Source of the DNA: Acidovorax sp. 210-6
GTDB taxonomy: Bacteria > Pseudomonadota > Gammaproteobacteria > Burkholderiales > Burkholderiaceae_C
Length of the DNA stretch: 64,000 bases
NCBI RefSeq assembly: GCF_010020825.1
Contig: NZ_JAACJE010000001.1
Location: 1,488,001-1,552,000 of the forward strand
Direction of reading: 5' to 3'
A program made the position numbers and the translations under genes. Shown here one piece after another: positions 1 to 64,000 of the stretch. The notes under the pieces were generated by a model, which was given only the letters and a program-made list of their open reading frames with translations, was not told the origin of the DNA and did no database searches. Each line of letters starts with the position of its first letter. Positions within the stretch are counted from its first letter, which is position 1.

Positions 1-1977
1 CTCGGAGAGGGAATCGGCTCCGCCGGTGCTGAGCTGGATCACAGCGCCGTCCTCGATCGCCGGGTCCCGCAAGATGGTCAGCAACTGGTCCAGCCGCTCC
101 ACGGTGGCTAGGTGGGTGGCAACCCAGTCCGCCGCGCCGTACACCCCCTCGGCAGCGGCGGCCTGCGCGGTCCTGAGTTGCGCCGACGCCTGCTCCAACG
201 CGGCGGCCACGCGTTCGGTCTTGCCATCGATCCCCTTGATGCAGACGTGCTCCCGGCAGTCCAGGCAGTTGCGGAACATCTCGCACGGAGCCGAGGCGAA
301 GTCATGGATGCAGAAGCCGTACAACGTTGTATGCGCTGTCGGCACGGCCATCGCCGCGTATTCGTCGCGCGACACCGGTAGATGCTTCGGAATCTCCGCC
401 AGCGGGCCGATGACTTTCGCGTGATCGCCCACCACAGAACGGATGTGTGCCACGATCTCCTGGCTGGAGACGTGGTCGTAGGCCGCGTTCTGACGGATGT
501 CCCTGCGGCCGCTCCACTTGGCGATGTCCACCTGGGACAGATTCGCGCCCTGGGCCAGGGTATTGAGCCAGTGCCGGAACTGGTGGCTCTTGATGGACAG
601 CGTGCGATTCGGGTCGAGCCCGACGCGCTGGAACACGGTGACACTGCCGGCCTTGGCGTTCTGGCCGAGCCCATTGCCCACATGGTGGTACTTCAGCGGC
701 TCCAGCATGCACGAGCTGCCGACACCGGTTCGGAACAACCTCGCGGGGATGACCAGCAGCGCCTCACCGTACTTCAGTCCGGTCCTGGCGTCTGCATAGG
801 GAAAGTGCGGCGGCAACTGGTGGACGACGTGGCGCTCGAAGTCAGCGAATCGAACCACCATCGCTGGGATGTGGCCCGCCACGCGCACCACCATCGTGAC
901 GGGAAGCCCCGCGCTCTGCACCCAGGTGCGCGCGTGGTTCCGCTTGCTCACACCCCCGAGTCCCAGGAGATCGGCGATGTCCTCGAAGTCGATGAACTCC
1001 TGCGTGCGCAGGTGCTCCCATTCCGGCGGCAGGTAGATCCGCGTCGGGTTCGCCTCGTACCATCGGGCGAGGTGGCGGGCGTGTTCCGTGAGGCCGCGAA
1101 TCCTGCGCAACGCCTCGCGCACCACGTCCGCCATCCCGGGCAGGATCAGCTTGACGTGGCCGTCGTAGCCTTTGGAGCCCGCCCAGCGCAGGCCAAGATG
1201 TCGTACCTCGCCATCGCCCGGAACGTCCACCTCGCAGTCCGCAGGCAAGGCCAGCACCTCGTTGAAGCGCTCCGGCGCGGCGCACAGGATGGCCGCCACG
1301 GACGTGATGAGCACGTCCCTCGGGTCGGATGCCAGATGGAATGCGCGCGCCAGGGCGTCCAGGGCTGCGGGGGCAGGCATCAGCCTGCGCTTGCGGGCCT
1401 CGAAGGCTTCGCCGATGCGACCGTAGGTACTGCCCCGGCGCATCGCGTAGCGCCAGGTGCCGGTCGTGTGGGCGCACAGCATCCGGTCTTCCAGAAACCG
1501 GGCGATCTGCCCGAGGCGGAAGCCGATCCCGTCGAGGGATGCATCGCCGCGGCCGTCGTCCATGGCAGTCACGGCGGCGTCGAAGGTGGTCCGGTCGATC
1601 TCTGCTGCGGAGGCGAGCCGCTGCTTCCTCATGGCAATGCCGAGTACGTGGAACGCCTGCACCGCCCGCAGCGCCGCGCTTGCCGAGCGCTGGGCCAGCT
1701 CGCTTCGCACGTAGGCCTTGGCCAGCGCGCGAACCTTGGGCGACAGTGTTTGCCCGCCGGCGCCGGGCACCTTGATGAAGAAGAAGCGCACGCGGGCCTG
1801 CTTGGCCCGCCGGTCCCCCTGGGCCAGGTAGTGCTCGGTCACGTCCCAGCAATCCGAATCGAACTCCAGGTCCTTCCCGAAGGCCGTGAGTTCGTTCCGA
1901 GCGTTGGCGATGAAGGCGTCCAGCTTGGCCTGCGCATCGCGCAATGCCCTGGGTTTCAGTCGGGTCACGGTGGTCAT
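1..1977 (-). CDS. Tyrosine recombinase, third gene of a recombinase trio (3' end off the window)
   Basis: The frame is open from an ATG at 1977 to the left window edge, giving 659 visible residues without a stop. The catalytic domain shows the motif HQFRHW followed by an alanine-rich helix and AAYDHV, which fits the His-X-X-Arg box and the tyrosine nucleophile of the phage-integrase family. Downstream lies a cysteine cluster (GFCIHDF, APCEMF, NCLDCREHVC), probably a metal-binding tail as in large Tn554 TnpB-like recombinases. The start overlaps the stop of the preceding gene by 4 bases (ATGA), so the three recombinases are translationally coupled. It probably acts with its two neighbours to move the element. 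Exact family and true length cannot be fixed here. Confidence 0.8.
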   Translation of the reverse strand, partial: MTTVTRLKPRALRDAQAKLDAFIANARNELTAFGKDLEFDSDCWDVTEHYLAQGDRRAKQARVRFFFIKVPGAGGQTLSPKVRALAKAYVRSELAQRSASAALRAVQAFHVLGIAMRKQRLASAAEIDRTTFDAAVTAMDDGRGDASLDGIGFRLGQIARFLEDRMLCAHTTGTWRYAMRRGSTYGRIGEAFEARKRRLMPAPAALDALARAFHLASDPRDVLITSVAAILCAAPERFNEVLALPADCEVDVPGDGEVRHLGLRWAGSKGYDGHVKLILPGMADVVREALRRIRGLTEHARHLARWYEANPTRIYLPPEWEHLRTQEFIDFEDIADLLGLGGVSKRNHARTWVQSAGLPVTMVVRVAGHIPAMVVRFADFERHVVHQLPPHFPYADARTGLKYGEALLVIPARLFRTGVGSSCMLEPLKYHHVGNGLGQNAKAGSVTVFQRVGLDPNRTLSIKSHQFRHWLNTLAQGANLSQVDIAKWSGRRDIRQNAAYDHVSSQEIVAHIRSVVGDHAKVIGPLAEIPKHLPVSRDEYAAMAVPTAHTTLYGFCIHDFASAPCEMFRNCLDCREHVCIKGIDGKTERVAAALEQASAQLRTAQAAAAEGVYGAADWVATHLATVERLDQLLTILRDPAIEDGAVIQLSTGGADSLSE

Positions 1978-3500
1978 GCGGCCTCCCGTTCATGCTGAGA
2001 GTCCCGGCAACGCTGGACCACCTCGGCCACCGCAAGGATCGTCAGGTCGTTCACGGAGGCGACGCGAAGGTCGGTCGATGTCGCCAGCGCCGACCGCTCG
2101 CTGAGCAGGCCATCGAGCAGCGCCTCATGAGGGGCGTCGATCCAGGGGTGGAAGTACGAGCAGGTGTAGCAGGCCAGTGGCGCAGCGAGACGGCAGAAGT
2201 CGTGCTTGCCGCACCGGCCGATCGCGTCGAACGCTTCGGCCGACACGTGGTGAACGAGCCGTCCCTCGCTACTGTCGTCGCGCACTGCCAGGGTGCCGGC
2301 GAAGGCCTGGGCAAGCGGAGCGATCTGCAACGCAAGTGCCTTGTCGATGCGCTCGATCATGGCCGACCGCGTTTCGACATAGACCAGGCTGGAATCGAAC
2401 CAACTGTGATCCAGCAGGTCCGCGATGACGGGCGCCGAGCATCCTTCGGCCGCCGCCCGGGTGCCGAGCGTGCGTCTCAGGCGGATGGGCGACATCACCA
2501 GAGGTTTCCCCGTGCGATGGGAGACCACTTCCAGTTTCTGGAACAGCCGACAGAGCTTGTCGCTGACGCCCCGGCCGGTGAAGTGGCCGAGCAGCCCGAT
2601 CTCGGCCATATGCGGGGTTCTGGTGAACTGCGCCGAGGGGAAGATGGGCGCCTCGCCCACAGGCAGCCCGTGTCGCTGTGCCCAGTCCGCCGCTGCCTTG
2701 CATTGCGCCTGCACCAGGGCGCCGAGGCCGCTGGACAGCTCGCGCGGCCTGAACAGCGTTCGGGGACGGATGCCCTTGCCTTGCTTGAGGCGGGTGACCT
2801 GCAGGATGAAGATGCTGCTGCCGTCCTGCCGCTGTGTCGCGCTGAAATCCTTGCACTTCATCGCTGCGAGTTGCAACGGCCGGGTGCCCAGGGTCACGGC
2901 CAAGGTCAGGAGGGTGTAGTCGGCCAGGCCAAGGTGGCCGGCAGCGAACTCGCGCCGCATGGCCGTGGTGACACCCTCGTACTCGATGTCGGTCAGCGGG
3001 CCGGCGTCCACGTCCATCATGCGCACGGCATTGCCGACCTCATGCGTCTGCGTGACCAGCCGGGGCAAGGCACGATGGAGGTCGACGTCCAGCCCCGGGG
3101 TTCCCAGTTCCACCCACAGCAGCAGGTGTTCCTTGAGCCGGCGCAGCCGGTAGCGCTGTCGTACTTCGAGGGATTCACCGTACCGAACCACGTCGTTCAA
3201 GGCGATGGCGTCGAGGGGGTGTGGCGGCGCTGCGTGGCGAAGCAGCCTCCGGTATGCCGACAGCGCCTGGGCGGCACGCGATGGTGAGATCGAGACCAGC
3301 AAGGCGGCGCACACGTCCTTGATGCACTGCCGCAGCCGGGTTGACGCCCCGGGCAGGTTGTCGAAGTTGAAGGAAGCGATTCCTCCGGCCGTCGGAATCT
3401 TCCAGATGTCGTCGGCGGGATCGAACAGGTAGCCGTCGAGCGTCCGCGACATCGTGCGGTTGCAGGACCTGGTCGAGGTGCGGATGGGTTGTTCAGGCAT
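1974..3500 (-). CDS. Tyrosine recombinase, middle gene of the trio
   Basis: The predicted protein has 508 residues. Catalytic features are GTRPLQL (first Arg), RLRRTLGTR (Arg box), LLDHSWF, and VYVETRSAM carrying the likely tyrosine nucleophile. A C-terminal cysteine set (GRCGKHDFC, then ACYTCSYFHPW) resembles the zinc-ribbon-like tail of the third gene. The start overlaps the 3' end of the upstream recombinase by 8 bases, and the stop overlaps the next gene by 4. The family (phage integrase, PF00589-like) is clear. The role as one subunit of a multi-recombinase transposition complex is inferred from the arrangement, as in RIT or Tn554-type elements. Confidence 0.85.
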   Translation of the reverse strand: MPEQPIRTSTRSCNRTMSRTLDGYLFDPADDIWKIPTAGGIASFNFDNLPGASTRLRQCIKDVCAALLVSISPSRAAQALSAYRRLLRHAAPPHPLDAIALNDVVRYGESLEVRQRYRLRRLKEHLLLWVELGTPGLDVDLHRALPRLVTQTHEVGNAVRMMDVDAGPLTDIEYEGVTTAMRREFAAGHLGLADYTLLTLAVTLGTRPLQLAAMKCKDFSATQRQDGSSIFILQVTRLKQGKGIRPRTLFRPRELSSGLGALVQAQCKAAADWAQRHGLPVGEAPIFPSAQFTRTPHMAEIGLLGHFTGRGVSDKLCRLFQKLEVVSHRTGKPLVMSPIRLRRTLGTRAAAEGCSAPVIADLLDHSWFDSSLVYVETRSAMIERIDKALALQIAPLAQAFAGTLAVRDDSSEGRLVHHVSAEAFDAIGRCGKHDFCRLAAPLACYTCSYFHPWIDAPHEALLDGLLSERSALATSTDLRVASVNDLTILAVAEVVQRCRDSQHEREAA

Positions 3501-4671
3501 CGCGAGACACCTCCTCGCCCAATACCTTGCGCTGGATCTCCACCGAGGCCTGCACTGCCAGGCGGCGGGTGCGGCGGTGCAGGTAGGTTTCTGCGCTGCG
3601 CGAGGATTCGGACCATCCCATGGCGTGGTTGCGTGCCCGGCGCTCGTCGCCCGGCGTCATCCCGGCGCGGTCGGCGATCTCAGAGAAATCCTCGTTCCAG
3701 GTGTGCCGCAGTACATGGGAGGAGAACGCATCACCAAGCTGGGGATGGTGCCGTCGCAACCCCTGGAAGATCTTTGTCACGGCAGACAGCGACAACGGAT
3801 CGCCTGTGGCGGTGACGAACAGGAAGTCGTGCCGGAGCGCGCCAGCGATCCTGGCGCGGTGCTGCACGATGTGCTGGTGCGTCAGGTAAGCCAGTTCCTC
3901 GCTGATGCCGATGCTGCGCTCGCGCGTCTTGGTGTTCGGCTGGGCCATCCGGGGATCGGTCTTGTCATCGGGCCGACGCACGACGTCGGCCAGGTTGCGG
4001 CGAAAGTCGATGCTGCGTATCCGCAGGCCCAGCAGTTCCCCACGCCGCAGGCCGGTGCCAAGACCCCAGAGAGCCAGCAGCCGGTTGCGGTCGCGCAGGA
4101 ACGCGGTCGACCAAGGGTTCTCCGCCGATGCGGGGTCGATGGCATGGAGCAGAAGTGCTCTGGCCTGCGCGTCCAGGCCGACCCGATGCCTGCTGGAGCG
4201 CGCCGAAGGTGCGCGGGCGGTCAGCCGCGCAAGGAACTCGCGCAGCATCACCATGTAGTTCGCCCGCTGTTCGAGGGTGGCGCACGTTTGTGAGGCAGCG
4301 GCCTGACCCAGCCACGACAGATAGGCGCGGCAGTATTGCAGCCGGATGGCGGCCGTGCTGACGGCGACCGTGGCTGGCGTTGCTCGCGCCAGAGGGGCCT
4401 CTTCTTTGCGATCGGTTCCGCCACTGCGAAGTGGCAGATACGCCAGCGCGGCGAGGTCATCCAACTCGTGCAAGTCGAGGAACCGAGCGTTGGCGAAACG
4501 ATTCTGCAGGTCAATGCCGCGGAGGTCTTCAAACGCGAGGAGGAACTGGACCCCTCGCAGGGCCTGTTCGATGGTCGCGGGAGAGCCACTGCGCGGGCGA
4601 ACCTCCGTCATGGCATAGACGCAGGCGGCGAACACCGGCATGCCGGTGTTCGCCGACACCAGCGCGGGCAT
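3493..4671 (-). CDS. Tyrosine recombinase, first gene of the trio
   Basis: Starting from the ATG at 4671 (MPALVSANTG) the protein has 392 residues. The frame stays open to 4863, but those extra residues look unlike a recombinase N-terminus and I excluded them. An N-terminal SAM-like core-binding region precedes the catalytic domain, which shows LGTGLRRGELLGL (first Arg), SHVLRHTW (His-X-X-Arg), ARNHAMGW and AETYLHRR (tyrosine). A modest GGCGAG lies just upstream of this ATG. It is the promoter-proximal gene of a three-recombinase operon running toward the left edge. Upstream of it the DNA changes to a truncated PAPS-reductase-like gene, so the end of the mobile unit is probably between about 4680 and 4911. 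Confidence 0.85.
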   Translation of the reverse strand: MPALVSANTGMPVFAACVYAMTEVRPRSGSPATIEQALRGVQFLLAFEDLRGIDLQNRFANARFLDLHELDDLAALAYLPLRSGGTDRKEEAPLARATPATVAVSTAAIRLQYCRAYLSWLGQAAASQTCATLEQRANYMVMLREFLARLTARAPSARSSRHRVGLDAQARALLLHAIDPASAENPWSTAFLRDRNRLLALWGLGTGLRRGELLGLRIRSIDFRRNLADVVRRPDDKTDPRMAQPNTKTRERSIGISEELAYLTHQHIVQHRARIAGALRHDFLFVTATGDPLSLSAVTKIFQGLRRHHPQLGDAFSSHVLRHTWNEDFSEIADRAGMTPGDERRARNHAMGWSESSRSAETYLHRRTRRLAVQASVEIQRKVLGEEVSRDA

Positions 4672-4782
4672 GCGCTCGCCGGTGCTGAACAGGATGGTGC
4701 GGATGCGATGGTGGGATTGGAGTTGTCTTGAAGGGGATGCTCGGAATCTGGGAATCAAGGTGATCGCTTTCGGAGTTAACAG

Positions 4783-4801
4783 ATGGGTCAAAGTACCCCA
4801 T
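4783..4801. repeat. Small inverted repeat near the end of the recombinase element
   Basis: ATGGGT (4783-4788) faces ACCCCAT (4795-4801) across a six-base spacer. It lies between the first recombinase and the truncated PAPS-reductase-like gene, where the end or crossover site of the mobile unit should be. Assignment as a recombination site is inference; it could be chance. Confidence 0.3.
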
Positions 4802-4911
4802 AACGCCAGGCAACCATGTCCTGCTCTGTGAGTGTCAACAGCCCCGCGCCCCTCTTGGATCAAGGGGGTTCAGGGAGGTTGTTCACACAAAGCAGATTCG
4901 GTCGCCCTAAT

Positions 4912-5634
4912 ACCTCGGAGATGAAGACGCAGATCATCGCCAGGGCAATCCGCGCACGGCACCCTGTCGGCCCCGTAGTCTCCGCGCTCGGGCTGCGCTG
5001 GGAGGAGAGCGCCGCGCGGTCGCGCCAGCCGGTCGCCAAGCGCGATGCGGCGCTGACCCGCGCGCGCGGCCTGGGCCTGACCTGGAACGCCATCATCCAT
5101 TGGCCGCGCCGCGACGTGCTCGACTACATCAGCCTGCACGGCGGCGTGCTGCACGAGGCCTACCGCATCTACGGCAGCAGCCGCGTGTCCTGCGCCTTCT
5201 GCGTGCTGGCCTCGCGCAGCGACCTGGGCGCCGCATCGCGCTGCGGGGACAACGCCGCCGTCTACCGGGAACTGGTGGCGCTGGAGGCGCGCAGCACGTT
5301 CTCGTTCCAGCCGGGCGGCTGGCTGGGCGACGTGGCCCCCGACCTGCTCGACGCGCCGCTGTGGGCCGGGGTCGCCGAGGCCAAGGAGCGGGCCGCGGCG
5401 CGGCAGGCCGCGGAAGCCGAGATTCCCCCGCACCTGCTCTATGAAGCGGGCTGGCCGGTGTGCATGCCGACGCCCGCCGAGGCCCGCCACCTCGCCTCGG
5501 TGCGCCGACGTGTGGCGCGGGCGGTCGGTATCGCGGTGGATTGTCTCGACGGCGCGGCCGTCAGCGCTCGCTATGCCGAACTGATGCGCCAGCGCGCGCA
5601 GCGGGGCGCGCGGGCTTCTCAGTTCACGTGCTGA
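4912..5634 (+). pseudogene. PAPS-reductase-like (PP-loop) gene missing its 5' part
   Basis: The readable protein begins at TSEMKTQIIARAI and continues GLRWEESAARSR, WPRRDVLDYISLHGG and SRVSCAFCVLASRSDL. These match the C-terminal half of phosphoadenosine-phosphosulfate reductase/PP-loop proteins often found on plasmids and integrative elements. The N-terminal nucleotide-binding loop (SGGKDS type) is absent. Upstream in the same frame (from 4816) the residues no longer look like the family, so the gene is cut near 4897-4912, next to the recombinase trio. Insertion of the recombinase element is the simplest explanation; the missing half may lie left of the window. An internal ATG at 4921 could give a short product of unknown activity. 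Confidence 0.7.
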
Positions 5635-5942
5635 TGCACGAGCCGCAGGAACTCGGGACGCAGCATGCGCCCGGGGTCGACCTTGAGCGCGTCGCACAGG
5701 CCGCTCGGCCAGATTAGTTCGGCCCGCTCGCCGTCCAGGGCCAGGACCGCACGGTCGAATGCCTTCCTTGACGGCGTTCCCGTGCCGATGGCCTGCAGCT
5801 CCGTGACGGTTCTCTCCTCGATCCAGAGCCAGTGGCTGCGCGTGCCGACCGGCAGGTCCGCGCGCGTCAGCTCGATCTCGGCCAGGCTGCCATGGGGGGC
5901 ATCTAGCAGCAACAGAACGGAGAAGGAGACGGGAGCAGACAC
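5619..5942 (-). CDS. Small hypothetical protein
   Basis: I do not recognise the family. The minus-strand frame ending at 5619 has coding-like composition over about 100 codons (SLAEIELTRADLPVGTRSHW, then IWPSGLCDALKVDPGRMLRP, ending LRLVHQHVN). Its 3' end overlaps the 3' end of the convergent PAPS-reductase remnant by 16 bases. The start is uncertain: no ATG with a ribosome binding site fits, and the coordinate uses a GTG. The frame stays open further, to about 6326, but the upstream part looks non-coding. It sits among plasmid-type maintenance genes on the island. Confidence 0.4.
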   Translation of the reverse strand: MSAPVSFSVLLLLDAPHGSLAEIELTRADLPVGTRSHWLWIEERTVTELQAIGTGTPSRKAFDRAVLALDGERAELIWPSGLCDALKVDPGRMLRPEFLRLVHQHVN

Positions 5943-6366
5943 GGAAAGCAAGACGGACAAAGCGCGTATTGTCCCCGACCCGGGTTCGTGGCGGCAGCAT
6001 GTGGACGGGCCGGCAGGTGCGCCGGGCACGCAAGTGCCAGTGGTGTGCGGGGCCGGGCGAGGCTCCCACCCATGGACTACGTCACGGGCCTCGTTGCGGT
6101 GCGATCCGCCTGCAGCGGCATCGCCTCCGACGCGGCAGCGCTCGGATGAGACCTCGAATTTCCGCGTGGTTGCGGAAGGACTGCCGGGTGCCCCGGCAAT
6201 GGATGGAGCGGGAGACAGGCTGCTGGCGATGCGAACAGGCGCCGGCTCCCTGCCCGATGTCGCCGCGAGGGTTCGCGCGATTGCGCAACCGCGGCGACCC
6301 GGTTGCGCAGCCGCGCGGACCCGCAACCGGTTCCGGATCCGGACGCGCGCCCGGACCCGGACGGGG

Positions 6367-6804
6367 TCAGAGGGCGGCGTCCTTGAGCTTCTTGAGCGCG
6401 CGGGCCTTGATCTTCACCGATGCCGGCTTGGGCGGGAACCAGCGCTCCTCGCCGGTGAACGGATCCTTGCCGAAGCGCTTCTTCTTGGCCGGCACCTTCA
6501 CCACGTCCAGCTTGAGCAGGCCGGGCAGCGTGAAGGTGCCCACGCCCTTCTTGTCGACCGAGCCGAGGACGGCCGTTTCGAGCGCGGCCAGGACCGCCTT
6601 GACCGACTTGGCGTCCACGTCGGCCTGCGCGGCGATGTGATTGACCAGCGCGGTCTTGTTGAGCGCGTCCTTGATGGGCTTGATGGGCGCGGCGGCCTTC
6701 GCCGCAGGCGCATCGGCCCGGGCGGTCTTCTTTGCGGGAGCAAAGGCCCTCGCGGTCTTCTTCGCAGGCGCAGCGGCCTTGGCGGTTGTCTTCGCAGTTG
6801 CCAT
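6367..6804 (-). CDS. HU/IHF-family DNA-binding protein with lysine-alanine-rich N-terminal tail
   Basis: The predicted protein has 145 residues. Residues 1 to about 45 are a low-complexity tail with repeated PAKKTAR-type units, similar to histone-like extensions. From LNKTALVNHIAAQADVDAKS onward it is an HU-like fold, including the DNA-binding arm region with RFGKDPFTGEERWFPPKPAS and the closing VKIKARALKKLKDA. The start ATG at 6804 is preceded by GAAGGGAAAC, a usable ribosome binding site. HU-type proteins bend and compact DNA, and island-borne copies may support partition or recombination. It is transcribed divergently from the ParB-like gene. The family assignment is strong; a specific role on the element is inference. 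Confidence 0.85.
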   Translation of the reverse strand: MATAKTTAKAAAPAKKTARAFAPAKKTARADAPAAKAAAPIKPIKDALNKTALVNHIAAQADVDAKSVKAVLAALETAVLGSVDKKGVGTFTLPGLLKLDVVKVPAKKKRFGKDPFTGEERWFPPKPASVKIKARALKKLKDAAL

Positions 6805-7044
6805 GGAATGTTTCCCTTCTTTTGCGTTTGCGGCTGGGGGCGCATGCCCCCGCGTGCATCGAAGCTGCACAGCGGGAATTCTAGAGGGGGCTCGTCGGGC
6901 GCTCCCGTTGCCGCGCCAGCCGGTCCCGCGCGCCGCTGCGGGGGGGCAGCCGCGCGTGCCCTTGATGAAGCGCCGGCGGGTGAGAACCTGGACTCACGGA
7001 CGAGGCATCCCGCCGCGTCCGGCGTCCATCCATCAGGAGCACCC

Positions 7045-9201
7045 ATGAAGATTTCCAAAGCGGAAGTCGAGGCCATCATCGAGGCCTCGCCGCGCACCTA
7101 CATCCCCTTCAACCAGCTGGTCCTTTCCGTCGACTACCAGGCACGCACGCCCAGCCCTGCGCCGGGCGGCAAGCCGCAGATGAGCCTCACCGAGCTGGCC
7201 GCCTCCATCAAGGAATGCGGCGTGCTGCAGAACCTCATCGCGGTCAAGGGCCCGCGCAACCTGCACGAGGTCTGCGCGGGCGGCCGCCGCCTGCAGGCCA
7301 TCGGGCTGCTGGTGGCCGCAGGCGACCTGCCGGAGAACTACCCCGTGCCCGTGCTGGTCGTGCCCGCCGACCGGGGGCTGCTGTCCAGCCTCACGGAGAA
7401 CACGTACCACGTGCCGATGCACCCGGCCGACGAGTTCCTCGCCTTCGCCAAGCTCATCGGCATGGGCAGGTCCGTCGAGGACGTGGCGGCGGCGTTCGGC
7501 GTCACGCCGCTGGTGGTCAAGCGCCGCATGAAGCTCGCCTCGGTGTCCCCCAAGCTCATGGCGCAGTACCGCGAGAAGAAGATCGACCTCGAATGCCTCA
7601 TGGTGCTGGCCTCGGTGGACGACCACGAACGCCAGGAACAGGCCTGGGCCGGGCTCGATGCGTGGAACCGCCACCCCGACCACCTGCGCCGCATCCTCAC
7701 GCAGGGAGAAATCGAGTCCGACCGCAACCCCGTGGCACGCTACGTCACGGTCAAGGCCTACGAGAAGGCGGGCGGTCCCACGCGGCGCGACCTGTTCAGC
7801 GAAGACGAGAAGAAGGTCTACCTGCTCGACCCGGTGCTGCTCGACCAGTTGGCCGTGGCCAAGCTGCAGCGCAAGGCCAAGCAGGTCGGCGCCGAGGGCT
7901 GGAAGTGGGTGGACGTCCGCGCCCGCTACGTCAGCGACGAATACGCCAAGCATGGCGAGTTGCGCAAGGCCGCGCGCGAGCCCAGCGCCGAGCAAGCCGC
8001 CGAACTGGACAACCTGGAGGCGCAGGTCGCCGAGCGCACCCAGCGCATGGACGACATCTGCGACCAGGAGGAAGACGACAGCGCCGCCGAGGAAGAGTAC
8101 CGCCGCCTGGAAGCCGAGTGCGACGACCTGAACGCCAAGATGGAGGCGATCACCGAGGCGCTGTCGGTCTGGCCGCCCGAACTCATGTCGCAGGCGGGCT
8201 GCGTGGTCTACGTGGGCACCGATGCCGCGCCCGCCGTGCGCTACGGCCTGATCCGCCCGGACGACCGCGCCGACATGGCGCAACTGGCCCAGGCCACGCG
8301 CAACGGCAGCGCGCTGGCCGGCGAGGGCGATCCCGCGCTGGTGTCCCTGCCCGCCGCGAAGACCCGGCCCGTCCATTCCGACCGCCTGACGCGCAACCTC
8401 ACCGCGCACCGTGTCGCGGCGATCCAGGCGGAACTGCTGGGCCGTCCCGACGTGGCGGTCGCGGTGGCCACTGCGCAGATGGCGACCAAGCTGCTGATCG
8501 ACGGCTACCAGCACCTGTACAGCAGCGGCGATCCCCTCACGCTGGGCGTCTCCGACACCCACGCGATCCTGCACCAGGACGCCGACGACATCAAGGCATG
8601 CGCGGCGTGGCAGGCGCTGGAGGCCGAGCGCAAGCACTGGCAGGCGCTGCTGCCGCAGAAGGTGGATGCCGTGCTGCCCTGGATGCTCACCCTGGATGCG
8701 GCGGCCATCTCGCGCCTGTTCACCTTCCTGGTCGCGCTCACCGTCAGCGGCGTCTATCCCTCCGAGCCGAAAAAGCAGCGCACCGATGGCCTTGCCCTGG
8801 CGCTGGGCCTGGACATGAGCAAGTGGTGGAAGGCCACGGCGGGGTCCTACTTCAACCACGTGTCCAAGGCCCGCATCGCCGAAGTCGTGACCGAGGCGGT
8901 CAGCGCCCAGGCCGCCGCCCCGCTGCAGGCGCTCAAGAAGGACGCAGCGGCCAGCGGTGCCGAGCAGGCGGTCGCCGCGACCGGATGGCTTCCCGCCATG
9001 CTGCGCCTGCCGTCCCCGGACGATGCGGCGCAGCCGGATGCGGCACCCGCCGACGAGGACGAAGGCGAGAGCGACGACGTGCCGGGGCCGCAGGCCGGCG
9101 CAGCAGACGACGCCCCGGGCGCGGCCGGGACCGGCGAGGGCGATGCAGACGCCGACGCCGCTGATCCGCAGCCCAAAGAGGCCGTGGCCGAGGGTGCCTG
9201 A
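7045..9201 (+). CDS. ParB/RepB/Spo0J-family protein, large plasmid/ICE type
   Basis: The protein has 718 residues, about twice a chromosomal ParB. A ParB N-terminal nuclease-like domain spans roughly residues 15-115 and includes LHEVCAGGRRLQAIG, which matches the conserved GRR box. The helix-turn-helix follows at about 140-175 (VEDVAAAFGVTPLVVKRRMK). A charged coiled coil sits around 315-375, and the last 70 residues are acidic and low in complexity. The start ATG at 7045 has CAGGAG eight bases upstream; the frame is open upstream but that stretch is not coding-like. No ParA is visible, so it may work with the ParM-like cassettes further right or as a regulator. The function in partition is by family. 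Confidence 0.85.
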   Translation: MKISKAEVEAIIEASPRTYIPFNQLVLSVDYQARTPSPAPGGKPQMSLTELAASIKECGVLQNLIAVKGPRNLHEVCAGGRRLQAIGLLVAAGDLPENYPVPVLVVPADRGLLSSLTENTYHVPMHPADEFLAFAKLIGMGRSVEDVAAAFGVTPLVVKRRMKLASVSPKLMAQYREKKIDLECLMVLASVDDHERQEQAWAGLDAWNRHPDHLRRILTQGEIESDRNPVARYVTVKAYEKAGGPTRRDLFSEDEKKVYLLDPVLLDQLAVAKLQRKAKQVGAEGWKWVDVRARYVSDEYAKHGELRKAAREPSAEQAAELDNLEAQVAERTQRMDDICDQEEDDSAAEEEYRRLEAECDDLNAKMEAITEALSVWPPELMSQAGCVVYVGTDAAPAVRYGLIRPDDRADMAQLAQATRNGSALAGEGDPALVSLPAAKTRPVHSDRLTRNLTAHRVAAIQAELLGRPDVAVAVATAQMATKLLIDGYQHLYSSGDPLTLGVSDTHAILHQDADDIKACAAWQALEAERKHWQALLPQKVDAVLPWMLTLDAAAISRLFTFLVALTVSGVYPSEPKKQRTDGLALALGLDMSKWWKATAGSYFNHVSKARIAEVVTEAVSAQAAAPLQALKKDAAASGAEQAVAATGWLPAMLRLPSPDDAAQPDAAPADEDEGESDDVPGPQAGAADDAPGAAGTGEGDADADAADPQPKEAVAEGA

Positions 9202-9300
9202 TCCCCGGGCCAGCCCCCCCAGCCCGCGCAGGGCCGAGAGGGCGGCCTACTCAAGCACAACCGCCCCGTCCGGGGCACATCGACGACAGGAGTACAAGGC

Positions 9301-9510
9301 ATGAACATGAAGGACTGGCGGGTTCTCGTGGTCCGCGACGGCGTTGCCGTGGACATCGGTAAGGTCAGCGAGACGGACGAACCCCTTGCCCGCTGCGCTG
9401 CCCTCTGGCGGTACGGGGTCAGCGAAGAGGAAATCACCGTGGGCGAGGCGCGGCGGCGCGGCGCCCGGATCTATCCCGACGAGGACTTCGAGGTGTTGCC
9501 GATGCCATGA
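9301..9510 (+). CDS. Small hypothetical protein (69 aa)
   Basis: The protein is a short acidic polypeptide beginning MNMKDWRVLVVRDGVAVDIG and ending EDFEVLPMP, with no recognised domain. It has AGGAG at 9288-9292 just ahead of the ATG at 9301 (an alternative ATG is at 9307). It follows the ParB-like gene by about 100 bases in the same direction and is followed by a strong terminator hairpin, so it is probably the last gene of that transcription unit. Confidence 0.6.
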   Translation: MNMKDWRVLVVRDGVAVDIGKVSETDEPLARCAALWRYGVSEEEITVGEARRRGARIYPDEDFEVLPMP

Positions 9511-9534
9511 GCCTCGCGAAGCCCATGTAGCTTG

Positions 9535-9577
9535 CGCCCCCGGTTGGTCCATTGCGGACGCCGGGGGCGTTTTTGTT
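9535..9577 (+). terminator. Rho-independent terminator after the ParB operon
   Basis: Arms CGCCCCCGG (9535-9543) and CCGGGGGCG (9561-9569) pair perfectly over nine bases and are followed by a T-run from 9570. It ends the rightward ParB/small-ORF unit before the convergent integrase. Confidence 0.85.
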
Positions 9578-9659
9578 GCCGGGGCAGTCTGGCCGTTGCT
9601 GCGGCGAAGCACAGGCGCTGCAGCAGCATGGACCGCCGAATACCCCTCGGGCTTCCCCT

Positions 9660-10880
9660 TCATGGCTGCCTGACGGCAGAGGGATTCGCAGCGCCTTCGT
9701 CGCCGGCCGTGCCCTGGCCGCGGGACGGGCCGTCCACCGTGGCCCGTGCCGTAGGACGCAGCGCGCGGACCGATCCGATGTACGCCCCGGCCGCGCGATT
9801 GCGGGCATGGCCCGCCATCTCGGCGATATCCTGCTGCGCGGCCTCCCGCACATCCTTCGGCGGGAGCGTGCCTCCCCGCACCGGGGGCTGGGTGCCGGTG
9901 CCATTCACCCAGACCTCCACGAAGACCTCGTGCCGAAGCCCGTGGCCGGTCGCGCCGCGTTCCTTGAGGGACAGGCCAAAGCGCCGCATCACGTAGCTGA
10001 AGTGGTTGAGGTTCTGTTTGAGGTCGCGCGACGGGTTGCTCAAGTGGGCGTCGGCAGCACCGGCCACGGACTTCGCATACGCGAGGGCCTGCCGCTGCTG
10101 CGCCGTGGCGATGGCCACGAAACGGGGTCGGCCCCCCTTGCTGCCCTGGCACACCCAGAGGTAGCTCTCGGCCTTCTGGCGCTCCGGCGGCAGCCTGGTG
10201 GCCGAGAAGGGCACCACGCAGGCATGGGGCCGCATCATGACGGCTTCCTTGCGGCGCAGCCCGAAGGCACGAATCAGCCGCAGGGCCGCTCCCACGTGGC
10301 GGTCGTAGGCGCACACCTGCGCGATCAGGGCTTCGATGTCGATCCCGGCACCGCTCCAAGTCCTGTCGCGCTGCGCGACTTCGTGCCGCTGGTATTCCGT
10401 GACGTCCAGGCCATAGGCGTCCGGCTTGCGCACGAGCCCTGGCTTCCCGATCCATTGCGCCAGCCCCCGCAGGAAGCTGAGGTAGGTCTGGATGGTCGCG
10501 GCCGCGAGCCTATCCTGGCGCCACAGGCTCACCATCGCCTGGATGTGGCGCCCCCCGATGTTGCGCGGGTCGGGCATCGTGGGGAACCCCGCCTTGGCCT
10601 GGAGGTCGCGCAGGAAGCGCCGCAGGAACACCGCCCGGTCGTGGCGCGTCTTGTGCGACACGCTCTTGAGCATGGCCGTGTGCTGTTCGTTGAACAGCTT
10701 CAGCAGGATCTCCAGTACTTCCTCGGGCGGCGTCGATCCCGGCGGATGGCGGGCCAGCACGTCGGCGGCGCTCAGGCCCGACCAGTCCCGGTGGCGCCGC
10801 CCGGGGTGGCGGCGGGATGTGTTCTTCGGCCGCGCGGGCCGCCTGCGGTTCCGGGTGGGCGAAGGGGCATGGGCATTCAT
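9660..10880 (-). CDS. Integrase-domain tyrosine recombinase (DNA breaking-rejoining type)
   Basis: The predicted protein has 406 residues starting at MNAHAPSPTRN, with AGGAGAGAG immediately upstream of the ATG at 10880. An N-terminal SAM-like region (about residues 60-170) precedes the catalytic domain with RLIRAFGLRRKEAVMM (first Arg), TGHGLRHEVF (His-X-X-Arg) and ARNRAAGAYIG (likely tyrosine). The layout fits the Integrase_1 (PF12835) plus Phage_int_SAM_2 group found on ICE and plasmid backbones. It stands alone, convergent with the ParB unit. It is distinct in sequence from both the trio and the P4-type integrase at 19,561-20,817. Confidence 0.8.
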   Translation of the reverse strand: MNAHAPSPTRNRRRPARPKNTSRRHPGRRHRDWSGLSAADVLARHPPGSTPPEEVLEILLKLFNEQHTAMLKSVSHKTRHDRAVFLRRFLRDLQAKAGFPTMPDPRNIGGRHIQAMVSLWRQDRLAAATIQTYLSFLRGLAQWIGKPGLVRKPDAYGLDVTEYQRHEVAQRDRTWSGAGIDIEALIAQVCAYDRHVGAALRLIRAFGLRRKEAVMMRPHACVVPFSATRLPPERQKAESYLWVCQGSKGGRPRFVAIATAQQRQALAYAKSVAGAADAHLSNPSRDLKQNLNHFSYVMRRFGLSLKERGATGHGLRHEVFVEVWVNGTGTQPPVRGGTLPPKDVREAAQQDIAEMAGHARNRAAGAYIGSVRALRPTARATVDGPSRGQGTAGDEGAANPSAVRQP

Positions 10881-12042
10881 CGGTCTCTCTCCTGTCGTGC
10901 GGCCCGCGTCCCGAGCGCGTGCCATCGGGTGTGAAAGGAAATCCGGGGGGTGTTGCGTGCCGTCGCTGGGGAATTCCGGTGCCAGCGGCGGACGGTGGCC
11001 GATGCGTCGAGCGCCGTGCGCGGCCACGCCGCACGGCACCTACCCAGGGTTTCGCTGCACGGCTGCCAGGGGCAGCGCGGCGGCGCGGTCGTTCTTAAAA
11101 ATGAACACGGGTTGATCCGGTCCTGCGCGCGCGTTTCCGCGGCAAACACAGGGTGGGGTGCGCCAATGACCTTGGAGGTTCACGGCCTTGGAGGTCCGTG
11201 AGCGCCGCGCACCGGTCTGGCCGGTGCACGTCTGCGGGATCAGTGCTGGATTCGTAGCGCCACCCATCTGCTGGGTCGCTCTCCTGACCGTGGCCGGAGA
11301 GCGTCAGATGTCCGAGCGGGGACACACGTGGAGCCCATCAGGGCAAGCACGACCGTGTGCCGCGCGATGCGCGTGCTCGGAAGGTGGCGGGAACAGTGCC
11401 TGGGCATCGGGTGCCCGGCGAACGGTTTGACCTGCACCGCGACGCGTCCTTGGAGGACGCCCAGCCGCAAGGGCTGGCAGGTCGCGGGCTTTCACTACGA
11501 ATGGATTCCTCGGAGTGCTGCTCTGTGGCAGGACTCGGTCCGGGCTCGGGGCCGGGACATGAGGGGCGGGTAACGACCGCTACGCCTTTTTGCGCTCCAC
11601 CGATGGGAGCGAGGGCAAGGAGCCTTCGGGAGCCCTCAGTGGACACCGGCGCTGCGGCGTCGTCAAGGCCATGCGCGGGGCTTCGGGGTGGCGATCACAG
11701 CTTCCTGCGAGGCCGCTCTATGTCTGGATTCCCCCTGGGGGGCGCTCGCGCGAGAGGGGGTTGACAAAGAGGGGGTATGACTCTGGTTGTGAATCCGACC
11801 TGGAAGGCGGCGCCGGCGATACGGCGTGAGACGCGATGAGGCGAAGGCCGCAGTTGAAGGATGCTCGAACAACGGCGCGGAGCGAGCGCTTCGAAGTGCG
11901 GGCGCCTGAACTGTCCTTGAAGCAGCGGCGAAGGGCGGTCTGACCGCATGGCGAGCGGAAGTTTTGTCCAGACGGCTCTCGGCACGCCCCTTTGCAGCTC
12001 CTCGCCCAGCCACAGCCCCACCCTGGACGGCTACGGAAGACG
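10881..12042. other. 1.16-kb stretch without a recognised gene
   Basis: Several open frames cross this stretch on both strands, but none has a convincing start, family resemblance or codon pattern. Compositionally it looks like degraded or non-coding island DNA between the integrase and the copper ATPase promoter. Confidence 0.5.
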
Positions 12043-12074
12043 CTTGACCCTCTCACAGTGTCAAGGTCGATAGT
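12043..12074 (+). promoter_or_regulatory. MerR/CueR-type metal-responsive promoter
   Basis: TTGACC at 12044-12049 and GATAGT at 12069-12074 are separated by 19 bases, the over-long spacer typical of promoters activated by MerR-family regulators. A dyad CTTGAC (12043-12048) and GTCAAG (12060-12065) lies between the elements. It points toward the copper ATPase, so CueR-like control by copper or silver is inferred. No MerR-family gene is seen in the window. Confidence 0.65.
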
Positions 12075-12418
12075 CTCCCCATCAACCTCGACGTGAACTC
12101 CTGATGGGTCGTCTCAAAGTCCTCGACATGAGCCACAGGCACTGCGGCAGTACGATCGCAAGGTCCTTAGCCGGCAGGGAAAGACCTGCCGCGATCGAAG
12201 GCCGACATCCCTGGGAAACAGGTGTCGATCCCGGTAGCCGTGGCTGGGATGGTGGCGATCGCACAGAGGGTCTGCATCCAGGGTTGTCCGCAGGTGCGGT
12301 CCGCGGTCGGAACGGCAGGGCCAAGAGCGCCGCTGCCGCTGCGGCTTATCTCCGAGAGTTTTGTGCCGGGCGCATGGGTGAATTTTGGCCTGCACCTGGT
12401 GGGAGCGACATACAAGCC
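12075..12418 (+). other. Long 5' leader of the copper ATPase
   Basis: About 344 bases separate the predicted promoter from the ATPase start. The ATPase frame is open through most of it (from 12104), and a GTG-started frame from 12222 also crosses it, but neither resembles a known protein. I see no clear riboswitch or terminator here. Confidence 0.4.
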
Positions 12419-14833
12419 ATGGACAAGAACGCGACCTCCTCCTCCGCCAAACATGTTCACAGCCATCACGAGCACGAGGGGCCATCTCGCGCCGCCGAGC
12501 CAATGGCTCCGGCGCCGCGCGCGGGCTACGCCTGCCCGATGCATCCGGAGGTGAGACAGGCGGAGCCCGGGAAGTGTCCGAAGTGCGGAATGTTCCTGGA
12601 GCCGGTCGGCCTCCCGCCCGGCCACGGCGGACCCGGACCTGCGCAGCACGGGCATGACCATCATCGGCATCACGCGGCGGCACCGCTGGCTGCACCTGCA
12701 GCGGCGGGCAAAGGTGACAAGGATGCGGAATACACGTGCCCGATGCACCCGCAGATCCGCCAGAGGGGACCAGGGAACTGCCCGATCTGCGGAATGGCGC
12801 TGGAGCCGGTGATCGCGACGGGCACCACGGGCGAAAGCGCCGAACTGCGCGACATGACGCGCCGGTTCTGGATCGGGCTGGCGCTGGCGCTGCCCGTGTT
12901 CGTCCTGGAAATGGGCGGTCACCTCGTGGGCTGGCATCTCCTTCCGGCGCAAACCTCGAACTGGTTGCAGTTGCTCCTTGCCACGCCGGTGGTCCTCTGG
13001 GCAGGCTGGCCGTTTTTTGCGCGCGGCTGGGCGTCGATCCGGAACCGCAGCCTCAACATGTTCACGCTCGTCGCGCTGGGAACGGGTGCCGCCTGGCTCT
13101 ACAGCATCGTCGGCACGCTTGCGCCCGACCTGTTTCCCGCCGAACTGCGGGGCCATGAAGGCGCGGTGCCAATCTACTTCGAGGCAGCGGCTGTCATCAC
13201 GGTGCTGGTGCTGCTCGGTCAGGTCCTGGAACTGCGCGCGCGCGAGAAGACGTCGGGCGCCATCAAGGCCTTGCTCGACCTGGCGCCGAAGACGGCCCTG
13301 CGCGTGCGGGCGGATGGCAGCGACGAGACGGTCCAGATCGACACCATCCAGGTCGGCGAGCGCCTGCGGGTGCGGCCGGGCGAGAAGGTGCCCGTGGACG
13401 GGGAACTGATCGAGGGCAAGGGAACGGTCGATGAGTCCATGGTCACGGGTGAACCCATGCCGGTGCCCAAGGCTGCCGGTTCCAAGGTCACCGCCGGCAC
13501 CCTTAACCAGACGGGCGGCTTCGTGATGCGGGCGGACAAGGTCGGTGCCGACACACTGCTCTCCCAGATCGTCCACATGGTGGCGGCCGCACAGCGCAGC
13601 CGCGCGCCGATCCAGCGCATGGCCGACGAAGTGGCGGCCTGGTTCGTGCCGATCGTCATCGCCGTGGCCTTGCTGACCTTCGTCGTCTGGCTGGTGTGGG
13701 GGCCCGACCCCTCGCTCTCCTACGCGCTCATCACTTCGGTTGCCGTACTCATCATCGCCTGCCCCTGCGCCCTGGGGCTGGCCACGCCCATGTCCATCAT
13801 GGTGGGCGTCGGCCGAGGGGCCCAACAGGGCGTGCTGATCCGTGATGCCCAGGTCCTCGAACGAATGGAGAAGGTCGACACCCTGGTCGTGGACAAGACC
13901 GGGACCTTGACCGAGGGGCGGCCGAAGGTCGTGCACATCGAGGCGGCCGAAGGCTTTGGACGCGACGACCTGCTCCAGAAGCTGGCCAGCGTGGAGCGGG
14001 CGAGCGAGCATCCGCTGGCGATGGCAGTCGTCCAGGCTGCCCAGGCACGAAAGCTCCCGTTTTCCGAAGTGAGCAACTTCGACTCGCCCGTGGGCAAGGG
14101 CGTCGTCGGACGGGTCGACGGTGTGGACCTGATCAGCGGGGCAGCCAAGTTCCTGAAGGAGCGCGGCATCGACGTTTCGCCCTTGGAGGCGGCGGCGGAG
14201 AAGCAGCGTGCCAGGTCGGCGACGGTCATCTTTGTTGCGCTGGGCGGCAGCCTGGCGGGCTTCGTGGCGATCGCGGACCCCATCAAGGAGACCACGCCGG
14301 AGGCCCTGCGAGGACTGCGCGAAGCCGGCGTGCGCATCGTCATGCTCACGGGCGACGGCAGGACCACGGCGGACGCCGTTGCCAGAGAGCTTGACATTGA
14401 CGAAGTGGTCGCGGAGGTGTTCCCCGAGGACAAGGCAAAGATCGTACAGCGCCTTCGGGGCGAGGGCCGCGTGGTGGCCATGGCCGGTGACGGTGTCAAC
14501 GACGCGCCGGCGCTTGCCGCGGCCGAGGTCGGCATCGCGATGGGCACCGGGACGGATGTGGCGATGGAAAGCGCCGGGGTAACCCTCCTCAAGGGCGACC
14601 TGACGGGAATCGTCCGTGCGCGGAAGCTGTCGCACGCCACCATGCGGAACATCCGGCAGAACCTTTTCTTCACCTTCGTCTACAACGTGGCGGGCATTCC
14701 GCTCGCCGCGGGCGCGCTCTATCCCTTCCTTGGGATGCTCCTCTCGCCCGTGGTGGCCGCCGCCGCCATGGCGCTGTCGTCCGTCAGTGTCATTGTCAAT
14801 GCGCTACGGCTGCGGACTGCAAAGGTGGATTGA
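12419..14833 (+). CDS. copA: Copper-translocating P1B-type ATPase with two HMBD metal-binding domains
   Basis: The predicted 804-residue protein exports monovalent copper (or silver) across the inner membrane using ATP. The His-rich N-terminus (HVHSHHEHE) is followed by two heavy-metal-binding YHS-like domains, [11 protein letters not shown] with CPKCGMFL and [11 protein letters not shown] with CPICGMAL, in place of classic MXCXXC domains. Landmarks in order are the actuator motif GEPMP, transport motif CPC (about 448-450), phosphorylation motif DKTGTLT (Asp about 492), the HP motif SEHPLA, and the hinge GDGVNDAP (about 690). Eight membrane segments are expected. I chose the ATG at 12419 (MDKNATSSS) because upstream residues do not fit the family. 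Control by the MerR-type promoter upstream is inferred. Confidence 0.92.
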
Positions 14834-15560
14834 GATCAGCCAGCGACGAATGCAAGCTGCAGGCATTGAGCCCGGCACCCGTAGCCGCAACTTCAGCCGA
14901 AGCGGCGCCAGGCGCTGGAACCGATCGCGCAGGACCACACCCGCCACGCCAGCCGCGAGAGCATCGAGCTCAAGCGGAAGGGCCCAGCCCGGGGTGGCGT
15001 ACCGCCTGCAGGGTTCCATCCGATCGGTGGGATGGCTGATGTCGGATTGCCGGGGTAGTTCAGGCCACGCACCGGCGCGCGCCACTTCGAAGGCAGGCTG
15101 GCGACGATGCCCAGAGCCCACGCTCTTCGGCCGTTGACAGGAACTCGCTTGGGTAGGCCGGTCGCATCGGCTGCGCTGGCGCAGCGGCGACGTCCTTCCG
15201 GCTCGCGCGGGAATTCGACGCGGAGCAGACCCATCATGCACCGGTCGACGAGAGCGGCCTGACGGCACCTGCCCTGAAGCACCTGGTGCCACTGCGCCGG
15301 GCCAGCGGGCGAAGCCGCGGGCGGTCGGCGGCGGAGCCCGCTACCGGGGCAGACGCCTTTCGGCCAGACCTCGGCTTGCGCCGCCGCAGGCTTGCGCACA
15401 GGCGCCGCCGTGGCGCGCACCGGCACCAAGGCATGCCTCGCGGGCCGTCCGGTGGAGCTGTCGGCGAAATCCGCTCACAAACGCTCGACTTTCTCGTTGC
15501 GCATCCGGAGCGCGGTAGACGACCCTTTCGGATGTTTGTGTCCACGGCAAGGAGCCTGCA
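14834..15560. other. 0.7-kb stretch without a recognised gene
   Basis: Open frames on both strands show no start with a ribosome binding site and no family resemblance. It separates the copper ATPase from the ParM-like cassettes and presumably carries the promoter of the first cassette, though no clear promoter elements stand out. Confidence 0.45.
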
Positions 15561-16586
15561 ATGAGCAAGATCGTCAGGGCCATCGACGTCGGCTTCGGCA
15601 ACACGAAGTTCGTCGTCGGGCACACGGAGCAGGAGATCAAGTGCGCGTCCTTCCCGTCGCTGGCCTATACCAGCGCCAAGGACCCGGCGACGAGGCCGGC
15701 AGCCGAGCGCCGCAGGACGGTGGCCATCCCGATCGACGGAACCTTCTACGAGGTCGGGCCGGAAGTCCACCTGGCGGCGGACACCTTCCGGGCGACGCAG
15801 TTGCACGACCAGTACGTCGAGACGCCCGAGTACATGGCGCTGGCGCGCGGTGCGATGGCCTACATGAAGCTCAGCGCGATCGACCTGCTCGTGGTGGGGC
15901 TGCCGGTGTCGTCCTTCCAGGCACGCAAGGCCTATCTGGAGAAGGCGATGGTGGGCGTGCACGATCTCGGCGGCGGCAAGACGGTGGAGGTGAGGAAGGC
16001 CGTCGCCGTGGCCCAGCCGCAGGGCGCACTCGTCTACTACACGGCAGCGTACCACAAGCAAAAGAGCATCGAGCACGAGCAGAGCCTCATCATCGATCCG
16101 GGCTCGCGCACCTTCGACTGGCTGCTGTCGCGGGGCATGCGGCTGGTCCTGAAGGTCAGCAACTCCGTCAACCGCGGCATGTCCGATGTCCTCAAGACGA
16201 TCGCCCAGGAGATCAGCAGCGACATCGGCCGGCCCTACAGCGACCTGCCTGCCATCGATGCGGCCTTGCGCACCGGCAAGCCGCTGATGATCTACCAGAA
16301 GCCCTACGACCTCGCTCCGATCCTGCCGACCGCGCGCGCGGTCGCGCGCCGCGCCGTCTCGTCGATGATGGAGTGGATCACGGAGGACTACAGCATCCAG
16401 AACGTGATCCTCGTCGGTGGCGGCGCGTTCATGTTCAAGGACGCGGTCAAGGCGGCGTTTCCGAACCACAAGATCTACGTGGTGAAGGAGCCGATGTTCG
16501 CCAACGTGAAGGGCTTCCAGATCGCGGGGGACAACCTCCTCAAGGCCCAGGGCACTGCCGGCGAGGACCGAGATGGACAGCGATGA
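15561..16586 (+). CDS. ParM/StbA-like actin-fold ATPase, copy 1
   Basis: The protein has 341 residues with actin-superfamily nucleotide motifs: phosphate-1 loop IDVGFGNTKF near the N-terminus, phosphate-2 loop IIDPGSRTFDW near residue 180, and adenosine motif LVGGGAF near 295. Plasmid ParM proteins form filaments that push replicons apart, with a ParR adaptor bound to a centromere. The ATG at 15561 has AAGGAG at 15549-15554. It overlaps the small downstream gene by 14 bases. It is clearly paralogous to the protein at 17118-18137 along its whole length (for example EVGP, TPEYMAL, VAVAQPQGALVY). A partition role on the island is inferred. Confidence 0.85.
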   Translation: MSKIVRAIDVGFGNTKFVVGHTEQEIKCASFPSLAYTSAKDPATRPAAERRRTVAIPIDGTFYEVGPEVHLAADTFRATQLHDQYVETPEYMALARGAMAYMKLSAIDLLVVGLPVSSFQARKAYLEKAMVGVHDLGGGKTVEVRKAVAVAQPQGALVYYTAAYHKQKSIEHEQSLIIDPGSRTFDWLLSRGMRLVLKVSNSVNRGMSDVLKTIAQEISSDIGRPYSDLPAIDAALRTGKPLMIYQKPYDLAPILPTARAVARRAVSSMMEWITEDYSIQNVILVGGGAFMFKDAVKAAFPNHKIYVVKEPMFANVKGFQIAGDNLLKAQGTAGEDRDGQR

Positions 16587-16887
16587 GACACGCCGGTCGC
16601 AGGCCTTGCGCATCCGCGTCACCCTGGAGCTGAGCCGCAGCGACGATCCTCTCCTGTTCGACGCACTCGTGCAGTTGAAGAAGGGGCGCAGGCGCGTCGC
16701 GCGGCTGCGCACCCTGGCCCATGACGGTCTGCTGGCGAGCCAGCTGAAGCTGTCGGGTCCCGCCGCGCCAGCGCCGGCGCAAGCCGGTCCCGCCCTCGGC
16801 AGCGAGGACGGGGGCGAGCATGCAGACCTCGCGGCCTTGGACCCCAGCGTGACCTCCGGGCTCTTTGAAGCGCCCCTGAGGGAATGA
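16573..16887 (+). CDS. ParR-like partner of ParM copy 1
   Basis: A 104-residue protein starting 14 bases before the end of the first ParM-like gene. Its N-terminal half (IRVTLELSRSDDPLLFDALV, then RRVARLRTLAHDGL) aligns with the small protein after the second ParM-like gene. The pattern of a short strand followed by helices fits a ribbon-helix-helix-type adaptor as in ParR. The C-terminal half is Pro/Ala-rich and probably disordered, and ends LFEAPLRE, which resembles VFAEPLGE in copy 2, a possible ParM-contact tail. The family is inferred from position, size and pattern rather than recognised outright. Confidence 0.6.
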   Translation: MDSDETRRSQALRIRVTLELSRSDDPLLFDALVQLKKGRRRVARLRTLAHDGLLASQLKLSGPAAPAPAQAGPALGSEDGGEHADLAALDPSVTSGLFEAPLRE

Positions 16888-16930
16888 GCCTCGGGCCGAG
16901 CCCTCCGATCCCAGACGCCCCCTTGACGCG

Positions 16931-17008
16931 TGGGACTCCCGTGAGACCGTGGTGAGACGGAATGCGCAGCGCCCGGCCTGTATGGGACGGCGCGGGACGA
17001 ACTGAGAC
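16931..17008 (+). repeat. Phased TGRGAC repeat array, candidate centromere/operator
   Basis: Copies TGGGAC (16931), TGAGAC (16942), TGAGAC (16953), TGGGAC (16983), CGGGAC (16993) and TGAGAC (17003) sit at 10-11-base steps; the 30-base gap equals three steps with two degenerate positions. All lie on one face of the helix, 110-190 bases before the second ParM-like start. ParR-type adaptors bind such iterons in parC centromeres, so a binding site for the ParR-like proteins is inferred. Confidence 0.55.
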
Positions 17009-17117
17009 CGTGGTCGGGGTGGAGTCGCGCCCGAACGGAATCATGGGATGCCCAGGCGCGGTCCGCGTGGGCGCCGTCGATGGCCGCCCGTTTCGCAACA
17101 CAGTTCAGGAGAACCAT

Positions 17118-18137
17118 ATGAATCCAGTGGTCAGGGCCGTAGACGTCGGGTTCGGCCATACCAAGTTCGTCACGGGGGTGGCCGGCACCGAGATCCGGTG
17201 CACGAGCTTTCCTTCGCTGTGCTATCCGGCGGCGAGGGATTCCTCCAAGGCCGCCGCGATCGAGAGCCGCGCGACGATGTGCATCCCCATTGGCGGCCTG
17301 TTCTACGAGGTGGGGCCGGATGTCGTGCTCGCCGGCGATGCCTTCCGGCCTTCCCAGATGCACGACCGCTACACGGAGACGCCGGAGTACCTGGCGCTGC
17401 TCAGGGGTGCCCTTCGCATGATGAAGGTGTCGGAGATACACCTGCTCGTCGTCGGTCTGCCCGTGGCACTGCTGGCGGCGCGCAAGGCAAAGCTCGAGCG
17501 GGCCATGACGGGGACGCACGATGTCGGCGGAGGCCGTCGGGTGGTCGTGCACAAGACCATGGCGGTCGCGCAGCCGCAGGGTGCCCTGGTCTACTTCGCG
17601 TCCGTCGCCGGCAAGATGGACCGGATCGCGGGGGAGAACAGTCTCGTGCTCGACCCCGGATACCGGACCTTCGATTGGGTGGTCGCGCGGGGCGTGCGCT
17701 TCGTGCAGAAGCGCAGCCATTCCGTGCCCCGAGGCGTTGCGGACGTGCTTCAGGCACTGGCCTCGGAGATCACCTTGGACATCGGCGTTCAGTACAGAGA
17801 CCTCGATGCGGTCGATGCGGCGCTGCGAGCGGGCAGGGCGCCCACGATCTACCAGCGGCCGTACGACCTGCAACGGATGCGGCCGATGGTCGAGAAGATC
17901 ACCGGCCAGGCGATCTCGTCGATGCTGCACTGGATCGGAGATGCGACGGGCTTCCACAACATCGTGATGGCCGGTGGCGGCGTCCATCTGTTCAAGGGCG
18001 CCGTCCGGGCGGCGTTTCCGCGCCAGCGGGTGCTGGTGCTCCGGGACGGCATGTTCGCCAACGTGCGCGGGTTTCAGATCGCGGGGATGAACTACCTTGC
18101 CGGCCGCAGCGGCGCCGATGCCGGAGGTGTGCGATGA
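17118..18137 (+). CDS. ParM/StbA-like actin-fold ATPase, copy 2
   Basis: The protein has 339 residues and is paralogous end to end with copy 1. Nucleotide motifs are AVDVGFGHTKF, VLDPGYRTFDW and MAGGGVHLF. The start ATG at 17118 follows CAGGAGAACC at 17106-17115; the open frame further upstream includes the repeat array and is not coding-like. The stop overlaps the next gene by 4 bases (ATGA). Conservation of active-site loops in both copies suggests both are functional, so the cassettes could segregate as separate filament systems or as a mixed one. This is family knowledge plus inference. Confidence 0.85.
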   Translation: MNPVVRAVDVGFGHTKFVTGVAGTEIRCTSFPSLCYPAARDSSKAAAIESRATMCIPIGGLFYEVGPDVVLAGDAFRPSQMHDRYTETPEYLALLRGALRMMKVSEIHLLVVGLPVALLAARKAKLERAMTGTHDVGGGRRVVVHKTMAVAQPQGALVYFASVAGKMDRIAGENSLVLDPGYRTFDWVVARGVRFVQKRSHSVPRGVADVLQALASEITLDIGVQYRDLDAVDAALRAGRAPTIYQRPYDLQRMRPMVEKITGQAISSMLHWIGDATGFHNIVMAGGGVHLFKGAVRAAFPRQRVLVLRDGMFANVRGFQIAGMNYLAGRSGADAGGVR

Positions 18138-18430
18138 GCGAGGAAAGCCGCAACGATGGCACGATCCGGCTCCTGTTCGAGATGTCGCGGGACGACAACC
18201 CGCCGCTCTACGACGACCTGATCCGGTTCGGCAAGGGCGTGAAGCGGGTGAACCGGCTGCGTCTGCTGGCACATGAGGGCTTGCGCGCCGTCACCTTGCC
18301 GGCGCCGGCGCCCGCAGGGGAGGCGATCGCGGGCCGTCCCGCCACAGAGGCGCCGCAAGCAGTTGCCCCCGCGGGCTTCGGGTCCGGTGCCGTGACCGAC
18401 CTGGTGTTCGCCGAGCCGCTGGGCGAATAG
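18134..18430 (+). CDS. ParR-like partner of ParM copy 2
   Basis: A 98-residue protein coupled to the second ParM-like gene by an ATGA overlap. It shares with its counterpart at 16573-16887 the blocks IRLLFEMSRDDNPPLYDDLI and KRVNRLRLLAHEGL, then an Ala/Pro-rich linker and a tail ending LVFAEPLGE. Position and pattern suggest the DNA-binding adaptor of a ParM-type partition system. No independent family signature is visible, so the call rests on context and the duplicated arrangement. Confidence 0.6.
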   Translation: MSEESRNDGTIRLLFEMSRDDNPPLYDDLIRFGKGVKRVNRLRLLAHEGLRAVTLPAPAPAGEAIAGRPATEAPQAVAPAGFGSGAVTDLVFAEPLGE

Positions 18431-18438
18431 GGGGCGGT

Positions 18439-18906
18439 ATGGGACATGGAACGATGGATCGCGGCGAGAGCAGCGGTGTCAGTGCATCCGAGTTGGCCGC
18501 CATGGGCATGTGCGAGCGCAGGGTGGCTCTGGATCACCGCCACGGACGGAAGGTCTCCGCCGCGCAGCACGAAGCGCTCCAGCGGGGCCTGCGCCTGCAC
18601 GCCGCATTCGACGCGCAGGCCGCGGCGGAGCGGCCCGGCCGGCGGGGCCGGTGCTTCATCGCGACCCACATCTTCGGAAGTGCCGCCCCGCAAACCGAGG
18701 TCCTGCGACGCTATCGGGACGGCGTGCTGCGCACCAGCGGCCCGGGATGCCGCCTGATCGTGTGGTACTACCGCGCAGCGCCGCTCGTCTGTGCCTGGCT
18801 TTGCCGCCATCCGTGGGCCTGCATCCCGCTTCGCCACGCCCTGTCGCTGATGGTCTGGTACGCAGGGTGGCGCTGCCGGCGCATGGAGGTGCATCATGTC
18901 CGCTGA
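18439..18906 (+). CDS. CFI-box domain protein with Cas4/RecB-like N-terminal cysteine segment
   Basis: The protein has 155 residues. The first 60 (VSASELAAMGMCERRVALDH, then ALQRGLRLHAAFD) resemble the start of Cas4/RecB-type PD-(D/E)XK nucleases, where one iron-sulfur cysteine sits in a short S-x-L...C-x-R-R segment. The rest, beginning CFIATHIFGSAAPQTEVLRR and continuing VWYYRAAPLVCAWL, is a CFI-box domain, a short cysteine-containing module often found at protein C-termini. It starts 8 bases after the ParR-like gene and overlaps the next gene by 11 bases. That next gene carries the nuclease core, so the two products may act together. Confidence 0.6.
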   Translation: MGHGTMDRGESSGVSASELAAMGMCERRVALDHRHGRKVSAAQHEALQRGLRLHAAFDAQAAAERPGRRGRCFIATHIFGSAAPQTEVLRRYRDGVLRTSGPGCRLIVWYYRAAPLVCAWLCRHPWACIPLRHALSLMVWYAGWRCRRMEVHHVR

Positions 18907-19423
18907 AGTGGTCGTCGCATGCGGGCTTGCTGTCGGCCTGCTGCTGTGGAGCGCACGGCGTTGGCTCATGGGCCGCCCCAACGGCTGGGCCCGCCTTCCC
19001 GGAGAGCTGCGGCGCGCCGAGCTCATCTACAGCGAGCGGCCTTTCCGCGTCGGGGAGCCAGAGGCGATTTCAGCGAAGGTCGACCGTGCGTACCGGCGCC
19101 GGGATGGGGTGTTCGTGCTGCTGGAGCTCAAGACGCGCGCGCATGCGCGGGCCTATCCCTCGGACGTGATCGAGCTGTCTGCGCAGCGGATGGCGCTGGG
19201 CAGCGAGTCGGGGCAACCCGTCGCGTCGCATGCGTACGTGCTCATTCAGGCCCCGGACGGGCGGTTTCTAGGCTGCCGACGCGTGCGCCTCTTGCCCGCG
19301 CGAGAGGTGGTGGCGCTGGCCAGGCGTCGCAGGCAACTGCTGAGGGGAGCCCTTCAGCCACGTGCGAACGGGGCTCCGCATCTGTGCGGGGACTGCGCTC
19401 ACAGCCAGCGCTGTGGCCGATAG
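18896..19423 (+). CDS. PD-(D/E)XK nuclease-like membrane-anchored protein with C-terminal cysteine triad
   Basis: The protein has 175 residues. A single hydrophobic segment (about residues 4-18, VVVACGLAVGLLLWSA) suggests membrane anchoring. The core AELIYSERPFRV, AKVDRAYRRRDGVFVLLELK contains the D...ExK arrangement of PD-(D/E)XK nucleases (VD, then LELK). The end LCGDCAHSQRCGR gives C-x2-C-x5-C, as in the C-terminal part of the Cas4/AddB iron-sulfur staple. The fourth cysteine expected near the N-terminus is missing here but present in the overlapping upstream product. Nuclease activity and cluster binding are inferred. Confidence 0.6.
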   Translation: MSAEVVVACGLAVGLLLWSARRWLMGRPNGWARLPGELRRAELIYSERPFRVGEPEAISAKVDRAYRRRDGVFVLLELKTRAHARAYPSDVIELSAQRMALGSESGQPVASHAYVLIQAPDGRFLGCRRVRLLPAREVVALARRRRQLLRGALQPRANGAPHLCGDCAHSQRCGR

Positions 19424-19560
19424 CCGGGCCATCGAACGCAGCGCTTGCCGCTCCGAGGTATCTGCGAGGACGTCGACGGTTGGGCCAGGGCCGGACGGAC
19501 CGCATGGCTCTACGCCATTGAGGAATCGGCGAGCGCTTTGCGGTCTCCTTTGGGCGGCCG

Positions 19561-20817
19561 TCAAGCGGCCAGCACGCATTGGGGACGGTTCGCAGCAGCT
19601 TCGCATCTGGCGATGAACTCGGCCCAGCGTTCGAGCGCCACGCGGCGTTCGGGTATTTCCTCGCGAACGTCGTAGATGCCTTCCACACCCTTGAGCACGT
19701 GGTTGAGCGCGATCTCTGAGATCTCCCGGCTGATGCCCATGTTGCGCATGTGGCCCTTGGCCGTGCTGCGCGTGTCGTGCGGCGTGAAGCGCCGGATCTC
19801 GATGTCGCCCCGCTCGAAAGCGCGCGTGATGGCGGCCCACAAGGTCGTGCCGCCCACATGGATGTCGCCGCCGAAGCGCCGCCTGCGGCGCTCCACGCGG
19901 CAGGGCAGCACCCAATCGGAGTCGCCCGCCAGTTCCTTGAGCTCCTTGAACCAACCGACCACCGTGGGCGTGAGGGGCACGAGAAAGCCTGCCCGTGTCT
20001 TGACCACGGTATCCGGCACCCACCAGTCTCCCTTGTCGAGATCCACGTGCTCCCAGCGGGCCTTCGACAGTTCGACGGAGCGGACGCAGGTCGCCAGCAA
20101 GATCCGGAAGGCCAGGGCGTTCTCGAAGCCGATGTCCTCGATGTCCTTCAGCAGGATGCAGAGTTCGTCTTCCGAGAGCATGACCCGCTTGCGCACGGGT
20201 GGACGCGGTCCCATCAAGGAGGTGATGTCGATCCCCAGGGCCGGATTCGAATAGATCAGCTTCTTGCCACAAGCGTGTGCGAACAACTGCTTGCAGGAGG
20301 TCAGGATCCGCTTCGATACGGTCCAACTGCGTTCCGCGGATTCGATGACATGCACGACGTGGGCTGGCGAAACCTTGTCCACGCGCATCGAGCCGAGCTT
20401 GGGTAGGATCACGTTTTCCAGATCCCACTTGCGGTAGTAGATGGTGCCCACGGCGAGATCGTCCGGACCGAGCTTCTTCTCCTTGAAGTCTGCAATCAGC
20501 GCGCGGACCGTCCAAGACATCTTGGACTCCATCTTCACGACCTTCTTACGGTTCGCGGGGTCTTCGCCTCGGTCGATGGCTGCGCGTTCCTCGCGCGCTA
20601 TCTGCCTGGCCTTAGCAAGGGAAACGTCCGGGTAGTTGCCTATCGTCAGCTCTCGCCGACGACTACCTGGCAGGCTGTACCGGAGCACCCAGGCCGCGGT
20701 TCCCGAGGCGGACAGCGTGAACGTCAGTCCGTCGCCATCGGACTTGGCGACCGGCGCTCCCTGCTTCATCCAGTGCTTGATCTGGATGTCGTCGAGTAAA
20801 TGAACTTGCTTGCCCAT
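19561..20817 (-). CDS. P4-type tyrosine integrase
   Basis: The protein has 418 residues. An N-terminal DUF4102 domain (VAKSDGDGLTFTLSASGT, then RELTIGNYPDVSLAKARQIA) and a SAM-like core-binding domain precede the catalytic domain. That domain has LLATCVRSVELSKARWEHVD (first Arg), FTPHDTRSTAKGHMRNMG (a variant box with H-x-x-R as HDTR) and the likely tyrosine in GIYDVREEIPERR. The ATG at 20817 (MGKQVHLL) follows GGGAGACG; a further ATG-like start eight codons upstream is possible. P4 integrases usually lie at one end of their island, and this one is the rightmost gene of the accessory block. No tRNA is visible beside it. Confidence 0.9.
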   Translation of the reverse strand: MGKQVHLLDDIQIKHWMKQGAPVAKSDGDGLTFTLSASGTAAWVLRYSLPGSRRRELTIGNYPDVSLAKARQIAREERAAIDRGEDPANRKKVVKMESKMSWTVRALIADFKEKKLGPDDLAVGTIYYRKWDLENVILPKLGSMRVDKVSPAHVVHVIESAERSWTVSKRILTSCKQLFAHACGKKLIYSNPALGIDITSLMGPRPPVRKRVMLSEDELCILLKDIEDIGFENALAFRILLATCVRSVELSKARWEHVDLDKGDWWVPDTVVKTRAGFLVPLTPTVVGWFKELKELAGDSDWVLPCRVERRRRRFGGDIHVGGTTLWAAITRAFERGDIEIRRFTPHDTRSTAKGHMRNMGISREISEIALNHVLKGVEGIYDVREEIPERRVALERWAEFIARCEAAANRPQCVLAA

Positions 20818-20887
20818 GTTTGCGTCTCCCACCCCAGGCAAGGCCTCACCTGCGGCTATATTGGAGACACTCTACGCCGTTCCAGGA

Positions 20888-20934
20888 CTGGTAGCTAGAC
20901 CTAGAGAATCCGCCTAGCTACCAGCGTAGCTACC
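20888..20934. repeat. TAGCTA-type repeats beside the P4 integrase (candidate att/arm sites)
   Basis: CTGGTAGCTAG (20888-20898) and CTAGCTACCAG (20914-20924) form a perfect 11-base inverted repeat, followed at once by GTAGCTACC (20926-20934). They lie about 70 bases upstream of the integrase start, where arm-type sites, an excisionase operator or an attachment site would be expected. Confidence 0.5.
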
Positions 20935-20989
20935 GGCAGATCACGCGCTTGGATGCGCTCTCGTGAGACGCTATGATCCAATAACTCAT

Positions 20990-21022
20990 TGTCAGCAAAG
21001 GAGATTTAATACTTTGCTGACA
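20990..21022. repeat. Perfect 11-base inverted repeat at the island boundary
   Basis: TGTCAGCAAAG (20990-21000) and CTTTGCTGACA (21012-21022) are separated by an 11-base AT-rich spacer. No T-run follows, so it is not an obvious terminator. It falls between the integrase and the Crp/Fnr gene and may mark the junction or a regulator site. Confidence 0.55.
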
Positions 21023-21127
21023 CGTCGTTGGAGGATGTGGGGCCACTGTTGATATTCCAGGTGGCAATTTGCATGGCAGGCTCGGGCGGTGGAAAGCGCC
21101 CGATGGTAGCGCTTGCGCGCTGCATTT

Positions 21128-21841
21128 TCAGAACGTGCGCACCAGCGCCCCGGCCAGGCGGCGCAGCGGGGTGGTGTCCAGCAGCGTCCAGTGCCTCCGC
21201 TCGCCGCTGAGCCATTCACGCGCCTGCCACTGCGCCAGCAGGCGGCTCAGGGTTTCGGGGCGTATGCCCAGGTGGGCCGCCATCTGGCGCTGGCTGCCGG
21301 GCAGCTCCAGGCGGGGGCCCTGGTCGGCGGCCAGGCGCAGCAGGTAGGCGGCCAGGCGCTGGGGGGCGCTGCTCACGGTCAACCATTCCACCTCGTTGAT
21401 GTAGTGGTAGAGCCTGCGGCTGAAGTCCTCGAGCAGGCGCAGCGCCAGGGCAGGGTGGCTGGCGCAGGCCTGCTGCAGCATCTGCCGCTCCATGCGCCAC
21501 ACCGAGGTGCCACCCACGGCCCGGGCCTGCATGGGATAGCGGCCATGCGCCATGAACATGGCCACCTCGGCCACGCATTGGCCTGCGCCAAAGCGGTGGT
21601 ACACGCGCTCGTTGCCGTCGCAGCCAAAGCGCACCAGCTCCACATGACCGCGCTCCACCAGCAGCCAGTGCAGGGCAGGGTCGCCTTCGTGAAAGACCAC
21701 TTCCCCGGCCTTGTAGTGGCGCATTTCGGCACGCACGCACAGCCCCTGCAGAAGGTCGATAGGCAACTCGCGCAGCAGCGGGTGCAGGGCCAAGCGGTGG
21801 ATCACAAGCTGCGGCGAGCTCTGGATGTTGACAAAAGTCAT
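21128..21841 (-). CDS. Crp/Fnr-family transcriptional regulator
   Basis: The protein has 237 residues. The cyclic-nucleotide-binding-like beta barrel spans about residues 18-130 (HYKAGEVVFHEGDPALHWLL, FGAGQCVAEVAMF) and a C-terminal winged helix follows (GSQRQMAAHLGIRPETLSRLL). There is no cluster of N-terminal cysteines for an iron-sulfur centre and no clear cAMP-binding signature, so it is closest to the NnrR/Dnr/Crp-like branch. It is divergent from the first TonB receptor with a 63-base gap and likely controls the haem-type uptake cluster, which ends in nnrS. Signal and targets are inference. Confidence 0.85.
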   Translation of the reverse strand: MTFVNIQSSPQLVIHRLALHPLLRELPIDLLQGLCVRAEMRHYKAGEVVFHEGDPALHWLLVERGHVELVRFGCDGNERVYHRFGAGQCVAEVAMFMAHGRYPMQARAVGGTSVWRMERQMLQQACASHPALALRLLEDFSRRLYHYINEVEWLTVSSAPQRLAAYLLRLAADQGPRLELPGSQRQMAAHLGIRPETLSRLLAQWQAREWLSGERRHWTLLDTTPLRRLAGALVRTF

Positions 21842-21872
21842 TGTCGGATACAGGTGGTTTCTCGGATCATAT

Positions 21873-21890
21873 TGCAAATGCGAATTACTA
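21873..21890 (+). promoter_or_regulatory. Possible Fur-type operator
   Basis: TGCAAATGCGAATTACTA in the short divergent gap resembles a degenerate Fur box (hexamer pattern NATWAT/GCGAAT). Iron control of the TonB receptor would fit, but the match is partial. Confidence 0.3.
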
Positions 21891-21904
21891 CCAACAATAT
21901 TTAC

Positions 21905-24043
21905 ATGCAACCGATCCTCTCCCCGAACTCCACCGGCTTCGTCCTGCGGGCCACCGCCGGTGTAGTGCTGATGTCCGCCCTGGCTGCGCAGGCCCAGACC
22001 CAGAATGCGGCCAGCCTGCCTTCCGTCACCGTGCAATCGAGCCGCTCCAGCGCCGAAATGCCTGCGCGCAAAACACTCGAGCAAGAGCGCGAGCAACTGG
22101 CGCAGGTGCCCGGCGGCACCAACCTGGCCGAGCCGCAGAAAGAGGCGCGCCTGGCCACGTTGCGCGACGCGCTGGATTACCAGCCCGGCATCATGCTGCA
22201 GGACTTCTTTGGCGGCACCGACCAGCCGCGCCTGGGCATCCGCGGCTCGGGCATTCAGAGCAACCCGGTCAACCGCGGCGTGCTGCTGCTGCAGGACGGC
22301 CTGCCGCTGAACGAGGCCGACGGCTCCTTCATCATCGGCTTGGTCGAGCCGCGCAACGCGGCCTACATCAGCGCCCGGCGCGGCGCCAATGCCACCACGC
22401 CGGGCGCCACCACCCTGGGCGGCGAGGTGGACTTTGTCTCGCTCACCGGGGCCGACGAGCGCGGTCGCGTGCGCGCCGAAGTGGGCAGCTTCGGCCGCCA
22501 GGGACTGCAGGGCGCCGTGGGCGCGGTGGGCGAGCGGCTCGACGGCCGCGTGTCCGTCAGCAGCGACCGCTACGACGGCTACCGCCACCACTCCGCTTCG
22601 CAGCGCGATGCCTTGCAGGCCAACGTGGGCTTCCAGGGCGACGGTGGCTTCCAGAACCGCACCTACCTGAACTGGACCGACCTGGCCTTCCAGATTCCCA
22701 GCGTGGTGCCCAAGGATCGCGTCACCAGCAACCCGCGCGGCGTGATGGGCGACGGCAAGACGCCGCAGGACCAGTTGCTCAACGTGTACAAGCGCGACCC
22801 GCGCCGCGAGGCCTCGCAGTTGCGCCTGGCCAACCGCTCTACCTGGGGCAGCGAGGCCCTGCGCCAGGAAGTGGGCGTGTACTGGCAGGATACCGACGAC
22901 CTGTTCAACAACCAGACCAGCCACACCGTGACCCACAGCCGCACCCTGGGCGCGCAGTGGCAGGCCAGCGGCCGTCCGGGCGGGCAGGCGGGGGCCGTGG
23001 GCTGGCGCACCGCGCTGTCGTGGGCGCAAAGCCAGATGGAGCGCGACCTGTATGCCACCAACCCGGCCAACGGCCAGCAGATGCAGCGCTTTGGCTCCTA
23101 CGACCTGGATGCCCGCAACCTGCAGGCCCTGGCCGCTGCCGACTGGCGCGTGGCCCCGGGCTGGACGGTGCTGGGCAGCCTGCAGTGGAGCCAGATCACG
23201 CGCGACGCCGCCAGCCGCACCAGCGCGGCCCAGCTTGACCAAAGCTGGAATTTCGCCACGCCCAAGCTCGGCGTGAACTGGGACCTGTCGCCCGCCACGC
23301 GCCTGTGGGCCAACCTCAGCCGCAGCCAGGAGGCGCCCACCTACTGGGAAATCCTCAGCGCCACCGTGGCGCCCAACAACCCGGCTGCCGCCAGCGCCGA
23401 ACTGGTGCGCCTGAAGATGCAGCGCGCCACCACGCTCGAACTCGGAGGCCAGGGCCGCCTGGGCGAGGGCGCGCAGGCCCTGCAATGGAACGCGGCGGTC
23501 TACCGCAGCGTGGTCGCCGACGAACTCATCTCCACCACCGACGCCAACGGCATCAAGGTCGGCACCTACAACTACCGGGGCGGTACGCTGCACCAGGGCG
23601 TGGAGCTGGGCCTTGCGGGCAGCCAGCGCTTGGGCACCGGCGCGCTGGACTACCGCGCAAGCTGGACCTACAGCGACTTCCGCTTCCGTGCGGGCGAGTA
23701 CGCCGGCAAGCAGATCGCCGGCGTGCCGCGCCACCTGCTCAACGCCGAATTGATGGTGCGCATGGGTGCCTGGCGCTTCGGCCCCAACCTGCGCTGGGTG
23801 CCGGTGAGCACGCCCACCGACCACGCCAACACGCCGGGCACGCAGCAGGAGTCGTATGCGCTGCTGGGCCTGAAGGTCGAATGGCGCGAAGGCCCCTGGG
23901 CCGTGTACCTGCAGGCCGACAACGTGACCGACCGCCGCTACGCCAGCAGCTACGCCATCCGCAACCAGGCCACCGCCGCACAACCGGGCTACCTGCCCGG
24001 CCTGGGGCGCAGCCTCACCGCAGGCTTGACCTACAGGTTCTGA
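21905..24043 (+). CDS. TonB-dependent outer-membrane receptor 1
   Basis: The predicted protein has 712 residues. A signal peptide (FVLRATAGVVLMSALAAQAQ) is followed by a TonB-box-like segment (LPSVTVQSS), a plug domain (LRDALDYQPGIMLQDFFGG, RLGIRGSGIQSNPVNRGVLL) and a 22-strand-type barrel ending in the aromatic terminus LTYRF. Such receptors import iron chelates, haem, cobalamin and similar ligands using TonB energy. The ATG at 21905 is preferred; an in-frame ATG at 21878 is an alternative. It is the first rightward gene of the cluster and is divergent from the Crp/Fnr regulator. The ligand is not readable from sequence; the cluster context suggests haem or another tetrapyrrole. Confidence 0.88.
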   Translation: MQPILSPNSTGFVLRATAGVVLMSALAAQAQTQNAASLPSVTVQSSRSSAEMPARKTLEQEREQLAQVPGGTNLAEPQKEARLATLRDALDYQPGIMLQDFFGGTDQPRLGIRGSGIQSNPVNRGVLLLQDGLPLNEADGSFIIGLVEPRNAAYISARRGANATTPGATTLGGEVDFVSLTGADERGRVRAEVGSFGRQGLQGAVGAVGERLDGRVSVSSDRYDGYRHHSASQRDALQANVGFQGDGGFQNRTYLNWTDLAFQIPSVVPKDRVTSNPRGVMGDGKTPQDQLLNVYKRDPRREASQLRLANRSTWGSEALRQEVGVYWQDTDDLFNNQTSHTVTHSRTLGAQWQASGRPGGQAGAVGWRTALSWAQSQMERDLYATNPANGQQMQRFGSYDLDARNLQALAAADWRVAPGWTVLGSLQWSQITRDAASRTSAAQLDQSWNFATPKLGVNWDLSPATRLWANLSRSQEAPTYWEILSATVAPNNPAAASAELVRLKMQRATTLELGGQGRLGEGAQALQWNAAVYRSVVADELISTTDANGIKVGTYNYRGGTLHQGVELGLAGSQRLGTGALDYRASWTYSDFRFRAGEYAGKQIAGVPRHLLNAELMVRMGAWRFGPNLRWVPVSTPTDHANTPGTQQESYALLGLKVEWREGPWAVYLQADNVTDRRYASSYAIRNQATAAQPGYLPGLGRSLTAGLTYRF

Positions 24044-24121
24044 TTTTTTGATTTTCCGGTGCGCCCTTGCGGCCCGTGCCTCGGCGGCACCGGGCCGCGA
24101 TGGGCGTGGAGCACGACGACC

Positions 24122-25147
24122 ATGCACGATGATTTTCTGATCCCACAGGCCCCGCTTTCGCGCCGCCAGGCCCTGGCCTGGCTGGCCGCGCCCCTGGCCG
24201 CCGCGCCCGCGCTGGGCATGGCCGCGCCGCTGCCGCAGCTCACGCTGGCCGGGCCGCCCGCCATCGTCTCGGCGCCGCTGATCCACATGGCTGAAACCAA
24301 CGCATTGCAGGGCGTGGCGCAGCGCACCGTGTTCACTGCCTGGCGCGACCCCGACCAGTTGCGCATGATGGCCATGGGTGGCAAGGCCGACGTGCTGGCC
24401 ATGCCCAGCAACGTGGCCGCCAACCTCTACAACCGGGGTGCCGGGGTCGCATTGCTCAACATCTCCACCTGGGGCTCGCAGTGGATCGTCACGCGCGATG
24501 CGGCGCGCAAGACGCTGGCGGCTTTCAAGGGCGAGGAAATCGCCGTGCCCTTCCGGGGCGACATGCCCGACATCGTGCTGCAGCTGCTCGCGGCCAAGCA
24601 GGGGCTGGACCCGCTGCGCGACTTCCGCATCCGCTACGTGCCCACGCCCATGGAGGCCATGCAGTTGCTCATCACGCGCCGCGTCTCGCACGCGCTGCTG
24701 TCCGAGCCCGCCGTCTCGCTGGCGCTGCGCAAGACCCAATCCTTCCCCGTGGGCCTGATCGCGCCCGAGCTGCACCGGGGCGCCGACATGCAGCAGGAAT
24801 GGGGCCGCCTGTACCAGCGCCCCGCGCGCCTGCCGCAAGCGGGCATCGCCGCCGTGGGCGCCCTGCGCGCGCAGCCCGAGGCGCTGGCCGCCGTCACGCG
24901 GGCCTACGCGCAATCGCTGGCCTGGTGCCGCGACAACGCGATGGAGTGCGGCCGCATGATGGCCCGCCACATCGACCTGCTCACCCCCGAGGCCGTGGCC
25001 GATGCCATCGCCGTGAGCCAGATGGACGCCGTGCCCTTGCCGCAGGCGCGCGAGGAGCTGGAGTTTTTCTTCGGCCAGCTCATGGCGCGCAACCCCGGCT
25101 TGCTCGGGGGCAAGCTGCCCCCCGCCGCGTTCTACGCGCCCGGCTGA
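24122..25147 (+). CDS. ABC transporter periplasmic substrate-binding protein (NitT/TauT, NMT1-like)
   Basis: The protein has 341 residues. The N-terminus LSRRQALAWLAAPLAAAPALG is a twin-arginine-like signal peptide. The mature part follows the NMT1/SsuA-like pattern (MAMGGKADVLAMPSNVAANL, FRIRYVPTPMEAMQLL, VSHALLSEPAVSLAL). It should deliver a small ligand to the permease at 35596-36390 and ATPase at 36387-37253, the only other parts of such a transporter here, though they are 10 kb away in the same gene run. Its position between two TonB receptors suggests that the ligand enters through one of them. The ligand is unknown. Confidence 0.8.
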   Translation: MHDDFLIPQAPLSRRQALAWLAAPLAAAPALGMAAPLPQLTLAGPPAIVSAPLIHMAETNALQGVAQRTVFTAWRDPDQLRMMAMGGKADVLAMPSNVAANLYNRGAGVALLNISTWGSQWIVTRDAARKTLAAFKGEEIAVPFRGDMPDIVLQLLAAKQGLDPLRDFRIRYVPTPMEAMQLLITRRVSHALLSEPAVSLALRKTQSFPVGLIAPELHRGADMQQEWGRLYQRPARLPQAGIAAVGALRAQPEALAAVTRAYAQSLAWCRDNAMECGRMMARHIDLLTPEAVADAIAVSQMDAVPLPQAREELEFFFGQLMARNPGLLGGKLPPAAFYAPG

Positions 25148-25241
25148 AGCCGCCCGCTGTTTTTCCTTTTCTCGAATGCATCCCTGGCAGCCGCCGCCAC
25201 CTGGGTCTTCACTGGTTTTCTCGACTCAGGAGTTTTTCACC

Positions 25242-27233
25242 ATGGTTCTTGACGTTTCCCGTTCTCTCTCCCGTGGCGCCCTGGCGCGCCGCCCCGTGGC
25301 CCTGGCCGCGCTGCTGCTGCTGGCGGGCGCGCAGGCGCGGGCCCAGTCCGCCACGGCGCCCGAGTTGTTGGCACAGGCCTCCGCCACGGCGCTGCCCGCC
25401 GTCACCGTCACCGCCACCCTGGCCGAGCAGGACGTGCGCACCGCGCCCGCCAGCGTCACCGTGATCGGCCGCGAGGAGCTGGAGGCGCGCAACGCCGCAG
25501 ACCTGCTCGACGCCGTGCGCGGCGCGCCCGGCCTCACGCTCTCGCCGCGCCAGGTGGGCGGGCGCAAGACGCTGGCGCTGCGCGGCCTGGAGGGCAAGCA
25601 CACGCTCACGCTGATCGACGGGCGGCGCATCAGCGCCTCGGACGACGTGGTGGGCCACTCCGACTACCAGTACGGCTGGCTGCCCCTGTCGGCCATCGAG
25701 CGCATCGAGGTCATTCGCGGGCCCATGTCGGCGCTCTACGGCTCCGAGGCGCTGGGCGGCGTGGTCAACATGATCACGCGCCAGCCCAAGGACCGCTGGA
25801 TCGGCTCGGTCGGCATCACGGGCAGCAACCCCACCAGTGCCAGCGAGGGCGAGCCCACGGGCAAGGCCTCGGTGTTTGCCGCCGGGCCGGTGGGCGAGCG
25901 CCTCACGCTGCGCGTGAACGGCGAGGTCTCGCACGCCGCGCCGGTGGCGGACCGCAAGGACCCGCGCGTCTCCGAGATCGAGGGCCACCACTCGCAGGCC
26001 GGTGGCCTGAGCGCCAGCTTCGCGTTGACGCCGCAGCAAACCCTGGAGGCCGGCTGGACGGGCAAGAACGAGCGCCGCTTCTACGACACCACCTCCACCA
26101 CCAAGGGCGCCTACCGCAGCAGCTACGACATCGACCGCACGCAGGCCCATGTGGGCTGGGAAGGGCGCTTCGACCAGTGGCGCGGCCGTGTGCGTGCCTA
26201 CCGCAGCGAGATCGACATCGTCAACACGGCCAGCAACGGCGTGGCGCCCACGCGGCCGCAGAACATGACGGACGACGTGCTCGACGGCCACGCCAGCTTC
26301 AAGCTGGGCAGCCACCAGCTCACCGTGGGCGGCGAGTGGCGCGATGAAACCCTGGTCAACGCGGGCCTGAAGAACGGCAGCGACTCGGCCACGCACAAGG
26401 CCCTGTTCGTGCAGGACGAAATCGCCCTGACCGATGCGCTCATGCTCACCGCCGGCCTGCGCGCCGACAACCACCAGCTCTTTGGCAGCGAGCTGAGCCC
26501 GCGCGCCTACCTGGTGTGGGAGGCCAGCCCGGCGCTCGTCGTCAAGGGCGGCTTCGGCCATGCCTTCAAGGCGCCCACGCTCAAGCAGATCTCGCCCAAC
26601 TACGTGGGCGCCGAAGGGCCGCATACTTTCATGGGCAATGCCAACGTGAAGCCAGAGTCGTCCAACTCCTTCGAGGTGGGCGCCGACTGGCAGGCCGCGC
26701 CCGGCTGGACGCTGCGCGCGACGGCCTTCAACACCGAGGTGAAAGACCTCATCACGTACCGCCTGCTGAGCACTGTCGGTACGCGGCGTACCTACCAGTA
26801 CGACAACATCAACGCTGCGCGCATCCGGGGCCTGGAGGCGGGCGTGGCCTGGGACATCACCCGCGCCTGGAGCTGGAGCAACGACCTCACGCTGCTCAAC
26901 ACGCGCGACAAGACCACGGGCAAGAAGCTGGCCGATCGGCCCTCAAGCAGCCTGACCTCGCGTCTGGAGTGGAAGAACGCCAGCGGCTGGAGCGCCCGCG
27001 TGGCGGCCGAGTTCATCGGCAGCCAGACGGCCACCGACGGCAAGCCATTGCCTTCGTACGCGCTGTGGAGCGCCAGCGTGGGCAAGCAGATCGCGCTGGA
27101 CGGCCAGCGCAAGCTGGCGTTGCGCGCCGGGCTGGAAAACATCGGCAACGTGAACCTGGCGGAAAAGTCCGCCAGCTTCGGTTACGCCGAGCGTGCCCGC
27201 CGCCTGTTCGTGTCGGCGCGCGTGGATTTTTGA
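25242..27233 (+). CDS. TonB-dependent receptor 2 (FepA/BtuB-like)
   Basis: The predicted protein has 663 residues. A signal peptide ends near ALLLLAGAQARAQS, followed by the TonB box LPAVTVTATLAEQDV. The plug carries the family-typical ASVTVIGREELEARNAADLL, LRGLEGKHTLTLIDGRRIS and IERIEVIRGPMSALYGSEAL, and the barrel ends ARVDF. The ATG at 25242 has CAGGAG at 25227-25232. It resembles CirA/FepA/BtuB-type receptors and is the most likely equivalent of HmuR, since the CobN-like chelatase gene follows next. Ligand specificity is inferred from context. Confidence 0.88.
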   Translation: MVLDVSRSLSRGALARRPVALAALLLLAGAQARAQSATAPELLAQASATALPAVTVTATLAEQDVRTAPASVTVIGREELEARNAADLLDAVRGAPGLTLSPRQVGGRKTLALRGLEGKHTLTLIDGRRISASDDVVGHSDYQYGWLPLSAIERIEVIRGPMSALYGSEALGGVVNMITRQPKDRWIGSVGITGSNPTSASEGEPTGKASVFAAGPVGERLTLRVNGEVSHAAPVADRKDPRVSEIEGHHSQAGGLSASFALTPQQTLEAGWTGKNERRFYDTTSTTKGAYRSSYDIDRTQAHVGWEGRFDQWRGRVRAYRSEIDIVNTASNGVAPTRPQNMTDDVLDGHASFKLGSHQLTVGGEWRDETLVNAGLKNGSDSATHKALFVQDEIALTDALMLTAGLRADNHQLFGSELSPRAYLVWEASPALVVKGGFGHAFKAPTLKQISPNYVGAEGPHTFMGNANVKPESSNSFEVGADWQAAPGWTLRATAFNTEVKDLITYRLLSTVGTRRTYQYDNINAARIRGLEAGVAWDITRAWSWSNDLTLLNTRDKTTGKKLADRPSSSLTSRLEWKNASGWSARVAAEFIGSQTATDGKPLPSYALWSASVGKQIALDGQRKLALRAGLENIGNVNLAEKSASFGYAERARRLFVSARVDF

Positions 27234-27339
27234 AGAGGGGAGTGTGTGAAGCGATAAGGACTGTGCAATGAACCACCCCCGGCCTCCTCTCTGGTGGGGA
27301 CGCGAGCGCCGGGGTGTGCGCCACACCATGCCTGAATGC

Positions 27340-27400
27340 TACTAAAAACATAGCTGTTGGCGCTTGCTGAATAAGCGCCAGAGGCCAATTTCATTCAAAG
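27340..27400 (-). repeat. Dispersed palindromic repeat, family A (copy 1)
   Basis: Read on the minus strand it contains AAATTGGCCTCTGGCGCTT, then AAGCGCCAACAGCTAT, pairing GGCGCTT with AAGCGCC. The same core recurs at 31515, 48074, 51313 and 56333. It lies between TonB receptor 2 and the CobN-like gene. Confidence 0.65.
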
Positions 27401-27407
27401 AATTCCA

Positions 27408-30400
27408 GTGAACCCCCTGTCCCTTCTTCGCCGCTGGCTGGCGCTGTGCCTGCTGGCCTTTCTGCCTGTATGGCCCGTGGGCGTAGCGCAGGCGGCCTCG
27501 GTGCTGTTCATCGCCACCTCCAACGTGCCCCCGGGCAAGTTTCGCCTGCTGGCCGACATTGCGCGCCCGCACGGCATTGATGTGCAGGTGCGCTACCTGG
27601 GCAAGATCCCGGCCGATGCCGATGCCGGGCTGTTCCAGGGGCAGGACATGGTGTTCTTCGACACCTACCAGCAGGACGACGTGCGCCAGCACCTGGCCCG
27701 CGCACTGCCCGGCCTGCGCGCGCCGCACGCCTGGCTGTACGACGCACGCCCGGCCTGGGGCGGTGGGGTGAACGAAGCCCTGGGCCGGCGCCTGGCCCAG
27801 TACTACAGCAACGGCGGGCGGCAGAACTTCGAGGGCTTTGTGGCCACCGTGGCTGCCTATTTGAAAGGCCAGAGCGCACAGGGCGTGCCCGACCCGGTGA
27901 TCTTCCCCAAGACGGCGGTGTACCACCCGCGCGCGCCCGGCCAGGTGTTTGCTGACCCGCTGGCCTACCTGCGCTGGGCGGGGGTGGACCCCACCGACCC
28001 GCAGCGCCGCCCCGTGGTGGCGCTGGCCGTGCACCAGCAGTACATCGCCTCGGTGCAGGCCGACTACATCGACGACCTCATCGCCCGCATCGAGGCCGCA
28101 GGCGCCGTGGCGCTGAGCTTCTACAGCCCCATGATGGACGCGGGCAGCCTGGACCGCATGCTGCGCCCCCAGGGCAAGGCGCTGGCCGACGTGCTCATCA
28201 ACACCCAGATCATGCTCATGCCCGAGATGCGCCGCGCCGAGTTCGAGCGCCTGGGCATCCCCGTGCTGCAGGCCATGACCTACCGCCGTGGCGACGCCGC
28301 GCACTGGCAGGCCAACCCCCAGGGTGTGCCGCTGATGGACGTGCCGTTCTACCTTGCGCAGGCCGAATACGCGGGCGTGACCGACATCCAGGTGGCCTCG
28401 GCCAGCGGCGTGGGCGACGCGCCCATCGCCACCATTCCCGCCCAGGCCGACGCCGTGGTCGGCAAGGCGCTGCGCCTGGTGGCGCTGCAGCGCAAAGCGA
28501 ACGCCGACAAGCGCCTGTCGGTGTTCTTCTGGAACTACCCGCCGGGCGAGAAGAACCTCTCCGCCTCTTTCCTCAACGTGCCGCGCAGCCTGCAGACCAC
28601 GCTGGCCGCGCTGCGCGCCCAGGGCTATGACACCGAGGTGCCGTCCGAGCCCGAACTCATCGCCAAGCTCCAGCGTCTGCTGGCCCCCGCCTACCGCGCG
28701 GGCGAGCTGGAACCCCTGCTGCGCGAGGGCCTGGCCGCGACCGTGCCCGTGGCGCGCTACCGTGCCTGGCTGGGCCAGCAGCCCGCCGCCGTGCAGACTG
28801 CCTTGCGCGAGCGCTGGGGCGAGCCCGAGGCGTCTTCCATGGTCTTGCGCCAGGGCGGCCAGGCCATGTTCGTGGTGCCGCGCCTCATGCTGGGCAAGAT
28901 CGCCCTTCTGCCGCAGCCGCCGCGCGGCGACAACGAGCCCAGCGAAGTTGCGGCGCAGGCTAACGCCGGCGAAGCTGGGGTTAAGCCGCAAAGCGGCGGC
29001 CGAAGCCAAAAGTGGGTGTCCAAGGAAAAAGCCCTCTACCACTCCAGCAACGCCTGGCCCTCGCACTACTACCTGGCCGCCTACCTGTGGGCGCGCGAGC
29101 AGCAGGCCAGCGACGCGCTGGTGCACTTCGGCACGCACGGCAGCCAGGAATGGCTGCCCGGCAAGGAGCGCGGCCTGTCCGTCTCTGACCCCGGCATGCT
29201 CGCCGTGGGCGACCTGCCGGTGGCCTACCCCTACATCGCCGACAACATCGGCGAGGCCCAGCAGGCCAAACGCCGGGGCCGCGCCGTCATCATCAGCCAC
29301 CAGACGCCGCCCTTCAAGCCCGCCGGGCTGCACCAGGCGCTCACCCACATGCACGACCTGCTGCACGCCTGGGTGGCGCAGGACGAGGGCGTGGTCAAAG
29401 ACAAGATCAAGGCCGACCTGCTGGCCGCCGCCGCCAAGGAGCGCATAGCCCTCGACATGGGCTGGACCGCCGAGCGCGCCCGCGCCGAGTTTCCCGCCTT
29501 TGTCGATGCCTTGCACAACCAGTTGCACGAGCTGGCCGAAACCGCCCAACCCCTGGGCCTGCACACCCTGGGCCGCGCGCCCGAGGCCCAGCACCGCCTG
29601 GCCACCGTGCTGCTGATGCTGGGCCGCCCGTTCTGGGAGGCCGCCTGGCTGCACGCGGGCAAGCCCGCCGCCGATGCCGATGAAGCCCTGCTGACCGACT
29701 ACGACAAGCTCCCCGGCACCGCGCCCTACCAGTTGCTGCAACGCCATGTGGTGCAGGGCGAAAGCACGCAGGGCTTGAGCGCCCCGCTGCGCGAGGCTTT
29801 GGACAAAGCCCGCACCTGGTACGCCGCCATCGGCGCCGACCAGGAGCTGCCCGCGCTGCTCACCGTGCTGGCGGGCCGCCACCTGCCCACGTCCTACGGC
29901 GGCGACCCCATCAAGAACCCCGACGCCTATCCCACGGGCCGCAACCTCTACGGCTTCGACCCCTCGCGCGTGCCCACCAAGCAGGCCTGGGCGGCAGGCA
30001 AGGAGGCAGCCGAGCAGCTCATTGCCGAGCACCGGCGCCTCACCGGCAAGCAGCCCAAAAAGCTCGCCGTGTCGCTGTGGTCGGTGGAGACCATGCGCCA
30101 CCAGGGCCTGCTCGAAGCCCAGGCGCTGTGGCTGCTGGGCACCGAGCCCGTGTGGGACGAGGGGGGCCGCGTCACGGGCGTCAAGCTCGTGCCGCGCAAA
30201 GAGCTGGGCCGCGAGCGCGTGGACGTGGTGCTGTCGGCCACCGGCCTGTACCGCGACCACTTCCCCAACACCATGAAGATCCTGGCCCAGGCCGCGCAGC
30301 TGGCCGCCCGCGCCACGGGCGACGGCGACGAGGCCAACCCCGTGGCCGCCCACACCCGCGCCATCGCCGCGCGCCTGCGCGCCCAGGGCCTGCCCGACAA

Positions 30401-31538
30401 GGCCGCGCAGGCGGCGGCCGAAACGCGCATCTACTCGTCCGAATCGGGCAAATACGGCACCGGCCTGGACGACGCCACACTCGCCACCGACACCTGGAAG
30501 GGCAAGCAGGAGGGCGACCGCAAGCTCGCGCAGCTCTACCTCTCGCGCATGCAGTTCGCCTACGGCGCCGATGAATCCACCTGGGGCAGCCTGCAGGGCA
30601 ACGGCTTCAAGGGCCAGGACGGCCAGCCCATCAACCTCTACGCCGAGCACCTGCGCGGCACCGAGGGCGCGGTGCTTTCGCGCACGTCCAACACCTACGG
30701 CATGCTCACCACCGACGATCCGTTCCAGTACCTGGGCGGCATCGGCCTGGCCGTGCGGCACCTCGACGGCAAGGCGCCGCAGCTCTACATCAGCAACCTG
30801 CGTGGCGCGGGCAGCGGGCGCGTGGAAGGCGCGGCGCAGTTTTTGGCCAAAGAGCTGGCCACGCGCCAGTTCCACCCCGGCTACATCAAGGGTCTGATGC
30901 AGGAGGGCTACGCCGGCACGCTGCAGGTGCTGGACGCGACCAACAACTTCTGGGGCTGGACGGCCGTGGCGCGCGAGATCGTGCGCGACGACCAGTGGCA
31001 GGAGATGGTGGACGTGTACGTGCGCGACAAGCACCAGCTGGGCCTGAAGCAATGGTTCGAGGCGCACAACCCGCACGCGCTGGCGCAGAACATCGAGCGC
31101 ATGTTGGAGGCTGCGCGCCAGGGCTACTGGCAGGCGGACGCCCAAACCGTGGCCGAGCTGAAAGACCGCTGGCGCGACCTGTCCCAGCGCTTTGACGTGC
31201 GCACCGACAACGCCGCCTTCGAGCGCTTTGTAGGCGCAGGCCAGGGCGCTGCAGGCTTTGGCCTGAACCTGGGGCATTCACCCGCTGATCCCGCCGCCGC
31301 AGCGCAGAGTGCGGCCGCGCCGCCGCCCGCCGCCGAAGCCGCCCCCGCCGCTCCGCCCCCACCCCCGCCGCCCATCAGTGGCATGCGGCTGGAGCAGGTG
31401 GCCGACAAGCCGCCCGCGCCGGACGCCAACACTTGGCAGACGCTGTGGGTGGCGCTGGTGCTGGGCGCCGTCATGCTGGGTGGCGGCTGGTGGCAGCGGC
31501 GTTATTCTTTTCAAGCAAAATTGGCCTCTAGCGCTTGA
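27408..31538 (+). CDS. Secreted, membrane-anchored CobN/HmuS-like chelatase
   Basis: The predicted 1376-residue protein belongs to the CobN/BchH large-subunit chelatase family, with the conserved HFGTHGSQEWLPGKE near residue 570. Unlike cytoplasmic CobN of cobalamin synthesis, it begins with a signal peptide (LLRRWLALCLLAFLPVWPVG) and ends with a Pro/Ala linker and one transmembrane helix (TLWVALVLGAVMLGGGWW). It should therefore sit on the periplasmic face of the inner membrane. This topology and the neighbouring TonB, ExbB-like and DUF2149 genes match HmuS of Bacteroidetes, described as acting on haem. Removal of metal from haem or another tetrapyrrole is inferred. The start is GTG at 27408. 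About 20 unusual residues near 510-530 come from a palindromic insert. Confidence 0.85.
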   Translation: MNPLSLLRRWLALCLLAFLPVWPVGVAQAASVLFIATSNVPPGKFRLLADIARPHGIDVQVRYLGKIPADADAGLFQGQDMVFFDTYQQDDVRQHLARALPGLRAPHAWLYDARPAWGGGVNEALGRRLAQYYSNGGRQNFEGFVATVAAYLKGQSAQGVPDPVIFPKTAVYHPRAPGQVFADPLAYLRWAGVDPTDPQRRPVVALAVHQQYIASVQADYIDDLIARIEAAGAVALSFYSPMMDAGSLDRMLRPQGKALADVLINTQIMLMPEMRRAEFERLGIPVLQAMTYRRGDAAHWQANPQGVPLMDVPFYLAQAEYAGVTDIQVASASGVGDAPIATIPAQADAVVGKALRLVALQRKANADKRLSVFFWNYPPGEKNLSASFLNVPRSLQTTLAALRAQGYDTEVPSEPELIAKLQRLLAPAYRAGELEPLLREGLAATVPVARYRAWLGQQPAAVQTALRERWGEPEASSMVLRQGGQAMFVVPRLMLGKIALLPQPPRGDNEPSEVAAQANAGEAGVKPQSGGRSQKWVSKEKALYHSSNAWPSHYYLAAYLWAREQQASDALVHFGTHGSQEWLPGKERGLSVSDPGMLAVGDLPVAYPYIADNIGEAQQAKRRGRAVIISHQTPPFKPAGLHQALTHMHDLLHAWVAQDEGVVKDKIKADLLAAAAKERIALDMGWTAERARAEFPAFVDALHNQLHELAETAQPLGLHTLGRAPEAQHRLATVLLMLGRPFWEAAWLHAGKPAADADEALLTDYDKLPGTAPYQLLQRHVVQGESTQGLSAPLREALDKARTWYAAIGADQELPALLTVLAGRHLPTSYGGDPIKNPDAYPTGRNLYGFDPSRVPTKQAWAAGKEAAEQLIAEHRRLTGKQPKKLAVSLWSVETMRHQGLLEAQALWLLGTEPVWDEGGRVTGVKLVPRKELGRERVDVVLSATGLYRDHFPNTMKILAQAAQLAARATGDGDEANPVAAHTRAIAARLRAQGLPDKAAQAAAETRIYSSESGKYGTGLDDATLATDTWKGKQEGDRKLAQLYLSRMQFAYGADESTWGSLQGNGFKGQDGQPINLYAEHLRGTEGAVLSRTSNTYGMLTTDDPFQYLGGIGLAVRHLDGKAPQLYISNLRGAGSGRVEGAAQFLAKELATRQFHPGYIKGLMQEGYAGTLQVLDATNNFWGWTAVAREIVRDDQWQEMVDVYVRDKHQLGLKQWFEAHNPHALAQNIERMLEAARQGYWQADAQTVAELKDRWRDLSQRFDVRTDNAAFERFVGAGQGAAGFGLNLGHSPADPAAAAQSAAAPPPAAEAAPAAPPPPPPPISGMRLEQVADKPPAPDANTWQTLWVALVLGAVMLGGGWWQRRYSFQAKLASSA
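28940..29010. repeat. In-frame palindromic insert inside the CobN-like gene
   Basis: Two opposed GC-rich segments (GTTGCGGCGCAGGCTAACGC and, in reverse, GCCGCTTTGCGGCTTAACCC) share a TGCGGC...TTAAC/CTAAC core. They encode a low-complexity stretch (SEVAAQANAGEAGVKPQSGG) where other CobN proteins run straight into the PSHYYLAAYLW block. It looks like a short mobile palindrome that kept the frame. Confidence 0.45.
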
Positions 31539-31573
31539 TGGATAAGCGCTAACAGCTATCAAAATAATAGCAA
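31515..31573 (+). repeat. Dispersed palindromic repeat, family A (copy 2)
   Basis: AAATTGGCCTCTAGCGCTTG, a short spacer and AAGCGCTAACAGCTAT, ending just before the ATG of TonB receptor 3. The arms TAGCGCTT and AAGCGCTA pair. It overlaps the last codons of the CobN-like gene. Confidence 0.7.
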
Positions 31574-33706
31574 ATGCCTAGTTTTATATCTGCCCATGCC
31601 CGCCTGCTGGCCGCCGCGGTGTGCGCTGCCTGCGCGGCCCCCGTGCTGGCGCAGCAGCCTGCACCGGCATCTCCACCGGCCAGCGCGCCCGAGCGCCAGC
31701 TGGGCGAAGTCACCGTGCGCTCGGCCAGCAGCGCCATGGAAGACCAGCGCAACGCCGCCACGCAAAAGACCATCATCGACCGCAAGGAGATCGAGGCCCT
31801 GGGCGGCCTCACCGTGGGCGAGCTGATCCGCAAGCTGCCCGGCATCGACGCGGGAGAGCACGGCGCCGATGGCGGCATGAACGCCCGCGCCCGGGGCATG
31901 TCGCGCGACGGGGTGCAGTTCCTCGTCAACGGCGAGCGGCCCACGGCCAATGCGCGCTTTGCCCTCACCGAGGTGGGCCGCATGCCCTCGGGCGAGCTGG
32001 AGCGGGTGGAGATATTGCGCGGCGGCTCGGCCGAGTTTGGCGGCGCCGCGCCCGTCACCGTCAACCTTGTCATGCGCCGCCCGGTGGCGCGCGCGGCCAC
32101 CAGCGTCAAGCTGGCCGTGGGCCAGCGTGGCAGCCTGGCCAACGGCCAGTTCACCGCCAGCCACGGCGGGGGCGAAGGGGGCTTTGGCTGGCTGCTGCCG
32201 CTCACGCTCAACCGCCACGCCATGCCGGTGGACCAAAGCAGCACGCGCACGTTGGCGGGCGGCGCACAGCATCAGAACGTGGTGCAGGACGCGGAGCAGG
32301 GCCGCTACAGCATCAACGAATTCATCCTCTCGCCGCGCCTGGCCTGGCGCGGTGCCACGGGCCAGTTCACGCTGTGGCCCAGCCTGTACTACAACGAGGG
32401 CGACCGCGCCACGCACACCGTGCGCTCGGACGGAACGCAGCGCCACGACAGCGAAGACAACAGCACCCGCATTGCCCGCCTGCGTGGCGAGGCCGAATGG
32501 CGCGCCTGGGGCGGCAAGTGGACGGGCCGCGCCGCCGCCATGCAAGGCCAGCGCAACGCCGATCGCAATCGACTGGGCACGGGCGTTGCATGGCAAGAAA
32601 CCGAGCGCCGCGAAGACCGCGAACACAGCGCATCGCTGCGCTACGACCGGCCCGTGGGCGAGCACCTGCTCTCGGTGGGCCTGGACGCCGCCAGCCACCG
32701 CCGCGACGACTGGCAGGCCCTGAGCGGTGCCTACGCCAGCGACACCCGCTTTGCAGGCCGCGCCCGCCAGGGCACGCTGTGGCTGCAGGACGAATGGCAA
32801 TTGGCCGAGGCGCTCACGCTCACCAGCGGCCTGCGCGGCGAGCGCATGGCCATCCAGGCGCAGGAGCGCGACAGCCGCCACGGCGCGGTCGATCCGTCGC
32901 TGGCCCTGCGCTGGGAGGCGGCGCCGGGCTGGGTGGCGCGCAGTTCGCTGTCGGGCGCCATCCGCTTCCCCAAGCTCGACGAACTCACGCGCGTGGCCTC
33001 GCGCAGCACGCTGGCCAACACCCCGCTGGAGCCCGACCGGGGCGGCAACCCCTGGCTGCGGCCCGAACGCGTGGCCAACCTGGAGGCCGGGCTGGAGCGC
33101 CATGTGCCCGGCGGCGTGTGGGGCATCAACACCTACCTGCGCCGCACGCAGGACTTCATCGAACGCCGCACGCTGTGGGAGGCCGGGCGCTGGGTCGAAC
33201 GCCCCTTCAACGAAGGCGACGCGCGCCACTGGGGGCTGGAGCTGTCGGCCAAGCTCACGGGCGAGGCGCCCTGGCTGCAGGGCCTGATCGGCCGCCAGGG
33301 CAGCGTGCGCGCGCAGTTCACGCTGCCGCGTGGCGAGGTTCAGGATGCCGTGCTGGGCCTCACCCGCGCCCCGCGCGAGCTGCCGCGCTACCAGTTCACG
33401 CTGGGCTACGAGGGCAGCCTGCCTGCGTGGCAATCCACCTGGGGCTTTCAGTGGCAGCACCAGGCCGCCCTGCGCACCCAGGTGCCCGGCGAGGTGCAGG
33501 CCACCACGCAATCGCGTAACCTGCTGGATGCACACTTCGTGCGCCGCCTCACGCCCGCGCTCAACCTGCGCCTGTCGGTGCAGAACCTGCTGGGCACCAG
33601 CACCTGGCGCACGGCTTCGTCCGCCCAGGGCGGCCAGCCCTGGGCGCTGACCACCAGCGACCATGGCCAGCGCACCTGGCTGCTGGCGCTGGAAGGCAAG
33701 TGGTAA
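31574..33706 (+). CDS. TonB-dependent receptor 3
   Basis: The predicted protein has 710 residues. The signal peptide (ARLLAAAVCAACAAPVLAQ) is followed by a Pro/Ala linker and a TonB-box-like LGEVTVRSA. The plug has LGGLTVGELIRKLPGIDAGE and LERVEILRGGSAEFGGAAPV, and the barrel ends in LLALEGKW, with the terminal tryptophan accepted in place of the usual phenylalanine. The plug is shorter and less typical than in receptors 1 and 2, so it may serve a different ligand form. It follows the CobN-like gene by only 35 bases that hold a repeat. Ligand unknown. Confidence 0.85.
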   Translation: MPSFISAHARLLAAAVCAACAAPVLAQQPAPASPPASAPERQLGEVTVRSASSAMEDQRNAATQKTIIDRKEIEALGGLTVGELIRKLPGIDAGEHGADGGMNARARGMSRDGVQFLVNGERPTANARFALTEVGRMPSGELERVEILRGGSAEFGGAAPVTVNLVMRRPVARAATSVKLAVGQRGSLANGQFTASHGGGEGGFGWLLPLTLNRHAMPVDQSSTRTLAGGAQHQNVVQDAEQGRYSINEFILSPRLAWRGATGQFTLWPSLYYNEGDRATHTVRSDGTQRHDSEDNSTRIARLRGEAEWRAWGGKWTGRAAAMQGQRNADRNRLGTGVAWQETERREDREHSASLRYDRPVGEHLLSVGLDAASHRRDDWQALSGAYASDTRFAGRARQGTLWLQDEWQLAEALTLTSGLRGERMAIQAQERDSRHGAVDPSLALRWEAAPGWVARSSLSGAIRFPKLDELTRVASRSTLANTPLEPDRGGNPWLRPERVANLEAGLERHVPGGVWGINTYLRRTQDFIERRTLWEAGRWVERPFNEGDARHWGLELSAKLTGEAPWLQGLIGRQGSVRAQFTLPRGEVQDAVLGLTRAPRELPRYQFTLGYEGSLPAWQSTWGFQWQHQAALRTQVPGEVQATTQSRNLLDAHFVRRLTPALNLRLSVQNLLGTSTWRTASSAQGGQPWALTTSDHGQRTWLLALEGKW

Positions 33707-33734
33707 GCGTATTCACCCACACACAAGGTTTCCC

Positions 33735-34637
33735 ATGGCACCGCAAGCAAGTTCATTCCCTCTTCGTCACCTGACCGTTGCACTGGCCTGTGCGGGCCTG
33801 GCGCTCGCGCTGGCAGGCTGCGCCGGCGCGCCGCCGCAGGCCGCCGCGCCGCGCCAGCCTCAGGGCCAGCCGGGCTACTCTGCCCAGGCGGCCCAGGCCA
33901 CGCAGCCTGCGCTGGCGCAGTATTCGCTGGTGCACGCCGCGCACCTGCCGCACCTGGCCTGGGCGCTCAAGGGCCAGACCACGGCGCTGGCCCTGAACGA
34001 GGTGCAGCGCGGCACCCTGGCGGCCCTGGCCTTCGAGGTGCGCGACCAGTTGCAGCCCCGGCTGGAGCAGGCCCGCGCCGCGGAGCAGGACATCGCCCAG
34101 GCCGCGCTCGCAGGCGCCAGCGTGCAGCAGTTGGCCGCACGGCTGGACCGCCTGCAGCAGCTCAAGCGCGAGGCCGCGCAGGCGCAGATCGACGCCACCC
34201 AGCGCATCCGTGCCACGCTGGACGCCGCCCAGTACCAGCAACTGCGCCAGCGCGCGCTCGCCCTGGCGCCAGCCGCGCCCGCCATGCCTGAATACTCGCT
34301 GCTGCTGCCCGCCCACCTGCCGCACCTGATGCCTTATGTGCCCCAACTGGACGCATCGGCCGAGCACCGGCAGGCCCTGTCGCGCCATGCCGACGAGCAG
34401 GTGCGCCCCGCGCTGCGCCCGCGCCTGCAGCAGGCCCAGCAACTGGAGCAGGAGATTGCCCGCGCCGCGCTCGATGGCCGCAGCGCGCAAGACCTGGCGC
34501 CCCAGCTCGACCGCCTGGCCCAGCTCAAGCGCGAGGCGGCAGAAATCCACCTGCGCTGCATCGCCCAGGTGCGCCAGACCCTGCCGCCCGGCCAGTACGC
34601 GCGCCTGCTGGCGCTGGCCCAGCCCGCGGCGCGTTGA
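33735..34637 (+). CDS. Lipoprotein with two Spy/CpxP-like repeats
   Basis: The protein has 300 residues. A lipobox LALAGCAG places a lipidated cysteine near residue 24. Two homologous units of about 110 residues follow. Unit 1 opens QYSLVHAAHLPHLAWAL and unit 2 opens EYSLLLPAHLPHLMPYV; both continue with EQ(D/E)IA(Q/R)AAL, LDRL(Q/A)QLKREAA and a late QYxxLxxLA motif. The helical, glutamine-rich pattern recalls CpxP/Spy periplasmic proteins. The paired H-x2-H-L-P-H clusters could bind metal or haem. Inside this cluster it occupies the slot of an HmuY-like accessory lipoprotein, but that functional match is inference. The outer or inner membrane location cannot be decided. Confidence 0.7.
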   Translation: MAPQASSFPLRHLTVALACAGLALALAGCAGAPPQAAAPRQPQGQPGYSAQAAQATQPALAQYSLVHAAHLPHLAWALKGQTTALALNEVQRGTLAALAFEVRDQLQPRLEQARAAEQDIAQAALAGASVQQLAARLDRLQQLKREAAQAQIDATQRIRATLDAAQYQQLRQRALALAPAAPAMPEYSLLLPAHLPHLMPYVPQLDASAEHRQALSRHADEQVRPALRPRLQQAQQLEQEIARAALDGRSAQDLAPQLDRLAQLKREAAEIHLRCIAQVRQTLPPGQYARLLALAQPAAR

Positions 34638-34676
34638 TCCACTTTCCCATATCACGATTTCACGGAGTTTTTTCGC

Positions 34677-35213
34677 ATGAGCCATTTGCTTGAATCCCTG
34701 ATGTACCAGGCCAGCCAGGTCTTTCTGTTCCCCACCCTGGTGGTGATTGCCGTGCTGTTCGTCTATGCCTTCTTTCTGTTGGGCATGTTTGCCATGCAGT
34801 GGTGGCAGCGCCGCCAGGGGCAGGGCGGCCAGCCCACGCGCGGCCACCACCTGCTGGCCTGGGCGCAGGCCCAGCCCGGCGCCAGCGCCGACGAACTGGA
34901 CGTGAAGGCGCACCAGTTGCTGGAACTGCCGCGCATCGCCACGCGCGTGGCGCCCATGCTGGGGCTGATCGCCACCATGATCCCCATGGGCCCGGCGCTC
35001 AAGGGCTTGTCGGACGGCAACCTGGGCCAGGTGTCGGACAACCTGGCAGTGGCCTTTGCGGCGGTGATCCTGTCGCTCATTGCCGCCGCCATCACCTTCT
35101 GGGTGGTGTCGGTGCAGCGGCGCTGGCTGGCCGAGGAACTGGTGTGGCTGCAGCGCCAGGGCGTGCGCACCCCGGCCGCAGGCCACCTGGCCGAAGCAGG
35201 GAGTGAAGCATGA
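34677..35213 (+). CDS. MotA/TolQ/ExbB-family proton channel protein (HmuT-like)
   Basis: The protein has 178 residues and three predicted membrane helices: LVVIAVLFVYAFFLLGMF near the N-terminus, APMLGLIATMIPMGPALKGL in the middle and LAVAFAAVILSLIAAAITFW near residue 130. The spacing and the conserved small-residue helix fit the TolQ/ExbB/MotA family. With the DUF2149 protein, which it overlaps by 4 bases, it probably makes a dedicated ExbB-ExbD-like motor for the CobN-like or TonB-dependent step. The ATG at 34677 has ACGGAG upstream. Confidence 0.85.
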   Translation: MSHLLESLMYQASQVFLFPTLVVIAVLFVYAFFLLGMFAMQWWQRRQGQGGQPTRGHHLLAWAQAQPGASADELDVKAHQLLELPRIATRVAPMLGLIATMIPMGPALKGLSDGNLGQVSDNLAVAFAAVILSLIAAAITFWVVSVQRRWLAEELVWLQRQGVRTPAAGHLAEAGSEA

Positions 35214-35596
35214 AATTCCTCGACGAAACCGAAGCCGACGACCCCATCCTCTCGGTCGTCAACCTCATCGACGTGTTCCTGGTGGTGATCGCCGCGCTGC
35301 TCATCACCGTGGCCAAGAACCCGCTGCTCAGCCCTTTCTCCAAGCAGGACGTCACCGTCATCACCGACGCGGGCAAGCCCACCATGGAAGTGATCCAGAA
35401 GCGCGGCGAGAAGATCGAAAAATACAAGGCCAGCGGCGAGATCGGCGAGGGCGACGGCGAGAAAGCCGGCGTGGCCTACCGCATGAAGGACGGCTCCATG
35501 GTCTATGTGCCCGAAGGCGGCGCGGCGGACCAGGCCACAGCCCCTGCACCCCTCAACAACCTGGGCGCAGCCCCCGGCGGCATGGGGCCTCGCTGA
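35210..35596 (+). CDS. DUF2149 protein, ExbD-like (HmuU-like)
   Basis: The protein has 128 residues. A short acidic N-terminus (MKFLDETEADDPILSVVNLI) leads into a single membrane helix with an aspartate at its start (LIDVFLVVIAALLITVAKNP), as in ExbD/TolR. A small periplasmic domain (VTVITDAGKPTMEVIQKRGE) follows and the end is Pro/Ala-rich. DUF2149 proteins accompany CobN-like and MotA/ExbB-like genes in Bacteroidetes hmu loci and in archaea. It overlaps both neighbours, 4 bases with the ExbB-like gene and 1 base with the permease, so all are coupled. Confidence 0.85.
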   Translation: MKFLDETEADDPILSVVNLIDVFLVVIAALLITVAKNPLLSPFSKQDVTVITDAGKPTMEVIQKRGEKIEKYKASGEIGEGDGEKAGVAYRMKDGSMVYVPEGGAADQATAPAPLNNLGAAPGGMGPR

Positions 35597-36390
35597 TGCT
35601 GCGTGTGCTCTGGCGCGTGCTCTCGGGCCTGCCCGCCTACCTGTGGAGCGGCTGGGGCGCGGCCGCCAGCCTGTTGCTGCTGCTGGCCACCTGGGAGGCC
35701 GTGGCCGCGCTGTACGACCCGCTCATCCTGCCCGACCCGCTCACCGCCTTTGCCGCGTTGGGGGCGCAGGTGCAGCAGGGCGCCGCCGGGCCCGCGCTGT
35801 GGGCCACGGCGCGGCGCGCCTTCATGGGGCTGGTGCTGGCGCTGGGCGTGGGCAGCGTGCTCGGGCTGTTGGCGGGCCTCTCCGTCACGGCCTCGGTGCT
35901 GTCGCGCCCGCTGGTCACGGTGCTGCTGGGCACGCCGCCCATCGCCTGGCTGGTGCTGGCCATGCTGTGGTTCGGCATGAGCGACGGCACGCCCGTGTTC
36001 ACCGTGTTCATTGCCTGTTTCCCCGTGGTGTTTGCCAGCGCGCTGCAGGGCACGCGCACGCTCGATTTGCAGCTGCGCGACATGGCGCGCGCCTACCGTC
36101 TGCCGCTGGGCATGGCGCTGCGCGAGGTGTATGGGCCGCATGTGCTGTCGTACCTGTTCCCGGCCTGGGTCACCGCGCTGGGCAGCGCCTGGAAGGTGGC
36201 CGTGATGGCCGAGCTGCTCGCCAGCACCGACGGCGTGGGCGCCGCGCTCGCGGCCAGCCGCTCGCAGCTGGACACCGCCACCACCCTGGGCTGGATCAGC
36301 GCCGTGGTGGGCTGCCTGCTGGTCGTCGAATACGGATTTTTGGAACCGCTCAAGCGCGAAGTCGAACGCTGGCGGGAGGCGCCGCGATGA
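35596..36390 (+). CDS. ABC transporter permease (NitT/TauT, SsuC-like)
   Basis: The protein has 264 residues with about six membrane helices. It carries the BPD-permease EAA-like loop (LDLQLRDMARAYRLPLGMAL, then EVYGPHVLSYLFPAW). Related transporters import nitrate, taurine, sulfonates or thiamine precursors. The start is set by a TGATG junction with the DUF2149 gene. It is coupled to the ATPase by an ATGA overlap. Its partner binding protein is probably the one at 24122-25147. The substrate is unknown; cluster context suggests a tetrapyrrole or a metal-related ligand. Confidence 0.85.
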   Translation: MLRVLWRVLSGLPAYLWSGWGAAASLLLLLATWEAVAALYDPLILPDPLTAFAALGAQVQQGAAGPALWATARRAFMGLVLALGVGSVLGLLAGLSVTASVLSRPLVTVLLGTPPIAWLVLAMLWFGMSDGTPVFTVFIACFPVVFASALQGTRTLDLQLRDMARAYRLPLGMALREVYGPHVLSYLFPAWVTALGSAWKVAVMAELLASTDGVGAALAASRSQLDTATTLGWISAVVGCLLVVEYGFLEPLKREVERWREAPR

Positions 36391-37253
36391 GTTTGCTGCT
36401 TCAAGACGTGCGCCACAGCTACGCGCTCACCGAGGTGCTCGGCGGCGTGGGCCTGGCACTTGCGCCTGGCCATGTGCTGGCGCTGGTGGGACCCTCGGGC
36501 TGCGGCAAGACCACGCTGCTGCACCTGTGCGCGGGCCTGCTGGATCTGCAGGAGGGCCGGCTGGACAACGCCTTTGCCAATCCCGCGCTGATGTTCCAGC
36601 AGCCGCGCCTGCTGCCCTGGCAGACCACCGCCGACAACATCGCCCTGGGCCTGCGCGCGCAGGGCCTGGCGCGCGCCGCCGCGCGTGAGCGCGCCCACGC
36701 CATGGGCGCCGTGCTGGGGCTGGACCTTGAAGCCCTGGCCGCCTACCCGCACCAGTTGTCGGGCGGCATGCAAAGCCGCGCCGCGCTGGCGCGCGCCCTG
36801 GTGCTGGAGCCCGATGTGCTGCTGATGGACGAACCCTTTGCCGCGCTCGACATCGGCCTCAAGGCGCAACTGCACCGCCTGCTGCTGCGCCACCAGCGCG
36901 AGAAGGGCACGGCCGTGCTGATGATCACGCACGACCTCATGGAGGCCGTGCGCCTGGCCGACACCGTGCTGGTGATGGCCGCCGGGCCGGGTCGCATCGT
37001 GCACCGGCACAGCCCGCCAGCCCCCGCCCTGGCGCGCACCGACGCCATGGTCTACCACGACACCGCCGAGCTGCTGCGCGTGCCCGCCGTGCGCGCGGCC
37101 TTCGGGCTCGATGCGCTGGTGGACGAGGGTACCTGCCTGGCCGATGAATTCGCCGACACCCTGCCGCCGCCCGAGGCGCGCGTGCTGCCCCTGCAGCCGC
37201 TGCCGCAGGAAGGCAACGCCACCCCCACCGCGCGGAGGATGCGATGCGGATGA
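36387..37253 (+). CDS. ABC transporter ATPase (NitT/TauT family)
   Basis: The protein has 288 residues. Walker A GPSGCGKTT, Q-loop FQQPRLLPWQ, signature LSGGMQSR, Walker B VLLMDEPFAAL and the switch histidine in LMITHDL are all present and intact. It energises the permease encoded just upstream, to which it is joined by a 4-base overlap. A C-terminal extension of about 60 residues after the ATPase core has no recognised domain. It overlaps the start of nnrS by a few bases. Confidence 0.9.
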   Translation: MSLLLQDVRHSYALTEVLGGVGLALAPGHVLALVGPSGCGKTTLLHLCAGLLDLQEGRLDNAFANPALMFQQPRLLPWQTTADNIALGLRAQGLARAAARERAHAMGAVLGLDLEALAAYPHQLSGGMQSRAALARALVLEPDVLLMDEPFAALDIGLKAQLHRLLLRHQREKGTAVLMITHDLMEAVRLADTVLVMAAGPGRIVHRHSPPAPALARTDAMVYHDTAELLRVPAVRAAFGLDALVDEGTCLADEFADTLPPPEARVLPLQPLPQEGNATPTARRMRCG

Positions 37254-38476
37254 CCGCCCCCGTGATGACCCCGCCCGGCCTGCTGTCGCTTCAGCACCCG
37301 GTCTGGATGTGTGCCATGCGCCCCTTCTTCCTGCTCACCATGGGCTCTGCCGTGCTGCTCATCGCGCTGTGGAGCGCCGTGCTGGCGCTGGGCCTGCCGC
37401 CGCCGCCCGTGGCGGGCGGCGCGCTGGTGTGGCACGCGCACGAGCTGCTGCTGGGTTTTGGCCTGGCGGCGGTGGCGGGCTTCGTGCTCACCGCCGTGCC
37501 TGAGTTCACCAATACCGCGAGCGCCAGCCCGCGCACCGCGCGCCAGCTGGTGCTGCTGTGGCTGCTGGGCCGCGCTGGCTTCTGGCTCTCGGGCGTGGCG
37601 GGCAGCCCCGCGCTGGCGCTGGCCGCCTTGGCGCACCTGGGCCTGGCGGGCAGCCTGCTGGCGCTGCTGTGGCCCGCGCTGCGCACCTTGGCCGGGCGGC
37701 GCCACCACGCCTTTGGCTGGGCGCTGGCGGGCCTGTTCGTGCTGGTGGCAGGCTTCTATGCCGATGCACTGCGCGGTGCCTACCCTATGCGCTGGCTGCT
37801 GGCCCTGCTGGGCCTGGTGATGGTGCTCATCATCGTGGCCATGAGCCGCATCTCCATGCGCATCGTCAACAACGCCATCGACCAAACGGGCGAGGGCCGC
37901 GAGCCCTACCTGGCCCGCCCGCCCCGGCGCAACCTGGCCATTCTGTGCATCGCGCTGTTCACGCTGGCCGAGTTCGTGCAACCGGGCGGCCGCGCCAGCG
38001 GCTGGCTCGCCTGCGCCGCCGCCGCCGCGCTGTGCAACCTGATGGGCGACTGGCACGTGGGCCGCCCGCTGCTGCGCCGCCTGCCGCTCATGCTCTACGC
38101 CGTGTACGCCTGCATGGCGCTGGGCTACGCCCTCATCGGCACGGCCCTGCTCGCGGGCGGGCCGGGTATGGGCGCGGGGCGCCACCTGCTCACCGTGGGG
38201 GCCATCGGACTGTCGATCTACGCCGTGATCTGCATCGCCGGGCGTGCGCACTGTGGCCATCCGTCCGACGGACGGCCCTGGGTGGCGCACGGCGCGGTGC
38301 TCATCGTGGCCGGGGCGGTGCTGCGCGCGGGTGCGGCCTTTGCGCCGGAGGCGGCTTCAGCTCTGCTGGGCCTGGCCGGGCTGTGCTGGGTGGCGGCGTT
38401 CGGGCTGCTGTGCTGGCGCATGGCCCCGGTGCTGTGGCGTGTGCGGCCGGATGGGTTGTGGGGGTGTCAGGGGTAG
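37244..38476 (+). CDS. nnrS: NnrS family haem- and copper-containing membrane protein
   Basis: The predicted protein has 410 residues and about 12 membrane helices. It shows NnrS landmarks: an N-terminal segment with HPVWMCAMRPFFLLTMGSAV, WHAHELLLGFGLAAVAGFVL, and conserved late segments including FTLAEF and CIAGRAHCGHP. NnrS proteins bind haem and copper and help cells cope with nitric oxide during denitrification. GGAGG at 37234-37238 fits the ATG at 37244; the ATG at 37250 (ATGA overlap with the ATPase stop) is an alternative. As the last gene of the uptake cluster it links it to haem and nitric oxide physiology. Its 3' end is partly duplicated at 39838-40028. Confidence 0.9.
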   Translation: MRMTAPVMTPPGLLSLQHPVWMCAMRPFFLLTMGSAVLLIALWSAVLALGLPPPPVAGGALVWHAHELLLGFGLAAVAGFVLTAVPEFTNTASASPRTARQLVLLWLLGRAGFWLSGVAGSPALALAALAHLGLAGSLLALLWPALRTLAGRRHHAFGWALAGLFVLVAGFYADALRGAYPMRWLLALLGLVMVLIIVAMSRISMRIVNNAIDQTGEGREPYLARPPRRNLAILCIALFTLAEFVQPGGRASGWLACAAAAALCNLMGDWHVGRPLLRRLPLMLYAVYACMALGYALIGTALLAGGPGMGAGRHLLTVGAIGLSIYAVICIAGRAHCGHPSDGRPWVAHGAVLIVAGAVLRAGAAFAPEAASALLGLAGLCWVAAFGLLCWRMAPVLWRVRPDGLWGCQG

Positions 38477-38534
38477 GCGGCTGGCCTGTGCAGAAGCCGC
38501 CGGGGCCAACGTGCTGCGGGCTTGCGGATGCTTG

Positions 38535-39683
38535 TCACCGCGAGAGCAGTTCAACGTAGGCCTGGTAGCTGTAGCTCCTGTTCTTTTTTTGCCCTGTCAT
38601 CTCGGCCACGACGCCCAATTCTTCCAGCACCTTGACCGCGGCCGTGGCGGTGGGGAAGCTGGTATCGAGTTGCTGGCGTACGCGCTCGATGGTGAAGCGC
38701 GGCATCATGGGCAGCATTTCGAACAGCCGGTAACTTGCAGGGCCTGCCTTGGCGGATTGCAGCAGGCGCCTGCGGTCTGTGGCCACAAGGCTGGCGATCG
38801 CAATGATGTTTTTCTCCGCATCGCCCGCCGCAGTGGCGACACCCTCCAGAAAGAACCTGACCCAAGATTCCCAATCACCCTCCGTGCGGATGGCCGACAG
38901 GCGACGGTAGTACTCCGCCTGGTGCTGCTTCAGGTAGCCGCTGAGATACATCAACGGCTCGGACAGCAACCCCCAATGCTCGAACAGGGCCGCGATCAGC
39001 AGGCGGCCAATGCGCCCGTTGCCATCCAGAAACGGGTGAATGGTTTCAAACTGCGCGTGGATGAGCGCCACCTTGACCATGGGCGGCACATCCGTCGCCG
39101 TGCCGTGAATGAACCGCTCCATATCGGCCAGCAGCGCCGGAACGTGCTCCGGCGGCGGTGGCACGAAGACCGCGTTGCCGGGCCGTGTACCGCCGATCCA
39201 GTTTTGCGACCGGCGCAACTCGCCCGGTTGCTTGCCAGCGCCCCGAGCCCCATCCAGCAGGCGCCGGTGTGCTTCGCACAACAGCCGTACGCTGATGGGC
39301 AGCCCGTGGGGGTCGCGCAGCTGCTCCTGAGTCCAGCGGAATGCACGAAGGTAGTTGGTGACTTCTTCCACATCCTCGGTATTGCGCACCTTGACCCCCG
39401 CTTCTTCGTCGAACAGGTCGGTCAGCGTGGCCTGCGTGCCCTCGATCTGCGACGTGAGCAGGGCTTCTTTGCGGATGGCGCTGTACAGCAACCAATCCAC
39501 CGACGGCACCAGGCCGGACACCCCCGCCAGACGAGCAAGCGCCAGTTCGGCCTGCCGGTGGAGTTCGGTGAATACCTCGGGCGACAGGTCCGGGTCCGAG
39601 GGGGGCAAGGAATGGGGCACGAATGCACGCACAGACTCGCCCAGCGTCGTGGAAATCGCGTAGGTGCCCGTGGTGCGTGTCAT
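38535..39683 (-). CDS. Fic-domain AMP-transferase-type protein
   Basis: The protein has 382 residues. A Fic_N region precedes the Fic core with the full catalytic motif HPFLDGNGRIGR (His about 216). An N-terminal inhibitory motif TSQIEG (about residues 77-82; S/T-x3-E-G/N) places it in class II, where the helix blocks ATP binding within the same protein. A C-terminal winged-helix-like region (FTIERVRQQLDTSFPTATAA) may bind DNA. Fic enzymes usually transfer AMP to target proteins. It lies between nnrS and a partial copy of the nnrS 3' end, which suggests acquisition by recombination. A palindrome just upstream of its start may be its own operator. Confidence 0.92.
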   Translation of the reverse strand: MTRTTGTYAISTTLGESVRAFVPHSLPPSDPDLSPEVFTELHRQAELALARLAGVSGLVPSVDWLLYSAIRKEALLTSQIEGTQATLTDLFDEEAGVKVRNTEDVEEVTNYLRAFRWTQEQLRDPHGLPISVRLLCEAHRRLLDGARGAGKQPGELRRSQNWIGGTRPGNAVFVPPPPEHVPALLADMERFIHGTATDVPPMVKVALIHAQFETIHPFLDGNGRIGRLLIAALFEHWGLLSEPLMYLSGYLKQHQAEYYRRLSAIRTEGDWESWVRFFLEGVATAAGDAEKNIIAIASLVATDRRRLLQSAKAGPASYRLFEMLPMMPRFTIERVRQQLDTSFPTATAAVKVLEELGVVAEMTGQKKNRSYSYQAYVELLSR

Positions 39684-39710
39684 GGAAAGCGGCTTTGAAC
39701 AGTGTGTAGG

Positions 39711-39734
39711 TAAATTAAAGCATTCTTTAATTTA
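39711..39734. promoter_or_regulatory. Palindromic operator candidate upstream of fic
   Basis: TAAATTAAAG (39711-39720) and CTTTAATTTA (39725-39734) are perfect 10-base arms around four bases, 28-51 bases upstream of the fic start and much more AT-rich than the surroundings. Autoregulation by the winged-helix end of the Fic protein is inferred. Confidence 0.55.
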
Positions 39735-39837
39735 AACGGCAACAATGAAAGAGCGCGTTCATGTGCGCAGGGTGGATCGCCAACGGGTGTTGCCATGGCC
39801 ATCGTGCAAGCACCGCTTGCACCTGTCGATCTGCACT

Positions 39838-40028
39838 GTGATCTGCATCGCCGGGCGCGCGCACTGCGGCCAACCGGCGGGCGAAAGGCCTTTGTGCCGG
39901 ACGCGGCTTCAGCCCTGCTGGGCCTGGCCGGGCTGTGCTGGGCGGCGGCGTTCGGGCTGCTGTGCTGGCGCATCGCCCCGGTGCTGTGGCGCGTGCGGCC
40001 GGATGGGTTGTGGGGGTGTCAGGGGTAG
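39838..40028 (+). pseudogene. Duplicated, decayed 3' fragment of nnrS
   Basis: The segment repeats the nnrS end: a 5' part matching the CIAGRAHCG coding region (38226 onward) and a 3' part matching SALLGLAGLCW through LWRVRPDGLWGCQG and the stop. About 60 bases of the original are missing between the two parts and the first part is out of frame with the second. With the intact nnrS end at 38226-38476 it forms imperfect direct repeats flanking fic. Confidence 0.8.
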
Positions 40029-40153
40029 GGCGGCAATGCTGCTGAGCTGTATTCAACGAACAGCGGAACTGGCTGCCACTCATTTGTACCGAAGTATCAG
40101 TCTCGCAAAGTATATGCCAAAGGAGAAAAACAAAATTTGAATTGAAGTAGGCG

Positions 40154-41698
40154 TCAAGCCTTCAATTCTTGAAGTCGTGCTTTAAACATTGACAATACCC
40201 TGTTATCTGCTGCCTTCAATTCGTTCTCTAAACCTACCGGTAGTTGGTGATTTTTCCCCAATTTTTCTCGTAAATGATCGAATAAGAAAAACGCTGCGGT
40301 AATTGGATCAGAGTTTCTGGTGGCCACTTCTTGTAGAAATGGGAGTAGATCTATATCTCCGCGTCTAACACCCGCTTGGAGAAGCTCAAAATCATCAATT
40401 GATACCACTAGAACATTCCGCAATGGTAGCCGGGCATTGACGCCGATGTCATCGAAATCAATTGACCCAGGAGGCAATAGTTTCTCAAGTCGTTCGCCGT
40501 GGCCTATGTATAATTCGCGACTAGTTACGATTATCGCAAACTCTTCGATCGCGGCGGCTCGCTTGGGATAGCGTTCAGACTCTCGTCTCAAGCGCTGACT
40601 CACTCGGCGTGCTTGGTAGAGAGCATCCGTCACTCTTTCTAGTCTACTAATTAGCTTTGAGGGTTCTTCCTCCAAAATTGTCACATCACGGTTGTAGGCC
40701 ATCTTCGCCTCAACGAAAACATTCGTTCCCTCAAATCCTAGAATAGATTCAACAGCGGAGCCCTGTTTACCCATTTTTAGTTGCCAGGCCTCTTCTGAAA
40801 TTTGCGACGGATGAATCTCCCGACACAACTGGGTGACGTATTGCTCAAATTTCCGAGTGAATATCCGCAGATATAACTCGCCGTTTGCTTGCATTAGCTG
40901 ATAATGCAGAAACCCTTCCAGGGCGCGGTTGAGCATCCGTGGATGCCAGATGAATAGAGCTTCTTGATCGGTTTCGAGAAATGGAAATTTGGCCGCAAAT
41001 GGGATCTGATATAGCTCCCATTTGTTCGGTCGTTCACCAACTTCCTTTTGTAACTCTAAACGCAGTTCTAGCAAGTTTCGAGTTAGCATTTTGATGATTT
41101 TCAAAACTGCGGGGCGTACAGCCTCAGGAAAACTGTCAAAGCTTGAGGGCGGAAGTGTTCGCGCTGGAAGCCCTGTAAATCTAGCGAGAGTTGCCGCCGC
41201 GTCAATGAACATCGCCGGAGTCATGCCGATAACCTCCTCGAACATCTGTTTTGCGGCGTCAGAATTCTCATCATTCTTCAATAGAAATGCCCATCTGATG
41301 GTGGAGCCGCGTCGATCAACTTGGAACTCAATTTGCGCAGGAAGATAGGACCTTAGAGACGCTTGGAGGCTCGGTCCCTTAAGTGAGGCAGCGCCTGTTA
41401 GATTCCACAATTCCTCCCGGAGCTCGTCAAACATGATGCCGGGCAGAGACGCCCCTAAGCATTGAGATGCGGCACGGTTCCGACATGCGAGCTGAACAAG
41501 CAACAACGTAATTCCTGGGAGCCTCCCAAGGTCGTCAAGCTGGTTTTTGGCGGGTAGAGCAAGGATCTTCATCGCGACGTCAACCACCGACACGATGGAA
41601 TATTCGCTGAGCACGCGAAATACGGCTTCAAGTCGTTGCTGTATCTCTATCTCAGTCAGCGTTTGTGCGAGGTCACTAGTTGAATGGGGTGTTGCCAT
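40154..41698 (-). CDS. AT-rich unknown protein, possible nuclease-type defence gene
   Basis: I do not recognise the family. From the ATG at 41698 (MATPHSTSD) the protein has 514 residues; a TTG ten codons upstream is an alternative. It is mostly helical and soluble, with no signal peptide. A segment around residues 320-345 (SAVESILGFEGTNVFVEAKM) has the look of a PD-(D/E)XK core ending in E-x-K. Base composition is clearly lower in GC than everything around it, pointing to recent transfer. It lies between fic and an IS3 element that sits 73 bases upstream of its start and may have separated it from its promoter. A defence role is inference from neighbourhood only. Confidence 0.7.
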   Translation of the reverse strand: MATPHSTSDLAQTLTEIEIQQRLEAVFRVLSEYSIVSVVDVAMKILALPAKNQLDDLGRLPGITLLLVQLACRNRAASQCLGASLPGIMFDELREELWNLTGAASLKGPSLQASLRSYLPAQIEFQVDRRGSTIRWAFLLKNDENSDAAKQMFEEVIGMTPAMFIDAAATLARFTGLPARTLPPSSFDSFPEAVRPAVLKIIKMLTRNLLELRLELQKEVGERPNKWELYQIPFAAKFPFLETDQEALFIWHPRMLNRALEGFLHYQLMQANGELYLRIFTRKFEQYVTQLCREIHPSQISEEAWQLKMGKQGSAVESILGFEGTNVFVEAKMAYNRDVTILEEEPSKLISRLERVTDALYQARRVSQRLRRESERYPKRAAAIEEFAIIVTSRELYIGHGERLEKLLPPGSIDFDDIGVNARLPLRNVLVVSIDDFELLQAGVRRGDIDLLPFLQEVATRNSDPITAAFFLFDHLREKLGKNHQLPVGLENELKAADNRVLSMFKARLQELKA

Positions 41699-41820
41699 AG
41701 CGGTTTCGAGGTGAAGCGGGTTTAACAATGAGGTTGACGGTCTGGGGAATTGAATCGGCCGGGCTCGCTATGAACCGCCCCGGGTTTTGAGGAGGCTCCA
41801 ACACTTGAGAAGATGGAGCT

Positions 41821-42144
41821 ATGAACAAGTCACCGAAGTTCTCCCCGGAAGTGCGCGAGCGCGCCGTGCGCATGGTGCAGGAGCACCGAGCCGACTACCC
41901 GTCGCTGTGGGCAGCGATTGAATCGATTGCCCCCAAGATTGGCTGCGTGCCACAGACCTTGAACGACTGGGTCAAGAAGGCCGAGGTCGACAGCGGCCAG
42001 CGCCCCGGCACCACCACCTCGGATGCGCAGCGCATCAAGGAACTGGAGCGTGAGGTCAAAGAATTGCGCCGGGCCAACGACATCCTGAAGACGGCCAGCG
42101 CGTTTTTCGCGCAGGCGGAGCTCGACCGCCGACTCAAGTCGTGA
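41821..42144 (+). CDS. IS3-family transposase OrfA
   Basis: A 107-residue protein with an N-terminal helix-turn-helix ([20 protein letters not shown], then [16 protein letters not shown]) that binds the element ends, and a C-terminal leucine-zipper-like helix ([20 protein letters not shown]). In this family OrfA and OrfB are usually fused by a -1 frameshift to make the active transposase. Its stop overlaps the OrfB start region by 4 bases. Confidence 0.92.
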
Positions 42145-43055
42145 AGGCCTACATCGACCGCCACCGTGATGACTACGGGGTCGAGCCCATCTGCCGGGCG
42201 CTGCAGATGGCCCCGTCGTGTTACTGGCGCCACGCAGCCCGGCAACGCAACGCGCAACTGCGCAGTGCACGCGCCCAGCGTGACGAGGGTTTGAAGGCCG
42301 ACATTCAGCGCGTGTGGCACGCCAACTGGCAGGTCTACGGAGCCGACAAGGTCTGGCTGCAGATGAACCGCGAGGGCATCGTGGTGGCGCGCTGCACGGT
42401 CGAGCGTCTGATGCGTGCCATGGGCTTGCAAGGGGCACGCCGTGGCAGGGCGGTGCGCACCACCACGCCGGATACCTCGGCCCCGTGCCCGCTGGACCAC
42501 GTCAACCGGCACTTCCATGCCAGCCGTCCCAACGAGCTATGGGTGTCGGACTTCACCTATGTCTCCACCTGGCAAGGCTGGTTGTATGTGGCCTTTGTGG
42601 TGGATGTGTACGCTCGGCGCATCGTGGGCTGGCGCGTCAGTCGCAGCATGCAGACGGACTTCGTGCTCGATGCCCTGGAGCAGGCTCTGTACGAACGCCA
42701 GCCAGCGGCCCATGTCTTGACGCACCATTCCGACAGGGGCAGTCAGTACGTCAGCATCCGCTACACCGAACGCTTGGACCAGGCGGGCATACAACCTTCG
42801 GTGGGCAGCAGGGGAGACAGCTATGACAACGCGCTGGCCGAGACCATCAACGGTCTGTACAAGGCCGAGTTGATTCACCGCCGGGGACCTTGGAAGACCA
42901 GGGAATCCGTGGAACTGGCCACCCTGCAATGGGTGCACTGGTTCAACCACGTCCGACTGCTCACGCCGATTGGGGGCATCCCTCCGGCAGAAGCTGAGGC
43001 AAACTACTGGAGGCAACTCGCCGCCAGCGACACCTCGACAAAGGTGTCAACTTAA
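42141..43055 (+). CDS. IS3-family transposase OrfB (DDE integrase core)
   Basis: The protein has 304 residues beginning at a GTG. An HTH_21-like region ([20 protein letters not shown]) precedes the rve catalytic core, whose acidic residues are visible in [11 protein letters not shown] (D), HHSDRGSQY (D) and [15 protein letters not shown] (E), with the usual K following the glutamate. It is in the -1 frame relative to OrfA, so production by programmed frameshifting is expected. No disruption is visible. Confidence 0.92.
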
Positions 43056-43237
43056 ACCAACCGGCCTCCTCGATACCCGGGGCGGTTCACTACAGCCCGC
43101 AACCACCTGGCAGAGCACACGCCACAGATGCAGCTTTAACGTACATCTTTGCTGTGCGTTTAGCGTACAAGTTTGCTTAGATGCTCGGCACATAACTATT
43201 GCGGTGCATCAAAAGCCCTGTCCAAGGCCCAAAACAT

Positions 43238-43261
43238 CGTTATAACCAAGCGTATACTTCG
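43238..43261. promoter_or_regulatory. ModE-binding site upstream of modA
   Basis: CGTTATA at 43238-43244 and TATACTTCG at 43253-43261 form the imperfect dyad expected of a ModE box, about 31 bases before the modA start. The regulator gene is the last of the same locus, so molybdate-dependent repression of modABC is the likely function. Confidence 0.6.
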
Positions 43262-43291
43262 CTCGCTTGTAACGCTCCCGAACCTCGTCCC

Positions 43292-44050
43292 ATGGCCCTT
43301 ATGCCCCTGAAACGCAGCCTCACCGCCTGTCTTCTGGCAGGCCTTGCCGGCGCCGCCATGGCGGGTGAAGTCATGGTGTCGGCCGCCGCCAGCCTGACCA
43401 ATGCCTTCAAGGACATTGCCCAAGGCTACGAAGCCGCGCACCCCGGCAGCAAGGTGTTGCTGAACTTCGGTGCGTCCGGCGCCTTGTTGCAGCAGATGGC
43501 CAAGGGCGCGCCGGTGGATGTGTTCGCCTCGGCCGACCAGGAGACCATGGACGCCGCGCAGCAGCAGGGCCTGGTGCGCGCGGCCGACTGGGCGGACTTT
43601 GTGCGCAACGCTCTGGTAGTGATTGCGCCTGTGGACGCCAAGGCGCCGCCCGCCGCGCTGAAGGACCTGGCCGCGCCCGGCGTGGCGCGCGTGGCGCTGG
43701 CGCTGCCCGCTAGTGTGCCCGTGGGGCGCTACGCCAAGCATGCGCTGGAGGCGGCAGGCCTGTGGGGCGCGGTGCTGGCCAAGGCGGTGAACACGACGAA
43801 CGTGCGCCAGTCGCTGGACTACGTGGCGCGCGGCGAGGTGGATGCGGGCTTTGTCTATGCCACCGATGCCGCGCTGATGAAGGACAAGGTCAAGACCGTT
43901 TTTGATGTGCCGCTGGACGTGGCCATCCTCTACCCCATCGCGCGCACCGCTGCCAGCGGCAACGCCACGGAGGCGGCGGCGTTCATTGCCTATGTGCGCT
44001 CGCCTGCCGGGCAGGCCATTCTGGCGCGCTACGGTTTCTTGAAGCCCTAA
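43292..44050 (+). CDS. modA: Molybdate ABC transporter binding protein
   Basis: The protein has 252 residues and is periplasmic. The signal peptide (LTACLLAGLAGAAMAG) precedes a mature part with the ModA landmarks VSAAASLTNAF and LLNFGASGALLQQ, which contribute oxyanion-binding serines, and VFASADQETMD. It captures molybdate or tungstate for the ModBC transporter. An ATG at 43301 is an alternative start. The IS3 element ends 200 bases upstream, leaving the ModE box intact. Confidence 0.95.
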   Translation: MALMPLKRSLTACLLAGLAGAAMAGEVMVSAAASLTNAFKDIAQGYEAAHPGSKVLLNFGASGALLQQMAKGAPVDVFASADQETMDAAQQQGLVRAADWADFVRNALVVIAPVDAKAPPAALKDLAAPGVARVALALPASVPVGRYAKHALEAAGLWGAVLAKAVNTTNVRQSLDYVARGEVDAGFVYATDAALMKDKVKTVFDVPLDVAILYPIARTAASGNATEAAAFIAYVRSPAGQAILARYGFLKP

Positions 44051-44052
44051 CG

Positions 44053-44724
44053 ATGGACGGCGCCTGGCCCGCTCTCTGGCTCTCGCTGCAGGTGGCCACC
44101 TGGGCCACGCTGGCGTGCCTGGTGCTGGGCACGGGCGTGGGCTATGCGCTGGCGCGCTGGCGCTTTCCGGGGCGCGACCTGATCGACACGCTGCTCACGC
44201 TGCCCATGGTGATGCCGCCCACGGTGCTGGGCTACTACCTGCTGGTGCTGCTGGGGCGCAAGGGCTGGGTGGGCGGCTGGCTGCACGACACCTTCGGCAT
44301 CCAACTCATCTTCACGCTGACGGGCGCGGTGATCGCGGCCACGGTGGTGGCGTTTCCGCTGGTGTTCAAGCCCGCGCGCGCCGCCTTCGAGGCGGTGGAC
44401 CCGCAGTTGCAGGACGCCGCGCGCGTGCTCGGCATCTCCGAGGCGGGCGTGTTCTGGCGCGTCACGCTGCCGCTGGCCTGGCGCGGCATCCTGGCTGGGG
44501 TGCTGCTGGGCTTTGCACGGGCGCTGGGCGAGTTCGGCGCCACGCTCATGGTGGCGGGCAGCATTCCGGGCAGGACGCAGACGCTGTCGATCGCCGTGTA
44601 CGAGGCCGTGCAGGCCGGGCAGGACGATGTGGCCAATCTGCTGGTGCTCATCACCTCGGTGGTGTGTGTAGCGGTGCTGCTGGCGGTGGGCAAGCTGGCG
44701 CCCGGGCGCGTGGCAAGGCAATGA
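44053..44724 (+). CDS. modB: Molybdate ABC transporter permease
   Basis: The protein has 223 residues with about five membrane helices and the permease loop VDPQLQDAARVLGISEAGVF, then GFARALGEFGATLMVAGSIP, both characteristic of ModB. It begins 2 bases after the modA stop, so the genes are co-transcribed. It forms the channel for molybdate driven by ModC. Confidence 0.95.
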   Translation: MDGAWPALWLSLQVATWATLACLVLGTGVGYALARWRFPGRDLIDTLLTLPMVMPPTVLGYYLLVLLGRKGWVGGWLHDTFGIQLIFTLTGAVIAATVVAFPLVFKPARAAFEAVDPQLQDAARVLGISEAGVFWRVTLPLAWRGILAGVLLGFARALGEFGATLMVAGSIPGRTQTLSIAVYEAVQAGQDDVANLLVLITSVVCVAVLLAVGKLAPGRVARQ

Positions 44725-44745
44725 GGCATCCCCCTGTGGCGCTGC

Positions 44746-44829
44746 GCGCCTTCCCCCTTCTCTCGCCTCGCTGCGCGATGCGGGAAGGGGGACGCCACCC
44801 GCGCGGCGGGGCGGCCCTTGCGCGGTGGC
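44746..44829 (+). repeat. 84-base structured repeat, family B (copy 1)
   Basis: A GC-rich hairpin unit between modB and modC: outer arms TCCCCCTTC and GAAGGGGGA, inner arms CGCCTCG and CGATGCG around CTGCG. The second copy at 54100-54183 differs at a few bases. It separates modB from modC within the operon. Confidence 0.8.
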
Positions 44830-44901
44830 CGCTGGCTTGGGCCGCGCCTGTATCTTGGGCTGATTGCAGTTTGCGAAGCAGCGAAACACAGAGAGGTTTG
44901 C

Positions 44902-45582
44902 ATGCGGCTTGACGTGGACATCCGCAAGACGCTGCGCTCGGGACACCGCACGTTTGAACTGCAAGCGCGCTTTTGCGCACAGGGCGAGCGCGTGGTGGTG
45001 GTGGGGCCCTCGGGCGCCGGCAAGAGCATGCTGCTCAAGGCGCTGGCCGGGCTGCTGCGGCCTGACGCGGGCCATGTGCGGCTGGATGGCGAGACGCTGT
45101 TCGATGCCGCACAGGGCATCCACCGGCCGCCGCGCGAGCGCGCCGTGGCCTACCTGTTCCAGGACTACGCGCTGTTCCCCCATCTCAACGTGCGCCAGAA
45201 CATCGCCTTTGGCGAGCTGCAGGGCTGGCGCAACCCCCCGGCGGCGCATGCCAGCCCGGAGGTGGAGCGCTGGCTCGATGCCTTCGGGCTGCGCGAGGTG
45301 GCGCACCAGCACCCGCATGAACTCTCGGGCGGGCAGCGCCAGCGCACGGCCCTGGCGCGCGCGCTGGTGGCCCGGCCGCGCGCGCTGCTGCTCGACGAGC
45401 CCTTCGCCGCGCTCGACACCGACCTGCGCGCCAGCATGCGCGCCGAGCTGGACGCGCTGCAGCGCCGCCTGCGCGTGCCCATGGTGCTGATCACGCACGA
45501 CCCCGAGGATGTGCGCGTGTTTGGGGAACAGGTGCTGCGCATGGATGGCGGCCACATGATGGAGGACATTGCCCATGCCTGA
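44902..45582 (+). CDS. modC: Molybdate ABC transporter ATPase (short form)
   Basis: The protein has 226 residues. Walker A GPSGAGKS, signature LSGGQRQ, Walker B LLLDEPFAAL and the switch region LITHDPED are present. It lacks the C-terminal Mop/TOBE regulatory domain of the 350-residue ModC of E. coli; the protein ends after the ATPase core. The ATG at 44902 follows GAGAGG. A GC-rich repeat separates it from modB, but all four mod genes run the same way and its 3' end overlaps modE by 8 bases. Confidence 0.93.
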   Translation: MRLDVDIRKTLRSGHRTFELQARFCAQGERVVVVGPSGAGKSMLLKALAGLLRPDAGHVRLDGETLFDAAQGIHRPPRERAVAYLFQDYALFPHLNVRQNIAFGELQGWRNPPAAHASPEVERWLDAFGLREVAHQHPHELSGGQRQRTALARALVARPRALLLDEPFAALDTDLRASMRAELDALQRRLRVPMVLITHDPEDVRVFGEQVLRMDGGHMMEDIAHA

Positions 45583-46387
45583 ACAAGACAAACGCATCAA
45601 ACTCGGCGGCTCCCTGTGGATGACCGTGGGCGGCGAGAGCCTGGGCGGCTTGGGCCGCGTGCAACTGCTGGCGCTGGTGGGCGAGCAGGGCTCCATCACC
45701 CACGCCGCCAAGGCCATGAAGATGAGCTACAAGGCCGCCTGGGACGCCATCGACACCATGAACAACCTGGCGGGCGAGCCGCTGGTGGAGCGCGTGGCGG
45801 GCGGCAAGGGCGGCGGCGGCACGCGGCTCACGCCCCGGGGCCAGCAGTTGGTGGAGAACTTCCGCCGCATCGAGGCCGAGCACCAGCGTTTCATCGCGCA
45901 GCTGGGCCAGCAGGCCCAGGGCATTGCCGACGACTACCTCTTGATCCGGAACATCAGCATGAAAACCAGCGCGCGCAACCATTTCGCGGGCACCGTCACC
46001 CGCGTGGTGCACGGCGCCGTCAACGACGAGGTCGAAATCGAAGTGCGGCCGGGCCTGTGCATCGTCGCCACCGTCACGCACGAGAGTGCCGAGGGCCTGG
46101 GCCTGGCCGTGGGCGCGCAGGCGTTCGCGCTGGTCAAGGCCTCGTCCATCGTGGTGGTGACCGAGGCCGAAGGCGCGCATTTTTCTGCGCGCAACCGCCT
46201 CGATGGAACGGTGTCGCGCATCGCGGCGGGCGCGGTGAACGACGAGGTGGTGATGGATGTGGCCGATGGGGTGTCGATCGCCGCGGTCATCACGCACGCC
46301 AGCAGCGAGGCCCTGGGCCTGGCGGTGGGCGCACGCGCCACGGCGATCTTCAAAGCGTCCAGCGTGATCGTCGGCGCCCCGGCATAG
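45575..46387 (+). CDS. modE: Molybdate-responsive transcriptional regulator with two TOBE domains
   Basis: The protein has 270 residues. The N-terminal winged helix (GSITHAAKAMKMSYKAAWDA, RLTPRGQQLVENF) matches the LysR-like DNA-binding domain of ModE. Two tandem Mop/TOBE domains follow (SARNHFAGTVTRVVHGAVND and SARNRLDGTVSRIAAGAVND), which bind molybdate at the dimer interface. GGAGG at 45561-45565 supports the ATG at 45575, and the gene overlaps modC. It should repress modABC through the box at 43238-43261 when molybdate is plentiful. Confidence 0.95.
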   Translation: MPEQDKRIKLGGSLWMTVGGESLGGLGRVQLLALVGEQGSITHAAKAMKMSYKAAWDAIDTMNNLAGEPLVERVAGGKGGGGTRLTPRGQQLVENFRRIEAEHQRFIAQLGQQAQGIADDYLLIRNISMKTSARNHFAGTVTRVVHGAVNDEVEIEVRPGLCIVATVTHESAEGLGLAVGAQAFALVKASSIVVVTEAEGAHFSARNRLDGTVSRIAAGAVNDEVVMDVADGVSIAAVITHASSEALGLAVGARATAIFKASSVIVGAPA

Positions 46388-46391
46388 GCGC

Positions 46392-46883
46392 TCAGCGCCG
46401 CTCGTAGCGCACGAAGGCGAAGGGCAGGCCGCCCGCGCCGGTGTGCGCCTCGCGCGCGGTTTCCAGCCATTCGGGGCCGAGTTCGGGTGCGAAAGCGTCG
46501 CCGTCGAAGTCCTGCGCGATCTCGGTCACTTCCACGCGCTGGGCCAGGGGCAGGGCCTGGGCGTAGATCTGCGCGCCGCCAATCACCCACACCGTGGCGG
46601 GGTTCGATTGCTCTGCTATTTGTAGCGCCTCGCGCAGGCTGGATGCGTGCTGCGCGCCCATTTCATTCCAATCGTCCTGGCGCGTGACGACGATGTTCGC
46701 GCGGCCCGGCAAGGGGCGGAAGCGCGGCGGCAGCGAGTCCCAGGTCTTGCGGCCCATGATGACGGGGCTGCCTTGCGTGAGCTGCTTGAAGTGCGCCAGG
46801 TCCTCCGGCAGGTGCCACGGCATGGTGCCGTCCTTGCCGATGACGCCGTTGGCGGCGCGTGCGTAGATGAGGGCGATGTGCAT
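46392..46883 (-). CDS. folA: Dihydrofolate reductase
   Basis: The 163-residue enzyme reduces dihydrofolate to tetrahydrofolate with NADPH in the cytoplasm. Landmarks are IYARAANGVIGKDGTMPWHL (substrate and cofactor loop), the active-site acid in LPEDLAHFK, VIMGRKTWDSLP and WVIGGAQIYAQAL. The ATG at 46883 starts it; the open frame upstream is not part of the family. It lies downstream of thyA, which produces its substrate, with a small membrane-protein gene between. Confidence 0.95.
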   Translation of the reverse strand: MHIALIYARAANGVIGKDGTMPWHLPEDLAHFKQLTQGSPVIMGRKTWDSLPPRFRPLPGRANIVVTRQDDWNEMGAQHASSLREALQIAEQSNPATVWVIGGAQIYAQALPLAQRVEVTEIAQDFDGDAFAPELGPEWLETAREAHTGAGGLPFAFVRYERR

Positions 46884-46905
46884 GGTGTCGGCGCGGGTGA
46901 GGGGG

Positions 46906-47208
46906 TCAGCCAAAGATCCAGGTGAAGATGAACGTGAGCAGGGCCAGCCCAAGTACGGTGCCTGCCACCACTGCCTGCCGCCGGTTGCGCAGCAAGGCCA
47001 GCAGCGGCACGCTTGCGAGGAGCAGAGAGACCACGCCCATGCCTTGTGCGTCGGTACCGAACAGTGCCGGAGCCATGCCGAAGCGGGTGGAGCGCTCGGG
47101 CACCACTTCCGTGAGCAGGGCCAGCACGCCCAGGGCGGCCAAGGTCAGGCTGATCAGTACGAGGCACACCTTGGCCAGTGTGCCGGGTCGTGCCGGTGGC
47201 CGGGGCAT
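46906..47208 (-). CDS. Small membrane protein of unknown function
   Basis: A 100-residue protein (MPRPPARPGTLAKV...) with about three hydrophobic helices: VCLVLISLTLAALGVLALL, VVSLLLASVPLLALL and VVAGTVLGLALLTFIFTWIF. No family is recognised. It starts 2 bases after the thyA stop and ends 22 bases before folA, so it is embedded in the thyA-folA operon. Confidence 0.65.
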   Translation of the reverse strand: MPRPPARPGTLAKVCLVLISLTLAALGVLALLTEVVPERSTRFGMAPALFGTDAQGMGVVSLLLASVPLLALLRNRRQAVVAGTVLGLALLTFIFTWIFG

Positions 47209-47210
47209 GC

Positions 47211-48065
47211 CTACACCGCCACTGGCGCCTTGATGGCCGGGTGGCATTGGTAGTCCAGCACCTCGAAGTCTTCGTACTCATAGTCGAAGATGCTGTCCGG
47301 ACGGCGCTTGATGTTCAGCGCCGGGTAGGGGTAGGGCGCGCGTGCCAGTTGCGTCTGCACCTGCTCGGTATGGTTGCTGTAGATGTGGCAGTCGCCGCCG
47401 GTCCAGATGAAGTCGCCCACGGCCAGGTCGCACTGCTGCGCCACCATGTGCGTGAGCAGGGCGTATGACGCAATGTTGAAGGGCACGCCGAGGAAGATGT
47501 CGGCGCTGCGCTGGTAGAGCTGGCAACTGAGCTTGCCCGGCTCACCGGCCACCTGCGAAGGCGCCACGTAGAACTGGAAGAACGCGTGGCAGGGCATGAG
47601 CGCCATCTGGTCCAGTTCGGCCACGTTCCAGGCGCTCACGATGATGCGGCGCGAGTCCGGGTTGCTCTTGAGCGTGTCGATCACCTGCTGGATCTGGTCG
47701 ATGTGCCCGCGAGGGTTGTCAGGGGTGGGCGCGGGCCAGCTGCGCCACTGCACGCCGTACACGGGGCCGAGGTCGCCGTCCGCGCGCGCCCATTCGTCCC
47801 AGATGGTCACGCCGCGCTCCTGCAGCCAGCGCACGTTGCTGTCGCCGCGCAGGAACCACAGCAGTTCCAGGATGATGCTCTTGAGGTGCACCTTCTTGGT
47901 GGTGACGAGCGGGAAGCCCTCCGAGAGGTCGAAGCGCATCTGGTGGCCGAACACGCTTTTCGTGCCCGTGCCCGTGCGGTCGCCCTTGTCTACGCCGTGC
48001 GTGAACACGTGGCGCATGAAGTCTTCGTACTGCGAGCGGATCGGGCGGTTGGCAGCGTTGGTCAT
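47211..48065 (-). CDS. thyA: Thymidylate synthase
   Basis: The 284-residue enzyme methylates dUMP to dTMP using methylene-tetrahydrofolate. The nucleophilic cysteine is in [14 protein letters not shown], and the folate and dUMP sites show [26 protein letters not shown] and DCHIYSNH. The frame continues upstream to 48128, but the ATG at 48065 ([17 protein letters not shown]) gives the usual length. First gene of a thyA-small membrane protein-folA unit. Confidence 0.97.
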
Positions 48066-48073
48066 GGTCAGGA

Positions 48074-48133
48074 ATTTTGAATCAAAAGTGGCTTCTGCGC
48101 TTGTGGATAAAGCGCCAGCAGCTACCAAATCAG
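48074..48133 (+). repeat. Dispersed palindromic repeat, family A (copy 3)
   Basis: CAAAAGTGGCTTCTGCGCTT, then AAAGCGCCAGCAGCTACC, between thyA and the end of the FAD-linked dehydrogenase, touching the latter's stop codon. Core arms GCGCTT and AAAGCGC are kept. Confidence 0.65.
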
Positions 48134-49560
48134 GAGTTTTCTGGCATCGCCAGCACCCGCCCCGGGTTCATGAGGTTTTGCGGGTCCAGCGCCTGCTTGA
48201 TGGCGCGCATCATCGACAGGGCCACGGGCGACTGGTAGCGCGCGAGCTTGTCGGTCTTGAGCGCGCCCACGCCGTGCTCGGCCGAGAACGAGCCGCCGAA
48301 CTGCGCCACGGCTTCGTACACCAGATGGTTCACCCGGTCTTCCTGGTCGCGCAGGAAGGCCTTGGCGTCGCCGCCCTCGGGGGCCTGCACGTTGTAGTGC
48401 AGGTTGCCGTCGCCCAGGTGGCCGAAGTTGACCAGGCGCACGCCGGGAACCTCGCGCTGAAGCAGCGCGTCGGCGTGCTCCACGAACGCGGGGATGCGCG
48501 AAATGGGCACCGAGATGTCGTGCTTGATGTTCAGCCCCTCTTCGGCCTGGGCCAGCGGGATGTGCTCGCGGATGCTCCAGAGCTGCTGCGCCTGCGCGAT
48601 GTTTTCGGCCACCACGGCGTCCTGCACGCAGCCGGCCTCGAAGGCGGTTTCCAGCAGCGCCTCGAAGCGGGCGCGGGCGTGGTCCTCGGATTCGCTGTCG
48701 GAGTTTTCCAGCAGCACGGCCCATTGCACTTCCGGCTGGTCGATGAAGGGTACGCGCAGTTGCGGCATGTGCTTGTCCACCAGTTGCAGCGCGAAGCGCC
48801 CCATCACCTCGAAGCCGGTGAGCCCGGCGCCCAGGTGCTGGTGCGCCAGGGCCAGCAGGCGCACGGCCTGCTCCATCGACGACACGGCAGCCCAGGCCGT
48901 GAGCTGCGCGGCCGGGCGCGGGTAGAGCTTGAGCGTGGCGGCGGTGATGACGCCCAGCGTGCCCTCGCTGCCGATGAACAGGTCGCGCAGGTCGTAGCCT
49001 GTGTTGTCCTTGCGCAGGCCGCGCAGGCCGTCCCACACCTCGCCCTGGGGCGTGACGACTTCCAGGCCCAGGCACAGGTCGCGCGTGTTGCCGTAGCGCA
49101 CCACCTGCGTGCCGCCGGCGTTGGTGCCCAGGTTGCCGCCGATGGTGCAACTGCCTTCGGCTGCGAGCGAGAGCGGGAACAGCAATCCGGCTTTCTCGGC
49201 TGCATCCTGCACGTTCTGCAGGATGCAGCCGGCCTCGACGGTGAGGGTGAGGTTGTCGGTATCGAGCGCGCGCACGGCGTTCATGCGCGTGAGGCTCAGC
49301 ACCACCTCGCGGCCCGAGGTGTCAGGCGTGGAGCCGACCGACAGGCCGGTGTTGCCGCCCTGCGGCACCATGGGCGCACCCGCGGCGGCGCAGGCCTTGA
49401 CCACGGCGGCCACCTCCTGCGTGCTGCCCGGGCGCACCACGGCCAGGGCCTTGCCGTGCACGCGGCGGCGCCAGTCCTGCTCCCAGGCGCTGAGGTCGCC
49501 CTCGGTCAGTACATGGGGGGCGCCGACGATCTGGCGCAGTTGTTCAATCAGGTCAGGCAT
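48130..49560 (-). CDS. FAD-linked oxidoreductase (GlcD/D-2-hydroxyacid dehydrogenase type)
   Basis: The protein has 476 residues. The FAD_binding_4 domain has [33 protein letters not shown] and [12 protein letters not shown]. The C-terminal FAD-oxidase domain has [15 protein letters not shown] and [18 protein letters not shown], the typical His-containing metal and substrate site. Relatives oxidise D-lactate, glycolate or D-2-hydroxyglutarate; the substrate here cannot be read. The ATG at 49560 ([13 protein letters not shown]) is chosen, although the frame is open upstream. Confidence 0.9.
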
Positions 49561-49604
49561 GGTTCCACTCCGTCCGCGCGGCTGCGCAGGCGCTTTGCAA
49601 TCAA

Positions 49605-50021
49605 TCAGGAAGGGTCGGTCGCTGCGGATGGGGCATAGCGCAGCCGCAGCCGCACATGGGCGGCGCAGGCGGCAAACAGGATCAGGCACAGCAGCAGTTC
49701 GGCCAGCGCCAGCCAGTTGCTCGGGGCAGGGTCGCTCCAGCCGCGCACCACGGCCTCGGTGAAGTACAGCCACACCATCAGGCTGACCCAGCGGTAGGTG
49801 TACATGCGGTTGCGCAGAATGCCCGCCAGCGGAATGCACAGCGGCAAGGCTTTGAGCGCCAGCCACGAACCGCCCGGCCGCAGCGGTGCCAGCAGCAGTT
49901 CCCAGGCCAGGCACAGCGCAATCAGGGCCAGCAGGGCGGCCACGGCGGTGCGGCGGGTGGCGTCCACCCAGCGGGTGTGATCCAGGGGCAAGGGCAGGGC
50001 AGGGGCGTCGGACGGGTGCAT
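49605..50021 (-). CDS. DUF2069 membrane protein
   Basis: The protein has 138 residues and about four membrane helices, with the family segment IPLAGILRNRMYTYRWVSLMV, then LYFTEAVVRGWSD. DUF2069 proteins are small inner-membrane proteins of unknown function. ATGs at 50033 and 50036 are alternative starts. It is divergent from the YihY gene; the start regions nearly touch. Confidence 0.85.
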   Translation of the reverse strand: MHPSDAPALPLPLDHTRWVDATRRTAVAALLALIALCLAWELLLAPLRPGGSWLALKALPLCIPLAGILRNRMYTYRWVSLMVWLYFTEAVVRGWSDPAPSNWLALAELLLCLILFAACAAHVRLRLRYAPSAATDPS

Positions 50022-50043
50022 GGCGGATGGCATCATAGCGGCC

Positions 50044-51312
50044 ATGCCCTTTTCCCTACAGTCCGTGGTGCAGCGCCTGCAGGCCCTGCCCGAAGAGCTT
50101 TCGCACTTTCCCTGGGCCACCACGGCCCACACCCTGCGCGAGCGCTTCCGTGAAGACCGCCTGGGCCTGACGGCCAGCAGCCTGACCTTCACCACCGTCC
50201 TGGCGCTGGTGCCCTTTGTTGCGGTGGCGCTGGCCGTGTTCACGGCCTTCCCCATGTTCGCCAAGCTGCAGGACGTGCTGCAGCGCTGGCTGGTCGAGAG
50301 CCTGGTGCCCGACAACATCGCGCGCCAGGTGCTGGGCTACCTCACGCAGTTCGCGTCCAAGGCCAACCGGCTGGGGCTGCTGGGTTTTTCCGTGCTGCTG
50401 GCCACCGCGCTGGCGCTGATCCTCACCATCGACCGCACGCTCAACAACATCTGGCGCGTGCGCCGGCTGCGCCCGCTGGGCCAGCGCGTGCTGATCTACT
50501 GGGCCGCCATCACGCTGGGCCCGCTGCTGCTGGGCGCCAGCCTGGCGCTGACCTCGTATGCGCTGTCGGCCTCGCGCGGGCTGGTGGGGCAGATTCCGGG
50601 CGGGTTGCGACTGCTGCTCGATTCGATCGAGTTCTTCGTGCTGGCGGCAGGCATGGCGGGCCTTTACCACTATGTGCCCAATACCCAGGTGAACTGGCGC
50701 CACGCCTGGGCGGGCGGTTTCTTCGTGGCGGTGTGCATGGAGCTGGCCAAGAAAGGGCTGGCGCTGTACGTGGCCAAGGTGCCCACCTATTCGGCGGTGT
50801 ACGGCACCTTCGCCACGCTGCCGATCCTGCTGGTGTGGATCTACGTGGCCTGGGTTATCGTGCTGCTGGGGGCCGTGGTGGCCGCCTACCTGCCCAGCCT
50901 GCTGGCGGGCGTGGCGCGGCGCTCGGGCCACCAGGGCTGGAACTTCGAGCTGGCGGTGGAGGTGCTGCAGCAGCTTGACGTGGCCCGCCACACCCCGGCG
51001 CGGGGCCTGCGGGCCGATGCGCTGGCGCAGCGGCTGCGCGTGGATGCGCTGCAGCTCGAACCGGCGCTCGATGCCCTGCTGGCCCTGGACTGGGTGGGGC
51101 GCTTACAGGAGGAGGACGGGGCCACGCCGCGCCAGGCCGAATCGCGCTACGTGCTGCTGGCCGACCCGCAAACCACCCCGCTGGCGCCGCTGGTGCAGCG
51201 CCTGCTGCTGGAGCGCACGCCCAGCCTGGAGGGGGTGTGGGGCCGGGCGGGGCTCGATGGGCTGCTGCTCGGCGATGCGTTGGCCGGTATTGAGAGCGAA
51301 AAACGGCCTTGA
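50044..51312 (+). CDS. YihY/BrkB-family inner-membrane protein
   Basis: The protein has 422 residues. Six hydrophobic segments with family landmarks LTFTTVLALVPFVAVALAV, FSVLLATALALILTIDRTLN, NNIWRVRR and GTFATLPILLVWIYVAWVIV. The C-terminal 130 residues are soluble and include a winged-helix-like segment (LRADALAQRLRVDALQLEPA). YihY proteins were once thought to be RNase BN; the true function is not known. An ATG at 50020 is an alternative start. Confidence 0.9.
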   Translation: MPFSLQSVVQRLQALPEELSHFPWATTAHTLRERFREDRLGLTASSLTFTTVLALVPFVAVALAVFTAFPMFAKLQDVLQRWLVESLVPDNIARQVLGYLTQFASKANRLGLLGFSVLLATALALILTIDRTLNNIWRVRRLRPLGQRVLIYWAAITLGPLLLGASLALTSYALSASRGLVGQIPGGLRLLLDSIEFFVLAAGMAGLYHYVPNTQVNWRHAWAGGFFVAVCMELAKKGLALYVAKVPTYSAVYGTFATLPILLVWIYVAWVIVLLGAVVAAYLPSLLAGVARRSGHQGWNFELAVEVLQQLDVARHTPARGLRADALAQRLRVDALQLEPALDALLALDWVGRLQEEDGATPRQAESRYVLLADPQTTPLAPLVQRLLLERTPSLEGVWGRAGLDGLLLGDALAGIESEKRP

Positions 51313-51354
51313 CGCAATACCAGTAAGCGCTAGTAGCTATCTATTCGATAGCAT
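51313..51354 (+). repeat. Dispersed palindromic repeat, family A (copy 4, partial)
   Basis: AGTAAGCGCTAGTAGCTATC, then ATTCGATAGCATT. Only the right half of the repeat core is kept, in the gap between convergent yihY and the hydrolase gene. Confidence 0.5.
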
Positions 51355-52173
51355 TCAGCGCGCCAGGAAGTCCCGGAGGGCGAACAGCGTTTCTTCCGGC
51401 GTCTCGGTCATCTGGTGGTGGCCGACCGGGAGGTGAACCACCTGTACCTGCTTGCCGGATTCACGCGCCTTGGCGATCAGACCCTGGGCGGCCTTGGGCG
51501 TCGTCATCTGGTCCTGCGCGCCCAGGGCGAACAGCACGGGGCAGGCGATGCGCGCGATGGCCTCGTTGCCGCCCGCGTAGCTGTCGCAGGCCACAAAGCC
51601 GCGGTGGAAGACGTTCACCTCGCGGTTGCTGCGCAGCACGCGGCGGCCCAGCGCCATGCTGGCGCCGTACACCCAGGTGCCGGGGCCCAGGGCCGTGGGG
51701 GGCGCGCACAGGGTGCTGCGCGAGAACACGTTGACCATGCGCAGCGCCTTCTCGGGCTCGTTCAGCGAGGCCTCGATGAGCGCGGGCGACACCTTCATCG
51801 GGAAGGCCGTGCCCACCAGCACGAGGTGACTCGCGCGCTCCTGCAGGCGCGCGGCGGCTTCCAGCGCGATCAGCGAGCCCCAGCTGTGGCCCACCAGCGC
51901 GGCGCGCGGCGCGCCCACGGCGTCCAGCAGGGCGACGATGAAGTCCGCCGCTTCCTCCACCGAGGCGGGCGCCGGGCCTGCGCTCTTGCAGTGGCCGGGC
52001 AGATCCACCGCCAGCACGTTCCAGCCGTGGTTGGCGAGGTAGCGGCTCTGCATGGCCCAGACGCTGTGGTCGTTGAGCACGCCGTGGATCATCACCACGG
52101 TGGGCTGGGCCGGGTTGAAGGGCTTGCCGCCGGTGTAGCAGAAGGTTTGGTGGCCGTTGACTTGCAGTTCCAT
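51355..52173 (-). CDS. Alpha/beta-hydrolase
   Basis: The protein has 272 residues. The fold is shown by the oxyanion region VVMIHGVLNDHSVW, the nucleophile elbow ALVGHSWGSLIAL (Ser in GHSWG), the acid near LFALGAQDQM and the late histidine in VVHLPVGHHQM. The substrate is unknown; relatives include esterases and haloperoxidase-like hydrolases. Its start lies 3 bases from the end of the O-acetylhomoserine sulfhydrylase gene, so the two form an operon. Confidence 0.88.
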   Translation of the reverse strand: MELQVNGHQTFCYTGGKPFNPAQPTVVMIHGVLNDHSVWAMQSRYLANHGWNVLAVDLPGHCKSAGPAPASVEEAADFIVALLDAVGAPRAALVGHSWGSLIALEAAARLQERASHLVLVGTAFPMKVSPALIEASLNEPEKALRMVNVFSRSTLCAPPTALGPGTWVYGASMALGRRVLRSNREVNVFHRGFVACDSYAGGNEAIARIACPVLFALGAQDQMTTPKAAQGLIAKARESGKQVQVVHLPVGHHQMTETPEETLFALRDFLAR

Positions 52174-52176
52174 GGC

Positions 52177-53478
52177 TCAGGCTCCTGCCTTTTCCGCGGC
52201 CTTGAGGGCGCGCTTGAGGTCGTCGATGAGGTCGTCCGGGTCTTCCAGGCCGATGGACAGGCGGATCGTGCCCTGCGTGATGCCCGCGCCCGCGAGCGCG
52301 TCGTCGGACAGGCGGAAGTGCGTGGTGCTGGCGGGGTGGATCACCAGGCTGCGGCAGTCGCCCACGTTGGCCAGGTGGCTGAAGATCTTGAGCGTCTCGA
52401 TGAACTTCTTGCCCTGCGCGCGCGTGCCCTTGAGGTCAAAACTGAACACCGAGGCCACGCCGCGCGGCAGCAATTTTTGGGCGAGTTGGTGGCTGGGGTG
52501 GGATTCGAGCAGCGGGTGGCCCACGCGCTCGACGAAGGGCTGGCTGGCCAGGAATTGCACCACCTTCTCGGTGTTGCGCATGTGCTGCTGCATGCGCAGC
52601 GGCAGCGTCTCGATGCCCTGCAGGATGAGCCAGGCGGTGTGCGGGCTCATGCAGGCGCCGAAGTCGCGCAGGCCCTCGCGGCGTGCGCGCAGCAGAAAGG
52701 CGCCCACGGTCGATTCCTCGCTGAACACCATGTTGTGGAAGCCCTCGTAGGGCGCGGTCATCTCGGGGAAGCGCCCCGAGCCTTCCCAGTCGAACGCGCC
52801 GCTGTCCACCACCACGCCGCCGATCACCGTGCCGTGGCCGCTCAAGAACTTGGTGGCTGAGTGGTACACCAGGTCGGCGCCGTGCTCGAACGGTTTCATC
52901 AGCCAGGGCGTGGTGAAGGTCGAGTCCACCAGCAGCGGAATGCCGTGCTCGTGTGCGATGGCGCTGACGGTGGGGATGTCGAGCACGTCCAGGCCGGGGT
53001 TGCCCACGGTTTCGCCGAAGAACAGCTTGGTATTGGGCCGGATGGCGGCGCGCCATGCGTCGATGTCGCCGGGCTTGACGAAGGTGGTTTCGATGCCAAA
53101 GCGGCGCAGCGTGTAGTGCAGCAGGTTCTGCGAGCCGCCGTAGAGCGCGGTGCTTGCCACGATGTGCGAGCCCGCGCCCATCAGCGTGCAGATGGCCAGG
53201 TGCAGCGCGGCCTGGCCGCTGGCCACGGCGATGGCGCCCGCGCCGCCTTCGAGCGCGGCCATGCGCTGCTCGAACACGGCGTTGGTCGGGTTGCTGATGC
53301 GCGAATAGACATGCCCGCCGCGCTCCATGTTGAACAGCGCGGCCGCGTGGTCGCTCGATTCGAACACGAACGAGGTGGTCAGGTGGATGGGCACGGCGCG
53401 CGCGCCCGTGGCGGGGTCGGGGGTGGCGCCTGCGTGCAGGGCCAGGGTATCAAAGCCGGGATCGGCGTAACCAGGCAT
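52177..53478 (-). CDS. metY: O-acetylhomoserine sulfhydrylase/aminocarboxypropyltransferase
   Basis: The protein has 433 residues of the Cys/Met-metabolism PLP family. The PLP lysine is in YHSATKFLSGHGTVIGG. Other landmarks are YSRISNPTNAVFEQRMAALE, AVASGQAALHLAIC and the C-terminal SLVIHPASTTHFRL. It makes homocysteine directly from O-acetylhomoserine and sulfide in methionine synthesis. The ATG at 53478 follows GGAGACAAG. No SAM riboswitch is recognisable in the 160-base gap to the divergent CBS gene. Confidence 0.93.
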   Translation of the reverse strand: MPGYADPGFDTLALHAGATPDPATGARAVPIHLTTSFVFESSDHAAALFNMERGGHVYSRISNPTNAVFEQRMAALEGGAGAIAVASGQAALHLAICTLMGAGSHIVASTALYGGSQNLLHYTLRRFGIETTFVKPGDIDAWRAAIRPNTKLFFGETVGNPGLDVLDIPTVSAIAHEHGIPLLVDSTFTTPWLMKPFEHGADLVYHSATKFLSGHGTVIGGVVVDSGAFDWEGSGRFPEMTAPYEGFHNMVFSEESTVGAFLLRARREGLRDFGACMSPHTAWLILQGIETLPLRMQQHMRNTEKVVQFLASQPFVERVGHPLLESHPSHQLAQKLLPRGVASVFSFDLKGTRAQGKKFIETLKIFSHLANVGDCRSLVIHPASTTHFRLSDDALAGAGITQGTIRLSIGLEDPDDLIDDLKRALKAAEKAGA

Positions 53479-53639
53479 GGACTTGTCTCCAGAAAAGGGC
53501 TGGGCAGCCAGGGCGTGGGGCAATTGGATGATGACACGCCCTACTGATGGCTGCGCATTTGTGGGCTATATTTGACCACTCAACGTACCGCGATTCTGGC
53601 GCCCGCGTGACGCGGCGCCCTTCACGAAGGCAGCACCCC

Positions 53640-54089
53640 ATGAAAGTCAGCGACATTCTGCGCGTCAAGGGCAACACCCTTTTTACCGTTCATCCCGACG
53701 AACCCCTGGCACGTGCCGCCGAGGCCATGGCCGAGAAGGACATCGGCTCGCTCGTGGTCATGGAGTTGGGCGATCTGGTGGGCATGCTGACCTTTCGCGA
53801 GGTGATACAGGCCCTGGTCAAGCACAACGGCAGCGTGGGCACCATGCTTGTGCGCTCTGCCATGGACGACCACCCGCTCACCTGCACCATGGAAACCGAC
53901 ATGGACGAGGTGCGCCGCATGATGCTGGACCGCCACGCGCGCTACATGCCGGTGATGGACAAGCGCATGCTCATGGGCGTGATCAGCTTCTACGACGTGG
54001 CCAAGGCCGTGGTGGATAGCCAGAATTTCGAGAACAAGATGCTCAAGGCCTATATCCGGGATTGGCCGGAAGAGAAGACAACCCCCTGA
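53640..54089 (+). CDS. CBS-domain protein
   Basis: The protein has 149 residues made of two tandem CBS motifs (MKVSDILRVKGNTLFTVHPD... MLTFREVIQAL and DHPLTCTMETDMDEVRRMM... MGVISFYDVAKAVV). Stand-alone CBS pairs bind adenosine nucleotides and usually regulate a partner protein. It is divergent from the metY-hydrolase unit and stands before the second copy of repeat family B. The partner is unknown. Confidence 0.9.
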   Translation: MKVSDILRVKGNTLFTVHPDEPLARAAEAMAEKDIGSLVVMELGDLVGMLTFREVIQALVKHNGSVGTMLVRSAMDDHPLTCTMETDMDEVRRMMLDRHARYMPVMDKRMLMGVISFYDVAKAVVDSQNFENKMLKAYIRDWPEEKTTP

Positions 54090-54099
54090 GTCGCCTTCG

Positions 54100-54183
54100 G
54101 CGCCTTCCCCCTTCTCTCGCATTGCTGCGCAATGCGGGAAGGGGGACGCCACCAGCGCGGCGGGGCGGCCCTTGCGCGGTGGC
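54100..54183 (+). repeat. 84-base structured repeat, family B (copy 2)
   Basis: Same length as the copy at 44746-44829. The inner arms CGCATTG and CAATGCG are perfectly complementary here, and the outer arms TCCCCCTTC and GAAGGGGGA are unchanged. It lies between the CBS gene and aroC. Confidence 0.8.
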
Positions 54184-54265
54184 TCTGGCCAAGAGTCGCG
54201 CCCGATGCAAGCGTCGGTGGCTCTTTCCCATTGCAGTGGGTGGCCGTCTGGGATAATCCGGCGCC

Positions 54266-55363
54266 ATGAGCGGCAACACCTTCGGCACCCTTTTCTGCGT
54301 CACCAACTTTGGTGAATCCCACGGCCCGGCCATTGGCTGCGTGATCGATGGCTGCCCGCCCGGCATGCTGCTGTCCGAGGCCGATATTCAGTTTGACCTG
54401 GACCGCCGCCGCCCCGGCACCAGCCGCCATGTCACGCAACGCAACGAGCCCGACGCCGTGGAGATCCTCTCGGGCGTTTACGAGGGCCGCACCACCGGCA
54501 CGCCGATCGCGCTGCTGATCCGCAATACCGACCAGCGCAGCAAGGACTACGGCGACATCCTGCGCACCTTCCGCCCCGGCCATGCCGATTACACCTACTG
54601 GCACAAGTACGGCCTGCGCGACCCGCGCGGCGGCGGGCGCTCGTCGGCGCGCCTGACGGCGCCCACCGTCGCGGCCGGCGCCGTGGCCAAGAAGTGGCTG
54701 GCCGAGAAGTTCGGCACGCAGTTTCGCGCCTGCATGACGCAGCTGGGCGAGCTGGACATCCCGTTCGAGAGCTGGGAGCATGTGCCGCACAACCCTTTCT
54801 TTGCCCCTGTGGCCGATGTGCAGCGCTACGAGGACTACATGGACCAGCTGCGCAAGGCGCACGACTCCTGTGGCGCGCGCATCCGCGTGCAGGCCACGGG
54901 TGTGCCCGTGGGCCTGGGCGAGCCGCTGTTCGACAAGCTCGACGCTGATATTGCTTACGCCATGATGGGCCTGAACGCCGTCAAGGGCGTGGAGATCGGT
55001 GCGGGTTTTGCCAGCGTGGCCCAGCGCGGCACCACGCACGGCGATGCGCTCACGCCTGAGGGCTTTGCCAACAACAACGCGGGTGGTGTGCTCGGCGGCA
55101 TCAGCACCGGGCAGGACATTGAGGTGAGCATTGCCATCAAGCCCACCAGTTCCATCCTGAGCCCGCGCGAGTCCATCGACATCCACGGCCAGAGTACCGA
55201 GGTGGTCACCAAGGGCCGCCACGACCCCTGCGTGGGCATCCGCGCCGCTCCCATCGCCGAGGCGCTGCTGGCGCTGGTGCTCATGGACCACGCGCTGCGC
55301 CACCGTGCGCAGTGTGGTGACGTGGTGCAGGCGGTGCCGCCCATTCCCGCCGCGCGCCCCTGA
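54266..55363 (+). CDS. aroC: Chorismate synthase
   Basis: The 365-residue FMN-dependent enzyme makes chorismate from EPSP, the last step of the shikimate pathway. Signature regions are [52 protein letters not shown] and [17 protein letters not shown]. Length and start at 54266 fit the family. Upstream lies the 84-base repeat; downstream is the convergent EamA gene. Confidence 0.97.
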
Positions 55364-55382
55364 CGACGGCAGGACGGCGCGG

Positions 55383-56270
55383 TCAGCGCGGACGCAGGAA
55401 CGCCAGCAGGCGCAGCGGGTTGAAGCCGGTCACCAGCGTGGTGGCCAGCAGCACCAGCGCGCCGCCCCACAGCATGCCAGGGCCCAGGGCCTCGTCCAGG
55501 AAGAGGCTGCCCCAGGCCACGCCGAACAGCGGGATCATGAATGCCGAACTCATCGCCGCCACGGGCGAGATCTGGCTCAGCACGCGCAAATTGAGCCAGT
55601 AGGCCAGGCCGGAGGTCACCACCCCCATCACCGCCACGGCCAGCAGCGCGGGTAGGGTGAACTGGGCCTGGTGCCAGTCCCACACTGCGCCCGGCACCAG
55701 CAGCACCAGCGCTGCCGCATGGATGCCTGCGGCAATGGCCAGCGGGCTGATACGCTGGGTGGCGCGCTTCATCCAGGGGGTGCACACGCCGTAGCAGGCG
55801 GCTGCGGACATGCAGGCCAGCGCCGCCAGCAGCAGCGTGGGCGAGGGCTCCACCGGCCCCAGCCGCACGATCAAGGCCACGCCGGCAAAACCGCACGCGC
55901 AGCCCAGCCACTTGCGCAGCGAGAGCGTGTCCTCCTTCATCCAGGCCGAGGCCAGCACGCCAAAGGGCACCACCATGGTGTTGAGCAGCGCGCTGTAGCC
56001 CGCGGGCAGGTGCAGGGCGGCATAGGCGTAAAGCAGAAAGGGCAGGGCGACGGTCAGCGTGCCCAGGCCTGCCAGTTCACGCCAGTGGCGCCAGGGCCAG
56101 GGCTCGCGTGTGGCGCGCATGATGGCCACCAGGGTGAGCGTGGCCAGCCCGATGCGCAGCGCCGCAGCCACATGGGGCCCCAGCGCCGGGCTGGCGATGC
56201 GAATGAACAGAAAGGAAGCGCCCCACAGGGCGGACAGCAGCACAAGCTGCAAGAGGTGGCGGGTTCTCAC
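55383..56270 (-). CDS. EamA/DMT-family transporter
   Basis: The protein has 295 residues and ten predicted membrane helices in two EamA halves (LLQLVLLSALWGASFLFIRI at the start and MLWGGALVLLATTLVTG near the end). The start is a GTG at 56270. Members export amino acids, nucleobases or other small metabolites; the substrate is not predictable. It stands alone and convergent with aroC. Confidence 0.88.
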   Translation of the reverse strand: MRTRHLLQLVLLSALWGASFLFIRIASPALGPHVAAALRIGLATLTLVAIMRATREPWPWRHWRELAGLGTLTVALPFLLYAYAALHLPAGYSALLNTMVVPFGVLASAWMKEDTLSLRKWLGCACGFAGVALIVRLGPVEPSPTLLLAALACMSAAACYGVCTPWMKRATQRISPLAIAAGIHAAALVLLVPGAVWDWHQAQFTLPALLAVAVMGVVTSGLAYWLNLRVLSQISPVAAMSSAFMIPLFGVAWGSLFLDEALGPGMLWGGALVLLATTLVTGFNPLRLLAFLRPR

Positions 56271-56332
56271 GGCAGTGCCATTGTGCCGGGGCGGGGCCAG
56301 AGGCGCCGTGCTGTACGCGACAGCATTTTGAT

Positions 56333-56392
56333 AAAAAATGCTTGTAACGCCCGTCCATCAAGCGCGAGTAGCTATAAAAATAGTAGCAAATG
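56333..56392 (+). repeat. Dispersed palindromic repeat, family A (copy 5)
   Basis: ATGCTTGTAACGCCCGTCCA, then AAGCGCGAGTAGCTATAAAA. A diverged copy between the EamA gene and nrdR. Confidence 0.5.
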
Positions 56393-56427
56393 ATGAAAGG
56401 AGCACGGGCGTGCCTGCCGCCACGGGA

Positions 56428-56877
56428 TCACTGGCGCACTTCGTCCACCAGGGTCTTGAATTCGTCGATGTCCTCGAAGCTGCGGTACACACTGGCGTAG
56501 CGGATGTAGGCCACCTTGTCGAGCTTCTTGAGTTCGCGCATGACCAACTCGCCGATACGGCTGGAGGGCACTTCGCGCTGGCCGAGGTTGAGGAGTTGCT
56601 CCTCGATGCGCTCAATGGCCGAGTCCACCTGTGCTGTGCTCACCGGGCGCTTGCGCAGCGCAATGCTGAACGAGCCCATGAGCTTGGGGCGTGCGTATTC
56701 GGTGCGTCGGCCGTCCTTCTTGACCACGCTGGGGAAGCTGACCTCGGGCCGCTCGTAGGTGGTAAAGCGCTTTTCGCAGGTGGCGCAGCGGCGCCTGCGC
56801 CGGATGAAATCCCCGTCCTCGGACACCCGGGTCTCGACGACCTGTGTCTCGTGGTGGCTGCAGAACGGGCACTTCAT
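56428..56877 (-). CDS. nrdR: Transcriptional repressor of ribonucleotide reductase genes
   Basis: The 149-residue protein has an N-terminal zinc ribbon (MKCPFC, then [15 protein letters not shown]) followed by an ATP-cone ([20 protein letters not shown]). NrdR binds ATP/dATP and represses nrd operons through NrdR boxes. It is the second gene of the glyA unit, 25 bases after the glyA stop. Confidence 0.97.
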
Positions 56878-56902
56878 GGGCGTGCAGGCGCGCGCGGCCG
56901 AA

Positions 56903-58147
56903 TCAGCGGTAGACCGGGAAGCGGCTGGTCAGCGCGTTGACCTTGGCGCGCACGGCGGCGATGTTGGCTTCGTCGCGCGGGTTGTCCAGCACATCGGCAA
57001 TCAGGTGGGCCGTGGCGCGGGCTTCTTCTTCCTTGAATCCACGCGTGGTCATGGCGGGGGTGCCGATGCGCACGCCGCTGGTCACCATCGGCTTTTCCGG
57101 GTCGTTGGGGATGGCGTTCTTGTTGATGGTCATGTGGGCGGCGCCCAGCACGGCCTCGGCTTCCTTGCCCGTGATGCCCTTGGCGCGCAGGTCCACCAGC
57201 ATGACGTGGCTTTGCGTGCCGCCGCTGACGATGCGCAGGCCGCGCTGGGTCAGCGTCTCGGCCACGACCTTGGCGTTCTTCACGACCTGTTCCTGGTAGG
57301 CCTTGAACTCGGGCGTGAGCGCTTCCTTGAAGGCCACGGCCTTGGCCGCGATCACGTGCATCAGCGGGCCGCCTTGCAGGCCGGGGAAGATGGCGCTGTT
57401 GATGGCCTTCTCGTGCTCGGCCTTCATCAGGATGATGCCGCCGCGCGGGCCGCGCAGGCTCTTGTGCGTGGTGGAGGTCACCACGTCGGCGTGCGGCACG
57501 GGGTTGGGGTACACGCCAGCAGCGATCAGGCCGGCGTAATGGGCCATGTCCACCATGAAGATGGCGCCGATTTCCTTGGCGATTTTGGCGAAGCGCTCGA
57601 AATCGATGTGCAGGCTATAGGCCGAGGCACCGGCCACGATCAGCTTGGGCTTGTGCTCGCGCGCCTTGGCTTCCATCGCGTCGTAGTCGATTTCTTCCTT
57701 GGCGTTGAGGCCGTAGGAGACCACGTTGAACCACTTGCCCGACATGTTCAGCGGCATGCCGTGCGTGAGGTGGCCGCCTTCGGCCAGGCTCATGCCCATG
57801 ATGGTGTCGCCGGGCTTGAGGAAGGCCAGGAACACGGCCTCATTGGCGGAGGCGCCGCAATGCGGTTGCACGTTGGCGGCGTCGGCACCGAAGATCTTCT
57901 TCACGCGGTCGATGGCCAGTTGCTCGGCCACATCGACATACTCGCAGCCGCCGTAGTAGCGCTTGCCGGGGTAGCCTTCGGCGTACTTGTTGGTCAGTTG
58001 CGTGCCCTGGGCCCACATGACAGCGGGCGAGGCGTAGTTTTCGCTGGCGATGAGTTCGATGTGCTCTTCCTGGCGCTTGTTTTCGGCCTGGATGGCGGCA
58101 AAGAGTTCGGGGTCGGTTTGTTCGACGAGGATGTTGCGGTCGTACAT
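56903..58147 (-). CDS. glyA: Serine hydroxymethyltransferase
   Basis: The 414-residue PLP enzyme interconverts serine and glycine and supplies methylene-tetrahydrofolate. Landmarks are [39 protein letters not shown] and the PLP lysine in [17 protein letters not shown]. The ATG at 58147 is chosen; the longer frame runs into the riboswitch leader. Its one-carbon product feeds thymidylate and purine synthesis. A ZTP riboswitch in its 5' leader signals low one-carbon supply. Confidence 0.97.
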
Positions 58148-58174
58148 GGTGTTGGCAGTCCTATGAACTTGTGT

Positions 58175-58189
58175 CCCTTGAAACAAGGG
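58175..58189 (-). promoter_or_regulatory. Expression-platform hairpin of the glyA riboswitch
   Basis: CCCTTG and CAAGGG arms around three bases, immediately after the riboswitch aptamer and about 27 bases before the glyA ATG. It could be the switching element for translation; no T-run follows, so translational rather than terminator control is likely. Confidence 0.45.
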
Positions 58190-58335
58190 CTGCCCAGGCG
58201 AACGGCGGAACGCGCAACAGCGGTCGCTGGCCGCGCGGTACGCTCCCCGGTGGTTCACAGGAGGTTGCCCCTGCAGTTTTCCACGTCAGCGGCAGGCCCG
58301 GTGGGGGTCTGCGCCTATCGCCAGTTGCGTACCTT
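58188..58335 (-). ncRNA. ZTP (pfl) riboswitch upstream of glyA
   Basis: Read on the minus strand, the leader has ACTGGCGA (58318-58325), ACCACCGGGGAGCG (58241-58254) and CCGTTCGCCTGGGCA (58191-58205), in the order and spacing of the pfl/ZTP aptamer: the 5' stem, the conserved purine-rich middle, and the 3' pseudoknot half. ZTP and ZMP accumulate when 10-formyl-THF is scarce, and pfl riboswitches often precede glyA. Boundaries are approximate. Confidence 0.85.
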
Positions 58336-58387
58336 GCGAGTGTAACCGGAGCGCTGTTGGGCCGCCCAAAAGATCGCAAACAGGTTC

Positions 58388-59251
58388 TTACAGATCCGTG
58401 GCAGACAGCAAGGCCACTTTCTCGCCCAGACTGCTGGCGCCTGGTGCTGGGGATGCTGCAGCCGGGGCCGTCTTGGCAGGGGCCTGGGTGGCCAGTGTGG
58501 GCGGTGCCACGGCTTGTGTGGGCGGCACGGCCCGGCCCGTGGATGCGACCTGGCGCAGGCGGTAGTGTTCGGCCAGGACCTTTTCGGCGTAGCCGCCATC
58601 GTTCTGGGGGTCGGTGGCTCCGACGTAATAGGCCAGCCCACCCTGGACCGATCCGGCACGCGTGATGCAGTCCTGCAATACCTTCACGCCCACACGCAGA
58701 TTCGTCACCGGATCGAAGGCGGCCAGGTGACCGCCCAGGGCTTCGTATTTGTCGGTGTGCACGCGCGTCATCACCTGCATCAGTCCTTGGGCGCCGACGG
58801 GGCTCTGGGCGAATGGGTTGAAACGTGACTCAATGGCCATCACGGCCAGGATCAGCGTCGGGTCCAGCTTGGCACGGGTGCCAATCTCGTAGGCCTCGGC
58901 CACCAGCAAGCCCAAGGGCTCCGGCGCCACGCGGTATTTTTTGCTAAGCCAGTAGGCCACACGGGCTTGCTCCTGGGGCAGCTCCTTGGGGTTGACGGCC
59001 AGGGTTCGTTCGCTGGGTTCCTGCAAGTCATCTGCCGGAACGACCAATGATTCTTGGCGGGCCTGCAACCAGTCCATCAACTGCGCCTCGCCGGCCTGGC
59101 GCAAATCGGGCCGGGCGGTCAAGGTGATCGCGATGATGGCTACGGCCACGCCCAGAAGAGCAAAGCCGCTGTGGGTGATGTGCAGAAACCCCTGTGCCAG
59201 GGTGGCAGCCAAGGAACGAAGCCCGGAGACCAAGTTGTTTGTCGCTGTCAT
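58388..59251 (-). CDS. Membrane-anchored lytic transglycosylase
   Basis: The predicted protein has 287 residues. A single N-terminal helix (FALLGVAVAIIAITL) anchors it facing the periplasm. The SLT domain has LILAVMAIESRFNPFAQSPV (catalytic Glu in IES), GAQGLMQVMTRVH and GGLAYYVGA. The C-terminal 60 residues are Ala/Pro-rich. It cleaves murein between MurNAc and GlcNAc, for remodelling or protein-complex assembly. The ATG at 59251 follows AGGAAAG. Confidence 0.9.
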   Translation of the reverse strand: MTATNNLVSGLRSLAATLAQGFLHITHSGFALLGVAVAIIAITLTARPDLRQAGEAQLMDWLQARQESLVVPADDLQEPSERTLAVNPKELPQEQARVAYWLSKKYRVAPEPLGLLVAEAYEIGTRAKLDPTLILAVMAIESRFNPFAQSPVGAQGLMQVMTRVHTDKYEALGGHLAAFDPVTNLRVGVKVLQDCITRAGSVQGGLAYYVGATDPQNDGGYAEKVLAEHYRLRQVASTGRAVPPTQAVAPPTLATQAPAKTAPAAASPAPGASSLGEKVALLSATDL

Positions 59252-59787
59252 AGCTTTCCTTTCTGGTGCGAACGCCATGCTGTGGTGGCCAGAGGCCATT
59301 CAAGGGCACAAGGTTTCGCCTGGATTGGTACGCCATCAAGTCCGGGCCATGGATATGGGGAAGGGCCCTGGAACTGACTTTGCCGATGTCGGCAGCGGTT
59401 CGGGTTACTACTGATGTTTCAGAAGCTGGCGGATTCTAGGAGGGCATTAAATGCCTAGTCAATACTAACAAATTGAAATTTAAGACATAAAAATTCTTAA
59501 AAAGCTGTCAAAAATCACAGATTTGGACCGATTTCTCCTATGAGCGGGGCCGATACAGGTGCTGGTGTGCTGAATGGGGTGGAGTGCTGCATCCAATTTC
59601 AATCGATGGGCATTCCGTGATTGACGGTCTGATTTGTGCTGGGGCGCGTTCTTTGATAAGGTGTGCTTGCCTCTTCGATGAAGGCATCGCCGAACGAAGC
59701 AAAGCCCGCTGCCAGTGCATGCAGTGCCAGCGCAGACAGAGTGCCGAGCTTCCAAGGCAACCCCCTGGGGGCAATCCCTTGCCCCCC

Positions 59788-59816
59788 GCGGTACGGACCA
59801 CATTCCTCCGTACCGC
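59788..59816 (+). repeat. Perfect 10-base inverted repeat
   Basis: GCGGTACGGA (59788-59797) and TCCGTACCGC (59807-59816) with a 9-base loop. It would fold as a very stable RNA stem within the putative small transcript. Confidence 0.7.
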
Positions 59817-59849
59817 AAACCGATGGCAAAGACCGTTGTGTCAGCCGTC

Positions 59850-59899
59850 AAGCCCGGATGGGTGGCGCATGGCGCCGCTCCTCCGGGCTTTCTTGTTTC
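59850..59899 (+). terminator. Rho-independent terminator
   Basis: AAGCCCGGA (59850-59858) pairs with TCCGGGCTT (59882-59890), and the loop contains a smaller GGCGC-GCGCC stem. It is followed by TCTTGTTTC. It does not follow any visible gene in this direction, which is why a small RNA is suspected. Confidence 0.6.
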
Positions 59900-59968
59900 A
59901 ACCGGTTGCCGAGGCAGCGCCAAAGTCTGCTCCAATCGCGCCATCGTCTTGCCGTGCCAACGGACCCC

Positions 59969-62900
59969 ATGAAGCGTTCCCTGACCTTGCCATTTGTCCG
60001 TTTGTTGTCGTCTTCCCAAGGGAATGCCTGGCGGCGCAGGCTCCAGATGGCCGCCGGGGCGCTGTTGCTGGTTTGGCTGGCGCTCTGGTTGGCGGTGCCG
60101 CCGCTGGTTCATGCCCGTGCGCAGCAGGCATTGAGCGACCTGCTGGGGCGCCAGGTGACCATGGGTCACTTGCAGTTCCTGCCCTGGTCGCTGGAGATCA
60201 CCCTGCAGGATCTGAGTGTGGCGGGTCGGGACGGTGCCGCGCCGCAGTTGCAGGTGGCGCGCATCCATGTGGATCTGGAGATGCAGTCCTTGCTGCGCAG
60301 GGCGCCGGTGATCGATGCGCTGGAGGTGGATGCCCCCATCCTGCGTGTCACCCAGCTCGCACCTGGGCAGACCGATCTCGACGATGTGGTGCACAGGTTG
60401 AACCAGCCTGGGCCTGAGGGGGCTCAGCCCCAGGGTTTTGCCCTCTACAACATTGCCTTGCAAGGGGGCTCGGTCGATTTTGAGGACCGTACCGTGGGGC
60501 AAACCCATGAGGTGCGGGACATCACCTTTTCGCTCCCCTTCTTGAGCAACCTGAGTGCACAGCGTGCCGTCAAGGTACAGCCCAGGCTGGCCTTGCGCAT
60601 CGGGAACAGTGTGTTCGATTCGGCGGCGCAGGCCATGCCCTTCGTGGAAAGCCATCGGACCGACGCCGTGCTGCGGTTCGACGGTCTGGATCTGGCGCCC
60701 TACAAGAACTATCTTCCTGCAGGCCTGCCCTTGACCCTCGCTTCAGGCACCTTGGATGCGGACTTGCGCATTGCTTTTGAGCAAAAGCCCCGGCCCATGG
60801 TCCAAATCAGTGGGGCGCTGGGCCTGAAGAAGCTGAGTTTGCACGACAGTCAACAGCATGAACGGCTGTCCTTGGACGCCCTGCAGGTGCAGGTGGCGGA
60901 TTTCCAGCCCTTGCTGCGCACGCTGCGTGTGGATTCCGTGGTGCTGACCGCGCCCCAGGCGCACCTGCGCCGCAATCGCGCTGGTCAGTGGGATTGGGGG
61001 ACTCAGACCGCGCTGGCCTCGCCCCCGCCATCGGCAGGCAAGTTGCAGCAGGCCGAGCCAGCGGCTGGTGGATGGAAGCTGTCCCTGGCCCGGTTTGCCG
61101 CACAGGGTGGATCGCTGCGATGGGAGGACGACAGTGTCCCGGGTGGCGCAAGACTGGCAGTGCAGGATCTGGTGCTGCAGGCGTCAGCCCTGTCCTTTCC
61201 AGCCACGGCACCCATGCAATGGGCCGGCAGCATGGCGATGGCCCCGCTGGATGGCGAAGGCAAGCAAGGCACGGCCCAGGCCGTTGTGCCGGCCACCCTG
61301 GCTTTTGCGGGTGCGGGTACGCCGCAGGAGGGGCGTACCGCGCTCTCGGTACGCAGCCTGCCACTGGAGTGGGGCGCCCCGTATTTGAGTGCCTGGTTCA
61401 CGCCCAGGCTCTCGGGGGTGGTTGAAACCGATGCCGGGCTGGCCTGGAACGGGGGCGCCTGGGTGGCCCAGGTGGCCCGATTGGGGCTGGATGGGGCCAG
61501 ATTGTCCTGCGTAGTCGCGGCAGACTGTTCCGAGGTCGAGGCCATGCGCAGCGTGCTGCGCGATCGGCGCACCCTGGCAGACCTCCAGCGCCTGGAGGTC
61601 GAGGATATGCGTGTCGATGGTGCACGCCATGCGGTGCAGATCGGGCGGATGGCGCTGGCCCAGCCGCGTGTGCGGGTAGAGCGGGATGCGCGTGGGCAAT
61701 GGATGGTGGATCGCTGGCTGCGCGCGGCGCAGACCGCACCTCCGCCTGAGTCCGCTGCCGCCCCAGCGGTGAAGCCCTGGTCGCTGGTGCTGGGCCGCAT
61801 GGAACTCGATGGCGGCGTTGTCTTGTTGAACGATGCTGCCCTCGGCCAGCGCGTATCGCTGGCGGCTACGGATGTGCGGGTGAGGCTGCAGGACTTTGCG
61901 CCTGCAGCGCCTGGCGCACGGCCCGCCGCCCTGACCTTGTCGGCCCGGCTGGGCGCCGGCCAGGCCGATCCCGGGCGACTGGAGTACGAAGGCGGCCTGG
62001 GCGTCATGCCTTTGCAGGTGCAGGGGCGGGTGGCAGCGCGGCATCTTCCCTTGCACGCGATGGCACCGTATGTTCAAGGTGGGCTGCGCGCGCGAGTGGG
62101 CAGGGCGGATGCCAGCTTTGTGGGGCAGGTGCAGGTGCGGCAGACCGAACCCGGCCTGCAATGGGCGGTGCAAGGGGATGCGGCCTTGGACGATGTGCGC
62201 GTACGCCTGGCTTCTGTGGCCCCCTCGGAGGCCGATGAAGGGCAGGAAACACTCCTGCTGCAAACGCAGGAGGATGGGGACGTCTTGCAATGGCGGTCGC
62301 TGGGAATGCGAGGCATCGACGCCGCACAGCCAGCGGGTGGACCGCTGACCTTGTCGGTCCGCGAATCGGCACTGAGCGATTTCTTTGCCCGCATCGTTGT
62401 GCAGTCCGATGGTCGCCTGAACCTGCAGGATCTGATGGGCCCGGTGTCCAACGCGCCAGAGAACACTACCGCTGCCGCAGCGGAGCAAGCGCCCCAGGCG
62501 CCCCAGGCGCCGCAAATTCGCCTCGGGCCCATCAGCCTGACGGGGGGGCGGGTGCATTTCACGGACCATTTTGTGCGACCCCAGTATTCAGCACAGCTTA
62601 GTGGCCTCACGGGACGTTTGGGCGCCATTACTTCAGCCCCCACCGAGGGTGGGGCACCGCCCGCCATGGCCGAGCTGGAGCTGCGCGGCAAGGCCGAGGG
62701 CACCGCATCGCTGGAGATCCTGGGCAAGCTCAATCCCCTGGCCCAGCCCGTGGCGCTGGATATCCAAGGGCGTATGCAGGGGCTGGAACTGTCTCCGCTC
62801 ACGCCCTACGCCATCAAATATGCAGGCCATGGCATTGAGCGTGGCAAGCTCAACATGGAGGTCAGCTACCGTGTCCAGCCCGATGGGCAGCTCAGCGCCC

Positions 62901-63712
62901 AGAACAAGCTGGTGCTGCACCAGCTGGTCTTTGGCGAAGAGGTTGCGAATGCCCCCAGAAGCCTGCCGGTGCGGCTGGCCGTGGCCTTGCTGGCCGATCG
63001 CAATGGGGTGATCGATGTGGACCTGCCGATCAGCGGATCGCTCAATGACCCCGAGTTTCGCGTCGGTCCGGTGATCTTCAAGCTGCTGGGCAACCTGATT
63101 CTGAAGGCCGTGACAGCGCCTTTCTCGCTGCTTGCAGGCCTGGGTGGTGGTGACGCGGAACAGGGCTTTGTGCCGTTTTCCGAAGGCAGTGCGGCATTGG
63201 ACGCGACCGCGCGTGCCTCCTTGGACAAGGTGGTCCAGGCGCTGGAGCAGCGCCCAGCGCTCCAACTCACCGTGGTGGGCCAGGCCAGCCTGCAGACCGA
63301 GCGTGAGGCCTGGAAGCGCGCACAGCTGGAGCAGGTGCTCCTGGCCCAAAAGCGCCGCATGGCGGCACCCGGCGGTACATCAGGGGCCGTGCCAGAGGCG
63401 CCGATCCGTGCCGAGGAGTATCCGGCCCTGCTCAAGGAGGTGTACCGCCGCGCCGACATTCCCAAGCCGCGCAACCTGGTCGGGCTGGCCAAAGACCTGC
63501 CCGAGAGCGAGATGCAGGCGCTGCTGCTGGCGAACATTGCCGTGCCCGATACGGCGATGCACGACCTGGCATTGGCACGGGCAGTGGCGGTGCGCGACTA
63601 CCTGCTGGAGCGGCGCATGCCGCCCGAGCGATTGTTCCTGGGGGCGGTGCGACTGTCGTCCGGACAGGAAGGCTGGACCCCCCGTGCCGAACTGGGTTTG
63701 GGCATGCGTTGA
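59969..63712 (+). CDS. AsmA-like DUF748 protein with an OmpA-like C-terminal motif
   Basis: The predicted 1247-residue protein has one N-terminal membrane helix (MAAGALLLVWLALWLAVPPL), so the bulk is periplasmic. Repeated beta-rich segments (GGSVDFEDRTVG, GGRVHFTDHFVRPQYS) and the DUF748 block (MEVSYRVQPDGQLSAQNKLV, VDLPISGSLNDPEF) place it in the AsmA/TamB-like group implicated in lipid transport. Near the C-terminus, FSEGSAALDATARASLDKVV and LQLTVVGQAS resemble an OmpA-type peptidoglycan-binding segment. The ATG at 59969 (MKRSLTLPF) starts it; the open frame upstream crosses the terminator. Function is by family. Confidence 0.88.
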   Translation: MKRSLTLPFVRLLSSSQGNAWRRRLQMAAGALLLVWLALWLAVPPLVHARAQQALSDLLGRQVTMGHLQFLPWSLEITLQDLSVAGRDGAAPQLQVARIHVDLEMQSLLRRAPVIDALEVDAPILRVTQLAPGQTDLDDVVHRLNQPGPEGAQPQGFALYNIALQGGSVDFEDRTVGQTHEVRDITFSLPFLSNLSAQRAVKVQPRLALRIGNSVFDSAAQAMPFVESHRTDAVLRFDGLDLAPYKNYLPAGLPLTLASGTLDADLRIAFEQKPRPMVQISGALGLKKLSLHDSQQHERLSLDALQVQVADFQPLLRTLRVDSVVLTAPQAHLRRNRAGQWDWGTQTALASPPPSAGKLQQAEPAAGGWKLSLARFAAQGGSLRWEDDSVPGGARLAVQDLVLQASALSFPATAPMQWAGSMAMAPLDGEGKQGTAQAVVPATLAFAGAGTPQEGRTALSVRSLPLEWGAPYLSAWFTPRLSGVVETDAGLAWNGGAWVAQVARLGLDGARLSCVVAADCSEVEAMRSVLRDRRTLADLQRLEVEDMRVDGARHAVQIGRMALAQPRVRVERDARGQWMVDRWLRAAQTAPPPESAAAPAVKPWSLVLGRMELDGGVVLLNDAALGQRVSLAATDVRVRLQDFAPAAPGARPAALTLSARLGAGQADPGRLEYEGGLGVMPLQVQGRVAARHLPLHAMAPYVQGGLRARVGRADASFVGQVQVRQTEPGLQWAVQGDAALDDVRVRLASVAPSEADEGQETLLLQTQEDGDVLQWRSLGMRGIDAAQPAGGPLTLSVRESALSDFFARIVVQSDGRLNLQDLMGPVSNAPENTTAAAAEQAPQAPQAPQIRLGPISLTGGRVHFTDHFVRPQYSAQLSGLTGRLGAITSAPTEGGAPPAMAELELRGKAEGTASLEILGKLNPLAQPVALDIQGRMQGLELSPLTPYAIKYAGHGIERGKLNMEVSYRVQPDGQLSAQNKLVLHQLVFGEEVANAPRSLPVRLAVALLADRNGVIDVDLPISGSLNDPEFRVGPVIFKLLGNLILKAVTAPFSLLAGLGGGDAEQGFVPFSEGSAALDATARASLDKVVQALEQRPALQLTVVGQASLQTEREAWKRAQLEQVLLAQKRRMAAPGGTSGAVPEAPIRAEEYPALLKEVYRRADIPKPRNLVGLAKDLPESEMQALLLANIAVPDTAMHDLALARAVAVRDYLLERRMPPERLFLGAVRLSSGQEGWTPRAELGLGMR

Positions 63713-63836
63713 GAGCCTTCTGATGGGTTTTGTCCAAATACCGGCGAAAATACCCCCTTTGCGCGTTCACCATTGACTGGCCAGACGCGCGTGCTGCGCA
63801 CCGGGATGAGTCGGTGCGCCTGTTTCCAAAAAATCC

Positions 63837-64000
63837 ATGTTTCCACTTTTTTCCCGCAGCAAGATGTCCGACGCACCTGAAACCACTCCGGCTCCGGCCA
63901 AGGCTTCCGAAGCCCATCCGTTGGACGCCATGACCGGTGGCGCCTTTTCTGCAGCGACCTCGGGCGAGCGTGCTGCGCGCATCCGTGAATGGCTGGCGAC
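63837..64000 (+). CDS. Start of a probable DUF349 protein (cut by the window edge)
   Basis: Only about 54 codons are visible: MFPLFSRSKMSDAPETTPAP, then LDAMTGGAFSAATSGERAAR. A second ATG at 63864 is an alternative start. The opening is like that of DUF349 proteins of Comamonadaceae as I recall them, but no domain is in view, so the identity is tentative. Confidence 0.4.
   Translation, partial: MFPLFSRSKMSDAPETTPAPAKASEAHPLDAMTGGAFSAATSGERAARIREWLA

Follow-up and report, generated by a model that had tools for sequence, protein, structure and literature searches.

A predicted Fur-controlled locus in Acidovorax sp. 210-6 nests a CobN-like/ExbB-like/DUF2149 core within an NnrS module

Introduction

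One of the closest described counterparts of the locus analysed here is the hmuYRSTUV operon of Bacteroidota, which encodes HmuS, an exported, membrane-held PF02514 protein, next to a TonB receptor, an ExbB-like protein and a DUF2149 protein, and which is iron-linked (PDB 9d26; PMC12583661). According to the 2025 paper on HmuS, there had been no earlier direct demonstration of de-chelation in biology, and the role of many unassigned members of the HmuS superfamily was left open (PMC12583661). In Bacteroides fragilis, a BtuS1/BtuS2 double mutant grew poorly with haem as the sole iron source; as it still released protoporphyrin, de-chelatase activity of the two proteins themselves was not demonstrated there (excerpts of PMC6460266). 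A second counterpart is PA1922-PA1925 of Pseudomonas aeruginosa. By the gene names in excerpts of two papers (PMC4542158, PMC9431628), it comprises a CirA-labelled receptor, a CobN-like protein, an ExbD-labelled channel protein and a DUF2149 protein, under the control of Zur.

Here we describe a locus with these gene types in a 64-kb stretch of DNA (the window) from Acidovorax sp. 210-6. Its CobN-like protein is betaproteobacterial, whereas BtuS1 and BtuS2 are Bacteroidota proteins. Compared with hmuYRSTUV, the locus has additional receptors, an ABC importer, NnrS and a Crp/Fnr-family regulator. Compared with PA1922-PA1925, it has a predicted Fur site in place of Zur control, and both NnrS and ABC genes, which are not named as part of the Pseudomonas operon in the excerpts cited above.

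Results and discussion

The cluster is one co-directional, partly translationally coupled gene run on the plus strand (21,905-38,476), with a divergent Crp/Fnr-family regulator gene on the minus strand (21,128-21,844; PF00027, 70.1 bits; PF13545, 62.2 bits) whose HTH region reads E-T-L-S-R. Every gene named in an earlier note on this DNA is present, with profile matches to PF02514, PF01618, PF09919, PF05940, PF00528, PF00005, PF00593/PF07715 and PF00027+PF13545. The run opens with a TonB-dependent receptor, TBDR1 (21,905-24,043; PF00593 and PF07715), and a NitT/TauT-like ABC substrate-binding protein (24,122-25,147) with weak, below-cut-off matches to PF02621/PF13379 and 41 bits to 3hn0. These are followed by TBDR2 (25,176-27,233, start possibly 25,242; PF00593 and PF07715), the CobN-like chelatase/de-chelatase (27,408-31,538), TBDR3 (31,574-33,706; PF00593/PF07715), a predicted lipoprotein (33,735-34,637), an ExbB/TolQ-like proton-channel protein (34,677-35,213; PF01618, 30.5 bits) and a DUF2149 protein with one predicted transmembrane helix (35,210-35,596; PF09919, 100.8 bits). 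An ABC permease (35,596-36,390; PF00528, 48.9 bits), an ABC ATPase (36,387-37,253; PF00005, 85.8 bits) and NnrS (37,244-38,476), matched over its full length by PF05940 (253.2 bits, cut-off 28), complete the run. ATGA overlaps join the ExbB-like and DUF2149 genes (35,210) and the permease and ATPase genes (36,387), the DUF2149/permease junction is TGATG (35,596), and the NnrS start codon lies inside the ATPase gene (37,244). The uptake genes had been described as fused to the ABC transporter and NnrS; the overlaps amount to operon linkage and nothing beyond it. In a neighbourhood comparison the plus-strand gene order was found again in named relatives (below), and the arrangement is therefore not due to chance.

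Motif discovery with a palindromic model and no prior consensus, applied to 72 upstream regions of relatives, returned AATGaGAATnATTCtCATT, which we take to be a Fur box. Its log-likelihood ratio was 491, compared to 40-46 in four shuffled sets (25 starts for the shuffled sets, 50 for the real one), and it scored above 8 bits in 48 of the 72 regions, leaving 24 without it. With the matrix learned from relatives, the top match across all positions of the window was AATGCGAATTACTACCAAC at 21,877-21,895 on the plus strand (15.9 bits), a predicted operator 9 bases 5' of the TBDR1 start. This site scores below most of the regions having the motif; none of about 2000 random 220-base segments reaches 14.4 bits with the Fur-type matrix. 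Among 13 other NnrS-type promoters, 8 of them from close relatives of the window, 12 carry a Fur-type site of at least 16.3 bits, and the 13th locus is cut. As the predicted Fur box is the best in 64 kb and recurs in related promoters, the system is probably iron-linked. An FNR-like dyad, read by eye, lies over the regulator start codon, scoring 7/10 against an FNR consensus in the window and L155 and 8/10 in L036, L043 and L151. However, 536 of 3000 random 125-base segments (18%) reach 7 and 49 (1.6%) reach 8, and overlap with coding sequence could explain the conservation, so we do not claim the dyad as a conserved operator. We propose, with a probability of about 0.6, that the locus encodes a Fur-controlled, low-oxygen- or NO-associated system that extracts iron from an imported chelate, possibly haem.

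A more specific reading, which we regard as a serious minority option, is a haem de-chelatase proper in the style of Bacteroidota, in which the receptors would import haem and the CobN-like protein would yield protoporphyrin IX and Fe(II). PF02514, which we take to be a tetrapyrrole-chelatase family, spans residues 131-1247 of this 1376-residue protein (952.6 bits). By hydropathy it is predicted to be exported and C-terminally anchored, with a hydrophobic signal at residues 11-29 and a weaker hydrophobic stretch at 1342-1360 after a Pro/Ala linker. Its best solved relative is HmuS (362.9 bits), and the chelatase-superfamily motif HFG(T/A)HG, which contains HmuS His538, is kept as HFGTHG (residues 573-578). 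In contrast, the HmuS motif LSLDHxxEFMGG is absent: the CobN-like protein reads LTTDDPFQYLGG, with Asp and Gln in place of His1209 and Glu1212. The neck haem-ligand motif His254-Gly-Arg is also absent, as Ile-Met-Leu aligns there when read by eye and no His-Gly-Arg occurs in the aligned stretch. The methionine-rich domain IV insertion is missing (67 residues between the aligned stretches, compared to 228 in HmuS); in the head domain, where the Met79-Gly80 ligand region of HmuS lies, the alignment is unreliable. With His1209/Glu1212, the neck motif and the insertion all missing, the CobN-like protein is, judged by its residues, not HmuS. Pfam scans of the cluster proteins gave no HmuY match, and the best 80 relatives all bear names within Pseudomonadota. 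The label of a Bacteroidetes-type Hmu cluster, given in the earlier note, is not supported. The Asp-His..Glu motif is retained instead by the host's other CobN paralogue (L004), whose promoter lacks a Fur-type site and matches neither the Zur nor the NikR consensus well.

The genes found beside related CobN proteins support haem indirectly. A PhuR-class haem receptor (an assignment checked in two members, 310 and 332 bits) and the haem-binding protein ChaN accompany the same CobN in 18 of 59 relatives. At the thresholds used, only one column separates 24 CirA-type from 19 PhuR+ChaN-type CobN sequences: column 87 is Tyr in the CirA-type and His in most PhuR-type rows, which could reflect a ligand switch or plain descent. 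The window's receptors, however, are not nearest the haem class, and ChaN was found in 0 of 20 loci of the CirA type, the window's own subtype. The suggestion of haem gains indirectly from these relatives, and loses from the CirA-like and PqqU/YncD-like receptors of the window itself.

Among solved structures, TBDR2 matches CirA (2hdf) with 284.7 bits over nearly its full length, followed by PirA and FepA; TBDR1 is nearest YncD/PqqU, and TBDR3 has weak matches only. A CirA-class receptor without ChaN characterizes the window's subtype. Together with the predicted Fur box, this would suit a catecholate or similar siderophore entering through TBDR2, with either the ABC importer or the CobN-like protein handling the ferric siderophore. 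We consider this unlikely: PF02514 is a tetrapyrrole-chelatase family, most of the catalytic motifs are shared with the PhuR/ChaN group, and the CirA label is also borne by PA1922, in an operon that excerpts describe as Zur-controlled.

Zinc, nickel or cobalt could also be the metal handled, a suggestion made for PA1922-PA1925, which has the same gene types and is Zur-controlled (excerpts of PMC4542158, PMC9431628). Related CobN/ExbB/DUF2149 sets lie beside NikR in Azospirillum and in a hydrogenase-maturation operon in Runella. Given these contexts, iron specificity is not a property of the core itself. For the group that includes the window, a metal other than iron is nevertheless quite improbable, as its motif is Fur-type and not Zur-type and iron genes are among its neighbours: ferritin-like genes occur in 9 of 59 loci, with two further cases confirmed by Pfam, and FtrABCD-like iron genes adjoin one NnrS module. 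The best Zur-consensus match in the window was 9/16 and the best NikR-type match 8/12, both being figures without background against general consensus sequences.

The locus is an NnrS module (Fnr-TBDR1-SBP-permease-ATPase-NnrS) with a CobN core (TBDR2-CobN-ExbB-like-DUF2149) nested inside. ExbB-like and DUF2149 genes are each present in 57 of the 59 loci having both flanks. The NnrS module occurs by itself elsewhere (L151), and the two modules can also adjoin each other, with one or the other coming first (L039, L063, L084, L106, L117), or be nested (the window, L036, L043, L055-L061, L070). The earlier note's expanded uptake system with a tie to NnrS is supported; we know of no other case of NnrS inside an iron-chelate uptake operon. 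In 100 genomes of the family the modules co-occur in three and are contiguous in all three. The NnrS module occurs without any W-type CobN in G003, G086, G094 and G095, so the tie is not obligatory. Accidental co-location would fit modules that also live apart, but it is very hard to reconcile with three arrangements, both orders, different lineages, shared Fur boxes and contiguity in all three family genomes that have both.

A cobaltochelatase subunit of cobalamin synthesis is the least credible reading: the CobN-like protein exceeds the cut-off of NF004644, the family named cobaltochelatase subunit CobN (1376.4 bits, cut-off 1248), and an excerpted table lists the related PA1923 as cobN2 under cobalamin (PMC7857532), but the window's protein falls below the cut-off of TIGR02257 (469.4 bits, cut-off 822.05) and lies in a largely betaproteobacterial clade, the host's B12-cluster CobN being in another with 100% support. 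The earlier note had named clustering with cobalamin CobN as evidence against its proposal, and the tree thus comes out in the note's favour; its statement that no cobalamin-synthesis genes are nearby was borne out among the 19 flanking proteins scanned. When all window ORFs of at least 70 aa were compared by BLAST with the host's B12-cluster proteins, the receptor, ABC-ATPase and CobN matches obtained were no closer than superfamily level. That the protein is exported does not weaken the cobaltochelatase reading, since the host's B12-cluster CobN also starts with a signal-like stretch.

Under the preferred reading, in which an imported chelate is stripped of its iron, iron shortage would lift Fur from the predicted site at 21,877, and the divergent Crp/Fnr protein may add an oxygen or NO input. 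The TonB receptors would carry the chelate to the periplasm, where the CobN-like protein, held on that side by its predicted C-terminal anchor, would remove the metal. CobN and ChlH use ATPase partners in the cytoplasm. As such partners would be of no use in the periplasm, we propose that the ExbB-like and DUF2149 proteins drive the CobN-like protein by proton-motive force. Asp21 of DUF2149, in the predicted transmembrane helix, is invariant in 37 of 37 rows, and this one helix matches ExbD over 19 columns (hhalign, E 0.0003, probability 39%). The outer part is predicted as all-strand with low confidence (model pLDDT 57.3), and a fold search with the model gave no match at E 0.001 and no ExbD fold for that part. 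Fe(II) would then enter through FeoB, of which the host has a single copy. As to the substrate of the ABC importer, NCBIfam, Pfam and PDB yield superfamily-level matches only; it may move a small molecule that is part of this process, such as the ligand released from the metal. The host genome also has cd1-family genes and NosZ, and NnrS would prevent dinitrosyl iron complexes from forming in the iron pool during denitrification, a protective role described in excerpts of PMC9246220; in iron-depleted Paracoccus, NnrS is seemingly controlled by NtrYX (excerpts of PMC9409073).

More tentatively, the CobN-like/ExbB-like/DUF2149 set could be a general proton-driven machine for stripping metals in the periplasm, the stator pair standing in for the ATPases that cobalt and magnesium chelatases use, and lineages would have plugged it into different metals: iron with Fur here, zinc with Zur in Pseudomonas, and nickel with NikR or hyp. 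The window's operon would in addition join iron and NO, so that taking iron and protecting it during denitrification would form one transcription unit. The CobN-like group is well represented in Betaproteobacteria and has a readable control signal in its Fur-type box. Because haem-type and CirA-type receptor subtypes surround the same catalytic core, substrate and mechanism are testable by direct comparison, and the NnrS link offers a testable reason for joining iron scavenging to NO handling.

TBDR3 and the lipoprotein form an optional cassette, missing from L055, L057 and L059. The duplication reported in the lipoprotein is real, its halves being identical at 34 of 62 positions (E 2e-12). 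It has no Pfam family match, and its low-confidence model is all-helical (pLDDT 56.8), with two helical repeats and no match at E 0.001 in a fold search; L-T-P-E-Q-like motifs in a homologue (L130) hint that it may be Spy/CpxP-like. The Crp/Fnr regulator also occurs on a Diaphorobacter plasmid and, among the best 80 relatives, in eight NnrS-type loci and L066. A mobile element in common with that plasmid was considered and dropped, since beyond the cluster the two share short DNA matches only. A gene resembling S4 (RpsD) adjoins 13 of 80 loci.

Two modules in one operon

Gene calls and Pfam matches confirmed every gene that the earlier note had named in the cluster (21128-38476), which lies in a 4.2 Mb genome (window C2:1,488,001-1,552,000). 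From the ExbB-like gene through nnrS, the genes overlap at every junction, so that translational coupling seems to link the CobN core (TBDR2-CobN-ExbB-like-DUF2149) with the ABC/NnrS genes. Among annotated relatives the closest lies on a plasmid of Diaphorobacter sp. HDW4A: the whole cluster is present there, plus a cupin gene, and the CobN-like protein is 92.3% identical to that of the window. Other named sources of close relatives are Comamonas granuli (90%) and a Giesbergeria MAG (93%).

Close relatives of the CobN-like protein (≥58% identity over the best segment) were present in 9 of 100 family genomes, and those of the ABC binding protein (SBP; ≥52%) in 7, the host counted each time. Three genomes had both, and the two were contiguous in all three. 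The complete Fnr-TBDR1-SBP-permease-ATPase-NnrS module stands alone in one family genome (G003, locus L151). At five loci (L039, L063, L084, L106 and L117) the two modules lie side by side, in either order (L106 stops after the permease), while in the window, L036, L043, L055-L061 and L070 the core is nested, with the binding protein on one side and the permease on the other (the sequence of L061 stops after the permease). TBDR3 and the lipoprotein form an optional 3.1 kb cassette, missing in L055 (Comamonas granuli), L057 (Simplicispira lacusdiani) and L059.

The core across loci

A scan of genome contigs gave the best 80 of 484 loci; nearly all are betaproteobacterial by name, and their genera include known denitrifiers. 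Gene content was counted, as presence anywhere in the locus, for the 59 loci in which the CobN-like gene is flanked by at least 3 kb upstream and at least 9 kb downstream; the remaining 21 were excluded. ExbB-like and DUF2149 genes were each found in 57 of these, ChaN (haem-binding) in 18, TBDR3 in 14, the binding protein in 12, NnrS in 10 and a ferritin-like gene in 9. The receptor just upstream, typed by its best BLAST hit in a reference set, was PhuR-type in 36 loci (a label checked against solved structures in two members only, L042, PhuR 310 bits, and L087, 332 bits), CirA-type in 20, and not found in 3. ChaN, confirmed by Pfam in two members (L042 and L045), occurred in 18/36 PhuR-type loci compared to 0/20 CirA-type loci, and NnrS in 3/36 compared to 7/20. 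Among solved structures, the window TBDR2 matched CirA at 284.7 bits, compared to about 100 bits or below for haem receptors.

Some further neighbours were recognized by eye. A ribosomal protein S4 (RpsD)-like gene lies beside the core in 13 of the 80 loci, including L082:6640- and L106:17158+. Imelysin-like and DUF1513-like genes lie near it in six loci each (L112, L114, L116, L127 and others), fitting an iron regulon.

What kind of CobN-like protein

The host genome has three PF02514 genes: that of the window and those of two further loci, L005 and L004. The L005 cluster comprises a TonB receptor, CobB, CobP, BtuFCD, CobN, CobO and CobD (CobO, CobD and the receptor from Pfam; CobB, CobP and BtuFCD by eye from translations), and we read it as a B12 salvage cluster. 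Its CobN (L005:8897-13054), too, opens with a stretch resembling a signal, which would point to export. L004 (C2:3484000-3503900) runs TBDR, ExbB, ExbD, TonB, CobN-like, ExbB-like, DUF2149 (TBDR, ExbB and CobN-like from Pfam; ExbD and TonB by eye), and by BLAST its ExbB-like and DUF2149 proteins are 46% and 68% identical to those of the window. The L004 CobN-like protein has the HmuS-type Asp-His..Glu motif, with its own TonB-ExbB-ExbD beside it. In the L004 promoter a Fur-type site was not found, and neither Zur nor NikR had a good match.

The best solved relative of the window protein was HmuS, the Bacteroidota haem de-chelatase (362.9 bits), followed by ChlH (314.2) and CobN (307.5). Features that define the HmuS family are listed in the HmuS paper (PMC12583661). 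Of these, the window protein retains HFGTHG. In place of His1209/Glu1212 (HmuS numbering) it has Asp/Gln, at His254-Gly-Arg it reads Ile-Met-Leu (by eye), and the region that in HmuS spans 228 residues, including a methionine-rich insertion, is 67 residues long. In an alignment of 109 rows, TDDPFQYLG occurred in 89 and SDDPFQYLG in 10, while TDHPFEYLG was confined to L004 and an Azospirillum protein; an Aureibacter protein encoded beside an annotated HmuY gene reads LDHVYEFMG. The interpretation in the earlier note is supported in part: the kind of system that it had proposed, and the tie to NnrS, hold up, but the label "Bacteroidetes-type Hmu" does not, since the HmuS-defining residues and the methionine-rich insertion are missing. 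Haem is a possible substrate of the window's subtype.

In a tree of all 109 rows (quick method, SH-aLRT; its deep joins between long rows are not reliable), the window protein fell among CirA-type proteins of Comamonadaceae, within a clade that is mostly betaproteobacterial. It did not cluster with cobalamin CobN, the outcome named in advance as counting against the proposal: the host's B12-cluster CobN belonged to a different clade (10 rows, support 100%), gene context being known for only a minority of these rows and one of them, L038, lying beside ExbB-like and DUF2149 genes instead. When 24 CirA-type and 19 PhuR+ChaN-type CobN-like proteins were compared, the checked motifs were common to both with small changes (the fourth letter of NNFWGW varies), and only a single column separated the two sets at the thresholds used.

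Predicted iron control

A palindromic motif search with no prior consensus, over 72 upstream regions (70 of the 80 loci and two from the window), returned AATGaGAATnATTCtCATT, which we take to be the Fur box, with a log-likelihood ratio of 491.2; four block-shuffled sets gave 40.0, 42.4, 41.5 and 46.0 (25 starts, compared to 50 for the real set). The motif scored above 8 bits in 48 of the 72 regions. The best site of the whole window is in the TBDR1 promoter (21877-21895), at 15.9 bits. Most training sites are stronger. Among about 2000 random segments of 220 bases, none reached 14.4 bits. Thirteen other NnrS-type promoters were scored, all outside the training set and eight from close relatives of the window; 12 had a site of at least 16.3 bits, among them the standalone module L151 (26.7 bits) and L155 (23.2 bits). 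The sole miss was L039, whose sequence starts inside the receptor region. The Azospirillum promoter lacked a Fur-type site. From the Fur-type sites in core and NnrS-type promoters, including standalone L151, we predict iron control of the core, and of the NnrS module by itself as well.

The host genome encodes a single FeoB and a full-length NosZ, and two of its regions contain cytochrome-cd1-family genes (six match rows). According to the respective papers, NnrS shields the iron pool of V. cholerae from dinitrosyl iron complexes (PMC9246220), belongs to several NO-responsive regulons (PMC1274295), and in Paracoccus under iron depletion seems to be controlled by NtrYX (PMC9409073). Among the matches listed from the open-access literature, none links NnrS with a CobN-like uptake operon; no matching paper combined NnrS, TonB and CobN, and of those listed none had both NnrS and CobN.

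Possible mechanism and other metals

DUF2149 is a predicted one-helix protein whose membrane aspartate (Asp21) is invariant in 37/37 rows; its match to ExbD (E 0.0003, probability 39%) is limited to one helix. Because the exported chelatase is encoded beside an ExbB-like protein and this one-helix protein, the arrangement suggests a proton-driven stator, which would take the place of the ATPases of cytoplasmic CobN/ChlH.

Across its carriers, the core is not confined to a single metal. Core-type genes lie beside nikR on an Azospirillum brasilense plasmid, between hypF and hypCDE on a Runella slithyformis plasmid (L135), and, as described in three papers, in a Zur operon of P. aeruginosa (PMC4542158, PMC13083405, PMC9431628). 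Given these settings, the core may be a general metal-stripping machine. At L135, the operon for hydrogenase maturation that holds the CobN-like, ExbB-like and DUF2149 genes also includes a urease-accessory-like gene and a receptor.

Flanking regions

To the left of the cluster lie two integrase genes and a ParM/StbA-like gene (9663-11039, 15561-16583, 19561-20841), and homology to relatives ends at about 21048, beside the second integrase. This side also holds a heavy-metal P-type ATPase with HMBD domains (12104-14830). On the 3' side, a 4.7 kb stretch (38478-43195) contains a Fic gene, and at about 39823-40029 the 3' end of nnrS occurs a second time. It also has an unknown ORF (40154-41728) and an ALIL element (42099-42215) that accompanies an IS3-type transposase recognized by eye. 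Where the window has this stretch, L055, L057 and L059 have modA-like DNA, about 0.3-2 kb past the part shared with the cluster. Farther along, a ZMP/ZTP riboswitch match (58185-58338, minus strand) lies near a serine hydroxymethyltransferase gene.
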